From assembly GCA_017415105.1 (NCBI GenBank), contig JAFQJD010000003.1, forward strand, positions 1 through 64,000: DNA of 64,000 bases, given 5' to 3'. This DNA comes from Clostridia bacterium. GTDB lineage: Bacteria; Bacillota; Clostridia; UBA1381. This document shows positions 1 through 64,000 of this stretch, one piece after another. A model generated the notes under the pieces. The model saw nothing but the letters and a program-made list of their open reading frames with translations. It did no database searches and was not told where the DNA came from. Numbering within the stretch: position 1 is the stretch's first letter; each line of letters begins with the position of its first letter. Both the position numbers and the translations under genes were made by a program.

Positions 1-62
1 AATTTGAAAAAGCTTGCAAAATGGAAATGGAAGAGGAACAATACCCCTTCCAAATTATTTGA
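1..62 (+). CDS. 3' end of an unidentified protein (partial)
   Basis: One plus-strand frame is open from the window edge to a TGA at 60-62. It encodes about 19 acidic-to-polar residues ending in QYPFQII. Two hairpin terminators follow directly, which fits the end of a real gene. Too little is visible to name a family. The other two plus frames also stay open for short stretches, so the frame choice is an inference from the terminators and residue composition. Confidence 0.4.
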   Translation, partial: FEKACKMEMEEEQYPFQII

Positions 63-93
63 TTTTGTCGAATTTTTAATAAAAACGAAGAAG

Positions 94-127
94 AACCCGA
101 TTTCTGCTTGATGCAAAGTCGGGTTTT
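94..127 (+). terminator. Intrinsic terminator of the partial upstream gene
   Basis: AACCCGA at 94-100 pairs with TCGGGTT at 119-125, and a T-run follows. It lies just after the stop of the partial plus-strand gene. Its AT-rich flanks could let it work on both strands. Confidence 0.55.
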
Positions 128-140
128 TCGACAGTCTGAA

Positions 141-172
141 AGCTCCACAGTAGTGGGGCTTTTTTGTTTTTT
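141..172 (+). terminator. Second intrinsic terminator (plus strand)
   Basis: An 8-bp stem (141-148 with 153-160, one wobble pair) is followed by a long T-run at 160-172. It backs up the preceding terminator. Confidence 0.65.
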
Positions 173-185
173 CTTCCTGTTTTGC

Positions 186-233
186 TCATAAAAATATGCA
201 CCTCCAAAAGTGTCAAACTTTTGGGGTGCATAT
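186..233 (-). terminator. Terminator of the ilvB-ilvN-ilvC operon
   Basis: A 17-bp stem with one bulged base (194-211 paired with 217-233) lies 48 bases past the ilvC stop. Read on the minus strand it is followed by a TTTTT run at about 191-195. It separates the ilv operon from the convergent plus-strand gene. Confidence 0.7.
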
Positions 234-280
234 CAAATGCTCTGCTTTTATGGTCTAACCAATTTCTCGGTGTCCGAAAA

Positions 281-1315
<1,035 letters not shown>

Positions 1316-1379
1316 TTACCTCTTTTCCTTTAAATACATATGAATTTATAAAAACGCCTCATAGCATTTTTGTCTTAAG

Positions 1380-1880
1380 TTATTTGTCTATTTTGAGTGT
1401 GTTTGCACCACGCTCAAGTGCTGTCATACCAGTACGTGCAGTTTCTTCGATGCCGTAACCCTCAACCATATTTAAAAACGCCTCAATTTTCTGGTCTGAG
1501 CCTGTTACCTCGGCAGTTATGGTTGTCGGTGAAAGGTCAATTATATTGGCTCTGAATACGTTTGCAACCTCTATAATCTCGCCACGGTTTTTCGGCGTTG
1601 TCTTTATCTTGACAAGCACAAGACCGCGTTTAACCATTTCACTTTCCTTCAAGGTCTTTATCTTTATAACTTCCATAAGCTTTGAAAGCTGTTTTGATAC
1701 CTGTTCAACCATATACACATCGCCTTTTACCTCGATTGTGATACGTGAAACCCTGTCATCAGCTGTAGGGCCAACAGACAGTGAATGAATGTTGAAGCCA
1801 CGGCGTGTAAAAAGACCTACTACTCTTGAAAGTACACCTGCACTGTTCTCAACAAGAACTGATAATGTATATTTTTCCAT
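1380..1880 (-). CDS. ilvN: Acetolactate synthase, small regulatory subunit
   Basis: This 166-residue protein has an N-terminal ACT domain (ENSAGVLSRVVGLFTRRGFN, residues about 11-30) and an ALS_ss C-terminal domain. The family gives valine feedback inhibition and full activity to the large subunit. It starts 2 bases after the ilvB stop, with its GGAGG ribosome site inside the end of ilvB, so translation is probably coupled. IlvH is an equivalent name for this family. Confidence 0.96.
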   Translation of the reverse strand: MEKYTLSVLVENSAGVLSRVVGLFTRRGFNIHSLSVGPTADDRVSRITIEVKGDVYMVEQVSKQLSKLMEVIKIKTLKESEMVKRGLVLVKIKTTPKNRGEIIEVANVFRANIIDLSPTTITAEVTGSDQKIEAFLNMVEGYGIEETARTGMTALERGANTLKIDK

Positions 1881-1882
1881 AC

Positions 1883-3550
1883 TTACGCCTCCTTCATTCT
1901 GCTCTCGTTAAGAGCGTTACCTGTGGGTTCGTATGGGCTTACATCAACGATGAGAAGATAGCTTTCCTTATCTGCCATCATTTCCTTTATAGCAGAGTCA
2001 ACCTTTGAGTTCTCCGATACTCTGCCGCTCTTTATGCCATATGCCTCAACGAGCTTTGCAAAGTCCGGGCCGCCGCCGGTTATATCTACCATCTGATAGT
2101 TTGAGCCGTAGAACAGGTACTGATGCTCATGCACCATTCCCAGACGGTCGTTCTTAAAGAGTACCATCTTTACCGGAATATTATACTGCTTCATTGTGCC
2201 AAGCTCGGGCAAATCCATCTGGAAGCTTCCGTCACCCATAACTGCAATTACAGGTAGCTCGCTTTGTGCACGTGATGCACCGATAGCCGCCGGAAGACCG
2301 TAGCCCATTGTACCGAAACCGCCTGATGTTAAGAATCTGTTCGGTTCCTTTATTGTGTAATGGTTTGCTGTCCAGAGCTGGTTCTGACCAACCTCGGTTG
2401 TGATGTATGCCTCAGACTTTGTAAATTCTGACAGACGTTCAAGGAAATATCTCGGATTTACAAATCCGTTATCCTCTGTCATAAGCTCCGGTGTTGTTTC
2501 ACCGCGAAGCTTATCAACATCCTCTGCCCACTCTGAATTTACCTTGTAGCCATGAAGTGCATCCTTAAGCTGAGCTGCTACATCCTTTATATCACCCACT
2601 ACAGGAATGTACGGCTGCATATTCTTGCCGATTTCTGCGGGGTCAATATCAATATGAACAAGTTTCTTTGCTTTTTCAAGACCTTCTGCATTTGCAACAC
2701 TTCTGTCGCCAAGTCTTGTGCCCATTGCAATAACAAGATCTGAACGGTTAAGCATCACATTTGCACACTTTGTACCATGCGAGCCTATCATACCGTAGAA
2801 CTTCTTATCGTCTGTCGGGATAACACCCAGTCCCATCATTGTCGCAATAACCGGGATTTCTGTATTCTTTACAAGCTCACGCACGATATTCTGTGCATTT
2901 GACAATGCAATACCGCCACCTGCAAGAATTACCGGCTTCTTAGCCTTTTTAATTGCATTGGCAACCTTTTTAATCTGTGTTTCGTTAGCCTTGCCGAGAA
3001 GCTTATAGCCACGGAGGTTTATCTCTTCCTCCTCGCCTTCCTCCTCATACGGGGCTTTCAAAACGTCCATCGGAAAATCTATAAGCACCGGACCGGGTCT
3101 GCCTGTAGTTGCAATATGGAACGCTTCGTTGACAATTCTCGGTATGTCCTTTACCTCGTTTACAAGATAGCTATGCTTTGTAAACGGCAAAGTCGCACCG
3201 ATTATGTCTACTTCCTGGAATGCGTCCTTTCCGATAAGCTCACGCTTAACCTGACCGGTAATCGCTACCATAGGAATGGAGTCCATATACGCCGTTGCAA
3301 TCGCCGTTATAAGGTTGGTTGCTCCCGGGCCCGACGTTGCTGTACATACGCCTGCTACACGGTTAACTCTGCCGTAGCCTGATGCCATATGCGCCGCACC
3401 CTGCTCATTTCTTGAGAGCACGTACTCTATTGATGAATGTGACACACTGTCAATAAACGGAGCATTTGCCGCACCGGGGTAACCGAAGACGACTTTGACA
3501 CCGTTTGCCTCCAGGGCCTTAACTGCTAAATCTGCACCATTCATACTCAA
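1883..3550 (-). CDS. ilvB: Acetolactate synthase, large catalytic subunit
   Basis: This 555-residue thiamine-diphosphate enzyme condenses pyruvate with pyruvate or 2-oxobutyrate. The catalytic glutamate is in the RNEQGAAHMA segment (residue about 49), the FAD-binding domain is central, and the ThDP/Mg motif GDGSFQMDLPEL lies near residue 444. Two starts are possible: TTG at 3550 or ATG at 3544. AGGAGG at 3559-3564 is 8 bases from the TTG and 14 from the ATG, so TTG is preferred. It is the first gene of ilvBNC. The leader is only about 30 bases, so there is no room for a T-box. Confidence 0.96.
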   Translation of the reverse strand: MSMNGADLAVKALEANGVKVVFGYPGAANAPFIDSVSHSSIEYVLSRNEQGAAHMASGYGRVNRVAGVCTATSGPGATNLITAIATAYMDSIPMVAITGQVKRELIGKDAFQEVDIIGATLPFTKHSYLVNEVKDIPRIVNEAFHIATTGRPGPVLIDFPMDVLKAPYEEEGEEEEINLRGYKLLGKANETQIKKVANAIKKAKKPVILAGGGIALSNAQNIVRELVKNTEIPVIATMMGLGVIPTDDKKFYGMIGSHGTKCANVMLNRSDLVIAMGTRLGDRSVANAEGLEKAKKLVHIDIDPAEIGKNMQPYIPVVGDIKDVAAQLKDALHGYKVNSEWAEDVDKLRGETTPELMTEDNGFVNPRYFLERLSEFTKSEAYITTEVGQNQLWTANHYTIKEPNRFLTSGGFGTMGYGLPAAIGASRAQSELPVIAVMGDGSFQMDLPELGTMKQYNIPVKMVLFKNDRLGMVHEHQYLFYGSNYQMVDITGGGPDFAKLVEAYGIKSGRVSENSKVDSAIKEMMADKESYLLIVDVSPYEPTGNALNESRMKEA

Positions 3551-3587
3551 GCTTCATTCCTCCTTTTAAAATTCTAAAGTTCTTTTT

Positions 3588-3616
3588 ATTGTATCAGTAA
3601 AACGCCGAAATGTCAA
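3588..3616 (-). promoter_or_regulatory. Sigma-A promoter of ilvBNC
   Basis: On the minus strand TTGACA (3611-3616) and TACAAT (3588-3593) are separated by 17 bases. The start point would fall near 3581, about 30 bases before ilvB. Confidence 0.8.
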
Positions 3617-3637
3617 TATTTTTTCGGATAATAATTA

Positions 3638-5467
3638 TTATTTTTTCTTTCTCGCAGCGTCTTTTGCACGTAAATCTGTCTGAAGGATGCGTTTACGCAT
3701 TCTTAAGGAGGTCGGTGTGACCTCTAAAAGCTCGTCTTCTGCTATAAAATCAAGACATTCTTCAAGTGTCATATTCTTTGGCGGAACAAGCTTCAAGGCA
3801 TCATCAGAGCCTGATGCACGAGTGTTTGTTGCATGCTTTCTCTTGCACACATTAACCGTTATATCCTCGTTACGCGAGCACTCACCCACAATCATTCCCT
3901 CATAAACCTGAACATTAGGGCCTATAAACAGTGTTCCTCTCTCCTGTGCATTAAACAGACCGTAGGTTATACTCTCACCGTTTTCCCAGGCAACGAGCGT
4001 GCCACGGTTTCTCGGTGCAAAGTCGCCCTTGTACGGCTCATAACATTCAAGAATACTGTTTACTATCGCTGTTCCCTTTGTTGCCGTCATTATCTCGCTT
4101 CTGAATCCGATAAGTCCGCGTGACGGGATTAAAAATTCAATTCTTGTATAGTTCTGTGCCGTAGGCGACATATCTGTCATTACGCCCATACGGTTTACTA
4201 CCTGGTCCATAACCGGACCTGTATAATCTGCAGGGACATCAACAGTAAGCCGTTCTATCGGCTCACACTTCGTTCCGTCAATCTCTTTAAAAATAACAAC
4301 CGGGTTTGAAACCTGAAATTCATAGCCCTCACGACGCATATTTTCAATCAGTACCGAAAGATGCAATTCACCTCTGCCCGATACCGTAAATGCCTCAGTT
4401 GTGTCAGTATCCTCAACACGCAGGCTGACGTTTGAATCAAGCTCCTTATATAGTCTTGCACGCAGATGGCGTGAGGTTACAAACTTACCCTCTTTGCCTG
4501 CAAACGGGCTGTCATTTACGCTGAACGTCATTGAAAGAACCGGATCATCAATCTTTACAAACGGTAACGGCTCAAGGCAGTTGGGATCACAAATCGTTTC
4601 GCCGATATTTATATCTGTGATACCTGAAATTGCAACAACGTCACCTGCACCGACCTCGTCGGTTGCAGTTTTACTAAGTCCCTCAAAGGTCAAAAGCTTT
4701 GTTGCCTTTGCGTGACCTGTTTTTCCGTCAGCACGGCATATTGCAAGCGACATATTTGTCGTGATTTTTCCTCTTTGTATTTTTCCGACTGCAATTCTGC
4801 CGGTATAATCGTCATAGTCGATATTTGACACGAGCATCTGGAACGGTCCATCATCCTCACAGTCCGGACACGGAATTTCACGGACTATAAGCTCAAATAG
4901 CTCTCTTAAATCCTCTGACGGATTTTCGGGATCATATTCTGCCGTTGCCCAGCCATCACGGCCCGATGCAAATATAACAGGGGTATCAAGCTGTTCCTCG
5001 GTTGCACCAAGGTCAATAAAGAGCTCAAGCACCTCGTCAACAACCTCATACGGTCGTGCATTCGGTCTGTCGACCTTATTCACAACTATAACCGGCTGAA
5101 GATTTAATGCCAATGCCTTTGACAGCACGAAACGCGTCTGTGGCATACAGCCCTCAAATGCATCAACGAGCAGAAGTACGCCGTCAACCATTTCAAGACC
5201 GCGTTCCACCTCACCGCCAAAATCAGCATGCCCCGGTGTATCTATAATATTTATTTTTGTGTCCTTATACCACAGCGATGTGTTTTTTGCAAGTATGGTT
5301 ATACCTCTCTCACGTTCAAGGTCGTTTGAGTCCATTACCCGCTCGTCAACCGCCTCGTTTTCGCGGAATGTTCCGCTCTGTGCAAGCATTGCATCAACAA
5401 GTGTTGTTTTGCCGTGATCTACGTGTGCTATTATCGCTATGTTTCTTATATTTTCTCTTTTTACCAC
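3638..5467 (-). CDS. typA: Translational GTPase TypA/BipA
   Basis: This 609-residue ribosome-associated GTPase supports growth under stress and at low temperature and aids ribosome assembly. The P-loop AHVDHGKTT is at residues 14-22, G2 is in RGITI (residue about 54), G3 is DTPGHAD (residue about 75) and G4 is NKVD (residue about 129). EF-G-like domains and the BipA-specific C-terminal domain follow. The start is a GTG at 5467 with AGGAGAGG at 5478-5485. A 31-codon gene ends 21 bases upstream. The next gene, ilvB, has its own promoter just past the typA stop. Confidence 0.96.
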   Translation of the reverse strand: MVKRENIRNIAIIAHVDHGKTTLVDAMLAQSGTFRENEAVDERVMDSNDLERERGITILAKNTSLWYKDTKINIIDTPGHADFGGEVERGLEMVDGVLLLVDAFEGCMPQTRFVLSKALALNLQPVIVVNKVDRPNARPYEVVDEVLELFIDLGATEEQLDTPVIFASGRDGWATAEYDPENPSEDLRELFELIVREIPCPDCEDDGPFQMLVSNIDYDDYTGRIAVGKIQRGKITTNMSLAICRADGKTGHAKATKLLTFEGLSKTATDEVGAGDVVAISGITDINIGETICDPNCLEPLPFVKIDDPVLSMTFSVNDSPFAGKEGKFVTSRHLRARLYKELDSNVSLRVEDTDTTEAFTVSGRGELHLSVLIENMRREGYEFQVSNPVVIFKEIDGTKCEPIERLTVDVPADYTGPVMDQVVNRMGVMTDMSPTAQNYTRIEFLIPSRGLIGFRSEIMTATKGTAIVNSILECYEPYKGDFAPRNRGTLVAWENGESITYGLFNAQERGTLFIGPNVQVYEGMIVGECSRNEDITVNVCKRKHATNTRASGSDDALKLVPPKNMTLEECLDFIAEDELLEVTPTSLRMRKRILQTDLRAKDAARKKK

Positions 5468-5488
5468 TGCTGTATTTCCTCTCCTGTT

Positions 5489-5584
5489 TTACATCATTAT
5501 AGAGCCGATTGCTCCGGCAACAAAGGTTATAATCATTACTGCCGCAATTACAAGACAGGTTATCTGTGCCGCTTTTTTACTCAT
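5489..5584 (-). CDS. 31-residue single-pass membrane peptide
   Basis: The peptide starts MSKKAAQITCLVIAAVMIIT and has two basic residues before one hydrophobic helix of about 24 residues. AAGGGAG lies 9 bases before the ATG, which supports translation. It sits between an SLH gene and typA on the same strand. Size and layout recall the DUF4044/Prli42-type tail-anchored small proteins of Firmicutes, but that link is by resemblance only. Confidence 0.65.
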   Translation of the reverse strand: MSKKAAQITCLVIAAVMIITFVAGAIGSIMM

Positions 5585-5601
5585 AACATTATTCTCCCTT
5601 A

Positions 5602-6297
5602 TCACTTATTAAGTACCCTTAATATTACTGTTGCCGCCTGTGCTCTTGTTGCGGTAAGCTCAGGATTAAACATATTATCATCCATACCGTCCATAAATCC
5701 GTTTGCAACAGCCTGATTAACTGATGTTTTTGCCCATTCGCTTATCTTGCCGGCATCAGCAAACTCAATTGCTTTTGTTTTTTCTGCCTGTTTGTTTGTA
5801 AGTATGGTTCTTGTGTACTGATACATATACTGTGTCAATACTGCCATTTCCTCACGTTTTATCGGCAGATTGCCGTTAAATGCACCTTTATATATAACCT
5901 TTGTGTATGTAGCATTACCGTTCTCATCAACAGCATAATCCACGTTTTCGCTATAGCCCGTCACCATATCTTTCGGAATGAGTCCGCAATCTAATGCACC
6001 CTGAAGATACACTCCGTACCAGTCATCACCATCCACATCAAGGCATTCACCTTCACGTACAGGTGCTGTTTTTACACCCGTTGCTTCCATTATCATTTTG
6101 AGATACTGTGCACGTGTTACCTCACCGTCGGGCATAAACTGCGTATCTGTAACTCCGTTTACAACGCCTTTTTCTGCAAGAGTCAGGATTGAAGCCTTTG
6201 CCCAGTGATTGGTTATATCAGTAAAATTCACGGCTGATACTGACTGCGAAAACAACATCATAACAACCGCAGATATTGCAATAATTCTCTTTTTCAT
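5602..6297 (-). CDS. Secreted SLH-domain protein
   Basis: This 231-residue protein has a signal peptide (MKKRIIAISAVVMMLFSQSVSA, probable cleavage after residue 22). An SLH repeat follows directly (HWAKASILTLAEKGVVNG, then FMPDGEVTRAQYLKMIMEA), and a second clear SLH repeat ends the protein (WAKTSVNQAVANGFMDGM through FNPELTATRAQAATVILRVL). SLH domains bind pyruvylated secondary cell-wall polymers. No catalytic domain is visible. AGGTGA precedes the ATG. It starts 4 bases after the tadA stop. Confidence 0.9.
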   Translation of the reverse strand: MKKRIIAISAVVMMLFSQSVSAVNFTDITNHWAKASILTLAEKGVVNGVTDTQFMPDGEVTRAQYLKMIMEATGVKTAPVREGECLDVDGDDWYGVYLQGALDCGLIPKDMVTGYSENVDYAVDENGNATYTKVIYKGAFNGNLPIKREEMAVLTQYMYQYTRTILTNKQAEKTKAIEFADAGKISEWAKTSVNQAVANGFMDGMDDNMFNPELTATRAQAATVILRVLNK

Positions 6298-6301
6298 TAT
6301 A

Positions 6302-6751
6302 TCACCTGTTCCTTAAACCTTTAAAAAACTCTTTTATTAAATCTCGGCACTCATTTTCCATTATTCTGCCCGTTACGCCTGATGTAAAGTTGCACAGGTT
6401 CATCCCGAGCAGATTTATCCTTGTCCCGGTACAGCCCGATTTTTCATCAGGGGCACCGTAATATACGTGTTCAATGCGTGAGTTCAGGATTGCACCTGCA
6501 CACATCGGACACGGCTCTAATGTGACATACATCTCACAACGAGGCAACCGCCAGCCGCCAAGCTTTTTGCACGCACGGTCTATCGCAATAATTTCAGCGT
6601 GTAAAAGTGCATTTTTCTTTGTTTCACGCTTGTTATAGCCACGTGATATTATTTCACCGTCACGCACTATCACAGCACCAACAGGCATCTCACCCAATAC
6701 CGCCGCTTTTTTAGCCTGACGCAGTGCTTCACGCATAAATTTTTCGTCCAT
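6302..6751 (-). CDS. tadA: tRNA-specific adenosine deaminase
   Basis: This 149-residue enzyme deaminates the wobble adenosine of tRNA-Arg(ACG) to inosine. The zinc and catalytic motifs are HAE (residue about 52) and PCPMCAGAI (residue about 81), typical of TadA. The MPVGAVIV segment near residue 22 is also characteristic. AGAGGG precedes the ATG. Confidence 0.95.
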   Translation of the reverse strand: MDEKFMREALRQAKKAAVLGEMPVGAVIVRDGEIISRGYNKRETKKNALLHAEIIAIDRACKKLGGWRLPRCEMYVTLEPCPMCAGAILNSRIEHVYYGAPDEKSGCTGTRINLLGMNLCNFTSGVTGRIMENECRDLIKEFFKGLRNR

Positions 6752-6774
6752 ATCAAAGCCCTCTTTTTGTTTTT

Positions 6775-6844
6775 ACTGCAAAGAGTGCTTGCGGAGAATG
6801 CATCTCCATAAATTCCAGCATTCGGAGCAAGCATTCTTTGCAGT
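6775..6844. repeat. Interspersed hairpin repeat, copy 1
   Basis: The arms 6775-6801 and 6818-6844 pair at 22 of 27 positions, with a GGAG/CGGA internal loop. The conserved core reads AGAATGCA...GCATTCGGAGC on the plus strand. It fills most of the gap between argJ and tadA and belongs to a family of seven copies in this window. Confidence 0.8.
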
Positions 6845-6885
6845 TACAATCCATAAGGAAATGTGGGATGCGACGCTTATAGGTC

Positions 6886-8109
6886 TTATGATCTATAGTC
6901 ACCGTTGATTTTTACATAATCATATGTAAGGTCACAACCCCATGCTTTCGCCTCAGCATTACCGAGATTGAGATTTACGTCAATAAAAATATCTTCCTCC
7001 GAAAGGATTTCTTTTGCCAATTCCTCTGAAAACTCAATTCCTGCACCGTTACGGCATACAGGTAATACGCCTGCATTTGAACGGAAATCCACGTCCACCT
7101 TGTTTATATCAAACTCTGCCTCGGCATAACCGATTGCACATAGAACTCTGCCCCAGTTAGCATCAGCACCAAACATTGCACACTTTAAGAGCGGTGAACG
7201 TATAACACTCTTTGCAACAATAATTGCCGTATCAACATCAGGAGAGCCTGACACTGTACACTCAAGAAGCTTTGTTGCACCTTCACCGTCCTTTGCAAGC
7301 ATCTTTGTAAGCTCACTCATCACAATGTAAAGTGCTTCTTTGAATATATCATAATCTTTACCCTCTGCTGTGATTTCAGTGTTTTCTGCAAGACCGTTTG
7401 CGTGCAGAAGAATTGTATCGTTTGTTGATGTGTCACCGTCAACACTTAAACAGTTATATGTAACCTTCACGATTTCAGACAATGCCTTTTGCAGCATACC
7501 GGCAGACACTGCGGCATCTGTTGTTATAAAGTTCAATGTAGTTGCCATATTCGGGTGTATCATACCACTGCCTTTTGCCATACCGCCAAGACGGCACACT
7601 TTACCGTCAAGTTCAAATTCTACTGCATACTCTTTTTTCACAGTATCGGTTGTCATGATTGCTGTTGCGGCACGCTCGTTACCGTCATATGTAATTCCCT
7701 CTGCAAGTGCCGATACATTCTTTTCAATCGGCTCAATCGGCAGTATCTGACCTATAACACCCGTTGATGCTACAAGCACATCATCAGCAGAAATTCCAAG
7801 TGCCTCTGCCGCCAACACACACATTGCCTCGGCTTTCTGGACACCGTCAGCATTGCAGGTATTTGCATTCTTTGAGTTCATTATAACTGCACGTGCAACA
7901 CCGTTTGTTTTTTCAAGGTGTGACTTTGTAACAAGAATCGGTGCACCCTTTACCTTGTTTGTTGTATAAACGCCTGCTGTTTTTGCAGGGACATCTGACA
8001 CATACAGTCCCAAATCGTTTTTATCGGGGTTTTTATTAAGACCGCAGTTAAGACCGTTTGCTTTATATCCCTTTGCGGCACATACGCCACCGTCAATTAC
8101 CTTATACAT
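6886..8109 (-). CDS. argJ: Bifunctional ornithine acetyltransferase / N-acetylglutamate synthase
   Basis: This 407-residue ArgJ transfers acetyl from N-acetylornithine to glutamate, which gives the cyclic arginine pathway. The self-cleavage site is visible in KGSGMIHPNMATTLNF (residues about 180-195), where the chain splits before the nucleophilic Thr of the ATT. Full family length is present. GAAAGGA precedes the ATG. No ArgR-like box is obvious upstream, unlike argC and argD. Whether it also has synthase activity cannot be told from sequence. Confidence 0.95.
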   Translation of the reverse strand: MYKVIDGGVCAAKGYKANGLNCGLNKNPDKNDLGLYVSDVPAKTAGVYTTNKVKGAPILVTKSHLEKTNGVARAVIMNSKNANTCNADGVQKAEAMCVLAAEALGISADDVLVASTGVIGQILPIEPIEKNVSALAEGITYDGNERAATAIMTTDTVKKEYAVEFELDGKVCRLGGMAKGSGMIHPNMATTLNFITTDAAVSAGMLQKALSEIVKVTYNCLSVDGDTSTNDTILLHANGLAENTEITAEGKDYDIFKEALYIVMSELTKMLAKDGEGATKLLECTVSGSPDVDTAIIVAKSVIRSPLLKCAMFGADANWGRVLCAIGYAEAEFDINKVDVDFRSNAGVLPVCRNGAGIEFSEELAKEILSEEDIFIDVNLNLGNAEAKAWGCDLTYDYVKINGDYRS

Positions 8110-8138
8110 TTTTATCCAGTCCTTTCAAATAATCAAAT

Positions 8139-8168
8139 CAAGGATTGCTTGAGGCAATCCTTGTTTTT
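8139..8168. terminator. Hairpin between the CNNM gene and argJ
   Basis: A perfect 10-bp stem (8139-8148 with 8154-8163, loop TTGAG) is followed by a T-run only on the plus strand. On the minus strand, where the genes lie, the T-run is weak, so it may act as a partial terminator or a processing site. Confidence 0.5.
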
Positions 8169-8175
8169 AACATCT

Positions 8176-9429
8176 TTATTCCTCGTCCTCGGGATCGGGT
8201 TCAAAAAGCTTTGTAACAATAACCTCTGTCACACGACGCGGGTCACGCTTTGACACACATACGTGCAACGGTCCGAAGGTGAACTCATCGCCAACACGCG
8301 GTATCTTACCAAACTCCTCAACTACCCATCCGCCTACTGTTGAATGGTCAATATCCTCAACCATATCAAAGAGTGCAAACATATCATCAAGGTCCGCTGT
8401 TGAACGGACTTTATATTTCTTGTCCGAAATCTGCACGAACGGTTCTACTACAGTATCGTGCTCGTCCCAGATTTCACCAACAAGCTCTTCTAATATATCC
8501 TCAAGTGTAACAATACCGACCGTACCGCCAAACTCGTCAAGAATAATTGCCATATGCGATTTTTTTGACTGTAATGTTCTTAAAAGCTCTGATATTTTCA
8601 TAGACGGTACTACAAATATCGGCTCGGTCATTACGTTATTAACCGTCTGCTGTGTCTTTCGCATTATTGCAAAGTCTTTCTGATTGAGTACACCGATAAT
8701 GTTGTCAATAGTGTCACGATAAACAGGCAGACGTGAGAAGCCTTTCTCAAACTGCTCTGCAATCTCCTCAACACTGTCTTCAATGTCGATTGCAACAAGG
8801 TCTACACGGCTTGTATATATATCCTCAACCTCGATATCATCAAATTCTATAGCGTTTCTTATGAGCTCACTCTCGTTCTGGTCAATCTCACCGTCCTGAT
8901 GAGCTTCCTCAACCATAGTTATAAGCTCTTCTTCTGTTACACCACGATCCTCTTCAGCCTTAATCACCTTATATACCAGCTTCTGCCATATCGAAATAAA
9001 CCACGTAACCGGTTTAAATATAACCATACACAAAGATATCACCGGTGCAACAAACATACAAAACCGTTCAGGCATATTCTTAGCAATGCCCTTCGGTGTT
9101 ATTTCGCCAAACATAAGTACAACAATGGTTGTAACTACAGTTGATACTGTCGGGCCTATTTCCTCGTTTATGAGGTCAATAAACATAACCGTTGCAATTG
9201 CAGTAGCTCCAATGTTTACAAGGTTGTTACCGATAAGTATTGTTGATAAAAGCGAATCAAGATTTTCAGAAATCTTCAATGCCTTTTTCGCACGCTTGTT
9301 ACCGTCACCGGCAAGTGCTTTCAGTCTGATTTTATTCGCTGAAAAGAACGCCGTTTCCGTTGCCGAAAAGAACGCCGATAAAATCACTAAAATTACAAGA
9401 ATAATAATTCGCGACAAACTGTCGTCCAT
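8176..9429 (-). CDS. CNNM/CorC-family membrane protein with CBS pair
   Basis: This 417-residue protein has an N-terminal DUF21/CNNM membrane domain. The ETAFFSANKIRLKALA segment near residue 25 is characteristic, and about three further helices lie before residue 165. A CBS-domain pair (residues about 205-330) and a C-terminal CorC_HlyC domain (residues about 340-410) follow. The family is linked to Mg2+ and other cation efflux; older annotations call it hemolysin C. The ribosome site GGAGG is 13 bases from the ATG, longer than usual, but no other in-frame start is nearer. Confidence 0.9.
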   Translation of the reverse strand: MDDSLSRIIILVILVILSAFFSATETAFFSANKIRLKALAGDGNKRAKKALKISENLDSLLSTILIGNNLVNIGATAIATVMFIDLINEEIGPTVSTVVTTIVVLMFGEITPKGIAKNMPERFCMFVAPVISLCMVIFKPVTWFISIWQKLVYKVIKAEEDRGVTEEELITMVEEAHQDGEIDQNESELIRNAIEFDDIEVEDIYTSRVDLVAIDIEDSVEEIAEQFEKGFSRLPVYRDTIDNIIGVLNQKDFAIMRKTQQTVNNVMTEPIFVVPSMKISELLRTLQSKKSHMAIILDEFGGTVGIVTLEDILEELVGEIWDEHDTVVEPFVQISDKKYKVRSTADLDDMFALFDMVEDIDHSTVGGWVVEEFGKIPRVGDEFTFGPLHVCVSKRDPRRVTEVIVTKLFEPDPEDEE

Positions 9430-9532
9430 ATAAAAAGATGCTCCTCCTCAAAAGCCACAGCTCATATATGTCTTTCGGGCCGGAATACTCAACAGCCGAC
9501 ATAAATGAGCTCATTTATAAGTTACCTAAAAT

Positions 9533-9561
9533 ATTATACAATACATAACGTTAAAAATCAA
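9533..9561 (-). promoter_or_regulatory. Promoter and leader of the CNNM gene
   Basis: TTGATT (9556-9561) and TATAAT (9533-9538) are spaced by 17 bases on the minus strand, overlapping the end of the yihY-like gene. The resulting leader is about 95 bases and holds an 18-base palindrome around 9510-9527 plus G/C-rich segments. Confidence 0.6.
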
Positions 9562-10472
9562 GTGTTTTTCTCACTTTTTTTACGTTTTTTTACCCTTATC
9601 CGCAATATCCGCATACCGATTCTCCAAAAGTACCCGTTTTCGATATGTTTGTTTATCTCTGCACCCATAAGAAGTATATAAATACAGAAGAAAAGCCAGA
9701 GCATAAGAAGCATTATTGCAGTAAGGCTTCCGTAGATATACGATACGCCCGGAAAATACGTAATGTATATTGAAATCCAGTACGATGCAAGCAACCAGCC
9801 TATAGCCGTAATTGCCGCACCCCACAGCTGACCTCTGTATTTGTTCTTCTTCTGCGGCAGGAATGTGAACAGTGCCGCAAAGGCAAGTATGAACAGAACA
9901 AAGAATATCAGTGTTCTGAACTTCATTATCAGGTTAAGCAGATAATGTGCAAAAACAAATTCCGCACTCACAAAGTTCATTATTGAGTTACCGAACAGAA
10001 GCACAACTATGCTTGCAACAAGGATTATTATGAGCAGAATATTGTAGAGGAAAGAAAGCAAACGCATTCTTATCCAGCTCTGCTCTTTAGTGGTGCCGTA
10101 AATCTGGTTCAGTCCGCAATATATTGCCATTGTACCCTTTGATGATGACCACAGAAGTGTTATAAATGCTGCGGAAAACATTGCTGTTGACTGGGTACGG
10201 TAAAATACTTCTGACAATATATCCGCAACAAATACAGACAGCTCTTGTGGCAGTATCCTGTCAAGAGTTGATACCATTGACTGCAAATCAACGTCTATAA
10301 CGTATTTCAGACACAGCACAAGAAGCATTATAAACGGCACGGCAGAAAGAACAATGAAGAATGTCGCCTGTGCGGCATATATCCCTACATTGTCCTCAAA
10401 AATATCGTCTATAAATTCTTTTATGAAGCTTGCAAATCTTGCAATACCCTTTTTAGGTTTTGTATCCATCAT
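9558..10472 (-). CDS. YihY/BrkB-family integral membrane protein
   Basis: This 304-residue protein has about six membrane helices starting at residue 27. The family segment AAQATFFIVLSAVPF lies at residues about 33-47. The family was once misnamed RNase BN and its role is unknown. The C-terminus is strongly basic (RIRVKKRKKSEK). The gene stands between the CNNM gene and a galactokinase-like gene, all minus strand. A possible extended -10 (TGATATAAT at about 10496-10504) lies upstream. Confidence 0.9.
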   Translation of the reverse strand: MMDTKPKKGIARFASFIKEFIDDIFEDNVGIYAAQATFFIVLSAVPFIMLLVLCLKYVIDVDLQSMVSTLDRILPQELSVFVADILSEVFYRTQSTAMFSAAFITLLWSSSKGTMAIYCGLNQIYGTTKEQSWIRMRLLSFLYNILLIIILVASIVVLLFGNSIMNFVSAEFVFAHYLLNLIMKFRTLIFFVLFILAFAALFTFLPQKKNKYRGQLWGAAITAIGWLLASYWISIYITYFPGVSYIYGSLTAIMLLMLWLFFCIYILLMGAEINKHIENGYFWRIGMRILRIRVKKRKKSEKNT

Positions 10473-10545
10473 AAAACAACCCTTTCCTTTTTACTATTAT
10501 ATCAGTTATTTTATGATTAGTCCATAGTTTTTTGATTTTTTGTTA

Positions 10546-11382
10546 CTATTTAACAACCGATATTCGTACCGGGTAGCCAAGTGCCCTTTCACATTCCGAT
10601 TTAATTCTTTTAATCGCACTGTCTGTTTTTTGTTTTTTGCAGAAACTTATTACACCATAGTCAGAGATGCGTGTCGCATCAATTCCGTCAACAGCATATG
10701 TTGAGTGAACAACGCTTATAAGCTCCTGTGACGGTGACAAAAGACGTTCTATTGATTTTTGCGACTCGTTAATGGCATCAAACAACACCTCCGTCCGGCA
10801 CTCTTTAAGACCTGCCATCGCCATTCTGATGCGTTCCTTCTCACCCGGATAAAATTCCTTTAATTTTTCCTCGTTGTCTGTAATTTTATTTTTTCTTGCA
10901 CGGATAAGAAGTACGTTATAGTCAATGAGAGGCAATGGTACACTTTTAACCTCGCCATAGCTTTTTACAGCACACCAGCCCTTTTGTGCATATTCATCAC
11001 ATAATGCGACATCTGCATATTCTTTTGCGAGCCTGCCTGCACTCCCCATCCGCATCAGAAGCTTATTTACAGTATAAAGAATCGTCGTTTTTGCTCCCGA
11101 TATATCGGGAATATCTGTTGTGTAAAGCACCTGTGCACCTTTACCACCATCAACGAAGTGTACATCACAGACATTAGTATCCGCATCCATAACCTTTAGT
11201 ACATCACCGTAGCCTCTTCCGTATGCCCTGACACAACAATCAAGCGGGAACATCAGTTTATGCGTATCCGCATCAAGCACAACACACACAATTCCCGTTT
11301 TCTCAAAATACAGTTCCCCTTTCGTTTCACCGTATCTTGTATAAAAATCACTTTTTAAGCTGACTGATTTTTCAGTATACAT
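10546..11382 (-). CDS. Galactokinase-like protein lacking kinase motifs
   Basis: The predicted protein is 278 residues from ATG 11382, which has AGGAGG 9 bases upstream; a longer reading to 11514 has no ribosome site. The second half resembles GalK: a VPLPLIDYNVLLI strand, an R-rich helix, INESQKSIERLL, and a final GVISFCKK...GYPVRISVV unit. The GalK signature GRxEVxGxHTD and the glycine-rich ATP loop are absent. It may be a divergent or non-catalytic GHMP-fold protein. The assignment rests on pattern memory. Confidence 0.5.
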   Translation of the reverse strand: MYTEKSVSLKSDFYTRYGETKGELYFEKTGIVCVVLDADTHKLMFPLDCCVRAYGRGYGDVLKVMDADTNVCDVHFVDGGKGAQVLYTTDIPDISGAKTTILYTVNKLLMRMGSAGRLAKEYADVALCDEYAQKGWCAVKSYGEVKSVPLPLIDYNVLLIRARKNKITDNEEKLKEFYPGEKERIRMAMAGLKECRTEVLFDAINESQKSIERLLSPSQELISVVHSTYAVDGIDATRISDYGVISFCKKQKTDSAIKRIKSECERALGYPVRISVVK

Positions 11383-11436
11383 AAATCTGTTCCTCCTCGT
11401 TTTTTCTATCATCTTTAATTTTAACCAATAAAACTG

Positions 11437-11465
11437 TTGACAATTCGCAAAAAAAATTGTATAAT
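11437..11465 (+). promoter_or_regulatory. Consensus sigma-A promoter of greA
   Basis: TTGACA (11437-11442) and TATAAT (11460-11465) match consensus exactly with 17-base spacing. The start point would be near 11472, about 29 bases before the greA ATG. Confidence 0.9.
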
Positions 11466-11500
11466 AGTCTTTGAGTATAAATTTGAAAGGTAATGATATC

Positions 11501-11998
11501 ATGTCAGAAAACAAGGAAATTATCTTGACAAACGAAGGAAAAGCTAAGCTTGAAGCAGAGCTTTCTCACCTTATAAGCGTGACACGCAAGGAAGTTTCGG
11601 AAAAGATAAAAGAAGCACGTTCATTCGGTGATTTGTCAGAAAATGCTGAGTATGATGCTGCAAAAGACGAACAGGCAGAGGTAGAGGCAAGAATCAGCCA
11701 GCTTGAACATATGCTCAAGAACGCAAAGGTTGTCGAGGTTGAATCAAATGACGTTGTTTCAGTAGGAAAGAAAGTCAAAATTGAATTCTTCGGCGAGCTT
11801 GCAGAGCTTATGGGAATGAAGGGCAAGGCTGAATATTCAATCGTCGGCTCATCAGAAGCAGACCCGGCACAGAATAAGCTTTCATATGAATCCCCCATCG
11901 GTGCAGCTTGTATAAACAAGGCTGTTGGCGATAAGGTATCAGCAGAAACACCGGGCGGAACAGTTGAGTTTAAGATACTCGCTATCAAAAAAGCATAA
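11501..11998 (+). CDS. greA: Transcription elongation factor GreA
   Basis: This 165-residue factor rescues backtracked RNA polymerase. The N-terminal coiled coil carries the acidic tip ([16 protein letters not shown], residues about 43-58) and the C-terminal FKBP-like domain ends [12 protein letters not shown]. The ATG at 11501 has GAAAGG 10 bases upstream and lies downstream of the predicted start point. A TTG at 11471 would sit at the start point itself, so it is rejected. Confidence 0.97.
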
Positions 11999-12020
11999 CT
12001 AAAAAAACATAATTTCAGAA

Positions 12021-12046
12021 GCTGCGTATTTTACGTAGCTTTTTTT
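12021..12046 (+). terminator. greA terminator
   Basis: GCTGCGTA (12021-12028) pairs with TACGTAGC (12032-12039), one mismatch or wobble, and a seven-T run follows. Confidence 0.8.
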
Positions 12047-12071
12047 CATATTATTTTATGAGGTGGTCTTT

Positions 12072-13085
12072 TTGGTTAATGTTTTAATCGTTGCATATTC
12101 TTTAATGGCAGCAATAATCGGTGCAGGCTTTGCATCAGGTCAGGAAATGCTTTTGTATTTTGCCTGCTTCGGCAGATACGGCATAATCGGCATCGTGGTT
12201 ACTGTCGTTTTTTTCGGTATCTTTATTTTTGCTGTACTTAATATATGCCTTAAGAGAAAAATAACAGAGTATGATAAGTTTCTGGATATTTTCAGTTCAC
12301 GAATACACCGTACTGCAGTTAAAGTAATTACGCTTTTGTTTTCATTTGCCGTATACGGTGCAATGCTTTCTGCCGCAGGCGAGATACTCTATGATATTTT
12401 CGGGATACAGAAAGCATTAGGTACACTTTTGTGCACCATAGGTGCTGTTATTCTTTTTACATTTGCTGATGAAGCAGTTTTTACTATGAACGGTATTCTC
12501 GGTATTGCTCTTGTTATAGTCATAACCTTTTGTGTGCTTTATATGCTCTCATACCGTGAGTTTCACGCATTCTCACCACAGTATGTAAAATCCGCAGGAA
12601 ACGGACTTATATATTCGGGATATAATCTTGTTTCACTGATACCGGTCATTGTAGCGCTTTCCAAAAAGCTCAAAAACCGTTCGGATTCTCCGACAGTCGC
12701 AGTTTGTGTGGCAATTATGTCAGCCTTTATAATGTCGCTCATTTTCGGACTTCTTGCAATTTACGCCGGCAAAGTAAATCTTGGCGAACTGCCTATGCTT
12801 ACACTTGCTAAACGTCAAAACCCTGCTTTTGCAACACTTTATGCATCTGTTCTTACTGTTGCTATTATCACAACCCTGATTTCCTCCGGTGGAGGACTTT
12901 GCAATGCACTCAGGATACAGAAAAAACCTCTCAGAATTGCGTTTATGTCAAGTCTTGCTTATCTGCTTTCAGGGCTTGGGTTTTCAAACCTCGTAAACAC
13001 GGCATACAGAGTCTGCGGAATTGCCGGATTTATTGTATGTATTGCTGTAGTTTTTGCTTGTTTTTCAAAGAAAAATATCAAATAA
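12072..13085 (+). CDS. YkvI-type permease-like membrane protein
   Basis: This protein of about 337 residues has roughly ten hydrophobic helices. The first contains AAIIGAGFASGQEML, the signature of the YkvI group related to APC-superfamily transporters. Substrate is unknown. GAGGTGG at 12060-12066 is 5 bases from an in-frame TTG at 12072, while the GTG at 12063 lies inside that ribosome site, so TTG is preferred. It follows greA across a terminator and probably needs its own promoter or readthrough. Confidence 0.8.
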   Translation: MVNVLIVAYSLMAAIIGAGFASGQEMLLYFACFGRYGIIGIVVTVVFFGIFIFAVLNICLKRKITEYDKFLDIFSSRIHRTAVKVITLLFSFAVYGAMLSAAGEILYDIFGIQKALGTLLCTIGAVILFTFADEAVFTMNGILGIALVIVITFCVLYMLSYREFHAFSPQYVKSAGNGLIYSGYNLVSLIPVIVALSKKLKNRSDSPTVAVCVAIMSAFIMSLIFGLLAIYAGKVNLGELPMLTLAKRQNPAFATLYASVLTVAIITTLISSGGGLCNALRIQKKPLRIAFMSSLAYLLSGLGFSNLVNTAYRVCGIAGFIVCIAVVFACFSKKNIK

Positions 13086-13185
13086 AACAATTTATCAAAA
13101 ATATGTTTTTTGATGTATTCAGGCGAAAACTCACGTTTTTTAAAGATATTTTATATTTTTATGCAAAAATCAAGGATTTTTTCAT

Positions 13186-13214
13186 TTGCAAATCAGTCTG
13201 TATTATGGTATCAT
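13186..13214 (+). promoter_or_regulatory. Promoter of the tRNA cluster
   Basis: TTGCAA (13186-13191) and TATCAT (13209-13214), the latter extended by TGG, are spaced by 17 bases and lie 43 bases before tRNA-Pro. Confidence 0.65.
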
Positions 13215-13256
13215 TAGTAAGTCGTTTGACGACAGGTGATGAAACACTTAAACTGA

Positions 13257-13333
13257 CGGGATGTAGCGCAGTTTGGTAGCGCATCTGGTTTGGGACCAGA
13301 GGGCCGCAGGTTCGAATCCTGTCATCCCGACCA
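13257..13333 (+). tRNA. tRNA-Pro (TGG)
   Basis: The acceptor arms CGGGATG and CATCCCG pair fully. The anticodon loop TTTGGGA gives anticodon TGG, the T arm has GGTTCGAATCC, and CCA is encoded. It is first of four tRNA genes. Confidence 0.97.
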
Positions 13334-13344
13334 GAATTGTCTAT

Positions 13345-13420
13345 GGGAGTTTAGCTCAGCTGGGAGAGCATCTGCCTTACAAGCAGAGGGTCACAGGTTC
13401 GAGCCCTGTAACTCCCACCA
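13345..13420 (+). tRNA. tRNA-Val (TAC)
   Basis: The acceptor arms GGGAGTT and AACTCCC pair fully. The anticodon loop CTTACAA gives TAC and CCA is encoded. Confidence 0.97.
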
Positions 13421-13436
13421 TAATTCAACTTAATAT

Positions 13437-13512
13437 GCTGGTGTAGCTCAATTGGCAGAGCAGCTGATTTGTAATCAGCAGGTTGCGGGTTCGAGTCCCA
13501 TCACCAGCTCCA
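13437..13512 (+). tRNA. tRNA-Thr (TGT)
   Basis: The acceptor arms GCTGGTG and CACCAGC pair fully. The anticodon loop TTTGTAA gives TGT, the discriminator is T, and CCA is encoded. Confidence 0.97.
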
Positions 13513-13513
13513 G

Positions 13514-13535
13514 CGGGACAAGTTAACTTGTCCCG
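13514..13535. repeat. Perfect 22-bp palindrome between tRNA-Thr and tRNA-Tyr
   Basis: CGGGACAAGTT is followed directly by its reverse complement. It starts 2 bases after the tRNA-Thr CCA and ends 8 bases before tRNA-Tyr. No T-run follows, so it is more likely a processing hairpin or protein site than a terminator. Confidence 0.75.
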
Positions 13536-13543
13536 TTAAATAA

Positions 13544-13628
13544 GGGAGAGTTCCCGAGTGGCCAAAGGGGACAGACTGTAAATCTGCTGCTTATAGCTTC
13601 GGTGGTTCGAATCCACCCTCTCCCACCA
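13544..13628 (+). tRNA. tRNA-Tyr (GTA)
   Basis: This is a class II tRNA with acceptor arms GGGAGAG and CTCTCCC, anticodon loop CTGTAAA (GTA), a long variable arm and encoded CCA. Its last 10 bases form part of the inverted repeat that follows. Confidence 0.97.
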
Positions 13629-13672
13629 ACAAAAAAGCAAGTCATATGGCTTGCTTTTTTGTTGGTGGGAGA
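13619..13672. terminator. 23-bp inverted repeat / bidirectional terminator containing the tRNA-Tyr 3' end
   Basis: 13619-13641 pairs perfectly with 13650-13672 around an 8-base loop. The inner stem AAAAAAGCAAG/CTTGCTTTTTT is an ordinary bidirectional terminator for the tRNA operon and the convergent glycosylase gene. The outer stem copies the last 10 bases of tRNA-Tyr, including CCA, in reverse. Confidence 0.8.
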
Positions 13673-13673
13673 A

Positions 13674-13789
13674 GATTGCTCATTTGAATCACCCGTTCGA
13701 CAAGTGAGGCACCAAGAGTGCGAACGAAGAGAAGCACGATTGGCATGACGAACTTATGCAGGGAGCACCGCAAGGTGCGAGTCGCAATC
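13674..13789. other. Multi-arm structured intergenic element
   Basis: This otherwise empty stretch folds on paper into a closed multi-branch form. GATTGC (13674-13679) pairs with GCAATC (13784-13789). Inside lie arms 13680-13685/13702-13707, 13718-13721/13734-13737, 13743-13746/13756-13759, and GCACC-GCAA-GGTGC (13765-13778) with a GNRA loop on the plus strand. The end ATCCACCC echoes the tRNA-Tyr T arm. It may be a non-coding RNA, a decayed tRNA-like sequence, or the 3' UTR of the glycosylase gene. Confidence 0.4.
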
Positions 13790-13797
13790 CACCCTTT

Positions 13798-14298
13798 TTA
13801 TAATTTCAGAGCTTCATTGCACTGTACTATTTTATTTTCCCATTCCTCTACAAGCCTATCCAAAGACCATGCTGCATTTGCAGGCGAGGTTGACGGCAAA
13901 CATACCGCTCTCCTGCCAACTGCTTTTTCGATGTATTTCTTATAATATTTTTCTGCTGTTTTTCCGTTTACAAAAATTGCTTTTATGTCAGCACAACCCA
14001 AAATCTCAGTAATATCATTCGCAGTAACATTTTTAATCGAACTGTCCGAACTTCCCTCAATTTCACATGATGCTATAACGTCCCATAATGCAATTCCGTG
14101 TTTTAGCAGAAACTTTTTCTTCTCCTCAATACTGACAGGCATTTTATCTCCAAACACAGCTGAAATAACTTTCCAAAACCGATTTTGCGGGTGTCCGTAG
14201 AAAAACATTTTCTCCCTTGATTTCACAGACGGAAAGCTGCCCAGAATAAGTATATTTGAGTTTTTATCATATAATGGCGGAAACGGATGTAATGTCAT
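13798..14298 (-). CDS. DNA-deoxyinosine glycosylase (UDG superfamily, family 6)
   Basis: This 166-residue protein carries GSFPSVKSREKMFFYGHPQN at residues about 21-40, the active-site region of the hypoxanthine-DNA glycosylase group. The second motif LPSTSPAN lies near residue 134. The family removes deaminated bases, mainly hypoxanthine, to start base excision repair. AGAGGTG precedes the ATG. Its 3' end faces the tRNA cluster. Confidence 0.88.
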   Translation of the reverse strand: MTLHPFPPLYDKNSNILILGSFPSVKSREKMFFYGHPQNRFWKVISAVFGDKMPVSIEEKKKFLLKHGIALWDVIASCEIEGSSDSSIKNVTANDITEILGCADIKAIFVNGKTAEKYYKKYIEKAVGRRAVCLPSTSPANAAWSLDRLVEEWENKIVQCNEALKL

Positions 14299-14367
14299 AT
14301 TAAAACACCTCTTTAGCCTGTTAATATTATTTTCTGTCAGGATAATATATTTAAATGCCGGTTTCCG

Positions 14368-15042
14368 CTATTTTATATCAGCACCACCGAATATGCAAAA
14401 GCCGTTTATAGTAAGAGTTACTTTATCGGTATCCTCAGCCACAATTTCCCGTTTATCACTTATTCCGCCAAAAAGACAGAATGTGTTGTTTTTCACATTA
14501 ACATTTTGCGGCACAATTATATCCGCACCGCCAAAGGCACAGAAAAGGTCAAGCTGACTTCCGTCTTTTATCTTTGCACCTGTGACATTACACTCTGCAC
14601 CACCAAAAACTGCACCGATTTTTGCAACAGTAATTTCTTCATCGGTATAGTCAAATTTTTTAGAGCTGAACGCAGCCATATTTTCACTTTTATCTTTTTC
14701 CTCATAAGTGTTTTCGGTTTGTTTTGACGTGAATGTTGTTTTCACAATCAGCTTTATTCCAAGCATAATGATAATAAGCGGCACAACAGTTTTCCATACC
14801 ATATCGTAATCAAATACATTTTGTGACGCAAGAAGGAGTAATACACCCATTACAAAACCTATGAAATTACTGAACTTTGCCCTGCTTGTAAAAAGCCCGT
14901 TAAGACACGGTATTATAATAAACAAGGTCCACCAGCCATCAAGTGATATTTCAATATCCGCAATGCCAAATGCACCAAGCATATAAATAACACCGCACGC
15001 AACTAAAATTGCTCCCAATACAATTCCTGTTAGTTTTCTCAT
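14368..15042 (-). CDS. LiaF-like envelope-stress membrane protein
   Basis: This protein of about 224 residues has four N-terminal hydrophobic helices (residues about 5-105) and a C-terminal beta-rich domain with three FGGA/FGG-centred repeats (residues about 140-224). The layout matches LiaF/VraT-type proteins with DUF5668 and a cell-wall-active antibiotic response C-terminal domain. LiaF normally restrains the LiaS kinase, but no liaRS is nearby. GAGGTG at 15050-15055 is placed for the ATG at 15042 rather than the GTG at 15051. It starts 10 bases after the SGNH hydrolase stop. Confidence 0.8.
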   Translation of the reverse strand: MRKLTGIVLGAILVACGVIYMLGAFGIADIEISLDGWWTLFIIIPCLNGLFTSRAKFSNFIGFVMGVLLLLASQNVFDYDMVWKTVVPLIIIMLGIKLIVKTTFTSKQTENTYEEKDKSENMAAFSSKKFDYTDEEITVAKIGAVFGGAECNVTGAKIKDGSQLDLFCAFGGADIIVPQNVNVKNNTFCLFGGISDKREIVAEDTDKVTLTINGFCIFGGADIK

Positions 15043-15052
15043 TCTATACACC

Positions 15053-15958
15053 TCATATCGTAAGCCGTATTATATCTTCCATTATACGTTCCTTTTTATC
15101 AAGCATTTCGGGATAGTCACGAAATGCACCTGCGACACCAGTTGTTTTGTCCTCACTGCCCGCATATGACTCTGCTGCAGCTTTTTTCTTTTCGTCAGCT
15201 GTGGCGTAGTTATTCCATTTATCAATAAATATACAGTATTCCACAAAGTTGAACCAACGCAGTTGTTGTTCTTTATCGTATCTTTCCCTGTTCCATTCCT
15301 CAAACTCAAACGGAGTATCATAATCCGGCTCAGATTGCTCGCCAATATCACAAAGGAACGTCTGTGCCATAATATGCTGTCCCTCATCCGTCGGGTGAAC
15401 ACGATCCGCACTTATTATATCACGGTCTTTAAGCATCGGTTGCATAACCTTTTTAAAGTCAACTACCGGACAGTTGTATTTATCTGCAAGCCCTCTTATA
15501 AACTCAATACATCTGTCAATGTCATTCTGTGTATCCTTCTTCTCTACCGGTTTGTCATTCACGTCATCATACGGAGACGGAATACAGATAATCGGCTGTG
15601 CACCAAAATCTATTATCTTCTTAATAACACGTTCATAGCTTTCATTATATATCTCAAAAGCTTTTTCTTTAAGCTCTTCGTCTGTAAGGTTCTTATAAAT
15701 ATCCTTATAAGCATCTCTGTAGTATGTATGCTCAACGTCGTTTACTGCAAATGACACTGTTACATAGTCAGGATTGAACGCCAGACAACGGCTATAAAGG
15801 CATTTTTCTGCCATAGACACTCTTCCGCCCGGAACGCCTATGTTATAGCATTTAACCTTATACTTTTTGCGTAGATTCTGATACACCTCTGCCATCCACA
15901 ATCCGTTAGCGGTGATACTGTCACCTAAAAAACAAATTACATCCTTATCCTTAAACAT
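15053..15958 (-). CDS. SGNH/GDSL-family hydrolase
   Basis: This protein of about 301 residues starts MFKDKDVICFLGDSITANG, with the block I nucleophile Ser in GDSIT (residue about 13). Block III Asn is in FAVNDV and the block V Asp-His dyad is in SADRVHPTDEGQ (residue about 185). Substrates of the family include acetylated sugars and lipids. There is no signal peptide, so it is probably cytosolic. Start ATG 15958 follows AAGGTTG. The longer reading to 16000 would start upstream of the promoter's expected start point and is rejected. Confidence 0.88.
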   Translation of the reverse strand: MFKDKDVICFLGDSITANGLWMAEVYQNLRKKYKVKCYNIGVPGGRVSMAEKCLYSRCLAFNPDYVTVSFAVNDVEHTYYRDAYKDIYKNLTDEELKEKAFEIYNESYERVIKKIIDFGAQPIICIPSPYDDVNDKPVEKKDTQNDIDRCIEFIRGLADKYNCPVVDFKKVMQPMLKDRDIISADRVHPTDEGQHIMAQTFLCDIGEQSEPDYDTPFEFEEWNRERYDKEQQLRWFNFVEYCIFIDKWNNYATADEKKKAAAESYAGSEDKTTGVAGAFRDYPEMLDKKERIMEDIIRLTI

Positions 15959-15988
15959 TAAAATCACAACCTTCCTTTTATTGTTAAA

Positions 15989-16016
15989 ATTATACCACAA
16001 CTGTGAGTTTTGTCAA
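15989..16016 (-). promoter_or_regulatory. Promoter of the SGNH hydrolase-liaF-like pair
   Basis: TTGACA (16011-16016) and TATAAT (15989-15994) with a TGG extension are spaced by 16 bases on the minus strand. Confidence 0.8.
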
Positions 16017-16026
16017 GGTCTATACA

Positions 16027-16058
16027 AAAAAACATTGCACCGGAGTGCAATGTTTTTT
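16027..16058 (-). terminator. Terminator of hydC-hydB-hydA
   Basis: A perfect 14-bp stem (16027-16040 with 16045-16058, loop CGGA) ends in six Ts on either strand and lies 6 bases after the hydA stop. Confidence 0.9.
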
Positions 16059-16064
16059 GATTAT

Positions 16065-17795
16065 TTAATACTTGTCACGCTTTACATATGATGTATGTAA
16101 GAGTCTGTGTGCACGATGCTTACCCGGCTCGTCGAAATACTCCTTGTAGAGCATCTTGACAACGGGGCTCTCGTGTGACTTACGAAGTTCCATCTTCTTA
16201 TCAGCATCATAAAGTGCCTTTGAACGAAGCTTCTTTATGTCTGTGTAGTTAAGAACGCTGTCGCTCTGGATAGGCTGACCGCCGCCGTTGATACAACCGC
16301 CCGGACAAGCCATAACCTCGATAAAGTCATACTTCTTCTTGCCATCCTTAATGCTGTCAAGCAATGTTCTTGCGTTTGCAAGACCTGATACGATAGCAAC
16401 CTTAAGCTCCTTGCCGCCAAGTGTATACTTAGCTTCCTTGATGCCTGCTGCACCACGAACTTCCTTGAAGTCGATTTTTTCGTTCTTGCCGTCAAGAACG
16501 TCTGCAGCTGTTCTTAATGCCGCTTCCATAACACCGCCTGTTGCACCGAAGATTGCACCTGCACCTGATGCGATTTCAAACGGATCGTCAAACCTCTCAT
16601 CATCAAGCTCTGTGAACTTAATACCTGCCGCCTTAATCATCTTTGCAAGCTCACGTGTTGTAAGTGATGCATCAACATCATCAAATGCGAAAGTTCTCTC
16701 TTCTTCCCTTGTACACTCAAATTTCTTTGCTGTACACGGAATGATACTTACTACATACAAGTCCTTCGGGTCTACTTTAATCTTCTGTGCGTAGTATGAC
16801 TTAAGCACTGCACCGAACATCTGCTGCGGTGACTTACACGTTGAAAGGTTCGGGATGAAGTCCGGATAATAATGCTCAACGAACTTTATCCAGCCCGGAC
16901 AACAGCTTGTGAACATCGGCATTGTGTCGTTGTTCTTTATACGCTCAAGAAGCTCTGTTGCTTCTTCCATAATTGTGAGGTCAGCAGTAACGTCCATATT
17001 GAACACACCATCAACGCCAAGACGACGGATAGCAGCTACCATCTTACCCTCAACATTTGAGCCGATAGGCATATCAAAGCTCTCACCCAATGTAGCACGG
17101 ATTGACGGAGCAGTAAATACCATAACCTTCTTGTTCGGGTTGTTTATTGCTTCCCAAACTTCCTCTACATTGCTCTTTTCTGTAAGTGCACCGACCGGAC
17201 ATGCAACTACACACTGTCCACAGCCTACACACGGAGCATCTGCAAGGTCCTTTTCAAATGCACAGCCAACGTGCACATCAAAGCCTCTTGCAATTTCACC
17301 GATTGCACCTATACCCTGTACATGCTTACATACAGCAGTACAGCGACGGCACATAATACACTTATTGTCATCACGTACAATGTAGGGTGATGATGAGTCG
17401 ATTGCATACTCAACCTTGTTCTTACCAAATTTATCCTGGTCTACACCATAGTCATAAGCAAGTGTCTGAAGCTCACAGTTGTTGCTACGCTCACATGAAA
17501 GACACTTCTTGTTATGAGTTGAAAGGATAAGCTCCAATGTTGTTTTACGTGAGTTACGAACTCTTTCAGTATTTGTAAATACCTCCATACCCTCTTCAAC
17601 AGGGTATACGCAAGCTGCAACAAGACCGGGTCTGCCCTTTACTTCAACTACACATACACGGCAAGCACCTATGCAGTTTATATCCTTAAGATAGCAAAGT
17701 GACGGAATCTCAATGTTTACCTCTTTTGCCGCACGGAGAATGGTATAACCCTCCGGCACACTTACGTCCATACCGTTAATTTTTAAATTTACCAT
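16065..17795 (-). CDS. hydA: [FeFe]-hydrogenase catalytic subunit HydA
   Basis: This 576-residue protein makes or uses H2. N-terminal [2Fe-2S] plant-type ferredoxin domain cysteines (CYLKDINCIGACRVC) come first, then a His-Cys3 [4Fe-4S] site (HNKKCLSC...NC) and a two-cluster ferredoxin domain (CIMCRRC, CVGCGQC). The H-cluster motifs are TSCCPGW (L1), IPCTAKKFE (L2, with Ile where Met is usual) and MACPGGCINGGGQP (L3). A small-subunit-like tail ends LLHTSYVKRDKY. With HydB and HydC upstream it should form an electron-bifurcating NADH/ferredoxin-dependent hydrogenase, an inference from the family. Confidence 0.95.
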   Translation of the reverse strand: MVNLKINGMDVSVPEGYTILRAAKEVNIEIPSLCYLKDINCIGACRVCVVEVKGRPGLVAACVYPVEEGMEVFTNTERVRNSRKTTLELILSTHNKKCLSCERSNNCELQTLAYDYGVDQDKFGKNKVEYAIDSSSPYIVRDDNKCIMCRRCTAVCKHVQGIGAIGEIARGFDVHVGCAFEKDLADAPCVGCGQCVVACPVGALTEKSNVEEVWEAINNPNKKVMVFTAPSIRATLGESFDMPIGSNVEGKMVAAIRRLGVDGVFNMDVTADLTIMEEATELLERIKNNDTMPMFTSCCPGWIKFVEHYYPDFIPNLSTCKSPQQMFGAVLKSYYAQKIKVDPKDLYVVSIIPCTAKKFECTREEERTFAFDDVDASLTTRELAKMIKAAGIKFTELDDERFDDPFEIASGAGAIFGATGGVMEAALRTAADVLDGKNEKIDFKEVRGAAGIKEAKYTLGGKELKVAIVSGLANARTLLDSIKDGKKKYDFIEVMACPGGCINGGGQPIQSDSVLNYTDIKKLRSKALYDADKKMELRKSHESPVVKMLYKEYFDEPGKHRAHRLLHTSYVKRDKY

Positions 17796-17808
17796 TATTT
17801 CCGCCTCC

Positions 17809-19692
17809 TTACTTTATTTCGATTGCACCGAACTTACAGTTCTTCATACACAATCCACACTTAATACACTTATGACGGTCGATAACGTGCGGAGTCTTAA
17901 CCTCGCCCGAAATAGCATCAACCGGACAGTTTCTCTTACAGAGAGTACATCCCTTACACTTATCAGCGATAACACTGTAAGTAAGAAGATCCTTACATAC
18001 ACCTGACGGACAAGTCTTGTCCTTAACATGTGCAACATACTCATCCTCGAAATAACGCATTGTTGAAACAACAGGGTTTGAAGCTGTCTGTCCCAACGCA
18101 CAAAGTGATGTGGACTTCATATGCTCGCAAAGCTCTTTGATTGTTTCAATATCTTCAAGTGTTGCTTCGCCCTTTGTAATCTTTTCAATGAACTCATACA
18201 AACGCTTTGTACCTATTCTACACGGTGTACACTTACCGCAAGACTCATCAACTGTGAACTCAAGGAAGAACTTTGCGATATCAACCATACAGTTGTCTTC
18301 GTCCATTACGATAAGACCGCCTGAGCCCATCATTGAGCCAAGAGCTGAAAGATGCTCAAAGTCAATCGGAACGTCTATATGACATGCCGGGATACATCCG
18401 CCTGACGGACCGCCTGTCTGTGCAGCCTTGAACTTCTTGCCGTTAGGAACGCCGCCGCCGATTTCTTCAACGATTTCACGGAGTGTTGTACCCATCGGTA
18501 CTTCAACAAGACCAACATTTGTAATCTTACCGCCAAGTGCGAATACCTTTGTACCCTTTGATGTTTCTGTACCCATATTAGCAAACCACTCTGAACCGTT
18601 TAAGATAATCTGACAGATGTTTGCATATGTTTCAACATTGTTAAGGATTGTCGGCTTGCCGAAAAGTCCCTTAACTGCCGGGAACGGCGGACGCGGACGC
18701 GGCTCACCTCTGTTACCCTCGATTGATGTCATAAGAGCTGTTTCCTCACCGCAGACAAACGCACCTGCACCGAGTCTCAATTCGATATCAAACTTAAATC
18801 CTGTACCTAAAATGTTATCGCCAAGAGTACCGTATTCCTTAGCCTGAGCGATTGCTATCTTAAGTCTTTCAACCGCAACCGGATACTCTGCTCTTACATA
18901 GATATAACCCTGATTAGCACCAATTGTGTAACCTGCAATTGTCATTGCCTCAAGTACAGTATGGGGGTCACCCTCAAGGATTGAACGGTCCATAAATGCA
19001 CCCGGGTCGCCCTCGTCGGCGTTACAGCATACGTACTTCTGGTCGTTCTCCTGTGCCATTGCAAATGACCACTTTCTACCTGTCGGGAAACCGCCGCCGC
19101 CACGGCCACGAAGTCCTGACTTTAGAAGTTCATCGATAACATCCTGCTGTGACATTGATGTCAATACCTTTGCAAGTGCCTGATAACCGCCTGTAGCTAT
19201 GTACTCCTCAATATCCTCCGGGTCAATAACACCACAGTTTCTCAAAGCTATACGAAGCTGTTTCTTATAGAATGCAGTTTCGTCAAGTGAAATAACTGTG
19301 CCGTCTTCCTTTACCGTATCTTCGTAAAGCATTTCCTTTACGACATTACCCTCTTTTAAGTGCTCCTTAACTATACGCGGAATCTCGTCGGGCGTAACAC
19401 GTGCATAGAATGAACCCTCCGGATAAACTATCATGATAGGACCGAGTGAGCAAAGACCGAAACATCCTGTTCTTACAATCTTTACCTCGTTCTCAAGTCC
19501 GTTCTTCTCTACTTCCTCATAAAGCGCTTCCATAACCTTCTTACTACCTGAAGAGTTACAGCCTGTACCGCCGCAGATAAGCACCTGACGCTTATACTCG
19601 CAGTTCTTCGGCACCTCACTGCTATGGTGACGCATTGCTACAAGATCTTTTTTACTGTTATAAATTTTATTAAGTTCTTCAATTGTCAGCAT
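17809..19692 (-). CDS. hydB: Bifurcating hydrogenase NADH/FMN subunit HydB (NuoF-like)
   Basis: This 627-residue protein has an N-terminal thioredoxin-like [2Fe-2S] domain (CGGTGCNSSG, TGCFGLCSLGP). A NuoF-like core follows with the FMN/NADH motif GLRGRGGGGFPTGRKW (residues about 192-207) and a [4Fe-4S] site ESCGKCTPCRIG (residue about 480). The C-terminus is a 2[4Fe-4S] ferredoxin domain (CKGCTLCKRNCP, CIKCGLCMKNC). It oxidises or reduces NAD(H) and passes electrons to HydA. hydA starts 13 bases after its stop and hydC ends 11 bases before its start. Confidence 0.95.
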   Translation of the reverse strand: MLTIEELNKIYNSKKDLVAMRHHSSEVPKNCEYKRQVLICGGTGCNSSGSKKVMEALYEEVEKNGLENEVKIVRTGCFGLCSLGPIMIVYPEGSFYARVTPDEIPRIVKEHLKEGNVVKEMLYEDTVKEDGTVISLDETAFYKKQLRIALRNCGVIDPEDIEEYIATGGYQALAKVLTSMSQQDVIDELLKSGLRGRGGGGFPTGRKWSFAMAQENDQKYVCCNADEGDPGAFMDRSILEGDPHTVLEAMTIAGYTIGANQGYIYVRAEYPVAVERLKIAIAQAKEYGTLGDNILGTGFKFDIELRLGAGAFVCGEETALMTSIEGNRGEPRPRPPFPAVKGLFGKPTILNNVETYANICQIILNGSEWFANMGTETSKGTKVFALGGKITNVGLVEVPMGTTLREIVEEIGGGVPNGKKFKAAQTGGPSGGCIPACHIDVPIDFEHLSALGSMMGSGGLIVMDEDNCMVDIAKFFLEFTVDESCGKCTPCRIGTKRLYEFIEKITKGEATLEDIETIKELCEHMKSTSLCALGQTASNPVVSTMRYFEDEYVAHVKDKTCPSGVCKDLLTYSVIADKCKGCTLCKRNCPVDAISGEVKTPHVIDRHKCIKCGLCMKNCKFGAIEIK

Positions 19693-19703
19693 TACTTATC
19701 ACC

Positions 19704-20210
19704 TCACGCTTTCTGTTTTGTTTCATATTTCTGCAGAATACCGTCGATATCGTCCGGTGTAATTCTGCCGTATACATCTTCATCAATCATCATAACCGGT
19801 GCGAGACCGCAGGCACCTACACAACGACATGCATCAAGTGAGAACAAACCGTCACGTGTACATTCTCCAACCTTGATTTCAAGTCTCTTCTCAAGTGCCT
19901 CCAGAATTTTATCAGCACCCTTAACGTAGCATGCTGTACCAAGACAAACACTGATTCTGTGCTCGCCCTTGGGATATAGTGAGAACTGTGCATAGAATGT
20001 AGCAACGCCGTATACTTCACTAAGTGATATCTCGAGCATATCTGCGATTATTGTCTGAACTTCAATCGGCAGATAACCGTAAATTTCCTGAGCTTTCTGC
20101 AAAACCGGCATCAATGCACCCGGCTCATCTTTTTCGCTCATTATGAACTCACGAAGCTCTTGCTCCTGCTTTTTTGTACCCTTGAACTGAGGTACTGGTT
20201 TTTTGTCCAT
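19704..20210 (-). CDS. hydC: Bifurcating hydrogenase [2Fe-2S] subunit HydC (NuoE-like)
   Basis: This 168-residue NuoE-type protein has a helical N-terminus and a thioredoxin fold. The four cluster cysteines lie in CLGTAC (residues about 89-94) and CRCVGAC (residue about 130). It is the first gene of hydC-hydB-hydA. GGGAGGAAG precedes the ATG. Confidence 0.95.
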   Translation of the reverse strand: MDKKPVPQFKGTKKQEQELREFIMSEKDEPGALMPVLQKAQEIYGYLPIEVQTIIADMLEISLSEVYGVATFYAQFSLYPKGEHRISVCLGTACYVKGADKILEALEKRLEIKVGECTRDGLFSLDACRCVGACGLAPVMMIDEDVYGRITPDDIDGILQKYETKQKA

Positions 20211-20257
20211 TTTTCTTCCTCCCTTTGCTTATGCCTTATGATTAAATCACTCTTATA

Positions 20258-20286
20258 ATTATACCATTTTTCGACTGCGTTTTACA
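20258..20286 (-). promoter_or_regulatory. Probable promoter of hydCBA
   Basis: TATAAT (20258-20263) with a TGG extension has a weak -35 (TGTAAA, 20281-20286) at 17-base spacing on the minus strand. A better TTGACA lies seven bases further out, so the -35 is uncertain. Confidence 0.5.
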
Positions 20287-20334
20287 GTGTCAATGATGTA
20301 CAAACTTTTATATGTTTTTTGGTCCTTTTTGCAC

Positions 20335-20368
20335 AAAATGCAGTGTTGTATAACCAACACCGCATTTT
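20335..20368 (-). terminator. Terminator of the lytic transglycosylase gene
   Basis: A 14-bp stem (20335-20348 with 20355-20368) contains one G-U pair when read on the minus strand. It lies 3 bases past the stop. The following T-run is short (TTTT). Confidence 0.6.
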
Positions 20369-20370
20369 CA

Positions 20371-21381
20371 TTATTCTGTCGCTATGCTATACTTGTCAAC
20401 AAGCTCGACCATTCTTGTCTCGCCATGCCAGATTACATTCATATCAAGTGCCTCTGCAACAAATCTGAGCGGAACAAGTGTACGGTTATTTACAACCTCG
20501 GCACTCACCTCAAGCTCGTATTCTTCTCCGTCTATATACGCAGTTGTTGTGCCTGTGTGAAGCTCGATATTTTTTCCGCCCTTGTTGACGTGTGCAATGC
20601 CGTGTGCCTGATCCCAGCTCACGTTTGCATCAAGCATCTCGCTTACTGCACGTATAGGAACAAGAGTTGTTCCGTTTTCGATTATCGGATACTGGTCGCG
20701 GAATTTCACAAGCTCGCCGTTTAGTGTCACCTTTGCTCCGACATATTCGATATCGTGTCTGTAATATGCAAGCACGTGCTCAATGTATTTGGCATCGCCG
20801 TAGCTCTTATACGGCCAGTTCTTGACATAGTCAACTGCATTTTTACGCTCGTCAAGCCAGTCATCGCCTGCCGCCGCAAGTATTCTGTTAAGTACTGTTT
20901 CCCCGAAATTGTACGACTGCAGCATTTTTGCATAGTCATAGTCGTATCTGTAAAGAGCTTCCGAGAGCAGATACGCCGCATACGGCACTGCCTTTTCAGG
21001 ATCAAGCCTGTCATTTAATGTCCACGCCGTACCCGTCCGGTCAAGCCCGAACTGTGCAAAAGCTTTTTCGTTTGTATGCTCAATCTGCATAATTCCCCAT
21101 GCAGGACGTGATGTTCCGTCTGAATAGTACTGATAATTGACGCCGCCCGACTCCTGCATACATACCGCCGCAATAATGTTTGGGTCAACACCGTACTGGT
21201 CACCTGCACGTTTAAAAATGTCGCTGTATCCTTTTACAGCCTTGTTCAGTTTCTTTGTGCCTATTTCAAACAATCCGAGGTCTGTGCCGTTATGGTCGGG
21301 TATTGTTACCGAAGCCATAACCGTACTTGTGCACATCATAATGGCAACGAGTGCCGTTATAATTTTCTTCACCTTTCTCAA
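20371..21381 (-). CDS. Secreted lytic transglycosylase with copper-amine-oxidase-like stalk domain
   Basis: This 336-residue protein has a signal peptide (MRKVKKIITALVAIMMCTSTVMA). A lysozyme-like SLT domain follows with the catalytic Glu in AAVCMQESGG (residue about 78) and the AWGIMQIE motif. The C-terminus (residues about 218-325) is a 'copper amine oxidase N-terminal' stalk domain (LVPIRAVSEML, RTLVPLRFVAEAL), common in SLH-bearing Clostridia. It probably cleaves peptidoglycan outside the cell. It has its own promoter and terminator. Confidence 0.9.
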   Translation of the reverse strand: MRKVKKIITALVAIMMCTSTVMASVTIPDHNGTDLGLFEIGTKKLNKAVKGYSDIFKRAGDQYGVDPNIIAAVCMQESGGVNYQYYSDGTSRPAWGIMQIEHTNEKAFAQFGLDRTGTAWTLNDRLDPEKAVPYAAYLLSEALYRYDYDYAKMLQSYNFGETVLNRILAAAGDDWLDERKNAVDYVKNWPYKSYGDAKYIEHVLAYYRHDIEYVGAKVTLNGELVKFRDQYPIIENGTTLVPIRAVSEMLDANVSWDQAHGIAHVNKGGKNIELHTGTTTAYIDGEEYELEVSAEVVNNRTLVPLRFVAEALDMNVIWHGETRMVELVDKYSIATE

Positions 21382-21426
21382 CTCATTTCGTTTTTATTTT
21401 CAGCGCAAAAATTCTTCGCCTTGTCC

Positions 21427-21455
21427 ATTATACTATATTTTCGCCGATAAGTCAA
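21427..21455 (-). promoter_or_regulatory. Promoter of the lytic transglycosylase gene
   Basis: TTGACT (21450-21455) and TATAAT (21427-21432) are spaced by 17 bases on the minus strand. Confidence 0.75.
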
Positions 21456-21474
21456 TGTTATATTATGTAAAACA

Positions 21475-21495
21475 GGGTGTCAAGAAATGACACCC
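21475..21495 (-). terminator. proS terminator
   Basis: GGGTGTCA and TGACACCC form a perfect 8-bp stem 6 bases past the proS stop. TGTTTTA follows on the minus strand. Confidence 0.65.
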
Positions 21496-21501
21496 TTCGC
21501 A

Positions 21502-23208
21502 TTATATGTTCGCTTTTACAAATTCTGTAACCTTTGAAACTGCATCAGAAAGTGCAATTTCCGTAGCCTGTTCCATTTTTCTTTCCTTGTATTCAACGAT
21601 GCCTTCGCCAAGCTTTTTACCAACTACAACACGTACCGGAATACCGATAAGGTCCGCATCCTTGAACTTAACTCCCGCACGCTCGCTACGGTCATCAAGA
21701 AGTGTTTCAATGCCTGCGTCGCAAAGCTCATTATAAAGCTTTTCTGCCGCTTTCATCTGCTCCTCGTCCTTGTAGTTTGCAGGAACAACAATAGCCTGAT
21801 ACGGTGCAATAGATACCGGCCAGATAATACCGTTATCGTCGTGCAGCTGCTCAACTGCGGCCGCAACACAACGTGTAACACCGATACCGTAGCAGCCCAT
21901 AATAACTGTCTGCTGTTTGCCTGATTCATCAAGATATTTAAGTCCCAAAGCATCAGAATACTTTGTGCCAAGCTTAAAAATATGTCCAACCTCAATACCC
22001 TGCTCTGACTTGATTGTACCGCCGCACTTCGGGCACTTATCACCTGTTACTACGACACGGATATCTGCAACTACATCAGGTGTGAAATCTCTGCCCATAT
22101 TTACGTTCTTGTAGTGCATATCTGTTTCATTTGCACCTACAACAAAGTTTTTCATAAGCTCAACTTCTTTGTCTGCATATACAGGTATTCCCAAATCAAC
22201 CGGACCTGCAAATCCAACCTGTGCACGTGTTATTTCACGTACAATTGCAGGCTCTGCAAGCTCTAAATCGTCTGTACAGCCGACAAGATTCTTAAGCTTA
22301 ACCTCGTTTACGTCACGGTCACCTCTTACCATTGCTGCAATATATTTGTCGTCTGCCTTGTATATGATTGTCTTTGCAAAGTTTGTTGCACTCATTCCCA
22401 AAGACTCAACAAGCTCGTCTATTGTGTGAGCGTTGGGAGTTTCGATTTTCTCCATTTCAAAATCGCCCTCTATCTGCTCTACAGCTTCGGGGATACACTC
22501 ACACTTTTCATAGTTTGCCGCATAACCGCAAGCGTCACAGTATGCAATACCGTCCTCGCCTACGGGTGATTTTACCATAAACTCCTGCGAACCGCTACCA
22601 CCCATAGCACCGCTGTCTGCATCAACTACAGTAAAGTCAAGACCAAGACGTGTAAAGATGCGGTTATATGCATCATACATCTTCTGATAAGACTCATCAA
22701 GTCCCTTCTGGTCAAGGTCAAAGCTGTATGCATCCTTCATAACAAACTCACGGCTTCTTATAACACCGAATCTCGGTCTGCCCTCATCACGGTACTTTGT
22801 CTGAATCTGATACAGTGTCATCGGGTATTCCTTATATGACTTTACATTGTCGATAACACACTGTGTAAATAGCTCCTCGTGCGTAGGTCCAAGACAGAAA
22901 TCACGCTCGCCACGGTCCTTGAGTTTGAACATACTCGGTCCGAAAACCTCCCATCTGCCCGATGCCTGATAAGCCTCTGCCGGCAAAAGTGCTGACATCA
23001 ACAGCTCCTGTGCACCTGCTCTGTCCATTTCCTCACGTACTATTTCCTCAACCTTTTTGAGTGTTCTTAAACCCAAGGGCAGATATGAATATATTCCTGC
23101 TGCAAGCTTTCTTATCATTCCTGCACGGAGCATAAGTCTGTGGCTTGCTATTTCAGCCTCTGCCGGTACTTCTCTTAAAGTAGGCATTAGTAAATTCGAC
23201 ATCTTCAT
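21502..23208 (-). CDS. proS: Prolyl-tRNA synthetase
   Basis: This protein of about 568 residues is a bacterial-type ProRS with the editing (INS) domain between motifs 2 and 3. The class II motifs are GPTHEELFT and the motif 2 segment [17 protein letters not shown]-like ([17 protein letters not shown]); GCYGIGVTR is motif 3. The family start [15 protein letters not shown] fits ATG 23208, which has GGAGA 10 bases upstream; the ATG at 23229 contains that ribosome site. argB follows upstream across a hairpin repeat. Confidence 0.96.
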
Positions 23209-23259
23209 CTTGTTTAATCTCCTATTCATCTATAGTTGGTCTTCGTTAAATTTCCGTAT

Positions 23260-23330
23260 CTTGCAATGATGTGTTTGCCGAGAATGCATTTCCTTTGCAT
23301 AAGCATTCGGAGCAAATACATCTGTGCAAG
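23260..23330. repeat. Interspersed hairpin repeat, copy 2
   Basis: The arms 23260-23287 and 23303-23330 pair over 28 positions with a four-base internal loop (CGAG/CGGA). The core AGAATGCATTTCC...GCATTCGGAGCA matches the family consensus. It fills the argB-proS gap. Confidence 0.8.
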
Positions 23331-23345
23331 TCTTTGTTTCGTTAT

Positions 23346-24218
23346 TTAATACTTGTCACTCTTTATCAGTGTACCAATTCCCGTCTTTGTAAATATTTCA
23401 AGCAACAAACAATGCGGGACACGTCCGTCAATGATATGAACGCCTGTTACGCCGTCGTGGATTGCTTCAACACAACCCTGAACCTTCGGTATCATACCAC
23501 CGTTTATTGTGCCGTCCTCAATCATTTTATCTATACCCTTCGGGTCTGTTTCATAGATAATATCGCCGTTTTTGTCTTTTATTCCCTCAACATCGGTTAA
23601 AAGAATAAGCTTTTCGGCCTCGACCGCTGCTGCAACCGCCGCCGCAACCGTATCAGCATTTACGTTATAGCTGTTACCCTCGCTGTCTGTACCTATCGGT
23701 GCAATTACCGGTATCCACTGGTCCTTATATAAATGGTCAAGAACTTCTGTGTTAACCTTTGTTATCTTGCCAACAAATCCGATATCAACTTCCTCGCCAT
23801 CAACAACAGTTGTCTGCTTTTCACACTCAATAAGCGATGCATCAATACCGCTCAGACCGACTGCTCTGCCTCCGTGCTTGTTTATCAGTGCAACAATCTC
23901 CTTATTTGTTTTACCGATAAGCACCTCCTGTGCAACCTTAACTGTATCCTCATCAGTCACACGCAAGCCGTTTATAAACTTGCTCTGCACGCCCTTTTCG
24001 CTTAATGCCTTTGAAATATCCGGTCCGCCGCCGTGAACAACCACAGGATTAAGTCCGATGAATTTCAATAGAATTATGTCCTCAATAACCGAGTTCTTTA
24101 AATCCTCGTTTATCATTGCGTTACCGCCGTATTTTACAACCACAGTTTTGCCGGAAAATTTCTGCATATACGGCAGTGCATCAATAAGTATCTGGGCTTT
24201 CTTTATAAGTGCTTCCAT
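23346..24218 (-). CDS. argB: Acetylglutamate kinase
   Basis: This 290-residue amino-acid kinase phosphorylates N-acetylglutamate. VVKYGGNAM (residues about 27-35) binds phosphate and VVHGGGPDI (residue about 60) is the substrate loop. LTDVEGI and the C-terminal MIPKVQG segment are as expected. The usual N-terminal helix of arginine-sensitive forms appears present ([21 protein letters not shown]). AAAGGAAA precedes the ATG. It is downstream of argC across a hairpin repeat. Confidence 0.96.
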
Positions 24219-24246
24219 ATTAGTTTCCTTTCACCTGTATGCCCCA

Positions 24247-24310
24247 TTCGGGGGTATTTACTCAGAATGCTCGCTCTTATGGAAATGCATTCTTCACAAA
24301 CACCCCCGAA
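24247..24310. repeat. Interspersed hairpin repeat, copy 3 (inverted orientation)
   Basis: The arms 24247-24270 and 24287-24310 pair at 19 of 24 positions. The family core (AGAATGCATTTCC) is on the minus strand here. It lies between argC and argB, with a CCCCC/GGGGG outer stem not shared by other copies. Confidence 0.75.
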
Positions 24311-24322
24311 CGAGCCTTTAGT

Positions 24323-25360
24323 TTATAAATAAAATCCTGCTCTTTCTATTCCTGTCTTTTCGTCAAGTCCGAACATTATGTTCATATTCTGAATCGCCTG
24401 ACTTGCCGCACCTTTGCCGAGGTTATCTATTGCGGATACTATAACCGCACGGTTAAGTCTTTCGTCAACAACTATACCTATATCAACAAAGTTCGAGCCT
24501 GCAACGTGCTTTGTTTCGGGGAGCTTTCCTGCATCCTTGACACGTATAAAATACTCGTCCTTGTAAAATTCCTTATAAATCTCAATAACCTCTTCGGTTG
24601 TGCATGGCTTATTAAGATTTACATATATTGTTGAGAGAATACCACGCTTCTGCGGAATAAGATGAGGTGTGAATGAAATCATAACCTCCTCGCCTGCCGC
24701 TTTTGATAACTCCTGTTCAATCTCTGATGTGTGACGGTGTGTTGCAACCTTATACGCCTTTGAGTTTTCTGTACATTCACAGAAATGTGTTCCTAGCCCA
24801 AGACCTCTGCCTGCACCCGTAACACCCGACTTTGCATCAACAATGATGTTCTTGCTGTTGCCAAGACCGCTCTTTAAAATCGGATATGCACCAAGGATTG
24901 AGCATGATGTATAACAACCCGGGTTTCCTACAAGACGAGCTGACTTCACCTTGTCACGGTAAAGCTCGCAAAGTCCGTAAACTGACTCCTCCAGAAGTTC
25001 GGGCGATGAATGCTCCTGTCCGTACCATTTTTCATAAACCTTTATATCGTCATATCTGAAATCGCCGCTCATATCTATAACCTTAAGTCCCTTTTCAATA
25101 AGCGATGGGATAACATCCTTTGATGCACCGTGCGGAAGTGCAGTAAATGCCACATCACACTCTGCTACACGGTCAAGGTCAAGCTCCTCACAGGTCATAT
25201 CGAGTACGTGTGCAAAATTACCGTATACCTCCGATATATCCTGTCCATCAAAGCTGTGTGAGCCTAAAACCTCAAGTTTAACCTCAGGATGTGCACTTAA
25301 TATACGAACAATTTCTATACCTGCATACCCTGTTGCACCCAAAACAGCTACTTTAATCAT
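24323..25360 (-). CDS. argC: N-acetyl-gamma-glutamyl-phosphate reductase
   Basis: This protein of about 345 residues has the Rossmann start VAVLGATGYAGIEIVRIL and the catalytic Cys in VGNPGCYTS (residue about 148). It makes N-acetylglutamate semialdehyde. ATG 25360 has GGAGG 9 bases upstream; the longer reading to 25393 runs through a candidate ArgR box and is rejected. argB follows. Confidence 0.96.
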   Translation of the reverse strand: MIKVAVLGATGYAGIEIVRILSAHPEVKLEVLGSHSFDGQDISEVYGNFAHVLDMTCEELDLDRVAECDVAFTALPHGASKDVIPSLIEKGLKVIDMSGDFRYDDIKVYEKWYGQEHSSPELLEESVYGLCELYRDKVKSARLVGNPGCYTSCSILGAYPILKSGLGNSKNIIVDAKSGVTGAGRGLGLGTHFCECTENSKAYKVATHRHTSEIEQELSKAAGEEVMISFTPHLIPQKRGILSTIYVNLNKPCTTEEVIEIYKEFYKDEYFIRVKDAGKLPETKHVAGSNFVDIGIVVDERLNRAVIVSAIDNLGKGAASQAIQNMNIMFGLDEKTGIERAGFYL

Positions 25361-25378
25361 TATAAAATGCCTCCTTTG

Positions 25379-25412
25379 TGCATATTTATTCATAAAAATA
25401 ATTATTTATTCA
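25379..25412 (-). promoter_or_regulatory. Candidate ArgR operator of argCB (two boxes)
   Basis: On the minus strand TGAATAAATATGCA (25379-25392) fits the ARG-box core TGAATwwwwATTCA with one mismatch. A second, weaker core (25399-25412, 12 of 14) lies 20 bases away, one helical turn pair, as in tandem ARG boxes. The first box repeats the half sites of the argD box. The operator lies between the promoter and the ribosome site. Confidence 0.6.
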
Positions 25413-25440
25413 CATAATGTCATAGTAAACCATAATAGGT

Positions 25441-25469
25441 ATTGTATCACAAGCACTTACATTTGTAAA
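25441..25469 (-). promoter_or_regulatory. Promoter of argC-argB
   Basis: TTTACA (25464-25469) and TACAAT (25441-25446) are spaced by 17 bases on the minus strand. Confidence 0.7.
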
Positions 25470-25523
25470 GGGCTATATTGAATAAAAAATGTATAATATA
25501 CCGTTTTTTATGAGTATTTTCCC

Positions 25524-25558
25524 ACAAAAACAGAGCTGTTGCATTCGCAACAGCCCTG
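25524..25558 (-). terminator. galT terminator
   Basis: A 12-bp stem with one mismatch (25531-25542 with 25547-25558) lies 4 bases past the galT stop. TTTTTG follows on the minus strand. Confidence 0.8.
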
Positions 25559-25561
25559 TAA

Positions 25562-27055
25562 TTATACTTGTTCCATAAATTTATCAAATGCAGCAAGACC
25601 TTCCGCATCACGCTTATACACGCCTGCGTGGCTTAAAACCTCAACAAATACTGCACCTACCTCCTGACGGAGTATTTGGTGTATATTTTCTGCATCGATT
25701 TCAGGGTGATTTTTCGTTACTTCTTCTGCCCACTCTTTATGCGAGGCTGTCAGTTCGTTTTCTGACATATCCTTGCCAGTTAAAATTGCATCAGCAACTG
25801 CGTCAAGCTCCTCAACAAGTCTTGCGGGCAATACCGCAAGTCCCATAACCTCAATAAGTCCGATATTTTCTTTCTTTATGTGGTGAAGCTCTGCGTGCGG
25901 ATGGTATACACCAAGCGGATGCTCATCCGTTGTTATATTGTTACGCAACACAAGGTCCATCACAAGCTTTCCGTCTCTCATACTTGCAATCGGCGTAATT
26001 GTGTTATGCGGTGTACCGTCAGTCCGGGCGAATACAAATGCATCCTTATCAGTATAGCTACGCCACGATTTCAAAATTCTGTCTGAAAGCTCAATGATTT
26101 TTTCTGCACTGTCACTCTTAAGTCTTATTACGGACATCGGCCATTTAAGGCGTGTTACCTCCACATCCGAAAAACCGTTGATTTCATATCTCTTTTCACT
26201 CTCTGCTCTGTGCATTGCAAAGGTGTAGTTTCCACCCTGAAAATGCTCGTGGCTTAAAATTGAACCGCCAACGATTGGCAAATCAGCATTTGAGCCCACA
26301 ATATAGTGATTAAACTTTGAAACGAAATCAAGAAGCTTCCCGAAAACCTCTCTGTTTATTGTCATCGGTGTATGTGCTGAATTTAAGATTATGCAATGCT
26401 CGTTATAATATACATACGGTGAATACTGAAAACCCCATTTCTCACCACAGATATCTATCGGGATAATTCTGTGGTTCTGACGTGCAGGGTGGTTCACTCT
26501 GCCACCGTAGCCCTCGTTTTCTACGCACAACTGACACGCAGGATATGATGATGCCTTCTGTAACTTCGCTGCCGCAATGGCTTTGGGGTCTTTTTCCGGC
26601 TTTGAGCGGTTTATTGTAATATCAATAACACCGAACTCTGAATCCACCGTCCATTTTATGTCCCTCCCAACACGTTCACGGCGTATGTAGTTGCTGTCAC
26701 ACGACAGTTTGTAAAAATAATCAGTCGCCGCTTTTGACGATTTCTCATATAAGCTGTTGAATGTATCAATCACTGTTGATGGAAACGGCGTAAGAGTTTC
26801 CATTATTTCAGTATCAAATATGTCCCTGTAAACGATACTGTTACTTTCAAGCATACCATTTTCTGCTGCATAATCGCATATTGAATCAAGGATTTCCTCA
26901 AGCGTTTCTGATACATCTTCACAATCGCTTTCTTTGTATTCGTCAAGACCGAGCTTTGTTAAAAGCCTGTTTCGTACAAATATTTTGTCAGCATCCTTAA
27001 TAAGACCTGTTCTTATTCCGTACTCCACAAGCTCATCAATTTTTTTATAAATCAT
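25562..27055 (-). CDS. galT: UDP-glucose--hexose-1-phosphate uridylyltransferase (Firmicutes type)
   Basis: This protein of about 497 residues has the long GalT type found in Firmicutes. Visible signatures are CQLCVENEGYGGRVNHPARQNHR (shown as CQLCVENEG and NHPARQNHR) and the GGSILSHEHFQGG segment with the active-site histidine region (residue about 265). It interconverts galactose-1-P and UDP-glucose in the Leloir pathway. ATG 27055 has GGAGTG 6 bases upstream; the ATG at 27070 overlaps that site. No galK or galE adjoins, although a galactokinase-like protein lies 15 kb away. Confidence 0.93.
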   Translation of the reverse strand: MIYKKIDELVEYGIRTGLIKDADKIFVRNRLLTKLGLDEYKESDCEDVSETLEEILDSICDYAAENGMLESNSIVYRDIFDTEIMETLTPFPSTVIDTFNSLYEKSSKAATDYFYKLSCDSNYIRRERVGRDIKWTVDSEFGVIDITINRSKPEKDPKAIAAAKLQKASSYPACQLCVENEGYGGRVNHPARQNHRIIPIDICGEKWGFQYSPYVYYNEHCIILNSAHTPMTINREVFGKLLDFVSKFNHYIVGSNADLPIVGGSILSHEHFQGGNYTFAMHRAESEKRYEINGFSDVEVTRLKWPMSVIRLKSDSAEKIIELSDRILKSWRSYTDKDAFVFARTDGTPHNTITPIASMRDGKLVMDLVLRNNITTDEHPLGVYHPHAELHHIKKENIGLIEVMGLAVLPARLVEELDAVADAILTGKDMSENELTASHKEWAEEVTKNHPEIDAENIHQILRQEVGAVFVEVLSHAGVYKRDAEGLAAFDKFMEQV

Positions 27056-27129
27056 TATGTCCACTCCCATTTAACTATTACAAAAACATTCTAACATAAA
27101 TTACCATATTTGTAAATAGGGGGACACAG

Positions 27130-27160
27130 AAAAAGCCACTTTTGCACAATGGAAAGTGGC
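27130..27160 (-). terminator. Terminator of the rpmH-jag block
   Basis: GCCACTTT (27135-27142) and AAAGTGGC (27153-27160) form a perfect 8-bp stem followed by TTTTT on the minus strand. It lies about 120 bases past the jag stop. Confidence 0.8.
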
Positions 27161-27161
27161 T

Positions 27162-27279
27162 AACGCTGTTCGGATTTGGATGCAGAACAAACGAAACTCA
27201 CCCGACGGCGTATCATTATACGCCGAGTGGTGAGTTTCATTTGTAGTCTTAAACGCTCTGCGCCAAATGCGACAGCGTT
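27162..27279. repeat. Near-perfect 118-bp inverted repeat after jag
   Basis: Outer ends AACGCTGT and ACAGCGTT pair, then ATTTGG/CCAAAT and GCAGA/TCTGC. An inner stem (27188-27213 with 27218-27243) pairs at 22 of 26 positions around TCAT. It fills the space between the jag stop and its terminator. It could be a MITE-like insertion or a structured 3' UTR. Confidence 0.7.
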
Positions 27280-27282
27280 TTA

Positions 27283-28230
27283 TTAATCTTTTGAATGGGC
27301 AGCCAAATACTCCTCAAAGTTCTTGTACTCTGCCTTATGCTGCTGCGGCTTGAAATCAGCCTTGTAAGTAACTGAGCTTGAAGATGTTTCTTCTGTATCA
27401 GCATCTGCCGGATAGCTTTTATCTGCCGGCTTGATTTCGCTCTTCTTGTATCCGCCACGCTTGTTATAGGGCTTGGGATTTTTCGGAGCAATTACTACCT
27501 TTCTGTACGGCTCCTGACCGATTGAGAATGTAGTTACATCTTCATTATCCTGAAGATTTGAATGGATTATACGTCTCTCGTACGGGTTCATCGGCTCAAG
27601 TGCAAACTTCTTACCTGTACGTGCAACCTTTGCTGCAAGACGGTTTGCAAGTGCACAAAGCACTTCCTCACGCTTTTGGCGATAGTTTTCTGTGTCGATT
27701 GAAACCTTTATATAGTCCTCAGACTTCTGATTAACTACCAATGATGTGAGGTACTGAAGGCTGTCTAATGTATCGCCACGTTTTCCGATAACAACACCCA
27801 TATTATCACCCTCAAGATTTACCTCGATGATATCCTCCTTGAGTTCTGCTGTTACCGTTACCTCAATACCCATTGCATTAAGAACATCTGTTATGAAATT
27901 CTTTGCATTCTCAGCAGGTGATTCTGAGTTGTAAACACCGCCGGTTGTTTTATTTTTCTTCGGCTTTGCCGGTGCTTTTTCTGCCTTTTCCGGCTTCTTA
28001 GCCTTTGCAGTTTTTTCAGCTTTTGCCGGCTTTTCAGCCTTCTTTGCTGTTACTTTTACAACTGCATCCTTTGCACCGATGCCTAAAAAGCCCTTTGCAG
28101 GCTCCTGAATTACTTCAATTTCTGCGTTTTCCTTCTCTATTCCAAGCTCGGTTAAGGCAAGCTCTACTGCTTCTTCAATGCTTTTTGCCTTTTTTTCCGT
28201 GCTGGGTGCGTTTTTCGGGAACTTTGACAA
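27283..28230 (-). CDS. jag: Jag/KhpB RNA-binding protein
   Basis: This protein of about 315 residues has an N-terminal Jag domain (SIEEAVELALTELGI through KGFLGIG), a Lys/Ala/Pro-rich linker, a KH domain (GVVIGKRGDTLDSLQYL, residues about 145-162) and an R3H domain (NPYERRIIHSNLQ). Jag partners KhpA in RNA binding and links to YidC and cell elongation. A TTG at 28230 with GGGGAGG 6 bases upstream is the best start; no ATG is available. The start lies 56 bases inside yidC in another frame, so the two are probably translationally coupled. Confidence 0.9.
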   Translation of the reverse strand: MSKFPKNAPSTEKKAKSIEEAVELALTELGIEKENAEIEVIQEPAKGFLGIGAKDAVVKVTAKKAEKPAKAEKTAKAKKPEKAEKAPAKPKKNKTTGGVYNSESPAENAKNFITDVLNAMGIEVTVTAELKEDIIEVNLEGDNMGVVIGKRGDTLDSLQYLTSLVVNQKSEDYIKVSIDTENYRQKREEVLCALANRLAAKVARTGKKFALEPMNPYERRIIHSNLQDNEDVTTFSIGQEPYRKVVIAPKNPKPYNKRGGYKKSEIKPADKSYPADADTEETSSSSVTYKADFKPQQHKAEYKNFEEYLAAHSKD

Positions 28231-29122
28231 CGAAGTCCTCCCCTTTCTTATCAAAATAATAGTTTAATGCTAACTGCTGAATTATCTGTACAAGTCCGCT
28301 TATTATCCAGTAAAGACCTATACCTGCAGGAAGGATAAATGTAAACCAACCTGTCATAAGCGGCATCATCCACTTCATCATTGAGTTCATTGACTGTGTC
28401 TGCTCGTTCTGTGCCTTATCCTGACCTGACTGTTTCATCGAGATTTTGCTCTGCAATACTGATGATACAACAGCAAGTATCGGGATAAGAATTAACAATA
28501 CAACTCCTATATTGTTTACAGGGTCAGCCAATGCATTAATGGCATCCTGCGGTTTTCTTGAAAGATCAAGACCGAGGAAGTTGAAGTTTATATACCATTC
28601 GTGAAGCTTTCCGCCAACCTGTCCCGCCCAGCTTGAAATGCTGATCTGGTCAGTGTTCATAAGGTTAGAAGCATACTTTGCAGCATCGCCTGTTATTGTC
28701 TGTCCTGCTTTTTCGGCAAGTGACACAATCTTATCAACGATATCTGCCGGAATATCCTTATAAGGAACATTGAACATATAAGTAAGCGGTTTCTGAATTG
28801 CCTGATACAACGCGATAAGAATCGGCATCTGTAAAAGCATCGGCAGACATCCGCCCATCATACTCACATTATTTTCCTTATAAAGCTTCATTGTTTCCTG
28901 CTGAAGCTTCTGCTGATCGTTAGCATATTTTTTCTGCAGCTCTGCCAGAATAGGCTGTATTTTCTGCTGCTTTTTCATGGCCTTCTGCGATTTGATGTTC
29001 AAAGGAAGCAATATAAGCTTCATAACTATCGTAAATAAAATAATCGCAACGCCGTAGTTCTGTACCAGATCATAAATAGTCCTTACAATCCAGCCGAGTG
29101 CCATAACGATATAATGCCACAT
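28175..29122 (-). CDS. yidC: Membrane protein insertase YidC
   Basis: This 315-residue insertase of the YidC/Oxa1 family has the short Gram-positive form with about five helices. The signatures are LFTIVMKLILLPLNIKSQKAM (first 20: LFTIVMKLILLPLNIKSQKA) and the GCLPMLLQMPILIALYQ helix. There is no lipobox. The basic tail (KRTQHGKKGKKH) can bind ribosomes. It overlaps the start of jag by 56 bases. yidD lies 24 bases upstream. Confidence 0.94.
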   Translation of the reverse strand: MWHYIVMALGWIVRTIYDLVQNYGVAIILFTIVMKLILLPLNIKSQKAMKKQQKIQPILAELQKKYANDQQKLQQETMKLYKENNVSMMGGCLPMLLQMPILIALYQAIQKPLTYMFNVPYKDIPADIVDKIVSLAEKAGQTITGDAAKYASNLMNTDQISISSWAGQVGGKLHEWYINFNFLGLDLSRKPQDAINALADPVNNIGVVLLILIPILAVVSSVLQSKISMKQSGQDKAQNEQTQSMNSMMKWMMPLMTGWFTFILPAGIGLYWIISGLVQIIQQLALNYYFDKKGEDFVVKVPEKRTQHGKKGKKH

Positions 29123-29146
29123 AAGATTTCCTTTCCGGTGCGTAAG

Positions 29147-29359
29147 TTACGGAACAGGGTCATAACCACCGCCTCCAAACGGTCTGCAACGCAGTATTCG
29201 TTTTATGGCAAGATATGTGCCCTTTATCGCACCATACTTTTCTATCGCCTCTAATGCGTACTGTGAACAGGTTGGTGTAAACCTGCAACACGAGCCGTCC
29301 TTTATCGGCGAAATCTGGTGTCTGTAAAACTTAATCAAAAATATAAGTATCCGTTTCAT
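29147..29359 (-). CDS. yidD: Membrane protein insertion efficiency factor YidD
   Basis: This 70-residue protein shows the family pattern [34 protein letters not shown] and the end [14 protein letters not shown]. It sits between rnpA and yidC with a 3-base gap after rnpA. Confidence 0.96.
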
Positions 29360-29362
29360 AAA

Positions 29363-29701
29363 TTAGTTTTCATTTAAAATACCAAGCGTACGAAGAACAT
29401 ACCGTAAATCCTTTGATATCTGCTCATATGTTTTATCCGCTGCACGGTTCCTGGCAACGATTATTAAATCATAGCCAACACAGAGTCTGTCCTCAACAAG
29501 TCGCAGACTCTCACGCATAAGCCGTTTTGTGCGGTTACGCACAACAGCTTTTCCAAGCTGTTTTCCGACCGTGAACCCAACACGGTTATAATCACGTTTG
29601 TTAGGCTTTGCATATACTACCACAAATCCGCCTGCTTCAGATTTTCCGCTACGGTATAAACGTCTGAAATCTTTGTTTAGTTTAATCGGCTGAGCATTCA
29701 T
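29363..29701 (-). CDS. rnpA: Ribonuclease P protein component
   Basis: This 112-residue basic protein assists the RNase P RNA in maturing tRNA 5' ends. The RNR motif is in VVRNRTKRLMRES (residue about 56). ATG 29701 has AAAGGAGAG upstream. A longer reading to 29761 would run into the terminator and lacks a ribosome site. A hairpin terminator lies between rpmH and this gene. Confidence 0.95.
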   Translation of the reverse strand: MNAQPIKLNKDFRRLYRSGKSEAGGFVVVYAKPNKRDYNRVGFTVGKQLGKAVVRNRTKRLMRESLRLVEDRLCVGYDLIIVARNRAADKTYEQISKDLRYVLRTLGILNEN

Positions 29702-29730
29702 AAAAACACTCTCCTTTACCGAATATCTGT

Positions 29731-29783
29731 AAAAAAAGAGCGTCCCCAAAAGGCAATCCATCGCCTCTTACCGAGACACTCTC
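29731..29783 (-). terminator. Hairpin terminator/attenuator between rpmH and rnpA
   Basis: GAGCGTCCCC...GGC at 29738-29752 pairs, with G-U pairs, with 29763-29783. A seven-T run follows on the minus strand. It should let rpmH transcripts end early while some polymerase continues to rnpA. Confidence 0.65.
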
Positions 29784-29810
29784 ACAGTTTCTCACAAATA
29801 CGTGATATAA

Positions 29811-29954
29811 TTATTTCTCTGAAGTAGTAAGAATCTTTCTACCCTTTGCACGTCTTGCAGCCAAAACTTTTCTACCTGACTTTGTTGCCATTCTTGCTCT
29901 GAAGCCGTGAACCTTTACTCTCTGACGCTTCTTAGGCTGAAATGTCATTTTCAT
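29811..29954 (-). CDS. rpmH: Ribosomal protein L34
   Basis: This 47-residue protein starts [20 protein letters not shown] and is almost all basic, as expected for bL34. ATG 29954 has AGGAGG 10 bases upstream. It is the first gene of rpmH-rnpA-yidD-yidC-jag. Confidence 0.97.
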
Positions 29955-30032
29955 AATATTAGCACCTCCTATAATTTTCACCGCAATCCCAATCGATTGC
30001 ATTTACTTCCAATAAAATTAGACACCATTCTA

Positions 30033-30060
30033 ATTATACCATTAAAACGTGTTTTGTCAA
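30033..30060 (-). promoter_or_regulatory. Strong promoter of rpmH
   Basis: TTGACA (30055-30060) and TATAAT (30033-30038) with a TGG extension are spaced by 16 bases on the minus strand. Confidence 0.85.
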
Positions 30061-30110
30061 GCTTTTTTTTAAGATTTTGAACTTTTTTTACACGTTTTGG
30101 CAATTTTACA

Positions 30111-30138
30111 AAAAAACGGCAGAATAAATGCCGTTTTA
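30111..30138 (-). terminator. Terminator of the his-deoR-rnhA unit
   Basis: AAACGGCA and TGCCGTTT pair around a 7-base loop, 9 bases past the RNase H stop. TTTTTT follows on the minus strand. Confidence 0.8.
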
Positions 30139-30146
30139 TTGTCTTA

Positions 30147-30746
30147 TTATTCTATGCCCAGTGCAGATTTTGCAAGTGCATCTGCACGGTCATTATTTAC
30201 ATCTCCCGAATGTCCTTTGACTTTAATAAAACGGACATCAAGCATTGATTTTATCTCATCGTAGAACGCTTTGTATTTTTTAGTCACCGGCTTGTTTGCT
30301 TTCCATTCGCCTGTACACCATTTGGCAATACCCTCATAGTCGTGGTATAAATCAAGCTTTCTGAAGCCATTTGCAATACAGTAACGCATCACTTTGCCGG
30401 CACCTACTATCTCGCCTGCAACATTTCGCATTTCGGCATATTCGGGCTCATTATATTTATGGTTCATTTCGATTTCTTCACCGTTTACGAATATAACAGC
30501 ACCGTAGGAAAACTCATTTGTATCAGCCTTATAGCTTCCGTCAACATACGCCACAACTGCACCCTCACGGGGCATAACAGTCGTTTTGACTTCCTCATTA
30601 CGCATATAACACTCTGCTTCTATTCGTGTCGGAAAGCTTTTAAACTCTGCACAAGGGTAACCGTCAACACTGTTTTTGCATTCGTCCCAGCTTGTAAAAA
30701 TACCTGTTACTTTGCCCTGCCGTACGGCATAAAACTTTTTAGCCAT
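30147..30746 (-). CDS. rnhA: Ribonuclease H with N-terminal hybrid-binding domain
   Basis: This 199-residue protein has an N-terminal caulimovirus-type RNase H-binding domain (FYAVRQGKVTGIFTSWDECK, residues 5-24). An RNase HI domain follows with Asp in YVDGSY, Glu in NVAGEI, Asp in YHDYEG and Asp in NNDRAD, a complete catalytic set. It degrades RNA in RNA-DNA hybrids. It starts 2 bases after the DeoR stop and ends the his transcription unit. Confidence 0.93.
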   Translation of the reverse strand: MAKKFYAVRQGKVTGIFTSWDECKNSVDGYPCAEFKSFPTRIEAECYMRNEEVKTTVMPREGAVVAYVDGSYKADTNEFSYGAVIFVNGEEIEMNHKYNEPEYAEMRNVAGEIVGAGKVMRYCIANGFRKLDLYHDYEGIAKWCTGEWKANKPVTKKYKAFYDEIKSMLDVRFIKVKGHSGDVNNDRADALAKSALGIE

Positions 30747-30748
30747 AT

Positions 30749-31519
30749 TTATTCCTCTGCTAATATGATTTCCGTTCCGTTATCCTGCAATGCACTCGAC
30801 CACTCACTGTCAAGTCTTACGTCTGTTACAAACTTATCAATCTTATTAAGCGGTGCAATAACTGGAATTCCCATTTTACCGAACTTGTAGTGGTCGCCAA
30901 GGAATATCGCAGAATCCGAACATTCAAGCATAGCCCTCTTTATCTCTGCTTCATCCTCTGCACGTTCAACAAGACCGCGTGAAAGTGTTACGCCACGGCA
31001 CGAAAAGAAAAACTTATTTGCCGCAAAATTCTGACGTATCATTTTTTCTGCGTATCTTCCGGTATATGACATACTCTTTTGCTCATACAGTCCACCCGTA
31101 CACACCACACGGATATTGTCACACTCTGCAAGCTCTGACATAATACTTACTGCATTTGTTATAACGGTAAGTCCGCGTTTTTCCTTGATGTTACGTGCAA
31201 GGTACAATGCTGATGTACTTGCGTCAAGGAAAATTGTATCACCGTTACGGATAAGCTCTGAGGCACGTTTGCCTATTCTTTGCTTCAGGTCTGCGTTTAC
31301 AGTATCACGTTCTTTAAAGCCAAGCTCTGAGCCCGATGCACCGGCAAGAATTGCACCACCGTATGTACGGACAAGTATTCCCTGCTTTTCAAGCTTTAAA
31401 AGGTCACCGCGTATTGTTTCGGGTGTTACCTCAAACTGCTTTGCAAGGTCGATAACCATCACACTCTTACTTGATGTTATCATCTGTTCAATCTTCGATC
31501 TTCTCTCAACTGCAAGCAT
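30749..31519 (-). CDS. DeoR-family transcriptional regulator
   Basis: This 256-residue regulator has an N-terminal HTH (RRSKIEQMI, VMVIDLAKQFEVTPETIRGDL) and a DeoR sugar-phosphate-sensing domain with DASTSALYLAR and the SCRGVTLSRGL segment. Its ATG overlaps the hisA stop (TAATG). The ligand is probably a phosphorylated sugar by family. Its place inside a his unit is unusual. Confidence 0.92.
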   Translation of the reverse strand: MLAVERRSKIEQMITSSKSVMVIDLAKQFEVTPETIRGDLLKLEKQGILVRTYGGAILAGASGSELGFKERDTVNADLKQRIGKRASELIRNGDTIFLDASTSALYLARNIKEKRGLTVITNAVSIMSELAECDNIRVVCTGGLYEQKSMSYTGRYAEKMIRQNFAANKFFFSCRGVTLSRGLVERAEDEAEIKRAMLECSDSAIFLGDHYKFGKMGIPVIAPLNKIDKFVTDVRLDSEWSSALQDNGTEIILAEE

Positions 31520-32241
31520 TATAATTCTCCTTTTCCTGCTTTTATAGCTTCGGGCAGTTCGATGTTTCCGGTGTATAATGCTCTGCCCGTTATAACGCCC
31601 TCAACACCTGTGGGTACGAGTGATTTTATGTGTTCAATGCTTCCCACTCCGCCCGATGCGATTATGTCAATTCCTGTTGCCTTTACCATTTCAGACATTG
31701 CATCTACATTGGGTCCCATAAGAGTTCCGTCTGTTGCAATGTCGGTGTATATGATGGTTTTTACACCTATATCAACCATTTTTTTTGCAAAGTCAACTGC
31801 TGTAAATTCTGAAGTCTTTTCCCAGCCCTCAATTGCCACCATACCGTCTTTTGCATCAATGCCTATTACGATTTTATCACCGTAACGACGTACTGCCTCT
31901 TTTACAAATTCAGCATCCGAAACGGCTTTTGTTCCGATTATGACACGGCTTATACCGCAAAGAAGCTTTGCTTCAATATCTGACATAGTGCGGATACCGC
32001 CACCCGTCTGAACAGGTACTGATACAGCATCACATATACTTTTTATCGCCTGTGCGTTTACACCGTGTCCCTTTAGTGCACCGTCAAGGTCAACAACGTG
32101 TATGAATTCACCGCCAAGCTCCTCCCATTTTTTTGCCATTTGGGCAGGGTTATCACCATAAACGGTAACATCACTGAAACTGCCACGCAAAAGTCGAACA
32201 CAGTTACCGTCCTTTATATCTATTGCAGGATATATTCTCAT
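31519..32241 (-). CDS. hisA: ProFAR isomerase HisA
   Basis: This 240-residue TIM-barrel enzyme isomerises ProFAR to PRFAR in histidine synthesis. The first catalytic Asp is in YPAIDIKDG (residue about 8) and the second in YTDIATDGT (residue about 130). Phosphate loops QTGGGIR and ASGGVG are present. ATG 32241 has AAAGGAAAA upstream; a longer reading enters the hairpin repeat region. Confidence 0.95.
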   Translation of the reverse strand: MRIYPAIDIKDGNCVRLLRGSFSDVTVYGDNPAQMAKKWEELGGEFIHVVDLDGALKGHGVNAQAIKSICDAVSVPVQTGGGIRTMSDIEAKLLCGISRVIIGTKAVSDAEFVKEAVRRYGDKIVIGIDAKDGMVAIEGWEKTSEFTAVDFAKKMVDIGVKTIIYTDIATDGTLMGPNVDAMSEMVKATGIDIIASGGVGSIEHIKSLVPTGVEGVITGRALYTGNIELPEAIKAGKGEL

Positions 32242-32261
32242 TTCTTTTTCCTTTCTTTCCG

Positions 32262-32335
32262 GCTTATTCAGGGGTGTTTGCAGAGAAAGCATTTCCGTTA
32301 GCACGAGCTTTCGAAGCAAATATCCCTGAATAAGC
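32262..32335. repeat. Interspersed hairpin repeat, copy 4a
   Basis: The arms 32262-32290 and 32307-32335 pair over 29 positions apart from the AGAG/CGAA internal loop and two wobble-type changes. The core GAGAAAGCATTTCC...GCTTTCGAAGCA is in plus orientation. It lies between hisG and hisA. Confidence 0.85.
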
Positions 32336-32343
32336 TGTATCGC

Positions 32344-32417
32344 AGAGGTTTAAGGGTATCTCGCCGAAACGCTGTCGCCAAAGAAAATGCGTTTCTCTGA
32401 GACACCCCTAAACCTCT
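32344..32417. repeat. Interspersed hairpin repeat, copy 4b (inverted orientation)
   Basis: The arms 32344-32372 and 32389-32417 pair over 29 positions with the same internal loop. The core lies on the minus strand. It is set 9 bases from copy 4a in opposite orientation and abuts the hisG stop. Confidence 0.85.
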
Positions 32418-32418
32418 A

Positions 32419-33060
32419 TTATTCGACTTCAGTCTTTTCTGAAAATGCTTTAACTATCGAAAGAATTCGCTCTCTTTCCATCTTCATACTTACCTTGTTA
32501 ACAACAAATCTTGCACTCAACTCACAGATTTCCTCTAACACATCAAGTCCGTTTGCGTGCAATGTTGAGCCGGTTTCAACTATATCAACGATTACATCAG
32601 AAAGTCCCACAAGCGGTCCAAGCTCTACCGAGCCGTTAAGCTTTATAATATCAATAGTCTGTCCCTTTTCGTCCTGAAAATATTTCCTTGCAATATTGGG
32701 GTATTTTGATGCTACCTTAAGATTTGTTATTGTTCCAAGCTTGCCCCTCAACTCCGGATTTCCGCATACGCACATACGGCATTTGCCAAATCCGAGGTCT
32801 ACCATTTCGTAAAGGTTTCTGTTCTCTTCTAAAAGTGTATCCTTGCCGACAATGCCAATGTCTGCCGCACCGTATTCTACATACGTCGGTACATCCGATG
32901 CCTTTACAAGTATGAATTTCATCTTATTTTTCTCATCAGTGAAAACGAGCTTTCTGGATTTCTCTTTCATCTCCGAACAATCCATTCCGATTTCAATGAA
33001 TATATCCATTGCAAGCTCTGCGAGTCTGCCTTTCGCTAAGGCAACTGTCAAGTATTCCAT
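32419..33060 (-). CDS. hisG: ATP phosphoribosyltransferase, short catalytic form HisG
   Basis: This 213-residue protein catalyses the first step of histidine synthesis. [13 protein letters not shown] starts the family fold. [12 protein letters not shown] and the PRPP loop [15 protein letters not shown] (residue about 165) are present. It lacks the C-terminal regulatory domain and so needs HisZ, which is encoded just upstream. ATG 33060 follows AGGGAAAAG; the longer reading to 33240 runs through two hairpin repeats. Confidence 0.96.
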
Positions 33061-33092
33061 AATTCTTTTCCCTTCCGATTTATCTGTGATTG

Positions 33093-33159
33093 TGCTGAGG
33101 AGCGTTTGCGCAGAAAGCATTTCCCTTAGCTCAGCTTTCGGAGCAAATGCGCCTCGGCA
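33093..33159. repeat. Interspersed hairpin repeat, copy 5a
   Basis: The arms 33093-33118 and 33134-33159 pair over 26 positions with a GCAG/CGGA internal loop. The core CAGAAAGCATTTCCCTTAGC...GCTTTCGGAGCA (given in parts) is in plus orientation. It lies between hisZ and hisG. Confidence 0.85.
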
Positions 33160-33172
33160 AATACGCATGAGA

Positions 33173-33242
33173 TTGTGCAAGGATGTCTCAGAGAAACGCA
33201 TTTTCCTTTGCTTTAGCGTTTCGGAGAGATATTCTTGCACAA
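33173..33242. repeat. Interspersed hairpin repeat, copy 5b
   Basis: The arms 33173-33199 and 33216-33242 pair over 27 positions with an AGAG/CGGA internal loop. It is in the same plus orientation as 5a, 14 bases away, and shares the TCTC stem variant with copy 4b. Confidence 0.85.
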
Positions 33243-33254
33243 GCCTTATTTCAA

Positions 33255-34559
33255 TTAAAACTGCCGAAATCCCATATCCTGCGGTGTTAACTCCTCAGGT
33301 TCCGGTGTGAACATATCGTCATAGCCCATAAATGTATCAGTATCCGTTTCTATTGCTTCGCCACGCTCTAAATCATAGATTGTAAGCTTCTTATCAGCAT
33401 AAACACGCAGAATACAGGTGTTATTCGTTTTCTTTGCATAATCCTCGGCATCAGCAAAATCATCGCCGATATACATTTCAGTAAGGCATCCGTTTACACG
33501 CAGATTGTATGCCATATCGTACGCAAGTCCGTCTGCATTCTTTTCCGCAAAAACAAGTGTTGATGCCACTGTGTCCGGCTCGCCGGCATAAATCTGCATA
33601 ATTCTGTTTATACCCATTGCACAGCCGACAGCACCCTTTGCTTCGCCAAAACCGCCCATCAGATTATCATATCTTCCGCCTGCGGCTATCGGGAATCCTA
33701 CACCGTGCGTATAACATTTGAATATTGAGCCTGTATAGTAATCTATACTCTGCAACATTCCAAGGTCGAGTGAAATGTACTTCTCAAAGCCGTAAAGTGT
33801 CAAGAGATTGTAAATCTCACGCAGGTTATCAAGTGCCGCTTTTGATGTCGGGTTAAGTCCTTTAACGTCTGCACGGTCAATTATATCAGCACCGCCGAAA
33901 AGGTACGGCAAATCAATCATAAGCTTCTTTACGTCATCTGCTATATCAAGATTTTTTACTATGTTTTTAATGCTCGGTGAATTCTTTGAATCAATACTGG
34001 CACGAAGTTTTTCGGTTGTATCACTGTCAAGTCCGAGCTGTTCAACAAGGCCGGTAAAGAACGCAACCTGACCGATTTCCATTGAAAAATCCTCAATGCC
34101 AAGTGCAGTTACCGCCTCCATTGCCGCCGCTATTACCTCAGCATCTGCCTTTGCACTGTATGAGCCGATAAGCTCAATTCCGCTCTGTGTTATCTCGCGG
34201 TTTCTTACACCCTCTGTATGCTCGGCTCTGTAAACACTGCCCGTATACATATATCTTGCCGGTGTAATTTCACCTGCCGCCTTTGTTGCCGCCATTCTTG
34301 CGATTGAGGTTGTGAAATCCGGACGGAGTGCAAGTATTCTGCCCTGCTCGTCAAAGAACTTGTACAATGTTTCCTGTGTTATCTGTCCGCGTTCACCGCT
34401 GTAGCAGTCATAGTATTCAAACGACGGAGTTTCCACCTCTTTATACCCAAACGATGCAAAAACCGTCCATATTGTGTTTTCTATCTCCTTTTTAACCGCA
34501 CATTCCTGTGGCAGTACATCATTTACACCGTTCGGTGTATGTAATTTCCAGTCTGACAT
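33255..34559 (-). CDS. hisZ: ATP phosphoribosyltransferase regulatory subunit HisZ
   Basis: This 434-residue HisRS paralog has class II motif 2-like [13 protein letters not shown] (residue about 77) and a later [14 protein letters not shown] motif. It lacks a clear anticodon-binding domain layout of a true HisRS. Pairing with short HisG supports HisZ. GAGAGGG precedes the ATG. It starts 12 bases after the PHP gene. Confidence 0.9.
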
Positions 34560-34571
34560 TCTAATCCCTCT

Positions 34572-35222
34572 CTATCTGATTACAAACGGCAATGGCAGTG
34601 CCATATCCCGTATCATTTTATTTGCATTTATTATCTGTTTTTTTCTGTATTCAAATATTGCGTGTGTATCGGAGCCAACCGACACACCTACACCCGAACA
34701 TTTTACCGCATTACGTTTGTTTTCGTTTGTGAGAAAATCGTAATAGTAATTATAGTTTCCGGATGTGTTAAGCTCCCAGAAAATATTTTCACGTCGCATA
34801 ATTTCAAGCATATCCACACCGTATCTTTCACTCATTGCGAATATGTCACAATGTGCAAGTCCTACCGGACAGTCAAATTCACGGCGAAGTGCCAGAAAGT
34901 CGTATAAATCCGTTGCATTGAACTTATCAAGACGTTCAAAGAGGATGTAGTCAAGTCCTTCTGTGCTCTGCGTCATAAAATCCTCAGGTGCGGGGTCCAT
35001 ACTAACCTCAAGCCCGACAAGGACTTTTATGTCCTTTTTATACTTTTCCTTGCAATGCAGTAAATAGTCAATATACTCACCAAGGCGGTCTTTGATTGTG
35101 AACTCGTGGTCACATATTCCCACAGCATCAAAGCCGTGCAATATTGCGTGTTCGATTATTTCTTCGGGCGTGTTTGACCCATCATAGCTGAACACAGTAT
35201 GATTATGCAAATCCATTATCAC
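34572..35222 (-). CDS. PHP-domain phosphoesterase, possible histidinol-phosphatase
   Basis: This protein of about 216 residues opens MIMDLHNHTVFSYDGSNTPE, with the metal-binding HNH motif of PHP enzymes. ICDHEF, LVGLEVSM, GLAHCD and GSDTHA supply further ligands. As first gene of the his unit it is a candidate HisK-type histidinol-phosphatase, an inference from context. GGAGG at 35231-35235 is 8 bases from a GTG at 35222 and 14 from the ATG at 35216, so GTG is slightly preferred. Confidence 0.8.
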   Translation of the reverse strand: MIMDLHNHTVFSYDGSNTPEEIIEHAILHGFDAVGICDHEFTIKDRLGEYIDYLLHCKEKYKKDIKVLVGLEVSMDPAPEDFMTQSTEGLDYILFERLDKFNATDLYDFLALRREFDCPVGLAHCDIFAMSERYGVDMLEIMRRENIFWELNTSGNYNYYYDFLTNENKRNAVKCSGVGVSVGSDTHAIFEYRKKQIINANKMIRDMALPLPFVIR

Positions 35223-35256
35223 TAAAACCACCTCCAAAACACAATACATCAAGTTT

Positions 35257-35285
35257 ATTATAGCATAAAAGTATTATGATTTCAA
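35257..35285 (-). promoter_or_regulatory. Promoter of the PHP-hisZ-hisG-hisA unit
   Basis: TTGAAA (35280-35285) and TATAAT (35257-35262) are spaced by 17 bases on the minus strand. Confidence 0.75.
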
Positions 35286-35296
35286 CATAAATTTGG

Positions 35297-35323
35297 AAAA
35301 AAATAACGGCGATTTTCGCCGTT
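35297..35323 (-). terminator. Terminator of the comB-like/PHP pair
   Basis: AACGGCGA (35305-35312) and TCGCCGTT (35316-35323) pair perfectly, and seven Ts follow on the minus strand. Confidence 0.85.
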
Positions 35324-35334
35324 ACTCTTATTAA

Positions 35335-36129
35335 TCAGATAATAAATTTATCGTTCTCGGTAAGACCGAGAAGGTCTACTGCCTTTTCCAGTCTGGATTT
35401 CGCATAAGTAAAATGCTCCTCTTCATGGGCATCACTGCCACAGTAGAATTTACAACCACATTCTTTCGCAATCGTATACGGTAAAAGTGCCAGTTTTTCC
35501 TCCGACACAGAAAAGTTCAAAGCAGACGAATTCAGCTCGATACCTACTCCAACCTTTGCAGCCTGTTTGAAAAGCCGGTACATCTCATTTTCCGGAATTT
35601 CTTTTACTACCTCAAGATACTGTTCTCTTTTCGGAGAAATCAGCCCTGTCGTCAGATGTGGGATTCCTGTTTTATGGAAAGGAATGTCCATAGAAAGAAC
35701 CGCATCAAGGCGACGTACCCACGCATCTGCTCTTGCCTTAAAGCTGATATTATCCTTTGCTGTTACAGTGAAATCCTGAAAGTGCAAATGGGTGGTCGGG
35801 ATAATAACAAAATCAAATTCATCAAATCTTTCTTTGGAAATACCAAGCACCAAATCGTGTCTGAGCTCCGTTTCACAGCCGAACAGAAATTCTACATTAT
35901 CAGACTGTGGCAAAGGCTTTGCAGCACTTATGTGTGAAAAATCCTGATCCTCATACCACCCATTCGGGCCTTTTACCAGTTCATCCCAGAAGTGGTTCGT
36001 CAGACAAACCTTCCGGAATCCGTTTTCACCAGCGTATTTTAAAATCCGCTCCGGTGTCTGTCCCCCACCAAAAGAACAGAATGAAATATTTGAATGAATG
36101 TGTAAATCGTGGTCAACTACATATCTCAT
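35335..36129 (-). CDS. PHP-domain protein (second copy)
   Basis: This protein of about 264 residues starts MRYVVDHDLHIHSNISFCSF. HIH, CLTNHFWDE, GCETELR, HKTGIPH and CGSDAHEEEH supply the PHP metal ligands. It is not closely similar to the PHP protein upstream of hisZ. GGGGTG is 6 bases before ATG 36129, so the GTG at 36138 is rejected. It starts 20 bases after the comB-like gene. Substrate is unknown. Confidence 0.8.
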   Translation of the reverse strand: MRYVVDHDLHIHSNISFCSFGGGQTPERILKYAGENGFRKVCLTNHFWDELVKGPNGWYEDQDFSHISAAKPLPQSDNVEFLFGCETELRHDLVLGISKERFDEFDFVIIPTTHLHFQDFTVTAKDNISFKARADAWVRRLDAVLSMDIPFHKTGIPHLTTGLISPKREQYLEVVKEIPENEMYRLFKQAAKVGVGIELNSSALNFSVSEEKLALLPYTIAKECGCKFYCGSDAHEEEHFTYAKSRLEKAVDLLGLTENDKFII

Positions 36130-36148
36130 ATCGGTCACCCCAAAATCT

Positions 36149-36838
36149 TCATATTACAATTTTTTCCATATAAGGCAAATAGCTGTCTTTACAAAGGCGT
36201 AACACAAAATCAAAGCAACCTACACGTGTACACAGTCCAAAATCTTTTTCAGGGAAAACATCGTTTTGTGCCGGGTCAAAAAATTTAGCACCCGATGTTC
36301 TTTTCACAAGCTCAATCCCTGATTCCATATCAAACGGCTTGTCCTCAAGAAGACTCTTTATGTACTCTGCACACAGTGTATCCTCCTCGGTTTCCGAAAC
36401 ACCTGCATAACCCATACACACAAGAGAAACATTCGCGGGATTTTTTTCTTTGATATACCTCGCAATCGCCTTCGCCGTCAGGAGACTGCCGCCAAGAATC
36501 TCATCAGCACCATGCGCGTTGGCAACGCCTTGTGTGCCTGCACTTGTCGTATGTACAACGGTCTTTCCCGAAATATCCATATCGAGTAATTCAGCAGGAG
36601 AATTTCCCAAATCAAACCCGGGCAATATTTTACCACCACGCTCACCCGCAAGAACAAAATCCGGATTTTCCTTCTTCAGCTTGTAGGCAAGCTCAGCATC
36701 TCCGATGGGTATGACTTTTCTGGCACCCTTTGAAAACAAATATGCCTCCATGGAAAAAGCACGGAACACATCTATAATAACTGTAATTCCTGTCGCCTTT
36801 TTTGCACCCTCCACTAAATGCAATATATTGATATTCAA
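36149..36838 (-). CDS. ComB-like 2-phosphosulfolactate phosphatase family protein
   Basis: This protein of about 229 residues carries VIIDVFRAFSME near residue 20, LAGERGGKILPGFDLGNSP (residues about 63-81) and VHTTSAGTQG, the signatures of the ComB family. ComB dephosphorylates 2-phosphosulfolactate in coenzyme M synthesis, but bacterial homologs have other, mostly unknown substrates. The promoter predicts transcription from near 36863, so an ATG at 36871 is outside the transcript. A TTG at 36838 behind GGAGG is taken, with a short 4-base spacing. Confidence 0.82.
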   Translation of the reverse strand: MNINILHLVEGAKKATGITVIIDVFRAFSMEAYLFSKGARKVIPIGDAELAYKLKKENPDFVLAGERGGKILPGFDLGNSPAELLDMDISGKTVVHTTSAGTQGVANAHGADEILGGSLLTAKAIARYIKEKNPANVSLVCMGYAGVSETEEDTLCAEYIKSLLEDKPFDMESGIELVKRTSGAKFFDPAQNDVFPEKDFGLCTRVGCFDFVLRLCKDSYLPYMEKIVI

Positions 36839-36869
36839 TTTTCCTCCCCCTTTTATTAAAAACACATTC

Positions 36870-36898
36870 ATTGTAACATAAACGCACAAGGAAATCAA
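36870..36898 (-). promoter_or_regulatory. Promoter of the comB-like/PHP pair
   Basis: TTGATT (36893-36898) and TACAAT (36870-36875) are spaced by 17 bases on the minus strand. Its position decides the downstream TTG start of the comB-like gene. Confidence 0.7.
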
Positions 36899-36964
36899 CC
36901 ATATATGAATTTTTGGGTATTTTTGCGTACCTTCCGCCCTTTCTACATCAATTTACCTTTTATA

Positions 36965-37007
36965 TCAAAAAATAACGGCCCGGACTGCATTTTGCAGTCT
37001 GAGCCGT
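36965..37007 (-). terminator. Terminator of the M81-M24-transducer-like operon
   Basis: A 15-bp stem (36975-36989 with 36993-37007, two imperfect pairs) is followed by TTATTTTTTG on the minus strand, 31 bases past the stop. Confidence 0.75.
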
Positions 37008-37038
37008 ATTTAGATTTATTTCATTGTAACATTTCAGA

Positions 37039-37404
37039 TCAGAATGAATATCCAGCCGGACTATAATAAGCCATATTGGTCTGCCTTACATCAAGTCTGC
37101 CGAAGCAAGCACATACAGGAACGTTTGAAACAACATGGATTGCATACTGACCAAAGGGAATTTGGTACTGTTCTTTTCCAATCGGCTTGTCCAAACGCAG
37201 ACAGGTGGTTCTTTCCGCATTAAGGTCAATTGTTATTTTGTCGTACACGGGCTTGTCTTCGAATATAATTCTTATTCGAATGTGTGCATCCTTTTTGCCG
37301 ACATTTGTAATCATAAGTGCTTCGTGTCCTTGAAAATCGGGGTTGTCACCGCTTGGTGGTAAATCACCATCGCAGAAAACCCAATTCTTTCTTCCGTATT
37401 TCAT
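37039..37404 (-). CDS. Sensory-rhodopsin-transducer-like protein (PF07100-type)
   Basis: This 121-residue protein shows the fold signature of Anabaena sensory rhodopsin transducer homologs. The elements are WVFCDGDLPP at the N-terminus, GHEALMITN, a RIIFEDKPVYD strand, TTCLRLD, and the end VPVCACFGRLDVRQTNMAYYS. Such proteins are tetrameric beta-sandwiches and many occur without rhodopsin. It follows the M24 gene by 19 bases in one operon, so a role with those enzymes, possibly ligand sensing, is inferred. Confidence 0.8.
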   Translation of the reverse strand: MKYGRKNWVFCDGDLPPSGDNPDFQGHEALMITNVGKKDAHIRIRIIFEDKPVYDKITIDLNAERTTCLRLDKPIGKEQYQIPFGQYAIHVVSNVPVCACFGRLDVRQTNMAYYSPAGYSF

Positions 37405-37423
37405 ATTTTTTACTCCTTCTATA

Positions 37424-38596
37424 TTATTTCACATAGTTGAAAAGTTCTTCTTCGAATTCCGGGCAAAGCGGCTCAGCACCATTTTCTGTAATAACATAAC
37501 AGGTTTCTACCCTTAAGCCGTTAAGTGTAGGATGACCAAAGAAACTTACATCTACATTTACAATCATATTCTTTTCAAGTTTATCATCGCTGTTAGGTCC
37601 AAAGAAAGGTGCCTCTGCTTCCATAAGTCCCATTGTATGGGCAAACGGACAAACGATATACTTTAAGTAACCGCCTTTTTCGTAAAGAACTCTTCCTGCG
37701 GCATCAACCTCACGGCCTGTATTGCCAATTTTAAGCATATCCTTAACATCACGCATAACTTCAATCATATCAATAAGACACTTTCTCTGCTCTGGAGTAT
37801 ATTCGCCGCTGACAGGCACTGTATGCCCGAATGTACCTGCATAGCCGTTAATACGCGGTGCAATGCCAAGCATAACCATTTCGCCGTCCTCCATAACTTT
37901 GTTTGTAGCTGTGGGGACAACCGCATTTGAGCGAATACCACTGCCAACAATTGTCTGATATGCAAAGCTGTTAGCGCCACTTGCACGACAAACTGCTTCA
38001 CCGGCTGCTGCAACTTCGTACTCTTTATTGCCAGGCTTAACCTTCTGCATCATAGCCTTATAAGCTTCGTAACAAAGGACTGTTGCCTGGCGTGCCTGTT
38101 CGACCTCCCAATCGCTCTTTATGTATCTGAACTTAAGATAATAGTCTGTGAGATCAACAATTTCACAGCCAGCAAATCCATTAACAAGGTCTTGGTGTAC
38201 AAGATAAGGCATATCATTTGTACCTATCAGACCAACCTTTTTAACCGGAAATTTTTTGTTAAGCTCTGCAAAAAGCTCCTCAAATCCGATAATTGTTGCA
38301 AGCGGATATTCTTCGTCCGGCACCATAAATACCTTAAAGCATCTCGTGTCACAAATTGCTGATGATTGCTTTGCAAACGGCTCACTTTCGGGGCCGCCCA
38401 AAAGCATCGTTGTTCCGTCTCTTCCAACCAGAACGGCACCTTTTTCAAACTGACCTACCCAGCCCGTTAAGTACCATCCGTTGGCAACATTAAGCTCGTC
38501 AAAATAAATAACGGCAATGTCGGTATCTTTCTCGTTCAAGAGCTCTACCACTTTTTGAATTCTTTTCTCTGTCTCCTTTTGATTGTAGTATGACAT
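37424..38596 (-). CDS. M24 (creatinase/prolidase-fold) protein lacking most metal ligands
   Basis: This 390-residue protein has an N-terminal creatinase-like domain and a C-terminal pita-bread domain. In metallo-M24 enzymes five ligands (Asp, Asp, His, Glu, Glu) are expected. Here both Asp positions look replaced (MLGIAPRINGYAGTFGHTV, residues about 250-268). The His remains in PFAHTMGL, the first Glu position reads NVDVSFF, and only the last Glu remains (RVETCYVI). It may act without metal, like creatinase, or bind without cutting. CAAGGAGG precedes the ATG. It sits between M81 and the transducer-like gene. Confidence 0.82.
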   Translation of the reverse strand: MSYYNQKETEKRIQKVVELLNEKDTDIAVIYFDELNVANGWYLTGWVGQFEKGAVLVGRDGTTMLLGGPESEPFAKQSSAICDTRCFKVFMVPDEEYPLATIIGFEELFAELNKKFPVKKVGLIGTNDMPYLVHQDLVNGFAGCEIVDLTDYYLKFRYIKSDWEVEQARQATVLCYEAYKAMMQKVKPGNKEYEVAAAGEAVCRASGANSFAYQTIVGSGIRSNAVVPTATNKVMEDGEMVMLGIAPRINGYAGTFGHTVPVSGEYTPEQRKCLIDMIEVMRDVKDMLKIGNTGREVDAAGRVLYEKGGYLKYIVCPFAHTMGLMEAEAPFFGPNSDDKLEKNMIVNVDVSFFGHPTLNGLRVETCYVITENGAEPLCPEFEEELFNYVK

Positions 38597-38628
38597 TTTT
38601 ATTCCTCCTTGTTTTTTTATTTATTTCA

Positions 38629-40020
38629 TCAGGCTTCCCACTCAAATTCGTCAAGCGGATACATAGGCCTGATAATTTTTGTTAGATTAAGTTTTTCAAT
38701 TTCTACACAGCTCGCACCGTCTGAGAGTGCAAAAATTTCTCTGTCTGCAAAAGGTTTGAGTTCCTGAAATAGGTATCCTAATTTCACAACAACGACCTTG
38801 TACGAGAGTAAATCTGTATTTGCCTCGTCGAAATTACGTTTTTCAATAAATGCACTGCGTTTTTCAGTGAATATTGCATCAATATTTCCGAAACTCAGGC
38901 ACAAACTTCTGCCGATAAGCTCCTTGCCCCAGCCTAAAATGTTGCCGTGTGATTTTACAATCGCATTTTTGCTCAATTCTTTAACAAAAATGCTTTCACC
39001 ATCTTTTTTATTCCAAAATTTTTCTACAATTTCTTGATTTGTAATACCTGCAACACAGACTCGTTTTGCAGTATCCCTTTCAAGGAAAAGTTTTAAAATA
39101 TCCGTACACTGCCCTTCCGCCCCGGCTGTTGTATTATCACCGCTGTCAGTAACAAAAATCCTGTTTTCGCTACCGTTTATTGCCATATCTACAGATTTTT
39201 CAGGGCTTTCAGCCTCAATTTTGAATTTATACAATTTGCGTGTTGCCCAAAGTTTGTTTGCGAGAGATTTTGCAACCTTCTGTGCGGTTTTTTTATCTGT
39301 TGCACAAACAACTGTTGATGCACTTGTATTCGGAGCATCTATCCAGCAATGTCCAAGGAACAAATTCGCAGAGTAAATATCATTTCGATTTTCAAGTTCC
39401 ATGGTTTCTTCTATGAGTGTTTTAAGTGGTTCTTCACGAGTTAAAAGAGTGTCATTTTTCAAAAGAAATGGTACTCTCTGAATATACATGAAAGGCTTAA
39501 TACCACTTTTTATTGCTTTTATCAAGCAGTTTGCGGCTCTCAGTTCGCTTTCTGCCTGATCAGTATGTGGAACTGTTTTGAACCCGCACACAATATCTGC
39601 ATAATCACACAATTCATCAGTTATGTTGGCATGTGCATCCATTGTCAAGGAAATCACGCATTTTTCCGAAACAATTTTCTTTATTTCTTTAAGCAGATAA
39701 AGTTCACCACTGCCGATTTCATCAACTTCCATACTTCCGTGAAAAAATATATAAACACCGCAAGCATCAGAATTGTCTTTTACAGTTTGTAAAATCTGCT
39801 CAGCATAATAAAGGTAAATGTCCTTTTCTACCGTTCCCGCAGGAAGTGCAACCGAATAGATTGATGGAATAACTTCAAAGCCTGCTTCTGTAAAAACTTC
39901 TTTTACAACAAGTTTCTTAAAAATATCTTCCCCTCTAAAATACTCAAAATCATGCTTTTGCGGATGCGTTTTTGCCCGGCTGTTCGACTCACACTGGAAT
40001 GATGCACAAATAATTTTCAT
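38629..40020 (-). CDS. M81-family (MlrC-like) metallopeptidase
   Basis: This 463-residue protein has the MlrC signatures FFHGSMEVDE (residues about 92-101), TMDAHANITDEL with zinc-ligand Asp/His (residue about 126), and DSGDNTTAGAEGQ (residue about 290) at the start of the C-terminal domain. Founding members open cyclic or linear peptides such as microcystin, but most homologs are uncharacterised. It is the first gene of a three-gene operon and is divergent from the AraC regulator. AAGGAG lies 11-12 bases from the ATG. An extended -10 TGATATAAT lies upstream. Confidence 0.85.
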   Translation of the reverse strand: MKIICASFQCESNSRAKTHPQKHDFEYFRGEDIFKKLVVKEVFTEAGFEVIPSIYSVALPAGTVEKDIYLYYAEQILQTVKDNSDACGVYIFFHGSMEVDEIGSGELYLLKEIKKIVSEKCVISLTMDAHANITDELCDYADIVCGFKTVPHTDQAESELRAANCLIKAIKSGIKPFMYIQRVPFLLKNDTLLTREEPLKTLIEETMELENRNDIYSANLFLGHCWIDAPNTSASTVVCATDKKTAQKVAKSLANKLWATRKLYKFKIEAESPEKSVDMAINGSENRIFVTDSGDNTTAGAEGQCTDILKLFLERDTAKRVCVAGITNQEIVEKFWNKKDGESIFVKELSKNAIVKSHGNILGWGKELIGRSLCLSFGNIDAIFTEKRSAFIEKRNFDEANTDLLSYKVVVVKLGYLFQELKPFADREIFALSDGASCVEIEKLNLTKIIRPMYPLDEFEWEA

Positions 40021-40126
40021 AAAGTTCCACGCTCCTTACATTGAGAATTATATCATTCCGGACTATTTTTGACAGTAGATAAAATAAAACAAAAACGTGT
40101 AAAAAATAAAACAGATTTTATTATGA

Positions 40127-40155
40127 TTGACTTTTTTACTTTTATGTGCTATTAT
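40127..40155 (+). promoter_or_regulatory. Promoter of the AraC regulator gene
   Basis: TTGACT (40127-40132) and TATTAT (40150-40155) are spaced by 17 bases. The expected start point falls on the ATG at 40162, which suggests a leaderless message if both calls are right. Confidence 0.5.
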
Positions 40156-40161
40156 GTTTTT

Positions 40162-41031
40162 ATGAAAAAATATTATACATATACAGTAAAAAAAATAATA
40201 ACAGTACAGCATCTTGTAACAATTGAGTATCTTCATGTCGGCAAAAATTTCTTTTACCCTGAAGAATCTCATCCTTTTTACGAGTTCGTTTATGTGGAAA
40301 CCGGGAACATAACATGCAAAATGAAAAATGAAAATGTAGATTTGCGTATGCATGATTTCTTTCTAATACCTCCGGATTCCCCCCATTCGTACTGTGTTGA
40401 AGATGCAGAGGAAACTACGATTATGGTTGTCTGCTTTAAAAGCAAATCAAATATACTTTCAATCATCAAGGGGGCACAACACCTTAACAGCGATATCCGG
40501 GAATCGATAAAAAAAATCCTTGCGGAAGCAAAGACAACATTTATATTTCCATTTGACAAAAAGCTTACTCTTAATTCTCATCCTCGACTTGGCTCTCAAC
40601 AACTCGTAGAAAATTATATTGAAGAAGTGTTAATAAAACTTGTACAATCAATAACATATAACAATCAAAACTTTCAAATTGCAACAGATTCTTTCGACAC
40701 AAAAAATTCTATCGCAAAAGAAATTGTGTGTCTGCTTGAAAAAAATATTTACGAAAAAATCACATTATCTGATATATGCAATCATATGTTTTACAGCAAA
40801 ACATATCTGAATGCGATTTTCAAAGAAATTAAGGGTATTACAATAATGCAATATTATCAGGAACTAAAAATAAATGAGGCAAAAATGCTTTTGGATAAAA
40901 AAGAAAGCATAACCTCCATTTCTGAAAAGCTATGCTTTGAAAGTCCGCAATATTTCACCAAAGTATTTAAATCAAAAACAGGTAAATCGCCAACATCATA
41001 CAGACTCCTTACTAAAAGTGATGTTGAATAA
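40162..41031 (+). CDS. AraC-family transcriptional regulator
   Basis: This protein of about 289 residues has an N-terminal cupin (HPFYEFVYVETGNITCKM, PPDSPHSY) and a C-terminal double HTH (ISLSDICNHMFYSKTYL-like helix: LSDICNHMFYSKTYLNAIFK, then SPQYFTKVFKSKTGKSPTSY). The cupin usually binds a sugar or related small molecule. It is divergent from the M81 operon and convergent with the glycoside-hydrolase-like gene, so it probably controls that locus. No ribosome site precedes ATG 40162; the reading from 40069 lacks one too. Confidence 0.88.
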   Translation: MKKYYTYTVKKIITVQHLVTIEYLHVGKNFFYPEESHPFYEFVYVETGNITCKMKNENVDLRMHDFFLIPPDSPHSYCVEDAEETTIMVVCFKSKSNILSIIKGAQHLNSDIRESIKKILAEAKTTFIFPFDKKLTLNSHPRLGSQQLVENYIEEVLIKLVQSITYNNQNFQIATDSFDTKNSIAKEIVCLLEKNIYEKITLSDICNHMFYSKTYLNAIFKEIKGITIMQYYQELKINEAKMLLDKKESITSISEKLCFESPQYFTKVFKSKTGKSPTSYRLLTKSDVE

Positions 41032-41034
41032 TTC

Positions 41035-41111
41035 CAGAGCATATTTATTCCTCCTACAATAGTATCAATGATTCTATTATACAGGATTCGAACAAATATG
41101 CTCTGTTTTTT
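41035..41111 (+). terminator. Long-loop terminator of the AraC gene
   Basis: A perfect 12-bp stem (41035-41046 with 41094-41105) encloses a 47-base loop and ends in six Ts. The loop is longer than in ordinary terminators. Confidence 0.55.
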
Positions 41112-41122
41112 GTAAATCCTGA

Positions 41123-43258
41123 TTATTCAGCATCAGAGACTAATTCTCTGTTCAGATACTCGCAGTTTATAACTTTTTCAGCAAGCATTCCTTTATTGAA
41201 ATAATAATGGTTTGCCGCCTCATAGCCGAAAAGACTGCACTTTTGCATAAGGTCATACATAAGGAGTGCAAGATGTTTTTCCTTTTCAGCAATCTCACAC
41301 ATCCGAGAGACGTTCCCTGCCCCACGATTCACTATAAAATCAGCCTGCAGATATGACGAATAAAACAAAGCGTATCCGCCCCACGCCGTCAGTGTAAATT
41401 CACATTCGGGTATGCCGTCTAACAAGTTCAACCCTTTTTCCCACTCTTCACTAAGCTTTCTGAGTTGATCTATGTACACCTCAACCGGATACGTATCACG
41501 CCATTTGTCAAGGTCATCATACGCATAGCAGGTCATTGTTGCATCAAATCCCGACGGTGTTATATATAACAGATTTGACGGTCCGGCATTCTGCGGTCCG
41601 AAATAGAGATTGTCTATCCCGAACGGATATTCTCTGAATGCATCTGAAAACACTTTCGCAGCACGCCGTATGGTGTCTGCATATTCTCCGTACTCCTCCT
41701 GAATCACCCTCCGGTATGCCTTTTCGCTGTCTTTTTCCATAGCTGCTTCTGCAACCTTCAGATTGACAGAAGGGTATCCGCCCAATGTCCAGCCAAGCAT
41801 CAGATGCTTAATGCCTGTATCACGCAGGTTCTCCATATGCTCCCGCACCAGATCAAATACCGGCAAAAACGGAAGGGTACTGCATTCCCAGGTAACATTC
41901 ACCTGAACCTTTGCCATAATCTCAAGGCCCTTTTCCTTTGCATATCGCCAGATTTTTTCAGATATTTCGGACGGCCCGGGAACTGACATGCTGTAATCCC
42001 CTACCTGTTTTTCAAATCCGGCACGAATAAATTTCTTTTTATCCTCGCTCTTGCACATCAGAATCACGGACTTTGGCAAGCGGTCGATGCAGGATTGAAT
42101 TTCCTCATCCGACATAAAACCTGTCCACGACCATGTCCATGCAATTGTGCGGATTTTTGGGTTTACTTTTTCTGACTCCTCAGAAATTGCACATATTATA
42201 TCCGAAACAAGACGGTCAACAGGCACGTCCCGGCACGTTTCACATTCAACACCTTCCGTCCTCGACTTACAGTGAGTAAGGTTTTCCGAACAGTTAATGG
42301 TGAAAAATCCGCCGATTTCGGGCACAGCCAAGCAAAGTGTACGCACCGCATAACGCAGGTATTGCATAACCTCAGGCTGTGATGTACACATAGCCGCATA
42401 CATATCCGTTGTTCTGCCCTGCAGTCCGGGATGCTTTTCAAAGAAGGAAAGAGGCATACATCTCGGCTCGTTAAGATATAGATACACTTTAATTCCGTAC
42501 TTGTCCGATTTTTTTACAAGCTCCTTCAATCGCTTCTGACGCATTTGCCATCCGTCTGAATACGACTCATCAAACGGGAACGGAACCAGCTGATACAACA
42601 CCGCCGGCAACCATATCGCATTGATTCCCGTCGCCTGATACATTTTAAGAAGCTCATCCGGGAATGAAACTGAAATATCACGGTCCAGAACATCACCGTA
42701 AAGTCCACAATACGAAAAAATCATACGCAGAGCATCGGATTTTGTACTGCTTTTCTCTACCACATCGTCTTTAAAAAAGTCAAACGGTTTTGCTCCCGCA
42801 AACATTCCCGAAAAGTGTTCTTCCATAGTCTGTCTGATATTATCAAGCTGTTTTTTCTGATTGTCATCTAACGGCTCAGGACGTACCGGTGCACAGTACG
42901 GTTTGAACTCTCCAAGCTTGATATCAAGAAAATCATCCTCTTTAAGAACTCTTGCAAGCTTTTCCTCATTCCAGTCAAGCAACGGAAGTAACTGCTCATA
43001 CGGCAGAAGATGCCACGCATTACGGATTGTGGTTATATATCCACGCTCTGCCCACACCTCCATATTCTTCTGTTTTGGAAGTCCTAACTCCTTCGAGGCT
43101 TTTATTATATCTTCTTCATCCATTCCCAGTGCTTTTGCAATCTGCTTTGCAGGCACAGTTTCCCACAAACGGAATACCACAGCATAAAAACGGTTTGGAA
43201 AATGTGGCAGCGGCAAAGGGTTTATCTTTCTTATTTTAGGTAACAACAAATATTCCAT
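41123..43258 (-). CDS. Glycoside-hydrolase-like TIM-barrel protein of unknown family
   Basis: This 711-residue protein has no signal peptide. An N-terminal helical part (residues about 1-150) precedes a probable TIM barrel with GINAIWLPAVLYQLVPFP, KYGIKVYLYLNEPR, EIGGFFTINCSENLTHC and TIAWTWSW. A Cys set (C-12-CETC) follows SENLTHC. The pattern recalls GH20- or alpha-glucuronidase-like enzymes, and SEN and NEP segments could supply catalytic acids, but I do not recognise a defined family. GGAGAG precedes the ATG. Its neighbours suggest use of a sugar conjugate or glycopeptide. Confidence 0.6.
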   Translation of the reverse strand: MEYLLLPKIRKINPLPLPHFPNRFYAVVFRLWETVPAKQIAKALGMDEEDIIKASKELGLPKQKNMEVWAERGYITTIRNAWHLLPYEQLLPLLDWNEEKLARVLKEDDFLDIKLGEFKPYCAPVRPEPLDDNQKKQLDNIRQTMEEHFSGMFAGAKPFDFFKDDVVEKSSTKSDALRMIFSYCGLYGDVLDRDISVSFPDELLKMYQATGINAIWLPAVLYQLVPFPFDESYSDGWQMRQKRLKELVKKSDKYGIKVYLYLNEPRCMPLSFFEKHPGLQGRTTDMYAAMCTSQPEVMQYLRYAVRTLCLAVPEIGGFFTINCSENLTHCKSRTEGVECETCRDVPVDRLVSDIICAISEESEKVNPKIRTIAWTWSWTGFMSDEEIQSCIDRLPKSVILMCKSEDKKKFIRAGFEKQVGDYSMSVPGPSEISEKIWRYAKEKGLEIMAKVQVNVTWECSTLPFLPVFDLVREHMENLRDTGIKHLMLGWTLGGYPSVNLKVAEAAMEKDSEKAYRRVIQEEYGEYADTIRRAAKVFSDAFREYPFGIDNLYFGPQNAGPSNLLYITPSGFDATMTCYAYDDLDKWRDTYPVEVYIDQLRKLSEEWEKGLNLLDGIPECEFTLTAWGGYALFYSSYLQADFIVNRGAGNVSRMCEIAEKEKHLALLMYDLMQKCSLFGYEAANHYYFNKGMLAEKVINCEYLNRELVSDAE

Positions 43259-43344
43259 TTTAAACTCTCCGTCTACTTTTTAGTCTGTACTATAATAGTA
43301 TATCATCGCCCACAAAAAAACAAGTGACAAATTCAAAACAAATT

Positions 43345-43388
43345 AAAAAAAATAACGGTTCAAACCGCTTTTTTGCGATCTGAACCGT
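43345..43388 (-). terminator. Terminator of rpsF-ssb-rpsR
   Basis: A 14-bp stem (43355-43368 with 43375-43388, G-U pairs on the minus strand) lies 13 bases past the rpsR stop and is followed by a TTTTTTTT run. Confidence 0.85.
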
Positions 43389-43400
43389 ATTTGTTTTCAA

Positions 43401-43646
43401 TTATTCAGCAACGAACGGCAACAGAGCGATAATTCTTGCTCTCTTTATTGCAGTTGTAAGCTGTCTCTGATGCTTTGCACATGTTCCGCTGATTCTTCTC
43501 GGAACAATCTTACCGCGTTCTGAAACATAGCGACGAAGCTTCGCTGTATCCTTGTAGTCAATGCTCTCTACCTTGTCTACACAGAACATACAAACCTTAC
43601 GTTTCGGTCTTCTTGCTCTCTGCGGTCTGTCATTTCTTTCAGCCAT
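43401..43646 (-). CDS. rpsR: Ribosomal protein S18 (zinc-ligand form)
   Basis: This 81-residue bS18 has [17 protein letters not shown] and [17 protein letters not shown]. The CxxC and CxxH pairs mark the zinc-binding (C+) form. ATG 43646 has AGGAGG 9 bases upstream. It is the last gene of rpsF-ssb-rpsR. Confidence 0.97.
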
Positions 43647-43683
43647 TGAAATTTCCTCCTTCAATTTTTATCACGTCTTGCAA

Positions 43684-44157
43684 TCAGAACGGTAAATCGT
43701 CCTCACTGCCCATATCATTCGCAAAACTCAAATCAACAAAACCTGAATCATCTGCAGGCTGTGAACTCTGCGGTTCAGCCGGTGCCTCAAACGAATCAAA
43801 GTTTGACTGATATGCGCCCGTCTCACGAGTTGCTCCACCTTCGTTTCTTGAGCCGGTAAAGAACGCATTGTCAATAATAACTTCTGTAGCATACTGACGT
43901 TTTCCGTCCTGTCCGTCCCATGAACGTGACTGAAGCTGACCCTCAACGGCAATCATTCTTCCCTTCTGGAAGAAACGGCATATAAACTCTGCGGTCTGAC
44001 GCCACGCAACGCAGGTGATGAAATCTGCCTGCTGTCCGCCCTCACGGCGGAAACGTCTGTCAACGGCTATTGTAAATCTTGTTACAGCCGTGCCCTGTGG
44101 TGTCTGTCTAAGTTCGGGATCAGCTGTTAAGCGACCCATCAAAATAACTCTGTTCAT
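43684..44157 (-). CDS. ssb: Single-stranded DNA-binding protein
   Basis: This 157-residue SSB has an N-terminal OB fold (MNRVILMGRLTADPELRQTP), a Gln/Ser-rich linker and the conserved acidic tip EDDLPF that recruits repair proteins. It lies between rpsF and rpsR as usual. Confidence 0.97.
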   Translation of the reverse strand: MNRVILMGRLTADPELRQTPQGTAVTRFTIAVDRRFRREGGQQADFITCVAWRQTAEFICRFFQKGRMIAVEGQLQSRSWDGQDGKRQYATEVIIDNAFFTGSRNEGGATRETGAYQSNFDSFEAPAEPQSSQPADDSGFVDLSFANDMGSEDDLPF

Positions 44158-44174
44158 AGTCCCACCGCTTTCGA

Positions 44175-44480
44175 TTATACTTCGTCTTTACGAATAATGA
44201 TTGTTCTGAGAATATCCTCATCAATTCTGTATCTTCTGTCAAGCTCCTTCGGGAATTCAACATTTGATTTGAAATTAACAAGAACATAGTAACCCTCAGA
44301 CTTGAAGTTTATCGGATATGCAAGCTTTCTCTTGCCCCAATCCTCAACTTCGCCGATTTCGCCATTGTTTGTGATGATATCAACAAACTTTGCCTTCTTA
44401 GCCTCGATAGCCTCCGGCTCCAATGTCGAATCGATGATAAAAATTGTTTCGTAGCTGTGAATTGCTGTTGTTTCTGCCAT
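44175..44480 (-). CDS. rpsF: Ribosomal protein S6
   Basis: This 101-residue bS6 contains YETIFIIDSTLE, WGKRKLAYPI and a basic end. AGGAGG precedes the ATG. It is the first gene of rpsF-ssb-rpsR. Confidence 0.96.
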   Translation of the reverse strand: MAETTAIHSYETIFIIDSTLEPEAIEAKKAKFVDIITNNGEIGEVEDWGKRKLAYPINFKSEGYYVLVNFKSNVEFPKELDRRYRIDEDILRTIIIRKDEV

Positions 44481-44496
44481 TTTCTACACCTCCTCA

Positions 44497-44527
44497 TGGA
44501 CATTTGTCCCGCAAACCTCCTTGCGGG
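44497..44527 (-). promoter_or_regulatory. Two-hairpin leader of rpsF
   Basis: On the minus strand CCCGCAA (from 44527 down to 44521) pairs with TTGCGGG (44514-44508) around a GGAGGT loop. GGACA/TGTCC (44508-44497) forms a second hairpin before the true ribosome site. It could be the S6:S18 autoregulatory leader known in many bacteria, but I could not match its conserved bases with confidence. Confidence 0.45.
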
Positions 44528-44558
44528 CAAGGATTTCGTCTTTTATTCAGACTGAGTA

Positions 44559-44587
44559 ATTATATCACTACAAACTCTGTTTGTCAA
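44559..44587 (-). promoter_or_regulatory. Consensus promoter of rpsF-ssb-rpsR
   Basis: TTGACA (44582-44587) and TATAAT (44559-44564) match consensus with 17-base spacing on the minus strand. Confidence 0.9.
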
Positions 44588-44619
44588 GCATAATTTTACA
44601 AAAATTTTTAAAATTTATT

Positions 44620-44633
44620 CAAACATATGTTTG
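44620..44633 (+). promoter_or_regulatory. LexA operator of lexA
   Basis: CAAACATATGTTTG is a perfect palindrome close to the Gram-positive LexA box CGAACrnryGTTCG. It overlaps the lexA -35 element, as expected for autorepression. Confidence 0.75.
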
Positions 44634-44659
44634 ACATTTTGTGTTTTTTGTGTTATACT
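44631..44659 (+). promoter_or_regulatory. lexA promoter
   Basis: TTGACA (44631-44636) and TATACT (44654-44659) are spaced by 17 bases and overlap the LexA box. Confidence 0.85.
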
Positions 44660-44680
44660 AAAGAAAAAGGAGTGATTTTT

Positions 44681-45310
44681 ATGGCAAAGCTTACCGATAA
44701 AGACTACGAAATTCTTGATTTCATATATAAAGGAATAAAAAAGAACGGATATCCCCCGACGGTTCGTGAGATAGGTGCTGCGGTAAACCTCAATTCACCC
44801 GCCACTGTGCACGCACGTCTTTCAAAGCTTGAAGCGGCAGGTAAGATTGAAAAGGCATCAACAAAAAACCGTGCGATGCGTGTTATAGACTACCCCGAGG
44901 GCGAAACAGAGCAGGATTATGAAACAAAAGAGGACTATATCGAAGTCCCCGTATACGGCAAGATAACCGCAGGCGTACCGATAACGGCAGTTGAGCAATT
45001 GGAACGTCACTTCCCCATCCCGATGTCATATGTCGGAAACCACGATATATTTATGCTCAAAATCAGCGGCGAGTCAATGATAAACGTCGGCATCTATGAC
45101 GGCGACTATATAATAGTAGAAAAGCGTCCCGATGCACGAAACGGAGATATCGTTGCCGCACTAATAAACGGCGAGGATGCAACAGTAAAGACTTTCTATA
45201 AAGAAAACGGACACTACCGCCTCCAACCTGAAAACGACTATATGTCACCCATTATTGCCGACAATGTCGAAATCATCGGAAAAGTAGTTGGTGTATTCAG
45301 AATGTTTTAA
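44681..45310 (+). CDS. lexA: SOS repressor LexA
   Basis: This protein of about 209 residues has a winged HTH (YPPTVREIGAAVNLNSPATV) and an S24 autoprotease domain. The Ala-Gly cleavage site is in GKITAGVP (residue about 96). The catalytic Ser is in KISGESMI (residue about 133) and the Lys in DATVKTF (residue about 171). ATG 44681 has AAAGGAG upstream; the earlier ATG at 44627 lies before the promoter and is rejected. Confidence 0.97.
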   Translation: MAKLTDKDYEILDFIYKGIKKNGYPPTVREIGAAVNLNSPATVHARLSKLEAAGKIEKASTKNRAMRVIDYPEGETEQDYETKEDYIEVPVYGKITAGVPITAVEQLERHFPIPMSYVGNHDIFMLKISGESMINVGIYDGDYIIVEKRPDARNGDIVAALINGEDATVKTFYKENGHYRLQPENDYMSPIIADNVEIIGKVVGVFRMF

Positions 45311-45343
45311 AAAAGATGGCTCATCATATTGAGCCATCTTTTT
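45310..45343. terminator. lexA terminator
   Basis: AAGATGGCTCA and TGAGCCATCTT pair around a short loop with A- and T-runs on either side, so it can act on both strands. The zinc-ribbon extension of the convergent gene ends at its edge (45342). Confidence 0.85.
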
Positions 45344-45428
45344 ATCTGTATTCCCCGCAAGACTTGCAGATAGCATTGCCAAAATCGTTCAGTTCTCCGC
45401 AATGAGAACACACCCATCTTCTCTGATT
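45342..45428 (-). pseudogene. In-frame zinc-ribbon extension beyond the stop of the upstream gene
   Basis: Directly after the TAA at 45429-45431 the same frame stays open for 28 codons to a TAA at 45342-45344. It encodes RRWVCSHCGELNDFGNAICK followed by SCGEY, a complete CxxC...CxxC zinc ribbon. No start codon or ribosome site is available for it alone. It is either the detached C-terminus of the upstream gene after a nonsense mutation, or a readthrough extension. Confidence 0.7.
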
Positions 45429-46163
45429 TTATTTGGAATTATCAGTTTTTTTCGCTAACTCCGATAAATTGTTGCAAAATTCTTTTTCGTATTTCTCATA
45501 ATCCTCATTTCTCTCATATTTTTTCATTTCTTCATCTGTCGGGAAATAATTCTCCGCTTTGCGTACTCTGTATTCTGTTAGTTTTGCCGTAACTCTCGTA
45601 CTTTGCGTGATGGTTGCAAGTGAGGCTATTAATAATGCAATTAAGTGATATAATATATATGCCAAAACCGCATATATCGCACATTTAATTACTCCAGAGA
45701 TACATAATGCAACATTAAAACCATCAGGACTTCCATACGCATCTACAACAATAGCAGTTGTAATAGCTGTGATAATTCCATATAGAATGTATATTACAAG
45801 AAGTATCTTTCCCCATCTTTCAGTGCTCTCTGCCCATCCCCATAGCTCTTCCGATACCGGGTCAACTTCTGTGCAATCGTCAATGGATTTGGGTATCTTT
45901 CTCTTTGACGCTTTTTTAAACATATTCTCAAATCTTGTGCTCTGTTCTCTGGCTGAATTTTTCAGATTTTCATATCTTTCAGATATTTTCCCCCTAAAAT
46001 CCTCTTTGTCTGCGTCCGTACTGTTTGAAGTGCCATCCGAAGATGAATCACTGTTTTTATTTAATACTTTATACTTTGCACTGCAATGTGGACATATCAC
46101 AAATTCGTCTTGATGTTCCCATTCAAAAATGTTGTTGCATTTCCTGCATTTCATTCTTCTCAT
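45429..46163 (-). CDS. Zinc-ribbon membrane protein
   Basis: This protein of about 244 residues has an N-terminal zinc ribbon (CRKCNNIFEW...FVICPHCSAKY, residues about 5-34), a Ser/Asp-rich linker, an amphipathic basic region and two to three hydrophobic helices (residues about 120-190). The tail is charged (EEMKKYERNEDYEKYEKEF). GGGGG lies 6 bases from ATG 46163; ATGs at 46169 and 46154 are alternatives. The layout recalls YdjG-like zinc-ribbon membrane proteins only in outline. A second zinc ribbon lies in frame beyond the stop. Confidence 0.7.
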   Translation of the reverse strand: MRRMKCRKCNNIFEWEHQDEFVICPHCSAKYKVLNKNSDSSSDGTSNSTDADKEDFRGKISERYENLKNSAREQSTRFENMFKKASKRKIPKSIDDCTEVDPVSEELWGWAESTERWGKILLVIYILYGIITAITTAIVVDAYGSPDGFNVALCISGVIKCAIYAVLAYILYHLIALLIASLATITQSTRVTAKLTEYRVRKAENYFPTDEEMKKYERNEDYEKYEKEFCNNLSELAKKTDNSK

Positions 46164-46241
46164 TTTCATCCCCCTTTTTCCTACCATTTTATCACAGCAT
46201 AACCAATACGTCAATGCTTTTGTGTCAAATTTGAGATACTC

Positions 46242-46706
46242 TTATTGCCTTAAGTCAACAAAATTCCCATCACTGTCATAGACAAACTCAAATAAAATTC
46301 CTGTTATACTTGATGGGTTATTCATTAAACCGTTAAGCACTGAATCATATTCCCCAGTTCTTGGATTTTGATATAATGCGTAATACATACTTGTTTCTCC
46401 GGTACTGAATTCTTTTCCGTTTAAGGTGCGTATATACAGCGTGGGATCTATACTGTATTGAGAAAACTTACAACCAGTGAAAAAACCTTTAAAAGAATAT
46501 GTTCCATCACTGTTCTTTACCGGATCCAAATTAGTCATAAAATATAATTCGTCCGGCAACTTCGGCGTTGGGGTCGGCGTTGTTATCGGTGTTGCAACCA
46601 CAGCTTCGCTTTTTGTATATGTTTCTGATTTTTCAGTTCCTAATGAGCATGCCGTTGCACTTATCAAAACGGCACTTATCATAAGAATATTTATAATTTT
46701 TTTCAT
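46242..46706 (-). CDS. Small lipoprotein of unknown function
   Basis: This protein of about 154 residues starts MKKIINILMISAVLISATAC, where ISATAC is a lipobox with cleavage before Cys 20. A Thr/Pro-rich linker (ITTPTPTPKLP) precedes a small domain of about 100 residues with no recognised family. AAGGAGG precedes ATG 46706. It lies between the TIR gene and the zinc-ribbon membrane gene. Confidence 0.75.
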   Translation of the reverse strand: MKKIINILMISAVLISATACSLGTEKSETYTKSEAVVATPITTPTPTPKLPDELYFMTNLDPVKNSDGTYSFKGFFTGCKFSQYSIDPTLYIRTLNGKEFSTGETSMYYALYQNPRTGEYDSVLNGLMNNPSSITGILFEFVYDSDGNFVDLRQ

Positions 46707-46765
46707 TTGCTTATCCTCCTTATACAATGCACATTTAAGTGCTTTATCATATCGATAATTGTTTA

Positions 46766-48358
46766 TTAAACTTTTATGTGTTCTTCTTCTAATTTGATTT
46801 TCTTTTTATCTCGATCATTTTTTAGTGTTTTTATTTTTCTCTTTTGTTCGTATATAATTCCCAGTAAGGCACTAAAAACAGCAATACCCCAAACAATTCC
46901 GAGCAAAGTTACGGCTAAATTTTCTTCACCCCAAAGTATACTTAAGTAAACAACGAAAAAGTCAATAATAAAAACAGCTAACATTATATAATAACCAATT
47001 TTTATATATGTTTCTTTTTTAGCAATTTGTTCAACAATTGTGTTGTACTCATTGATTAATGAATGTTTTTTATTTTTTAAGCGTTCAATTTCTTCTTTTT
47101 TTGTCTGCTCCTTTTTCTTTATTGTAAACTGTTCCTTTGCTGCTTCACAAGAATTAGAAAGCATGGATTTTAGATTTTCATCACCAAAACGTACTGCTTT
47201 GATATAGTTGGATGATTGGCTATAATCAACCGGACGTTTCGCAAGATTTTCTTCTCTGTTAACTTTAACCTCAATCATCAATTTGCCCATATATGCTCTC
47301 GCATTTTCCGGGTCTATATTAAGCACCTTTTCAAGTAGCTCATCTGCTTTAGTCCAATCAGCTTCCTCTAACAATAAAAATGCACGTTTAAGCAAAGCCT
47401 CCGCTTCTGCATCATAGTCTCGTGACTGTTGCACTACAGTTGTAGCAACTTTTTCTTCTTTTAGAGACAACACTTTATTTATGCCTCTTACCAAATCCTG
47501 AATAAATCCGATTTTGCCCATATCTTGGCTCTGGAACATTGACAATTCATCAGGCAAATCATATGCATCCATATCACGGTAACACGGAATAATCATTTTT
47601 GATTTGTCCTTTTTAGACATATCCAAAAATCTCGCCCATTCATTTTTTACCCATACAGCATTGAAATAATCTTTATTTGTTCCGATTACAAGCATAACTT
47701 TTGCAGAATTTAAAGCAGCAAAAATGTACGGCTCGTATTCCGTTCCGAGCTTATCTTCAAGAGTTATTCTTGCAAAGAATACTTTATATCTCTCGTTTGT
47801 GAGCTGAAAATATATATCCTGTGCAAGTGTGCTATCTATTGTTCTTCTGCCGTTATTATCCGTTTCTTTATAGCAGATAAAAACATCATACGGTTCCTCA
47901 CTGTTTGCTATTGCAAGTATTCCTTTTTGTATTTCTGCAATAGCTTGTGCTTCTGCCTTATAAAGGTTTTGAGCAGAAATATCTGAAGTTTTTTCAATAG
48001 CCGCTTTATAGTCTAAATCTGATAAAATCGACTCGTTCTGTACTCTGTGACAGGTCGGAACTCTTTTATGAGTTTTGGGGTCCTCAACATACTCAATACC
48101 ATACTTTGACAAAACACAACCCCAGTGAGCTTCGGCGTTGTTATTATCCTCCGCTAAAATACTCTCATATGTAGCAAGTGCTTTATCAAATTCATTTTGT
48201 AATCTGTAATGATTTGCCCTATCAAACAAATTAAGAATTCTTTCGTCGTTGACATTCGGCAAAGTCATAGTACTTCCACAGCTATCGCACGTTCCGTAAC
48301 TCTGACCTTCGCTAAATTCAAGATTTCCGCCACACATTTTACATTTTAATATTGCCAT
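46766..48358 (-). CDS. Zinc-ribbon / TPR / TIR-domain membrane protein
   Basis: This 530-residue protein begins with a zinc ribbon (CKMCGGNLEF...TCDSCGS). A TPR-like unit (residues about 44-75) and a TIR domain (PYDVFICYKETDNNGRRT at about 157, then FFARITLEDKLGTEYEPYI) follow. The helix VWVKNEWARF places a Glu where NAD-cleaving TIRs carry theirs. A second TPR-like pair, a coiled coil (residues about 400-450) and two membrane helices near 455-510 end the protein. TIR domains act as NADases or signalling adapters. It starts with the same leader and zinc ribbon as the gene just upstream. Confidence 0.85.
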   Translation of the reverse strand: MAILKCKMCGGNLEFSEGQSYGTCDSCGSTMTLPNVNDERILNLFDRANHYRLQNEFDKALATYESILAEDNNNAEAHWGCVLSKYGIEYVEDPKTHKRVPTCHRVQNESILSDLDYKAAIEKTSDISAQNLYKAEAQAIAEIQKGILAIANSEEPYDVFICYKETDNNGRRTIDSTLAQDIYFQLTNERYKVFFARITLEDKLGTEYEPYIFAALNSAKVMLVIGTNKDYFNAVWVKNEWARFLDMSKKDKSKMIIPCYRDMDAYDLPDELSMFQSQDMGKIGFIQDLVRGINKVLSLKEEKVATTVVQQSRDYDAEAEALLKRAFLLLEEADWTKADELLEKVLNIDPENARAYMGKLMIEVKVNREENLAKRPVDYSQSSNYIKAVRFGDENLKSMLSNSCEAAKEQFTIKKKEQTKKEEIERLKNKKHSLINEYNTIVEQIAKKETYIKIGYYIMLAVFIIDFFVVYLSILWGEENLAVTLLGIVWGIAVFSALLGIIYEQKRKIKTLKNDRDKKKIKLEEEHIKV

Positions 48359-48363
48359 TGCAT

Positions 48364-48762
48364 TTACTCCTTACCTTTTTTCTTTTTATAAACCATATCC
48401 CCTACAGCAACAGTTTCAGGAACATCACCGCTAAAGAAAATACGAGCCTCTGAACCGGTTTCAATCGTTCTAACATCATAATATTGATGTTTTTTTCCTT
48501 TTTTTATAGCGTGTACCCTATACGAACTGCCACTTTCAAAAATCAAACTATCTTCAACGCTTATTGTATCTTTTGCCTGCCCAATAATTCCCCAGACACC
48601 AAAACCCCTCATCCACCTCGTAGGATTCTCAGTAATCCTAAAACAATCATCAAAAACATCCACTTCATTTTGATTATACATTGCTCCACAATCTTTGCAG
48701 ACAAAGACAGCACCATCTTGCTGTAATTTCCCTGAACATTCTTTACATTTCATTATCGCCAT
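48364..48762 (-). CDS. Zinc-ribbon protein with EF-Tu domain-2-like barrel
   Basis: This 132-residue protein has an N-terminal zinc ribbon (CKECSGKLQQ...FVCKDCGAMY). A beta-rich part follows (FRITENPTRWMRGFGVWGII...ISVEDSL...ETGSEARIFFSGDV...VAVGDMVYKK). The order of strands and the GD signature recall domain 2 of translational GTPases, without a GTPase domain. That resemblance is tentative. AAGGAG precedes the ATG. It lies 5 bases before the TIR gene. Confidence 0.65.
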   Translation of the reverse strand: MAIMKCKECSGKLQQDGAVFVCKDCGAMYNQNEVDVFDDCFRITENPTRWMRGFGVWGIIGQAKDTISVEDSLIFESGSSYRVHAIKKGKKHQYYDVRTIETGSEARIFFSGDVPETVAVGDMVYKKKKGKE

Positions 48763-48780
48763 TGTATTTACTCCTTACCC

Positions 48781-49209
48781 TTATTTCCAATATCCTTCCT
48801 TTTCCTTTTGGAACTCTTTATGTTTTTCCTCTGCGACTTTTTCCACTTTATTAATGTATTCACTGCCGGCAGTCAGTGTAATTATTCTTATTACAAATAT
48901 TGCAAGAATTGCAACGTGCACGATAACCGTCCACGTAGTCGATAGTGTAGCAACACAAGCAATTACCGAAAAAATCACGCTTATTATTGCATATACAACC
49001 GCCGTATAGACAAATGCGTGTCCCTGAGGTGCTTTGGTCGTTTCACTTTTTCCAAACGCATAAAGCCCTGATGCTATGCCTGCTATGGCAATCAGGGCAA
49101 ATATATAAGAAACTACAAACGTCCCTGTTATGGGAACAACTAAAAACAGCAATGATACAACTACCGCCATTATAACAGCTGATACAATAATTTTTATATT
49201 ATTACTCAT
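48781..49209 (-). CDS. Four-helix membrane protein
   Basis: This 142-residue protein has four predicted membrane helices (residues about 7-28, 32-52, 67-88 and 93-113) and a Lys/Glu-rich cytosolic tail. No family is recognised. Its ATG overlaps the end of the SPFH gene by 8 bases, so the two are coupled. Confidence 0.75.
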   Translation of the reverse strand: MSNNIKIIVSAVIMAVVVSLLFLVVPITGTFVVSYIFALIAIAGIASGLYAFGKSETTKAPQGHAFVYTAVVYAIISVIFSVIACVATLSTTWTVIVHVAILAIFVIRIITLTAGSEYINKVEKVAEEKHKEFQKEKEGYWK

Positions 49210-50458
49210 TTGTGTTTCCTCCTATCCTTTTACCACATTCCAGGCAGAATTTCGCTCCGTCAGGAACATCCTTGCCACAGTTCGGGCACACAAGCTGTAA
49301 TCTGCTTCCACATTCCATACAGAACTTGCCTTTGGGTGTCTTTTTGTTACAATGCGGGCAAATCATTTCATTTTCGTTTAACTGCTCAATCTTTGTTCCG
49401 CACTCCAAACAGAATTTTGCGTTTTCAGGCACAGGATTGCCACATTTCGGACAGTTTGAATTTGTTTTAGGCGTATTTGTATTCACCGCATTACCGATAC
49501 TGTCATTAACCATACCGCCGACCATACCGCCGACACCTGTCATAACACCGAGACCTATGCCCAATCCTGCCATATTCTCGCCGCCCTCATTTTTAGCAAA
49601 TCCCTCTGCAACATCAAAGCCACGCTCCTGTTGGTATGTATACCCCTCAATCTGACGTTTAGCCGCCAAGCCTTCAGCTTCCAATATCATTTTCTGTTTC
49701 TCTGTTTCCTGCTCGATGATGTCAACATTCTGCCTTAATCTCGCTTCTGCAATGTCAGCATACTGTCTGAAATACAATTCTTTAAAGCGTTTAAATGTAC
49801 TGTCATCTTCCGGCTTCACTATAGTGGTAACAAAGAAATGAACAAGCGATACGCCGTATTCCTCAAAATCGCCCGTAAGCATTTCGTGCAGACTTTCAGA
49901 TATTTCAGTTAGTTTTTCATCAATCTGAAAAATATTGACCGAATTATTCCGAATATATGTTGACAAATACGTTTTAAACTTTGTCATAAGGAACGCACGG
50001 AATTTCTGTACAACGCCTGCCTGTGTAAGATCACCCTCTGTGCCAACGATTTTCACAAGCAGTCGTTTTGAATCTGTAACACGTAGGTTCATTTCACCGC
50101 TTGCCCCTATTTGAATAGGAAAGTTGTATGTCGGCTCCATATATTCGATTTTGCTGTCTGTTCCCCATTTAATAGCCATTTGCTCTGTTTTATTTATAAA
50201 ATAAACCTCACAATGGAACGGTGAATTGTCACCATATGGCTTATTAAAGAATTTTCTTATAAGCGGTATATTTTCTGTTTCGAGGGTATGTCTTCCCGGT
50301 CCAAAGCAATCAAGAAGCTGCCCATTCATATAGAAAACAGCTTCCTGCGACTCGTGAACTATTAATTGAGAGGTTGTGTTAAAATCCTCACAAGGATGTT
50401 TCCATACGAATGTGGAATTATCTCCCTCATATTTTATTACCTGTGCAATATTTGCCAT
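49202..50458 (-). CDS. SPFH-domain protein with C-terminal zinc ribbons (YdjI-like)
   Basis: This 418-residue protein has an SPFH/virion-core-like domain (residues about 20-250), a helical stretch rich in Glu/Gln (residues about 225-285) and a Gly-rich hydrophobic segment near 300. Three zinc ribbons follow (CPKCGNPVPENAKFCLECG, CPHCNKKTPKGKFCMECG, CPNCGKDVPDGAKFCLECG). In B. subtilis the related YdjI works with PspA and YdjGH in membrane stress. It is the first gene of the locus. Confidence 0.88.
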   Translation of the reverse strand: MANIAQVIKYEGDNSTFVWKHPCEDFNTTSQLIVHESQEAVFYMNGQLLDCFGPGRHTLETENIPLIRKFFNKPYGDNSPFHCEVYFINKTEQMAIKWGTDSKIEYMEPTYNFPIQIGASGEMNLRVTDSKRLLVKIVGTEGDLTQAGVVQKFRAFLMTKFKTYLSTYIRNNSVNIFQIDEKLTEISESLHEMLTGDFEEYGVSLVHFFVTTIVKPEDDSTFKRFKELYFRQYADIAEARLRQNVDIIEQETEKQKMILEAEGLAAKRQIEGYTYQQERGFDVAEGFAKNEGGENMAGLGIGLGVMTGVGGMVGGMVNDSIGNAVNTNTPKTNSNCPKCGNPVPENAKFCLECGTKIEQLNENEMICPHCNKKTPKGKFCMECGSRLQLVCPNCGKDVPDGAKFCLECGKRIGGNTNE

Positions 50459-50485
50459 TTTCTGCTCCTTTCGACATTTTTCCTG

Positions 50486-50514
50486 ATTATATCATATTTT
50501 CGTCTGTGTGTCAA
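50486..50514 (-). promoter_or_regulatory. Consensus promoter of the SPFH/TIR locus
   Basis: TTGACA (50509-50514) and TATAAT (50486-50491) are spaced by 17 bases on the minus strand. The predicted leader is short (about 20 bases). Confidence 0.85.
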
Positions 50515-50582
50515 TATTTCCGTCTATAAATCTATGTTAAAATTTTTGATTTTGTAATAAAATATAGTAACGAGGTGATGTC

Positions 50583-50918
50583 ATGAATAATATTGATTAT
50601 CATAAATTAGGCGAAAAAGTGAGATTGAAACGCCGCGAAATGGGTTATACCCAGGAAAAGCTCGCCGAGATATGCGACATCTCGACAGGCTTTTTAGGGC
50701 ATATAGAAAGCGGAACGAGAGCACCGTCACTTGAAACTCTGTACAGTCTGGCTTGTGCTCTGCATTCGGGTGTCGATTATTTCCTCTTTGATTCTGCACC
50801 GGATTCTGACAATATGCTCGAACAGATAGGCTCGGTTGTCCATAAAAAGAGCCCTGATGTATATAACCGTTTCTGCAACACTGTAAGAATTTTAGCAGAA
50901 CACATAGACGAAATATAA
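50583..50918 (+). CDS. XRE-family HTH regulator
   Basis: This 111-residue protein has an N-terminal Cro/CI HTH (LGEKVRLKRREMGYTQEKLA, IESGTRAPSLETL) and a short C-terminal helix region. GAGGTGA precedes the ATG. It is divergent from the SPFH gene with 124 bases between, so it is a candidate regulator of that locus. Confidence 0.88.
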   Translation: MNNIDYHKLGEKVRLKRREMGYTQEKLAEICDISTGFLGHIESGTRAPSLETLYSLACALHSGVDYFLFDSAPDSDNMLEQIGSVVHKKSPDVYNRFCNTVRILAEHIDEI

Positions 50919-50929
50919 CATAAGTAAAA

Positions 50930-50976
50930 AAGACTTTCTATAAGCTTATATTATCATAAGCAATATAGAAAGTCTT
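50930..50976. terminator. Bidirectional terminator between the HTH and kinase genes
   Basis: A perfect 13-bp outer stem (50930-50942 with 50964-50976) plus an inner CTTAT/ATAAG stem is followed by six Ts on the minus strand, so it mainly serves the kinase gene. Confidence 0.8.
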
Positions 50977-50994
50977 GTACTTTTTGTCCAATTT

Positions 50995-52365
50995 TTAGTT
51001 AATAGGCATAATTTTGCCGTCACGAAGTTCATACCCCATTATATCATCAAAATCTTCCCATGGAATGGTGATTATGTTAGTGTATTTTGTAAGCGTAAAC
51101 GACTGCCCCTCCGAAAACATATCGCCCTCACAAAGAGTAAATCCGTTTTCTTCATCATATTTTACGCACCAGCCAATGCAATAATTAAAGTAGTTATAGA
51201 ACTGATGCTCCACTACATTCATCGCACCCTCATTTAATCCTATCAAAATTTCAGGTACATCGTCATAGTCAAGGTCACGGCAGATTATGTCTGCATTCTT
51301 TCGCAAATCGGTTGTATAATCAGCATCATAACTGTACTGATTTTCAAATTCAAACTTCCGTTCGAATTTATTCCCTGTTCCGTCATCAAGATTTACAGAC
51401 AAAACTCCGTCATCAAGAGTTATATCAGCATCAACAAGTGTGTTCTTTTTACCAAGCTTGATTTTCCCTTTCTGATTTACATCGTCTATGAACAGCAGAT
51501 GCTCCCACGGCTCGTCCGTTGAGAAAATGAGCGTGTGGGTAAAAGTGGGATATTCACTATACTCCGTATATGCCGGATACTCCCGAAAATCCTGAAATAT
51601 CTCATCAGATACCGTAGGTTGAGCCGGACTTTCAGGTTTTAAAAGCCACGCACCAATGCCTGCTGCAAGAATTAACACCGCTATAAGCAACACTTTTTTC
51701 AAATTTCTACACTTCAGTGCTGATTTTACTTTACTTGCCGACTGATAACGCTGTACAGGGTCAAGACGTTTACATTTTTCGGCTACTTTTTTAAGACTGC
51801 CTTTAGCTCCCGACTTATCAAGCAACTGCGAAAGTGTTACACCGAACGCATATATATCCGTTTTGAAATCTGTCGGCATCATTCCAAACTGCTCGATAGG
51901 TGCATAACCGAACGTACCCATCGCTTCGGTATCTTTTCTTATCTCGCCACGGCAAATACGTGCAATGTCATAGTCAATTAGCCATATATGTCCCGTCCCA
52001 TCAAGAATAATGTTGTCGGGTTTAATATCCCTATGAATTATATTGAATTTATGCAGTTCCTCCATTGCCGAAACAATCTGTTTTGCAATGTTTATTATCT
52101 GCTTTTTAGTGAAAACTGTGTTTTCGTCCATAAGAGCACGCAGGCTTTTACCCTCAATATATTCTTCTGTAACAACCGTGTCAGAATCAAATTCAACATT
52201 TATTATACGAGGTATGTTAGGATGATTTATACTTGCAAGCGTTTTATAAATATCACGCTTGTCATCATATATTTGCCGTTGTATGTACCTTTTATTGCTG
52301 TTTGCGTCATAAATCAAGGTTATTTTCTGACGCTCGTCCTCTTTTATAATATGTATTTCATTCAT
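50995..52365 (-). CDS. Hanks-type serine/threonine kinase with extracellular domain
   Basis: This 456-residue protein has an N-terminal kinase domain (residues about 15-215) with catalytic HRDIKPDN, IDYDIAR in place of DFG, and the APIEQF activation segment. The glycine-rich loop is not visible and the usual VAIK lysine position reads YIQRQ, so ATP binding may differ. One membrane helix (residues about 226-244) leads to an outside domain with DLDYDDVPEILIGLNEG, like FG-GAP/VCBS calcium sites. CAAGAGGA precedes the ATG. It is divergent from a small HTH gene. Confidence 0.85.
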   Translation of the reverse strand: MNEIHIIKEDERQKITLIYDANSNKRYIQRQIYDDKRDIYKTLASINHPNIPRIINVEFDSDTVVTEEYIEGKSLRALMDENTVFTKKQIINIAKQIVSAMEELHKFNIIHRDIKPDNIILDGTGHIWLIDYDIARICRGEIRKDTEAMGTFGYAPIEQFGMMPTDFKTDIYAFGVTLSQLLDKSGAKGSLKKVAEKCKRLDPVQRYQSASKVKSALKCRNLKKVLLIAVLILAAGIGAWLLKPESPAQPTVSDEIFQDFREYPAYTEYSEYPTFTHTLIFSTDEPWEHLLFIDDVNQKGKIKLGKKNTLVDADITLDDGVLSVNLDDGTGNKFERKFEFENQYSYDADYTTDLRKNADIICRDLDYDDVPEILIGLNEGAMNVVEHQFYNYFNYCIGWCVKYDEENGFTLCEGDMFSEGQSFTLTKYTNIITIPWEDFDDIMGYELRDGKIMPIN

Positions 52366-52377
52366 CTGAATTTCCTC

Positions 52378-52406
52378 TTGAATATCGAAATCTTTTGTGG
52401 TATAGT
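52378..52406 (+). promoter_or_regulatory. Promoter of the small HTH gene
   Basis: TTGAAT (52378-52383) and TATAGT (52401-52406), extended by TGG, are spaced by 17 bases. It overlaps the oppositely directed kinase promoter. Confidence 0.6.
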
Positions 52407-52409
52407 TAT

Positions 52410-52439
52410 ATTATAACAACAAACGAGGAGTTTTGTCAA
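52410..52439 (-). promoter_or_regulatory. Promoter of the kinase gene
   Basis: TTGACA (52434-52439) and TATAAT (52410-52415) are spaced by 18 bases on the minus strand. It overlaps the ribosome site of the divergent HTH gene. Confidence 0.7.
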
Positions 52440-52858
52440 TGGGAGCAATAACAGAAGATTTATTAAAGGAATTAAAGAACGCAAAAGATATAAAAGGTTT
52501 TTTAGACAGCCACGAAAATGAGTTTTTAAAAGAAACTCCCGTTTCTTTTCTTAATTATATAATAGAAGCGAAAAAACTGACTGTCGCAAAGGTTGCCGCC
52601 GCCTCGGGTGCGGGCGAATATGTATATAAAGTTTTTAACAACACACGCAAACCGTCACGCAACATCCTCATTGCGATTGCACTTGGTATGGGTATGTCTC
52701 TTGAGGAATCACAGTTACTCTTAAGGATATCAAAGCTTGCTATACTCGACTCGCGTGATAAGCGTGACAGTGTTATAATCTACGGATTTATAAATCATCT
52801 ATCGGTATTTGAGGTTGATGATTTACTCTCTCAAAACGGGTTTGTGACAATAAATTAA
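52439..52858 (+). CDS. Small XRE-like HTH protein
   Basis: This 139-residue protein has a central HTH-like part (LTVAKVAAASGAGEYVYKVF, then RKPSRNILIAIALGMGM) and a helical C-terminus. GAGGAG at 52425-52430 is 8 bases from ATG 52439; an in-frame TTG at 52433 is too close. It is divergent from the receptor kinase, so a kinase-regulator pair is plausible. The stop codon overlaps the terminator stem. Confidence 0.8.
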   Translation: MGAITEDLLKELKNAKDIKGFLDSHENEFLKETPVSFLNYIIEAKKLTVAKVAAASGAGEYVYKVFNNTRKPSRNILIAIALGMGMSLEESQLLLRISKLAILDSRDKRDSVIIYGFINHLSVFEVDDLLSQNGFVTIN

Positions 52859-52887
52859 CAAGGTCGGGGTTATCCCCCGACCTTGTT
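52857..52887. terminator. Bidirectional terminator between the HTH and SLH genes
   Basis: A perfect 13-bp stem (52857-52869 with 52875-52887) lies between two convergent stops. Confidence 0.8.
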
Positions 52888-52888
52888 C

Positions 52889-55800
52889 TCATTTCAGCTT
52901 GTCATACATTCTTACAAATGTTGCTATAGCCTGCTCCTTTGTATATGTACCTCTCGGTTCAAAGCCGTCACCTGTTCCGTTCATTATGCCTTTTTCCATA
53001 ACGAAACCGACACCGGATTTTGCCCAGTCCGAAATATCGGACGGCACACTTTGTTCATTCTGTGTGTTAAACCCAAGCACTTCGGCTGTACGGCAAAGCA
53101 TAGTTGCTGCCTGCTCACGTGTTATTTCCGATAGCGGGTCAAACTTATCATCACCCATTCCGTTCACGATACCGAGTTTATATATGTAATCTACATATTC
53201 ATAATATGTATCATCAAACGGTGATTTTACCTGTACGCCCTTTTCCTTTACAAGTGTTTTAATATCTCTTCCTGTTTTTTGAGTGAGCAGCTGAGTAAGC
53301 AATGTGCAGAACTCTGCTCTGGTGATGTTTTCTTTATAATTGAACTCAAGATTTGACGGCAGAATTTTCAAGGCCTTTGCCTTATCTATTTCGGGTTTCG
53401 CCCAGTCACTTGACTCAGTTGATTTAACTGTACTTATAAACTCCGCTATGTCAAGTCCCTCTACGGAGAAAAAGTCTGCCTTATCTATTACTGATTTTGT
53501 ATGAGCAACCATTTTTCTTGCTCCGTCAAAATCCGTCTTGCTTTCAAACAAACCGAGCGAACTGTTCGGGTCGAAATTACCCCAGAAATATTTATCGACA
53601 TTTGAATCGCCCTGTTTTACAATGTCAATATACTCCATTGTTCTGTCACAACCGTTTACAAGTACCGACTTATGAATATCTGCCATTGTCATAAACTTTG
53701 ATGCCGTTTCAAGATTGGGAGTTGCTTCAAACTGCGACTGTGCAGTATCTATACCCTTCTTCATCGCATCTTCTATTTCAACATATGCTGATAAAATTAA
53801 TGACTGTGCAGTTATATCATCAACATTAAGCATCACATTGTTAACAGCTTTTCCAACTCCTGTGCCTATTCCGACAGCTCCGAAACCTGCTGCTTCTAAA
53901 ACTGCACCCATAAGCGTATCCATAGCAAATTCTTTTGCCGGAGCAAGTCCGCCGTCAACAAGTTCCTCGCACATCGCATCTGCATTGTTATTCATAATAT
54001 CTGAATGACGTTTTATTATATTATCGCACGCAGATTTCAAATGCTTGTTATCCGTGCTCGATTTTATCATACGTATTGCGTCAATCTCTGCATTTGTAAC
54101 AAGTCCGAGAGATGCAAGACCTGATGATGCATCAACCGCTCCGTCCTTTATGTCATTTGCGAGAAATGCGGCGTCCAATACATCTCCGAATTTGAGCAAA
54201 TCACTATCGGTTATATCGGTCATATCCTCGGCTATTGCCGCATATGGGTTAATTGCATCAACACCGTCATCAGCTATTGCAGCAACCTGCATTGCAACGT
54301 GCTGCTGCATCTTGTCGCTCATCAGTGCACTGTATTTACCGGCACTTTCCTCATATGAGTTACCGGTCAGTATGTCCATCAGTACTATCTCATAATAATA
54401 TGTAAAATTTATACCCTTTTTAAAAATCTTGTCAAGGAAGTCATACGCCTGTATAAGACCAAGATTCATATCCTCGGTAAATGTACGCGGGAGTGATGTG
54501 TAGAGGTTTGTATAATAATCATACATCATATTATTTGCCAGAACTCTTGCACGCAGAACACTTTCACGTTCCACAGTGTCATATACACTGCCGAGCACAT
54601 TGATTTTTATCTGCTTTACCTCGTATCCGTCTATTTTGGCTGTAAGGACACATTCGCCCTCTTTTTTGCAGTCAATTTCCAGTATACGGACACTACCCTT
54701 TGTATCGGATATTACCTGTGCAACCGAATTATCCGATGATGACCACACAATATCTACTTTATCACTCAGATTATCAATACCAAGGAATATTTTGTGGTCA
54801 AGTGTCCTACGTGAATCTGTCAGGAAATTATATGTATCATAAAGAGTTGAAGTGTAGCTTACAACCTCGATTTCAAAGCTTGTTTGCGAGCCAGTAGGAT
54901 TGTGCGTTGCACGCACTGTTGTCTTTCCTGGTTTTAATCCTTTAACCGTAAGATTATTTCCCCAAGGTATGATTTCAGCCACCGAAGTGTCATCAATGCT
55001 CCATGATACATTTCCGTCCTTTATTGCATTGCCTGCCTCATCATAGTATATAGCCTCAAGAACGGTTTCGGTATCCTTTACTATTTCTTTCTCACCTTTT
55101 ATTACGAAGCCGCACAGCTGCATCACCCAATCGTATTCGCCGGTATGATAACCCGTAGTATGATAACACCACAGACTCATATCGTCCCTTATAACAAAGT
55201 CTGCATCCGCTTTTTCGACATCAGATATTCCTGTAACACAAGTTACGGTATAATCGTCTTCAATGTCCCACAGACTTCCATCCTCGGCTACCACCATACT
55301 ACTATAATAATACTTAACATTATCCATAACCCTTACGGGCGTATATCTTGTTTCACGGCTGCCGGGTCCCTTGTGCAGAGACGTTGTATCGCCCCACGCC
55401 CATAATGTATCATTTTCATCTATATAGCCGTAAATTCCTCTTACACATGCACTTTTTGCGTAATCTGCAATTTTAACAGGAGTTTCTTCCCGTTTCGGAA
55501 CATCATTTCCGGGAACGGATGACCATCCCCATGCCCATAATGTATTATCCTCTTTGATAAACAAGAGACTTATTCCATCTGCAGAAACTTCTTTTACGTC
55601 AGTGGCAATCGTTCTCACATCTTGTTCTTTTGTCCTTCCATCAAAGAAATTTACTATCTGTCCTCTTCCATTAAATGCCCACGCAATCAGTGTTCCGTCA
55701 GTTTTTATGACATACACTTTATTGCCACCTGCTCCGGCAGATGTAGCACAGAAATCTTTAACGCCATCCATATATTTTTTAAAGCCGGTTTCATGTGAAT

Positions 55801-56113
55801 AATTGCCTCCCTCTGTGAATTTGGAATACCACAAAGAACTATCTTTCTTCAGTATGAACAGGTAGTCCCAACACTCGCTTACAGATACAACATCTTCACA
55901 TATTTTCTCGCCTGTTGTTACCCATTTATTCTCGTCGTTCACTCGCTCGCTGTGCGTATCAAGCAGCCACAAGCTACCGTCATTTTTTATTGCATAATCA
56001 AGACGTCCTGAATATACCATAGGCTCTACATCAGCCAAAGCGTTTGCTATGCTCATAGGCATAACAAGTGCAAGCATTGCAATTGTGAGAACTATACTTA
56101 TAACTCTTTTCAT
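52889..56113 (-). CDS. Large secreted RCC1-like / Ig-like / SLH protein
   Basis: This 1074-residue protein has a signal peptide (residues 1-27) and RCC1-like propeller repeats (DYAIKNDGSLWLL, NTLWAWGWS, DTLWAWGDT, residues about 35-330). Two BIG2-like Ig domains (residues about 350-520) and a helical domain with a Gly/Ala-rich segment (GAVLEAAGFGAVGIGTGVG) follow. Three C-terminal SLH repeats (about 905-1074) anchor it to the cell wall. No catalytic site was found. Binding or adhesion is an inference. It has its own gene flanked by convergent HTH and upstream GNAT. Confidence 0.88.
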   Translation of the reverse strand: MKRVISIVLTIAMLALVMPMSIANALADVEPMVYSGRLDYAIKNDGSLWLLDTHSERVNDENKWVTTGEKICEDVVSVSECWDYLFILKKDSSLWYSKFTEGGNYSHETGFKKYMDGVKDFCATSAGAGGNKVYVIKTDGTLIAWAFNGRGQIVNFFDGRTKEQDVRTIATDVKEVSADGISLLFIKEDNTLWAWGWSSVPGNDVPKREETPVKIADYAKSACVRGIYGYIDENDTLWAWGDTTSLHKGPGSRETRYTPVRVMDNVKYYYSSMVVAEDGSLWDIEDDYTVTCVTGISDVEKADADFVIRDDMSLWCYHTTGYHTGEYDWVMQLCGFVIKGEKEIVKDTETVLEAIYYDEAGNAIKDGNVSWSIDDTSVAEIIPWGNNLTVKGLKPGKTTVRATHNPTGSQTSFEIEVVSYTSTLYDTYNFLTDSRRTLDHKIFLGIDNLSDKVDIVWSSSDNSVAQVISDTKGSVRILEIDCKKEGECVLTAKIDGYEVKQIKINVLGSVYDTVERESVLRARVLANNMMYDYYTNLYTSLPRTFTEDMNLGLIQAYDFLDKIFKKGINFTYYYEIVLMDILTGNSYEESAGKYSALMSDKMQQHVAMQVAAIADDGVDAINPYAAIAEDMTDITDSDLLKFGDVLDAAFLANDIKDGAVDASSGLASLGLVTNAEIDAIRMIKSSTDNKHLKSACDNIIKRHSDIMNNNADAMCEELVDGGLAPAKEFAMDTLMGAVLEAAGFGAVGIGTGVGKAVNNVMLNVDDITAQSLILSAYVEIEDAMKKGIDTAQSQFEATPNLETASKFMTMADIHKSVLVNGCDRTMEYIDIVKQGDSNVDKYFWGNFDPNSSLGLFESKTDFDGARKMVAHTKSVIDKADFFSVEGLDIAEFISTVKSTESSDWAKPEIDKAKALKILPSNLEFNYKENITRAEFCTLLTQLLTQKTGRDIKTLVKEKGVQVKSPFDDTYYEYVDYIYKLGIVNGMGDDKFDPLSEITREQAATMLCRTAEVLGFNTQNEQSVPSDISDWAKSGVGFVMEKGIMNGTGDGFEPRGTYTKEQAIATFVRMYDKLK

Positions 56114-56142
56114 AAAATCATCCTTCTCTCTTAATAGAAATA

Positions 56143-56174
56143 CCGATATGCACTTTATCCAGATTGCGTATCGG
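56143..56174 (-). terminator. Possible terminator of argD-argF-GNAT
   Basis: CCGATATGCA and TGCGTATCGG pair at 9 of 10 positions around a 12-base loop, 10 bases past the GNAT stop. The T-run is weak (TATTTCTATT). Confidence 0.4.
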
Positions 56175-56183
56175 CGCTTTCAA

Positions 56184-56666
56184 TTAATATTCCTTAACCA
56201 ACTTGGCACGCAGATAACCGCGTGATGAGTCGATACTTTCGATATAAAAACCTCTGCCATAGTAGAATCTGATAAGCGGTGCCGCCTTTGATGCGGTATA
56301 GAGCGAAATCTCTTCTACGCCACGTTTTTTCATAATCTTGTCAACGTGGTTCATCAATGATTTGCCGATACCGTTGTTCTGGCAAGTAACCTTTACGGCA
56401 AAGCGTGTAAGAAGTGCAGTGCCGTCAGGCTTTATCTCAACCCTCACACAACCGACAGGCTCACCGTCAGAAAGTGCTATAAGCACAACCTTGTTTTCTA
56501 TATCGTTTTTTACATCATCATACGTTTCTTCAAGTGCATCAAGCTTTTTTATACCCGTCATTTCTCTGTATTTAACAAATGCTTCACGGGTAATTTCAAT
56601 TATACTTTCAATATCGCCTTCCTCTGCGTGACGCACCTCAAAGAGTGATAAACTTTCTCTCATCAT
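56184..56666 (-). CDS. GNAT-family acetyltransferase
   Basis: This 160-residue GNAT has the acetyl-CoA region LTRFAVKVTCQNNGIGKSLM (residues about 86-105) and the end FYYGRGFYI. Its ATG overlaps the argF stop (ATGA). Coupling to argDF could mean a role near arginine metabolism, but the substrate is unknown. A missing N-acetylglutamate synthase is one speculation. Confidence 0.88.
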   Translation of the reverse strand: MMRESLSLFEVRHAEEGDIESIIEITREAFVKYREMTGIKKLDALEETYDDVKNDIENKVVLIALSDGEPVGCVRVEIKPDGTALLTRFAVKVTCQNNGIGKSLMNHVDKIMKKRGVEEISLYTASKAAPLIRFYYGRGFYIESIDSSRGYLRAKLVKEY

Positions 56667-57580
56667 CCCATCAATGTTGCCATAACGGCTTTCTGTGCGT
56701 GCAGACGGTTTTCTGCCTCGTCAAATATAACACTCTGCGGTCCGTCTATGACATCCTCTGTTACCTCGTAGCCTCTGTATGCAGGCAGGCAGTGCATAAA
56801 TACTGCATCATCTGCGGCGTGCTTGAATATCTCTTTATTTACCTGATACGGCATAAAGATTCTCTGTCTTTCTGCCTTTTCTGCCTCCTGTCCCATTGAT
56901 ACCCATGTATCTGTATATACAACATCCGCATTCTTTATAGCCTCAACGGGGTCAGTTGTAAGAATAAGCTCCCTGCCCGATGCCTTAAAGTCAGACTTTG
57001 CGTTTTCTACAACTTCTTCGTCACACTTGTAGCCCTCAGGCGTTGCAATCGCACAGTCAAGACCTGCCTTTGCACAACCGTACATAATTGAATGTGCCAT
57101 ATTGTTACCGTCGCCGATATATGCAAACTTCAAGCCCTCAAGCTTACCCTTGTGCTCGTATGTAGTCATAAGGTCTGCAAGCACCTGACACGGATGCAAG
57201 AGGTCAGTAAGAGCATTGATTACAGGAATATCCGCTTCCTCTGCAAGCTCAATTACATCGCTGTGTGCATATGTTCTTATCATAATACCGTCAAGGTATC
57301 TCTCAAGCACCTTTGCAGTGTCGTGGATTGTTTCGCCACGGCCGAGCTGTATATCGTTTGATGATAAGAACAACGGATATCCGCCAAGCTGTGTCATACC
57401 AACCTCAAACGACACTCTTGTTCTTGTTGATGATTTTGTGAAAATCATACCAAGAGTTTTTCCCTTTAAGAGATGGTGCTGTATGCCCTTTTTCTGCTCA
57501 TCCTTGAGTTTTAGCCCAAGTTTTAACAGATTATGTAATTCCTCTGTTGTAATATCGTGTAAGCTGATTAAGTCTTTCAT
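56663..57580 (-). CDS. argF: Ornithine carbamoyltransferase
   Basis: This 305-residue enzyme makes citrulline. The carbamoyl-phosphate motif SSTRTRVSFE (residue about 54), HPCQVLADLMT (residue about 131) and the ornithine loop MHCLPAYRG (residue about 263) are all present. AAGGAGG precedes the ATG. Its start abuts the argD stop with no gap. Confidence 0.96.
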   Translation of the reverse strand: MKDLISLHDITTEELHNLLKLGLKLKDEQKKGIQHHLLKGKTLGMIFTKSSTRTRVSFEVGMTQLGGYPLFLSSNDIQLGRGETIHDTAKVLERYLDGIMIRTYAHSDVIELAEEADIPVINALTDLLHPCQVLADLMTTYEHKGKLEGLKFAYIGDGNNMAHSIMYGCAKAGLDCAIATPEGYKCDEEVVENAKSDFKASGRELILTTDPVEAIKNADVVYTDTWVSMGQEAEKAERQRIFMPYQVNKEIFKHAADDAVFMHCLPAYRGYEVTEDVIDGPQSVIFDEAENRLHAQKAVMATLMG

Positions 57581-58777
57581 TTATATATCCTCCTTAAGTG
57601 TTGCATCAAGTGCATTTATAAATAAATCAATTTCATTTTCTGTTATATTAAGCGGTGGTGCTACACGCACTGTAAGTCCCTTACACAGGCTTGTGAGCAT
57701 TTTACGGTTATGCAAACCGTTAAATACCGCTTTTGCAATTTCGGGCTTCACTTCTATGCCTATTAAAAGTCCCTCACCACGCACATCGACAATTTTGTCG
57801 GGGTACTCGGGTTTTAATACATTTAGTTTTTCTCTGAAAAGCTTACCCATCTTATCTGAATTTTCAACAAGGTTTTCCTTTTCTATTATATCAAATACTG
57901 CAAGACCTGCCGCCGTTGCAAGCGGGTTACCGCCGAATGTTGTACCGTGGTCACCCGGCTCAAACGCTGCTGCAACCTCTGCTTTAGCACACAACGCACC
58001 AATCGGGACTCCTCCGCCAAGTGCTTTTGCACAGGTGAATATATCAGGCTCTATGCCATAAAGCTCGTGTGCAAAAAGCTTACCTGTTCTGCCTACTCCC
58101 GTCTGTACCTCATCAACTATCAGGAGTATTCCCTTATCATCACATAGCTTACGCAAGTTCTTTGCATATTCAACATCCATCGGATGCACACCGCTCTCGC
58201 CCTGAATAAGCTCAACAATGATTGCCGCCGTTTTATCGGTTATAGCACTCTTTACTGCCTCAAAATCATTTGGCGTAATCTGCGAAAATCCCGGTGTCAA
58301 CGGTTTATACGGTGCCTGATAATGAGGCTGTCCGGTTGCCGCAACTGTTGCAAGTGTTCTGCCGTGGAACGAATGGTCAAGCGAGATTATCTCGTAGCGG
58401 TCAATGCCCTTTTTATAGAAATAAATTTTTGCAAGCTTGAACGCACCCTCATTTGCTTCCGCTCCGCTATTGCAGAAAAATGCCTTATCTGCACAAGTGC
58501 TTTCTACAAGCTTCTTTGCAAGCTTTGCCTGATTTTCTATGTAATATAAGCTTGATGTATGAAGCAATTTATCAACCTGATTTTTCAGTGCTTTTGTAAA
58601 ATCCGGATGTGCGTGTCCTAACGCATTTACGGCGATACCGCCAAGGAAATCGTAATACACATCACCGTTATCTGCATAAAGCTTCATACCCTCACCGTGC
58701 GTAAACGCAACGGGAAGTCTGTCACCGAACGTGTTCATATAATACTCTTTGTCAAGAGCTTTTATTTCGTCTAACAT
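57581..58777 (-). CDS. argD: Acetylornithine aminotransferase
   Basis: This 398-residue class III aminotransferase has the PLP lysine in TCAKALGGGVPIG (residue about 246), DEVQTGVGRTG (residue about 217) and SGAEANEGAFKLA near residue 98. It forms N-acetylornithine. GAAAGGA precedes the ATG. It leads argD-argF-GNAT behind a promoter with a candidate ArgR box. Confidence 0.95.
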   Translation of the reverse strand: MLDEIKALDKEYYMNTFGDRLPVAFTHGEGMKLYADNGDVYYDFLGGIAVNALGHAHPDFTKALKNQVDKLLHTSSLYYIENQAKLAKKLVESTCADKAFFCNSGAEANEGAFKLAKIYFYKKGIDRYEIISLDHSFHGRTLATVAATGQPHYQAPYKPLTPGFSQITPNDFEAVKSAITDKTAAIIVELIQGESGVHPMDVEYAKNLRKLCDDKGILLIVDEVQTGVGRTGKLFAHELYGIEPDIFTCAKALGGGVPIGALCAKAEVAAAFEPGDHGTTFGGNPLATAAGLAVFDIIEKENLVENSDKMGKLFREKLNVLKPEYPDKIVDVRGEGLLIGIEVKPEIAKAVFNGLHNRKMLTSLCKGLTVRVAPPLNITENEIDLFINALDATLKEDI

Positions 58778-58794
58778 TGTTTTATCCTTTCAAA

Positions 58795-58847
58795 ATCAAA
58801 CAAAAACCGGGCTGCAACCGCAAAATTGCCACCGTTTTAACCCGATT
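58795..58847 (-). promoter_or_regulatory. Terminator-like hairpin in the argD leader (possible attenuator)
   Basis: On the minus strand AATCGGG (58847-58841) pairs with CCCGGTT (58811-58805), enclosing smaller stems, and GTTTTTG follows. It lies between the argD promoter and gene, so it can cut argD transcripts as well as trxA readthrough. It recalls the end of a T-box leader, but there is no room for stem I after the promoter. Confidence 0.5.
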
Positions 58848-58864
58848 TTTGAAATTATGCAATT

Positions 58865-58893
58865 ATTATACATCTTTTTGAATAAAAATGCAA
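58865..58893 (-). promoter_or_regulatory. Promoter of argD-argF-GNAT
   Basis: TTGCAT (58888-58893) and TATAAT (58865-58870) are spaced by 17 bases on the minus strand. Confidence 0.75.
58879..58892 (-). promoter_or_regulatory. Candidate ArgR box at the argD promoter
   Basis: TGAATAAAAATGCA (plus strand) matches TGAATwwwwATTCA at 13 of 14 positions and overlaps the -35. Its half sites equal those of the argC box. Confidence 0.65.
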
Positions 58894-58937
58894 GAGTTTT
58901 CTTTAAAATAGTTATCTATTTACATATTTATTCATTA

Positions 58938-59255
58938 TCAGATGTATTTATCCAGTAAATCTGCATAATCATCGAATGATTGTGCACCAACTGTACGCTC
59001 AACTGCCTTACCATTGTTAAATATTATTACAGTCGGGATTGACACGATTGCGTTCTGTGCCGCAAGCTCTGCCTCCTCATCAACATTTACCTTGCACACC
59101 TTCGCCTTGCCGTTATACTCCTCTGCAACCTCTGCAATTACAGGGCCGAGCATCTGACAAGGACCGCACCACGGTGCCCAGAAATCCACCAATACCGGTA
59201 CATCTGAATTCGTTACCTCTGCATCATAATTCTGTGCTGTTAATTTAATCTCCAT
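58938..59255 (-). CDS. trxA: Thioredoxin
   Basis: This 105-residue thioredoxin has the WAPWCGPCQ active site (residues about 27-35), VDEEAELAAQNAIVSIPT with the cis-Pro, and the C-terminal helix. AAGGAGG precedes the ATG, 1-2 bases after the yigZ stop region. Confidence 0.97.
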   Translation of the reverse strand: MEIKLTAQNYDAEVTNSDVPVLVDFWAPWCGPCQMLGPVIAEVAEEYNGKAKVCKVNVDEEAELAAQNAIVSIPTVIIFNNGKAVERTVGAQSFDDYADLLDKYI

Positions 59256-59256
59256 T

Positions 59257-59904
59257 TTAATTTTCCTCCTTGTTTATATATTTTTCTGCTACTTTTTCTA
59301 TTGTTGCCCTGCCGTTTGTGACCTCAATAAGCTCTTTTATGAGCCTGTCGGTATCAGCTTTTGGCGATGCAACAAAGAATGTAACATCGTTTTCATACAC
59401 TGTGTCGGTAACTGTGTTTCCGCTTGTTGCAAAATGGTACTGCAGTTTCCCGACCATATCGTATTCTGTTTTTACAGATATAATATCACACATTATTCGT
59501 GTAATTATTCCCGACTCACAAAGTCCCTCTTTTGCTGACGCACTATATGCACGCACAAGTCCGCCTGTGCCCAAAAGTGTGCCGCCGAAATACCGTGTCA
59601 CCACTACAACAACATCCACAAGCCCGGAATTGCGTATTGTGTCAAGCACCGGCATACCTGCCGTACCGCCCGGCTCGCCGTCATCTGAATAACGGAAAAT
59701 GTTGTTCTCGTCTATCACATATGCATACACGTTATGAGTTGCGTCAGGATACTCTGAACGGATTTTGTTCAGATACTCCAACGCATCTGCCTCCGTGTCA
59801 ACAGGCTTTACGTGTGATATAAATTTCGATTTTTTTTCGACTATCAGAGTTTCCGACTCACGCTCTACGGTCTTATAAATATCTCTTTTTGACAAGAGTA
59901 TCAC
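59257..59904 (-). CDS. yigZ: YigZ/IMPACT-family protein
   Basis: This 215-residue protein has the UPF0029 N-terminal domain with DATHNVYAYV, FRYSDDGEPGGTAGMPVL and VTRYFGGTLLGTGGLVRAY. A DUF1949 C-terminal domain follows. Molecular function is not firmly known; homologs bind nucleic acid or ribosomes. GTG 59904 is taken as start and touches the hflX stop; TTG at 59895 is an alternative. Confidence 0.92.
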   Translation of the reverse strand: MILLSKRDIYKTVERESETLIVEKKSKFISHVKPVDTEADALEYLNKIRSEYPDATHNVYAYVIDENNIFRYSDDGEPGGTAGMPVLDTIRNSGLVDVVVVVTRYFGGTLLGTGGLVRAYSASAKEGLCESGIITRIMCDIISVKTEYDMVGKLQYHFATSGNTVTDTVYENDVTFFVASPKADTDRLIKELIEVTNGRATIEKVAEKYINKEEN

Positions 59905-61166
59905 TATCCTTCGTTAATTTCGTACTGTTTAAGTGAACCAAACACCGCCTCATCCACAAGCACCTTTATGAGTACTCCGTCTGCAGTATATTCCTCACTT
60001 AAAACCTTTTCGCTCGTATGCAGAGTGTTTAACACTCCACCGTCACTGTATGGGATAACAAGTGTCCGCTCATATTTTTTACCCGGTGCAGTATCTGCAA
60101 TTGCATTGAGCAAATCCTGTATTCCCTGCCCTGTTTTTGCACTGATGAATACATTCTTACCGTTATCACGTCCCACACACGAGTTTTCAATATCGCATTT
60201 GTTATATACATTTATAACCGGCTTTCCGCCTGCACCTATATCCTTTAAGACCTCATCAACCACTGTTATATGGTTATCTGCCTCAGGTGATGATGCATCG
60301 GTTACGTGTATAACAAAATCAGCATCTGCCGCTTCTTCAAGTGTGGATTTAAAAGCTTCTACAAGATAGTGCGGAAGCTTGCGGATAAACCCAACTGTAT
60401 CAATAAGGATTATCTCACGGTTATCCTCGAGTGTTATTGCACGTGATGTAGTGTCAAGTGTTGCAAAAAGCTTGTCCTCAGCAAATACTCCCGCATCTGT
60501 GAGTCGGTTTAAGAGCGTGGATTTTCCGGCGTTTGTATAGCCGACAATCGCACCTGTTATATGCCCGTCCTTGTGACGTCGGCTTCTTAACAGTTCACGG
60601 TGTTTTTTTATCTCATGGATTTGCTCCTCAAGTGCCGCAATACGTGTCCTTATATGACGTCGGTCACTCTCAAGCTTCGTTTCGCCCGGACCTCGTGTAC
60701 CGATACCGCCACCTGTACGGCTGAGTTCAAGTCCCATGCCACGAAGTCTCGGAAGCTGATACTTAAGCTGTGCAAGCTCAACCTGAAGCTTACCCTCACC
60801 CGAACGTGCACGCATAGCAAATATATCAAGTATAAGCATAGATCGGTCAAGCACACGCACGCCTAAAATGTCGCTTATATTCCGAAGCTGTATTGGTGAC
60901 AACTCATCATCAAATACTACAAGTGTCACATCAAGTGCTTCAACCGCTTCCTTTAATTCTTCAAGCTTGCCCTCGCCAAAATATGTGCCGCTGTCAGGCA
61001 TCGGACGGTTCTGAACCATCTCGCCCACAACCTCGCCACCTGCAGTGTCTACAAGCTCGCCAAGCTCACGCATTGACTCGTCCGTTGTATCGTTTATATA
61101 ATCACGGCTTCCTGTGTGGAGTCCCGCTATTATTACCTTTTCTTTGTTTTCTTCTCTTTTTTCCAT
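59904..61166 (-). CDS. hflX: Ribosome-associated GTPase HflX
   Basis: This 420-residue GTPase has the HflX N-terminal domain, GGGIGTRGPGETKLE (residues about 150-164), a P-loop GYTNAGKSTL (residue about 208), DTVGFIRKLPH (G3) and NKCD (G4). HflX splits stalled ribosomes under stress. CGGAGG precedes the ATG. It leads hflX-yigZ-trxA and is divergent from secG. Confidence 0.96.
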   Translation of the reverse strand: MEKREENKEKVIIAGLHTGSRDYINDTTDESMRELGELVDTAGGEVVGEMVQNRPMPDSGTYFGEGKLEELKEAVEALDVTLVVFDDELSPIQLRNISDILGVRVLDRSMLILDIFAMRARSGEGKLQVELAQLKYQLPRLRGMGLELSRTGGGIGTRGPGETKLESDRRHIRTRIAALEEQIHEIKKHRELLRSRRHKDGHITGAIVGYTNAGKSTLLNRLTDAGVFAEDKLFATLDTTSRAITLEDNREIILIDTVGFIRKLPHYLVEAFKSTLEEAADADFVIHVTDASSPEADNHITVVDEVLKDIGAGGKPVINVYNKCDIENSCVGRDNGKNVFISAKTGQGIQDLLNAIADTAPGKKYERTLVIPYSDGGVLNTLHTSEKVLSEEYTADGVLIKVLVDEAVFGSLKQYEINEG

Positions 61167-61259
61167 CGGAAACCTCCGTTATCTACCTATAGTATAACAG
61201 AAATTTCATATTTAGTACAGAGTTTTTTGAAATTTTTTTCAGAAAATTCAAAAAAGTAC

Positions 61260-61287
61260 TTGCAAAATACAAAATTTATGGTATAAT
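61260..61287 (+). promoter_or_regulatory. secG promoter
   Basis: TTGCAA (61260-61265) and TATAAT (61282-61287) with a TGG extension are spaced by 16 bases. Confidence 0.8.
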
Positions 61288-61343
61288 ATTAGGGTATTAT
61301 TATGATTATTAGAGCTATGCTCGCTTATAAAGGAGGTAAAATT

Positions 61344-61589
61344 ATGCAAACATTGTTTATTGTGCTTCATATTATAGTTTCAGTATTACTTATTGCTGTA
61401 GTGCTTCTGCAGGAAGGCAAAGACCCCGGCATGAGAGGCATTCAGGGCGCATCATCAGATATGGGCGATTCGTTCTTTAAGAGAGCAGGCGGTACTACAA
61501 AAGAGAAGATGCAGATGAGACTTACAACTACTGTTTCAGTATTGTTCCTCATCACAACATTTGTACTCGTTATTCTTACAGCAGTATAA
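61344..61589 (+). CDS. secG: Preprotein translocase subunit SecG
   Basis: This 81-residue protein has two membrane helices flanking VVLLQEGKDPGMRGIQGASSD-type sequence (core LLQEGKDPGM and GDSFFKRAGG). ATG 61344 has AAAGGAGG upstream. An earlier ATG at 61302 lacks a ribosome site. Confidence 0.94.
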   Translation: MQTLFIVLHIIVSVLLIAVVLLQEGKDPGMRGIQGASSDMGDSFFKRAGGTTKEKMQMRLTTTVSVLFLITTFVLVILTAV

Positions 61590-61600
61590 TGAAAAAATTA

Positions 61601-61628
61601 ACCGGGCATATCTGCCCGGTATTTTTTT
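61601..61628 (+). terminator. secG terminator
   Basis: ACCGGGCA (61601-61608) and TGCCCGGT (61613-61620) pair perfectly, then A and seven Ts follow. Confidence 0.9.
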
Positions 61629-61776
61629 ACACCGATGTTGCATCAACAGTTGCTGTGGGTGCGACCGGTTCGGTTGAGGATGCGTTATTATGCGGTTTTG
61701 CAATTTCTACTATTATATACGGTATTATAAGCATTATAAATATCGATACCAAAACTGAAATCAGAATTTTTTTCAT
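61627..61776 (-). CDS. 49-residue single-pass membrane protein
   Basis: The peptide starts MKKILISVLVSIFIMLIIPY, with one hydrophobic helix (residues about 4-26), then a short polar Ser/Thr/Ala-rich tail (ASSTEPVAPTATVDATSV). AGAGGTGG precedes the ATG by 4 bases. It lies between the convergent secG and ftsH, past the ftsH terminator. It could also be a signal peptide of a short exported peptide. No family is recognised. Confidence 0.6.
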   Translation of the reverse strand: MKKILISVLVSIFIMLIIPYIIVEIAKPHNNASSTEPVAPTATVDATSV

Positions 61777-61818
61777 TTTTCCACCTCTGTACATTTCTAT
61801 GTAAGAATAAAAAGAAAA

Positions 61819-61857
61819 ATACATGAAAATTGCCACGGTACATCCGTGGCAATTTTT
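61819..61857 (-). terminator. ftsH terminator
   Basis: A perfect 13-bp stem (61826-61838 with 61844-61856) lies 2 bases past the ftsH stop; ATGTATTTTTC follows on the minus strand. Confidence 0.8.
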
Positions 61858-61858
61858 A

Positions 61859-63805
61859 TTATTCTGCTTCCTCTGCCTTATCCGCTTCAGGTTCAGGTTC
61901 GGTTTCAGGTGCATTTACTTCATTAAATATCTCCATAAACTCATCACCTGTTATTGTTTCTTTCTCAATAAGGAACTCCGAAATTCTATCAAGAGCGTCA
62001 CGGTTATCGTTAAGAAGCTGTTTTGCAATTGCATAACGCTCTTTCATAATCGAAACAATCTCATTGTCAATAGCTGTCCGTGTTTCCTCTGAACAATGTG
62101 AAACAGCTCTGCCGTCAAGATATTTATGCTCGATACTCTCAAGACCAACAAGCCCGAATCTGTCCGACATACCGTACATCGTCACCATCTGTCGTGCCAT
62201 CTCCGTTGCACGTTCAATATCGTTTGATGCACCCGTTGTCTGCGTGTCAAACACAATCTCCTCTGCCGCACGGCCTGCCAGAAATACCGTTATCTGGTCA
62301 AGAAGCTCATTTTTATTATTAAGATACTTCTCCTCCTTATCCGGCATCTGCATTGTATAACCCAATGCACCCATAGTTCTCGGAACAATTGTTATCTTCT
62401 GCACCGGCTGTGTATTTTTCTGCAATGCTGTTGCAAGTGCATGACCTACCTCGTGGAATGCAACGATGCGTTTTTCTTCCTCTGATAGTATTCTGTCCTT
62501 CTTTTCCTTACCGGCTATGATTACCTCAACAGAATCCATCAAATCCTCCTGAAGCACTTCTTTTCTGCCCATACGCACAGCCCTTAACGCAGCTTCATTA
62601 ACCATATTTGCAAGATCAGCACCAACCGCACCGCTTGTAGCAAGTGCCATTGCGTGAAGGTCTATGTCTGGTGAGGTTTTTACGTTCTTTATGTGAACCT
62701 TCAGTATATCCTCTCTGCCCTTAAGGTCAGGTTTTTCTACTATAATGCGTCTGTCAAAACGTCCCGGACGCAAAAGTGCCTTGTCAAGTATCTCCGGACG
62801 GTTTGTTGCCGCCAGTACCACAAGTCCCTTTGATGTGTCAAAACCGTCCATTTCAGATAACAGCTGATTGAGTGTCTGTTCACGTTCGTCGTTTGTTGCC
62901 ATCTGATTATCACGTGATTTACCGATCGCATCAACCTCGTCAATGAATATTATGCACGGTGCCTTTGCGTTTGCCTGCTTAAAGAGATCACGTACTCTTG
63001 ATGCACCCACACCTACAAACATTTCAACAAACTCCGAGCCTGACAGTGAGAAGAACGGCACATTTGCCTCGCCTGCAACTGCCTTTGCAAGGAGTGTTTT
63101 ACCCGTTCCGGGAGGTCCGACCAAAAGTGCACCCTTGGGCTGCTTTGCACCGATTGCTGTGTATTTGCCGGGGTTATGCAAAAAGTCCACAATCTCATTA
63201 AGTGACTCCTTTGCTTCCTCCTGACCTGCAACGTCTTTGAATGTTACTCCGGTTTTGTTTTCGATATTATACATCTTGGCATTTGACTGGCCTATTCCCA
63301 TTATTCCGCCGCCACCGCCCATTTTCTTTGACATCAGACGCATAAATATCGTTATGATGACATACATAAATGCGAGCGGTAAAATCCACGTTACTATAAA
63401 ATTCACAATCGGACTGTTAAGTTCAACCGGTGTTGAGTATGTTATACCCTTTTTGTCAAGCATTTCAAACAGCCGCTCGTCATTGAGATATCCTGTATAC
63501 CATATTTTCTGTGTTTCTTCCTCAGATACAAGCCCGATTCCGAATATATTCTCATTCTCCGGCTTTGTCTTTTCAGGTTTTCCGTATATAGTAAATCTGT
63601 CGTGCTCTATTATGACCTCTTCGACTTTATCCTGTTCTACAAGCTCAAGGAATTTATCATATGTTATCTCTTCTTTCTGCGGTGCAAACATAAAACTCAT
63701 AAGCGAGTTAAGAATTATGGTTGCAATAATTGAAACCGCAAGAAAGATGAACATAGGATTTTTAAACGGCGGTGTCTTTTTATCACGCTTTTTGTTGTTA
63801 TCCAT
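61859..63805 (-). CDS. ftsH: ATP-dependent zinc metalloprotease FtsH
   Basis: This 648-residue membrane protease has helices at residues about 16-38 and 130-150, with an extracytoplasmic domain between. The AAA domain has Walker A GPPGTGKT (residue about 225), Walker [12 protein letters not shown] and the SRH with RPGRFDR. The zinc site HEVGH lies near residue 445. The Glu/Pro-rich tail is typical. It degrades misfolded membrane proteins and some regulators. GAAAGGGG precedes the ATG. Confidence 0.97.
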
Positions 63806-63850
63806 CTGTTTTCCCCTTTCAGAAATCTGCTATCCGTTTCATACCGTATA

Positions 63851-63879
63851 AGTTTATCACAAATCTTTCATTATTTCAA
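63851..63879 (-). promoter_or_regulatory. Possible ftsH promoter
   Basis: TTGAAA (63874-63879) and TAAACT (63851-63856), extended by TGA, are spaced by 17 bases on the minus strand. Confidence 0.4.
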
Positions 63880-63955
63880 CTGATATTTAATAATTTTTAA
63901 TTTTGTTAACATTGTGTTAATAATAAATTTGGCAAAAAAAAGTAACTAAATTTGA

Positions 63956-63984
63956 TTGACTTATGCTGGATTTAATGGTATAAT
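63956..63984 (+). promoter_or_regulatory. Promoter of a plus-strand gene beyond the window
   Basis: TTGACT (63956-63961) and TATAAT (63979-63984) with a TGG extension are spaced by 17 bases. The transcript would begin near 63991 and its gene lies past the window edge. The remaining 63880-63955 is AT-rich and shows no gene. Confidence 0.75.
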
Positions 63985-64000
63985 ACTACTATAAGATATG

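Follow-up and report, generated by a model that had tools for sequence, protein, structure and literature searches.

An uncultured gut bacterium of the Clostridia, near Monoglobus by its ArgB, carries a dispersed family of intergenic hairpins that keep a constant core while the letters of their outer stems vary. Most likely these are very small mobile elements of a new kind, hairpins that act while folded as a single strand. It came to light in a 64,000-nucleotide stretch of the 1.8-Mb genome (94% complete), here called the window, where a first-pass annotation had described seven scattered copies as one family, divided into subtypes, whose core is fixed and whose pairing is conserved. That description is upheld.

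Structure of the hairpins and the better-folding strand

All seven hairpins are present where they had been placed and each folds as a hairpin. The orientations assigned to them, with one inverted and one direct pair, are correct, and NCBIfam models support the gene neighbours (Table 1). ORFs called mechanically overlap copies 4, 6 and 7. Because homology begins only at residue 29 of the HisA frame and residue 64 of the HisG frame, these copies probably lie upstream of the true hisA and hisG start sites and the overlap is probably not real. A simple ORF call reports overlap with an open frame for 6 of the 37 copies in the genome: copy 6, C33:27350, C33:26749, C10:65547, C1:67629 and C1:9099. 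We judge the overlap at copy 6 to be spurious. C1:9099 is a weak, shortened match that may not belong to the family.

Table 1. Hairpin copies in the window
Copy	Positions	Strand	Location and features
1	6775..6844	+	between tadA (6302-6751, -) and argJ (6886-8109, -); structured strand antisense to genes
2	23260..23330	+	between proS and argB; structured strand antisense to genes
3	24247..24310	-	between argB and argC; structured strand sense to genes
4	32262..32335	+	first half of inverted pair, between hisA and hisG
5	32344..32417	-	second half of inverted pair, hisA/hisG gap; TCTC/AAACGC subtype
6	33093..33159	+	first half of direct pair, between hisG and hisZ
7	33173..33242	+	second half of direct pair, hisG/hisZ gap; TCTC/AAACGC subtype

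The architecture differs in detail from that first described. The outer stem, given as 12-16 bp, measures 15-20 bp in the window copies; across the 37 copies its median is 19 bp (range 12-27). An internal loop is present, but a 3x3 loop fits better than the four-base loop proposed; GNA is found on its left side in 22 of 37 copies, and on its right side 17 copies have GNA and 7 have TGA. The short inner stem is also there, though it is better read as 6 bp, with the sequence GAATGC/GCATTC in 18 of 37. The conserved core thus comprises eight inner stem pairs that include a favoured G·T, the 3x3 internal loop, the 6-bp inner stem and an ATTTY...A loop. Copies 5 and 7 have a core identity of 0.85.

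Covariation, which the first-pass annotation had taken as a sign of selection on structure, is strong. In an alignment of the seven window copies (A2), 96.7% of 121 cells are paired and both partners change in 11 of the 18 pairs; none of 500 shuffles reaches either the pairing or the covariation value, and displacing one arm by 1-3 columns lowers pairing to 32-53%. Among 58 distinct sequences, both partners change in 15 of the 17 pairs; the counts from the 60-row alignment A4, which includes one wrong-strand row (L064, plus strand), are biased towards the structure because its rows were fitted to the model.

Pairing is conserved on one strand, the strand that carries ATTTY. Read on this strand, the outer stems contain 28 G·T or T·G pairs versus 5 A·C or C·A pairs (p = 7e-5). 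It folds better than its complement in all 37 copies, by a mean of 9.0 kcal/mol with RNA parameters, or 8.6 kcal/mol if only Watson-Crick pairs are used to define the stem ends. Five window copies were tested with DNA parameters, where the preference is 0.8-1.8 kcal/mol in four and 7.4 in the other; as it is small in most of them, the folded molecule could also be RNA. Copies sense and antisense to genes both show the polarity, which is therefore a property of the element.

Distribution within and among genomes

How many copies does the genome hold? A covariance model finds about 37 (37 distinct rows, at roughly 26 bits or more), so the further copies sought beyond the window exist and the family extends past the arg and his operons. 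There is one more weak match at C10:47586. Elements are about 60-100 nt long. Fourteen of the 37 form seven close pairs, six inverted and one direct, and the other 23 are single hairpins. Same-direction genes flank 34 copies and convergent genes two; none was seen between divergent genes, and one is unresolved. Among the 34 oriented copies the structured strand is antisense to the genes in 26 and sense in 8 (p = 0.003, with paired copies not independent).

In line with the first-pass annotation, which knew of no family with this core, searches of the open-access literature listed no description of one. On the hairpins no match to an Rfam family attains the gathering score, and the window yields only four tRNAs; at relaxed thresholds the sole match across the seven loci is a sub-threshold microRNA family on one copy. 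No consistent T run, as expected of intrinsic terminators, flanks the 37 copies. A terminator scan of positions 20000-36000 finds none at the elements, with a loop limit of 8 that would miss them.

Among the genomes searched, carriers are confined to the host's own genus. The covariance model finds the family in 5 of 61 genomes including the host's, all of this genus, and at a laxer cut in 5 of the genus's 16 genomes. A wider survey of 391 genomes from 222 genera finds it in this genus and in none of the 221 others, judged on the best 14 candidates per genome where shown, so that sparse carriers could be missed; the wide survey recovered 14 of the host's own 37 copies. Among viral contigs, a search with one exact core pattern gave no matches.

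We sought about 30 of the host's sites in its nearest relative, G015, of which 18 are readable and the rest were not found there. Ten are empty, five hold a family member and three are unclear. At the empty sites, searching without filters still yields no family match. The match at the C13:8507 site is a short-type copy and weak (18.7 bits); another weak match, in L243 (20.1 bits), lies off the compared site. At the window sites, inspection by eye of nine out of 16 stretches from relatives (eight aligned at copies 6/7, seven at copies 4/5) reveals no family hairpin, and one of them, L214, has a longer unrelated sequence at the position of copies 6/7. Two other genomes, G012 and G009, contain multiplied copies that share stems, those of G012 forming a set of similar units. 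One hairpin pair is inverted as a unit between species.

A proposed mobile hairpin and its alternatives

We see an even chance that the hairpins are one non-autonomous, REP/BIME-like mobile repeat family that is read as folded single-stranded DNA. Dispersed copies, genus-limited patchiness, strand-specific pairing, the empty sites in G015 and the multiplied copies in G012 and G009 all argue for this. An enzyme supplied in trans would read each copy as the folded ATTTY strand of DNA. A single-strand nuclease or transposase would recognise the core, and the outer stem would serve only to fold the core out, leaving its letters to drift freely, partly through G·T intermediates. Survivors may sit in intercistronic gaps because insertions elsewhere were selected away, and the antisense excess may result from loss of copies with a stronger hairpin in mRNA or on the lagging-strand template. 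Some observations tell against mobility. C10:58552 is identical to G015 over 80 nt within 2,782 surrounding bases that are 89% identical, an excess over background such as a functional element might show. Compared with G015, short direct repeats (AGCACA and TTATTC) seemingly flank two pair insertions and should not arise by single-strand insertion. Unrelated stems on near-identical cores are unexpected if whole hairpins are copied.

REP and BIME sequences are described as short intergenic palindromes of 20-50 nt, present in many copies singly or in opposite-oriented pairs, with conserved unpaired stem bases and one active strand (PMC8266576); the stems given for tagged REP families span 5-13 bp (PMC3733652). 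The hairpins here are likewise short, palindromic, multi-copy and extragenic, often in inverted pairs, with unpaired stem bases and one-strand polarity. They differ in their greater overall and outer-stem lengths, in outer stems that vary between copies around a kept core, and in lacking a GTAG/CGTC tag and a Y1 transposase match in the genome. With no IS200-type transposase found in the genome and no REP tag at the flanks, the family is not a REP. The REP/BIME- or MITE-like character first suggested is supported, but a linked RAYT is not. PF01797, the Y1 transposase, has no match in the host genome (5 of 14 control genomes match) and does not track carriers across the genus, where it occurs in 4 of 16 genomes: two of five carriers and two of eleven non-carriers. 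No hairpin copy lies at the four Y1 loci, in G012, G001, G003 and G014.

Insertion of the IS200/REP type is not expected to leave a consistent flanking duplication or flank motif. The flanks of the 37 copies show no GTAG/CGTC-like tag at the stem foot and no conserved tetranucleotide on either side, and direct repeats of at least 5 bases occur at the ends of seven. MITEs of IS200/IS605-like elements are non-autonomous hairpins with strand-specific folding and without consistent flanking duplication. The hairpins here are alike, except that no IS200-type element was found to end in this hairpin. The attC sites of integrons are also folded single strands when recognised, with structure counting for more than sequence, and their arms vary while pairing is kept, as in this family. 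In attC, however, the conserved part is the foot of the structure; here it is apical, and copies stand singly or in pairs between ordinary genes.

It is unlikely that the hairpins are instead a structured RNA element in operon mRNAs, serving processing, stability or translational coupling, with covariation reflecting selection on RNA. Very strong covariation, the placement between same-direction genes with none seen between divergent ones, the RNA-like G·U pairs and 3x3 internal loop, the larger strand gap with RNA than DNA parameters, and the identity at C10:58552 would all fit. But the strand with conserved pairing is antisense in most oriented copies, so that the mRNA usually contains the less well-folding complement; no family hairpin is present at 10 of the 18 readable G015 sites, and only 5 of the genus's 16 genomes gave matches. 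The antisense strand and the empty sites also disfavour the mRNA processing or regulatory element raised in the first-pass annotation.

The hairpins might all be ancestral and immobile, their stems drifting with compensation while relatives lost copies by palindrome deletion. G015 orthologues are recognisable at three sites, and at two of these the hairpins differ by compensated changes (5, 2 and 2 pairs with both partners altered yet pairing intact, versus 1, 3 and 5 broken). The left arm of copy 4, GCTTATTCAG (10 bases), also occurs at the otherwise empty G015 hisA/hisG site beside the TTATTC repeat, as a deletion scar would leave, and between tpiA and gpmI G012 has a short hairpin with arms resembling those of the G015 copy and no core. 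Simple drift, however, does not readily give identical 34-base cores with unrelated stems and no core/stem correlation, and the multiplied copies in G012 and G009 also speak against this history, which we hold to be quite unlikely. An ordinary DDE-type MITE, moving as a duplex with target duplication and with the hairpin pairs as its two terminal repeats, would account for the six inverted pairs, the AGCACA and TTATTC repeats and the similar units in G012. It appears unlikely given the 23 single hairpins, the apparent lack of a consistent flanking duplication, terminal sequences unconserved in the host genome, and strand-specific G·T use, which is unexpected of a duplex element.

Core and outer stem as separable parts

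Within the host genome, core identity and outer-stem identity are uncorrelated (0.035 over 406 copy pairs). Near-identical cores carry unrelated outer stems: two copies have cores identical over 34 bases and unrelated stems, and copy 3 shares 33 of 34 core bases, with no relation in the outer stem, with the copy at C9:60021. Stem ends are unrelated between the host's copies; terminal inverted repeats are conserved only within the G012 and G009 sets.

How, then, are new stems made? One doubtful proposal is that the inherited, copied unit is a core of about 50 bases only, each insertion gaining fresh complementary arms: the 3' end of a single-stranded intermediate might prime on itself and copy a 5' overhang, by fold-back synthesis for instance. 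Core identity of up to 100% with unrelated stems fits this proposal, and the copy 4 arm at the otherwise empty G015 site fits an arm derived from the target. As a general source of arms, the target was rejected: when arms of 16 bases were set against the orthologous segments in G015, G012 and G009, the mean longest match was 4.94 versus 4.72 at mismatched sites (36 comparisons), with copy 4 the sole outlier. For arms copied from elsewhere in the genome, longest exact matches in about 0.28 Mb of host DNA, overlaps included, average 10.9 for the better of two arms versus 9.6 for a single shuffled one; the comparison is unequal and carries no weight.

Insertion of the core into older hairpins was also rejected. 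The ten empty G015 sites are not unusually structured: their folding z scores run from +0.9 down to -1.7, with -1.7 and -0.2 at the window's two empty sites. The folded segments below -3 are L081 and L072, which hold family copies, and L232, a G009 segment with another repeat, whose partner L239 stands at -3.0. Running counter to this rejection, a plain hairpin replaces the element at two G015 element sites, in G012 at both and in G009 at one.

These findings add a family of hairpin repeats from a little-studied gut lineage. It has neither REP tags nor a resident Y1 transposase, and its core and stem act as separable modules. About 60 natural variants are available for finding its binding partner. 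If arms are indeed made afresh, the family would be a mobile element that constructs a palindrome specific to each locus. It poses a testable question: could a mobile element preserve nothing but its folded core and make the remainder anew?

Copies and spread of the hairpin family

The positions of the seven hairpins annotated in the window were confirmed, and all seven fold as the described class of hairpin. The read strand carries ATTTC or ATTTTC, except in copy 1, which has ATCTCC instead. The outer stem (the long, copy-specific arms) is present but measures 15-20 bp rather than the 12-16 bp first claimed, and the internal loop, described as four-base, is present but read as 3x3. The inner stem is about 6 bp and the apical loop 15-16 bases; with the internal loop they belong to the core. 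The adjoining genes are, as assigned, tadA, argJ, proS, argB, argC, hisA, hisG and hisZ. The proposed covariation holds: when the seven copies are aligned, 96.7% of 121 cells are paired and 11 of 18 pairs show double-sided change, values reached by none of 500 shuffled controls. Sliding one arm lowers pairing to 32-53%.

The search for further copies that the first-pass annotation had called for was productive. A model built from the window copies, run against their own genome (G000, 1.797 Mb) at E<=1, gave 39 rows, or 37 copies after removal of two reverse-strand duplicates; one, C1:9099 (contig:position), is weak and doubtful. The same 37 proper-strand copies are among the 54 rows of a full-sensitivity search (24 own loci). 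By simple ORF calls, 34 of the 37 lie between same-direction genes, two between convergent genes and none between divergent genes, with one unassigned. A second model, made from 60 rows, found the family in 5 of 16 genomes of the genus: G000, its nearest relative G015, G012, G009 and G001. Matches in the 61 genomes searched, G000 included, fell in this genus only, and a low-sensitivity search of a class-level sample (391 genomes, 222 genera) gave none outside it; the genomes compared are all draft assemblies, the named ones mostly metagenome-derived. By ArgB search, the nearest named relatives are uncultured Clostridia, with Monoglobus, from gut samples, more distant. Covariation extends to a 60-row alignment of the family (95.9% of 982 cells paired, double-sided change in 15 of 17 pairs); of its 58 distinct rows, 43 have G-U at the seventh pair.

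Pairing conserved on one strand

With outer-stem ends fixed by Watson-Crick matches alone, the stems contain 28 G·T or T·G pairs against 5 A·C or C·A pairs (p=7e-5), an asymmetry that recognition of a double-stranded palindrome by a protein dimer would not produce. The strand bearing ATTTY in its apical loop folds better in all 37 copies under RNA parameters, also with Watson-Crick-set stem ends; under DNA parameters the strands of five window copies differ by 0.8-1.8 kcal/mol in four and by 7.4 in the fifth. Pairs with G on the left and T on the right outnumber the reverse 24 to 4, a skew for which the G-C to C-G ratio of 100 to 68 is too small to account. Were mRNA structure under selection, G·U pairs would be expected on the sense strand; the ATTTY strand is antisense to genes in 26 copies and sense in 8 (simple ORF calls; paired copies are not independent). 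Strand polarity is a property of the element, common to sense and antisense copies.

Cores, stems and sites in relatives

The 29 long-core copies give 406 pairwise comparisons, in which cores average 0.68 identity and outer stems 0.37; core and stem identity are uncorrelated (0.035). Even where cores are at least 0.85 identical (21 pairs), the outer stems average 0.36; C10:56729 and C1:48954 have 34 identical core bases and unrelated stems. Unlike in G000, copies within G012 and within G009 have both stems and cores in common. The G001 hairpin is embedded in a conserved repeat, of which 186 to 476 bases align; in four aligned copies the apical loop varies, while stem and near flanks are nearly invariant.

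Eighteen sites have a readable counterpart in G015, with flanks mostly about 80-92% identical. Ten counterparts lack a family match even with all model filters off and fold into no unusual structure; five hold a member; C9:60021, C10:99848 and proS/argB could be assigned to neither class. Three of the five are recognisable orthologues: C10:58552 is identical over 80 nt, C39:9085 has diverged (2 pairs doubly compensated, 5 broken), and the C9:109017/109096 pair (5 and 2 doubly compensated, 1 and 3 broken) has been turned round between the two species as one block of about 140 bases, its flanks staying collinear. The other two hold a different member: at argC/argB a short-type one in opposite orientation, and at C13:8507 one with a short-type core by eye and a weak model match (18.7 bits). 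Copy 4's ten-base left arm is retained at the hisA/hisG site of G015, perhaps as the scar of a deletion, perhaps as the target of an insertion.

Features by location (L, stretch of DNA compared)
Location	Positions	Feature
Window	6775-6844	Copy 1
Window	32262-32335	Copy 4
Window, plus strand	13257-13625	Four clustered tRNA genes
G000:C9	109017-109153	Hairpin pair
G015:C49	4821-4953	Inverted counterpart of that pair
L067 (G001); also L071, L075, L078	1292-1654	Conserved repeat that appears non-coding, bears iteron-like CTGTATCGC motifs and contains the hairpin
L268 (G001)	568-2208	246-aa Y1 transposase adjoining a PD-(D/E)XK nuclease-family transposase gene
L268 (G001)	1395-1423	Short hairpin outside the family, just upstream
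L064 (G015), tpiA/gpmI		Full family member
L254 (G012), tpiA/gpmI		Short hairpin, arms similar to those of G015, no core
L253 (G009), tpiA/gpmI		Unrelated short hairpin
L239, L232 (G009)		Other intergenic repeat, AAGATAAGCGTCGCATCT..., at sites of G000 hairpins
L228/L237 (G015)		Short stretch resembling the AAGATAAGCGTCGCATCT... repeat, at sites of G000 hairpins

Relation to REPs and a possible mechanism

REP/BIME is the closest known system in behaviour, but two features that define it were looked for and not found: a tag at the stem foot and a Y1 transposase in the genome. The linked RAYT that had been suggested did not materialise: no Y1 transposase (PF01797) was found in the 94% complete draft of G000. 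PF01797 matches are a 246-aa protein in G001, which we take to be RAYT-like, and a 155-aa protein in G012, presumably IS200-like; neither locus has a family hairpin. Rfam, searched also at relaxed threshold, gave no match at gathering score, and our search of open-access literature found no description of the family. Because of the foot-tag, transposase and Rfam results, we call these REP-like small mobile hairpins, not REP members.

The hairpins fit best with a non-autonomous mobile element that would be read in trans as folded single-stranded DNA. A trans-acting enzyme may read the folded strand in the manner of TnpA-REP, which reads REPs as folded single-stranded DNA (PMC8266576). The core would be the putative binding site and the outer stem would be needed solely for pairing, so that its letters could drift, in part by passing through G·T pairs on the strand under selection. 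A general origin of the arms in the target was tested and found unsupported. The proposed mechanism leaves unexplained the unrelated stems on near-identical cores, which may reflect either core exchange between loci or arms made anew at insertion.
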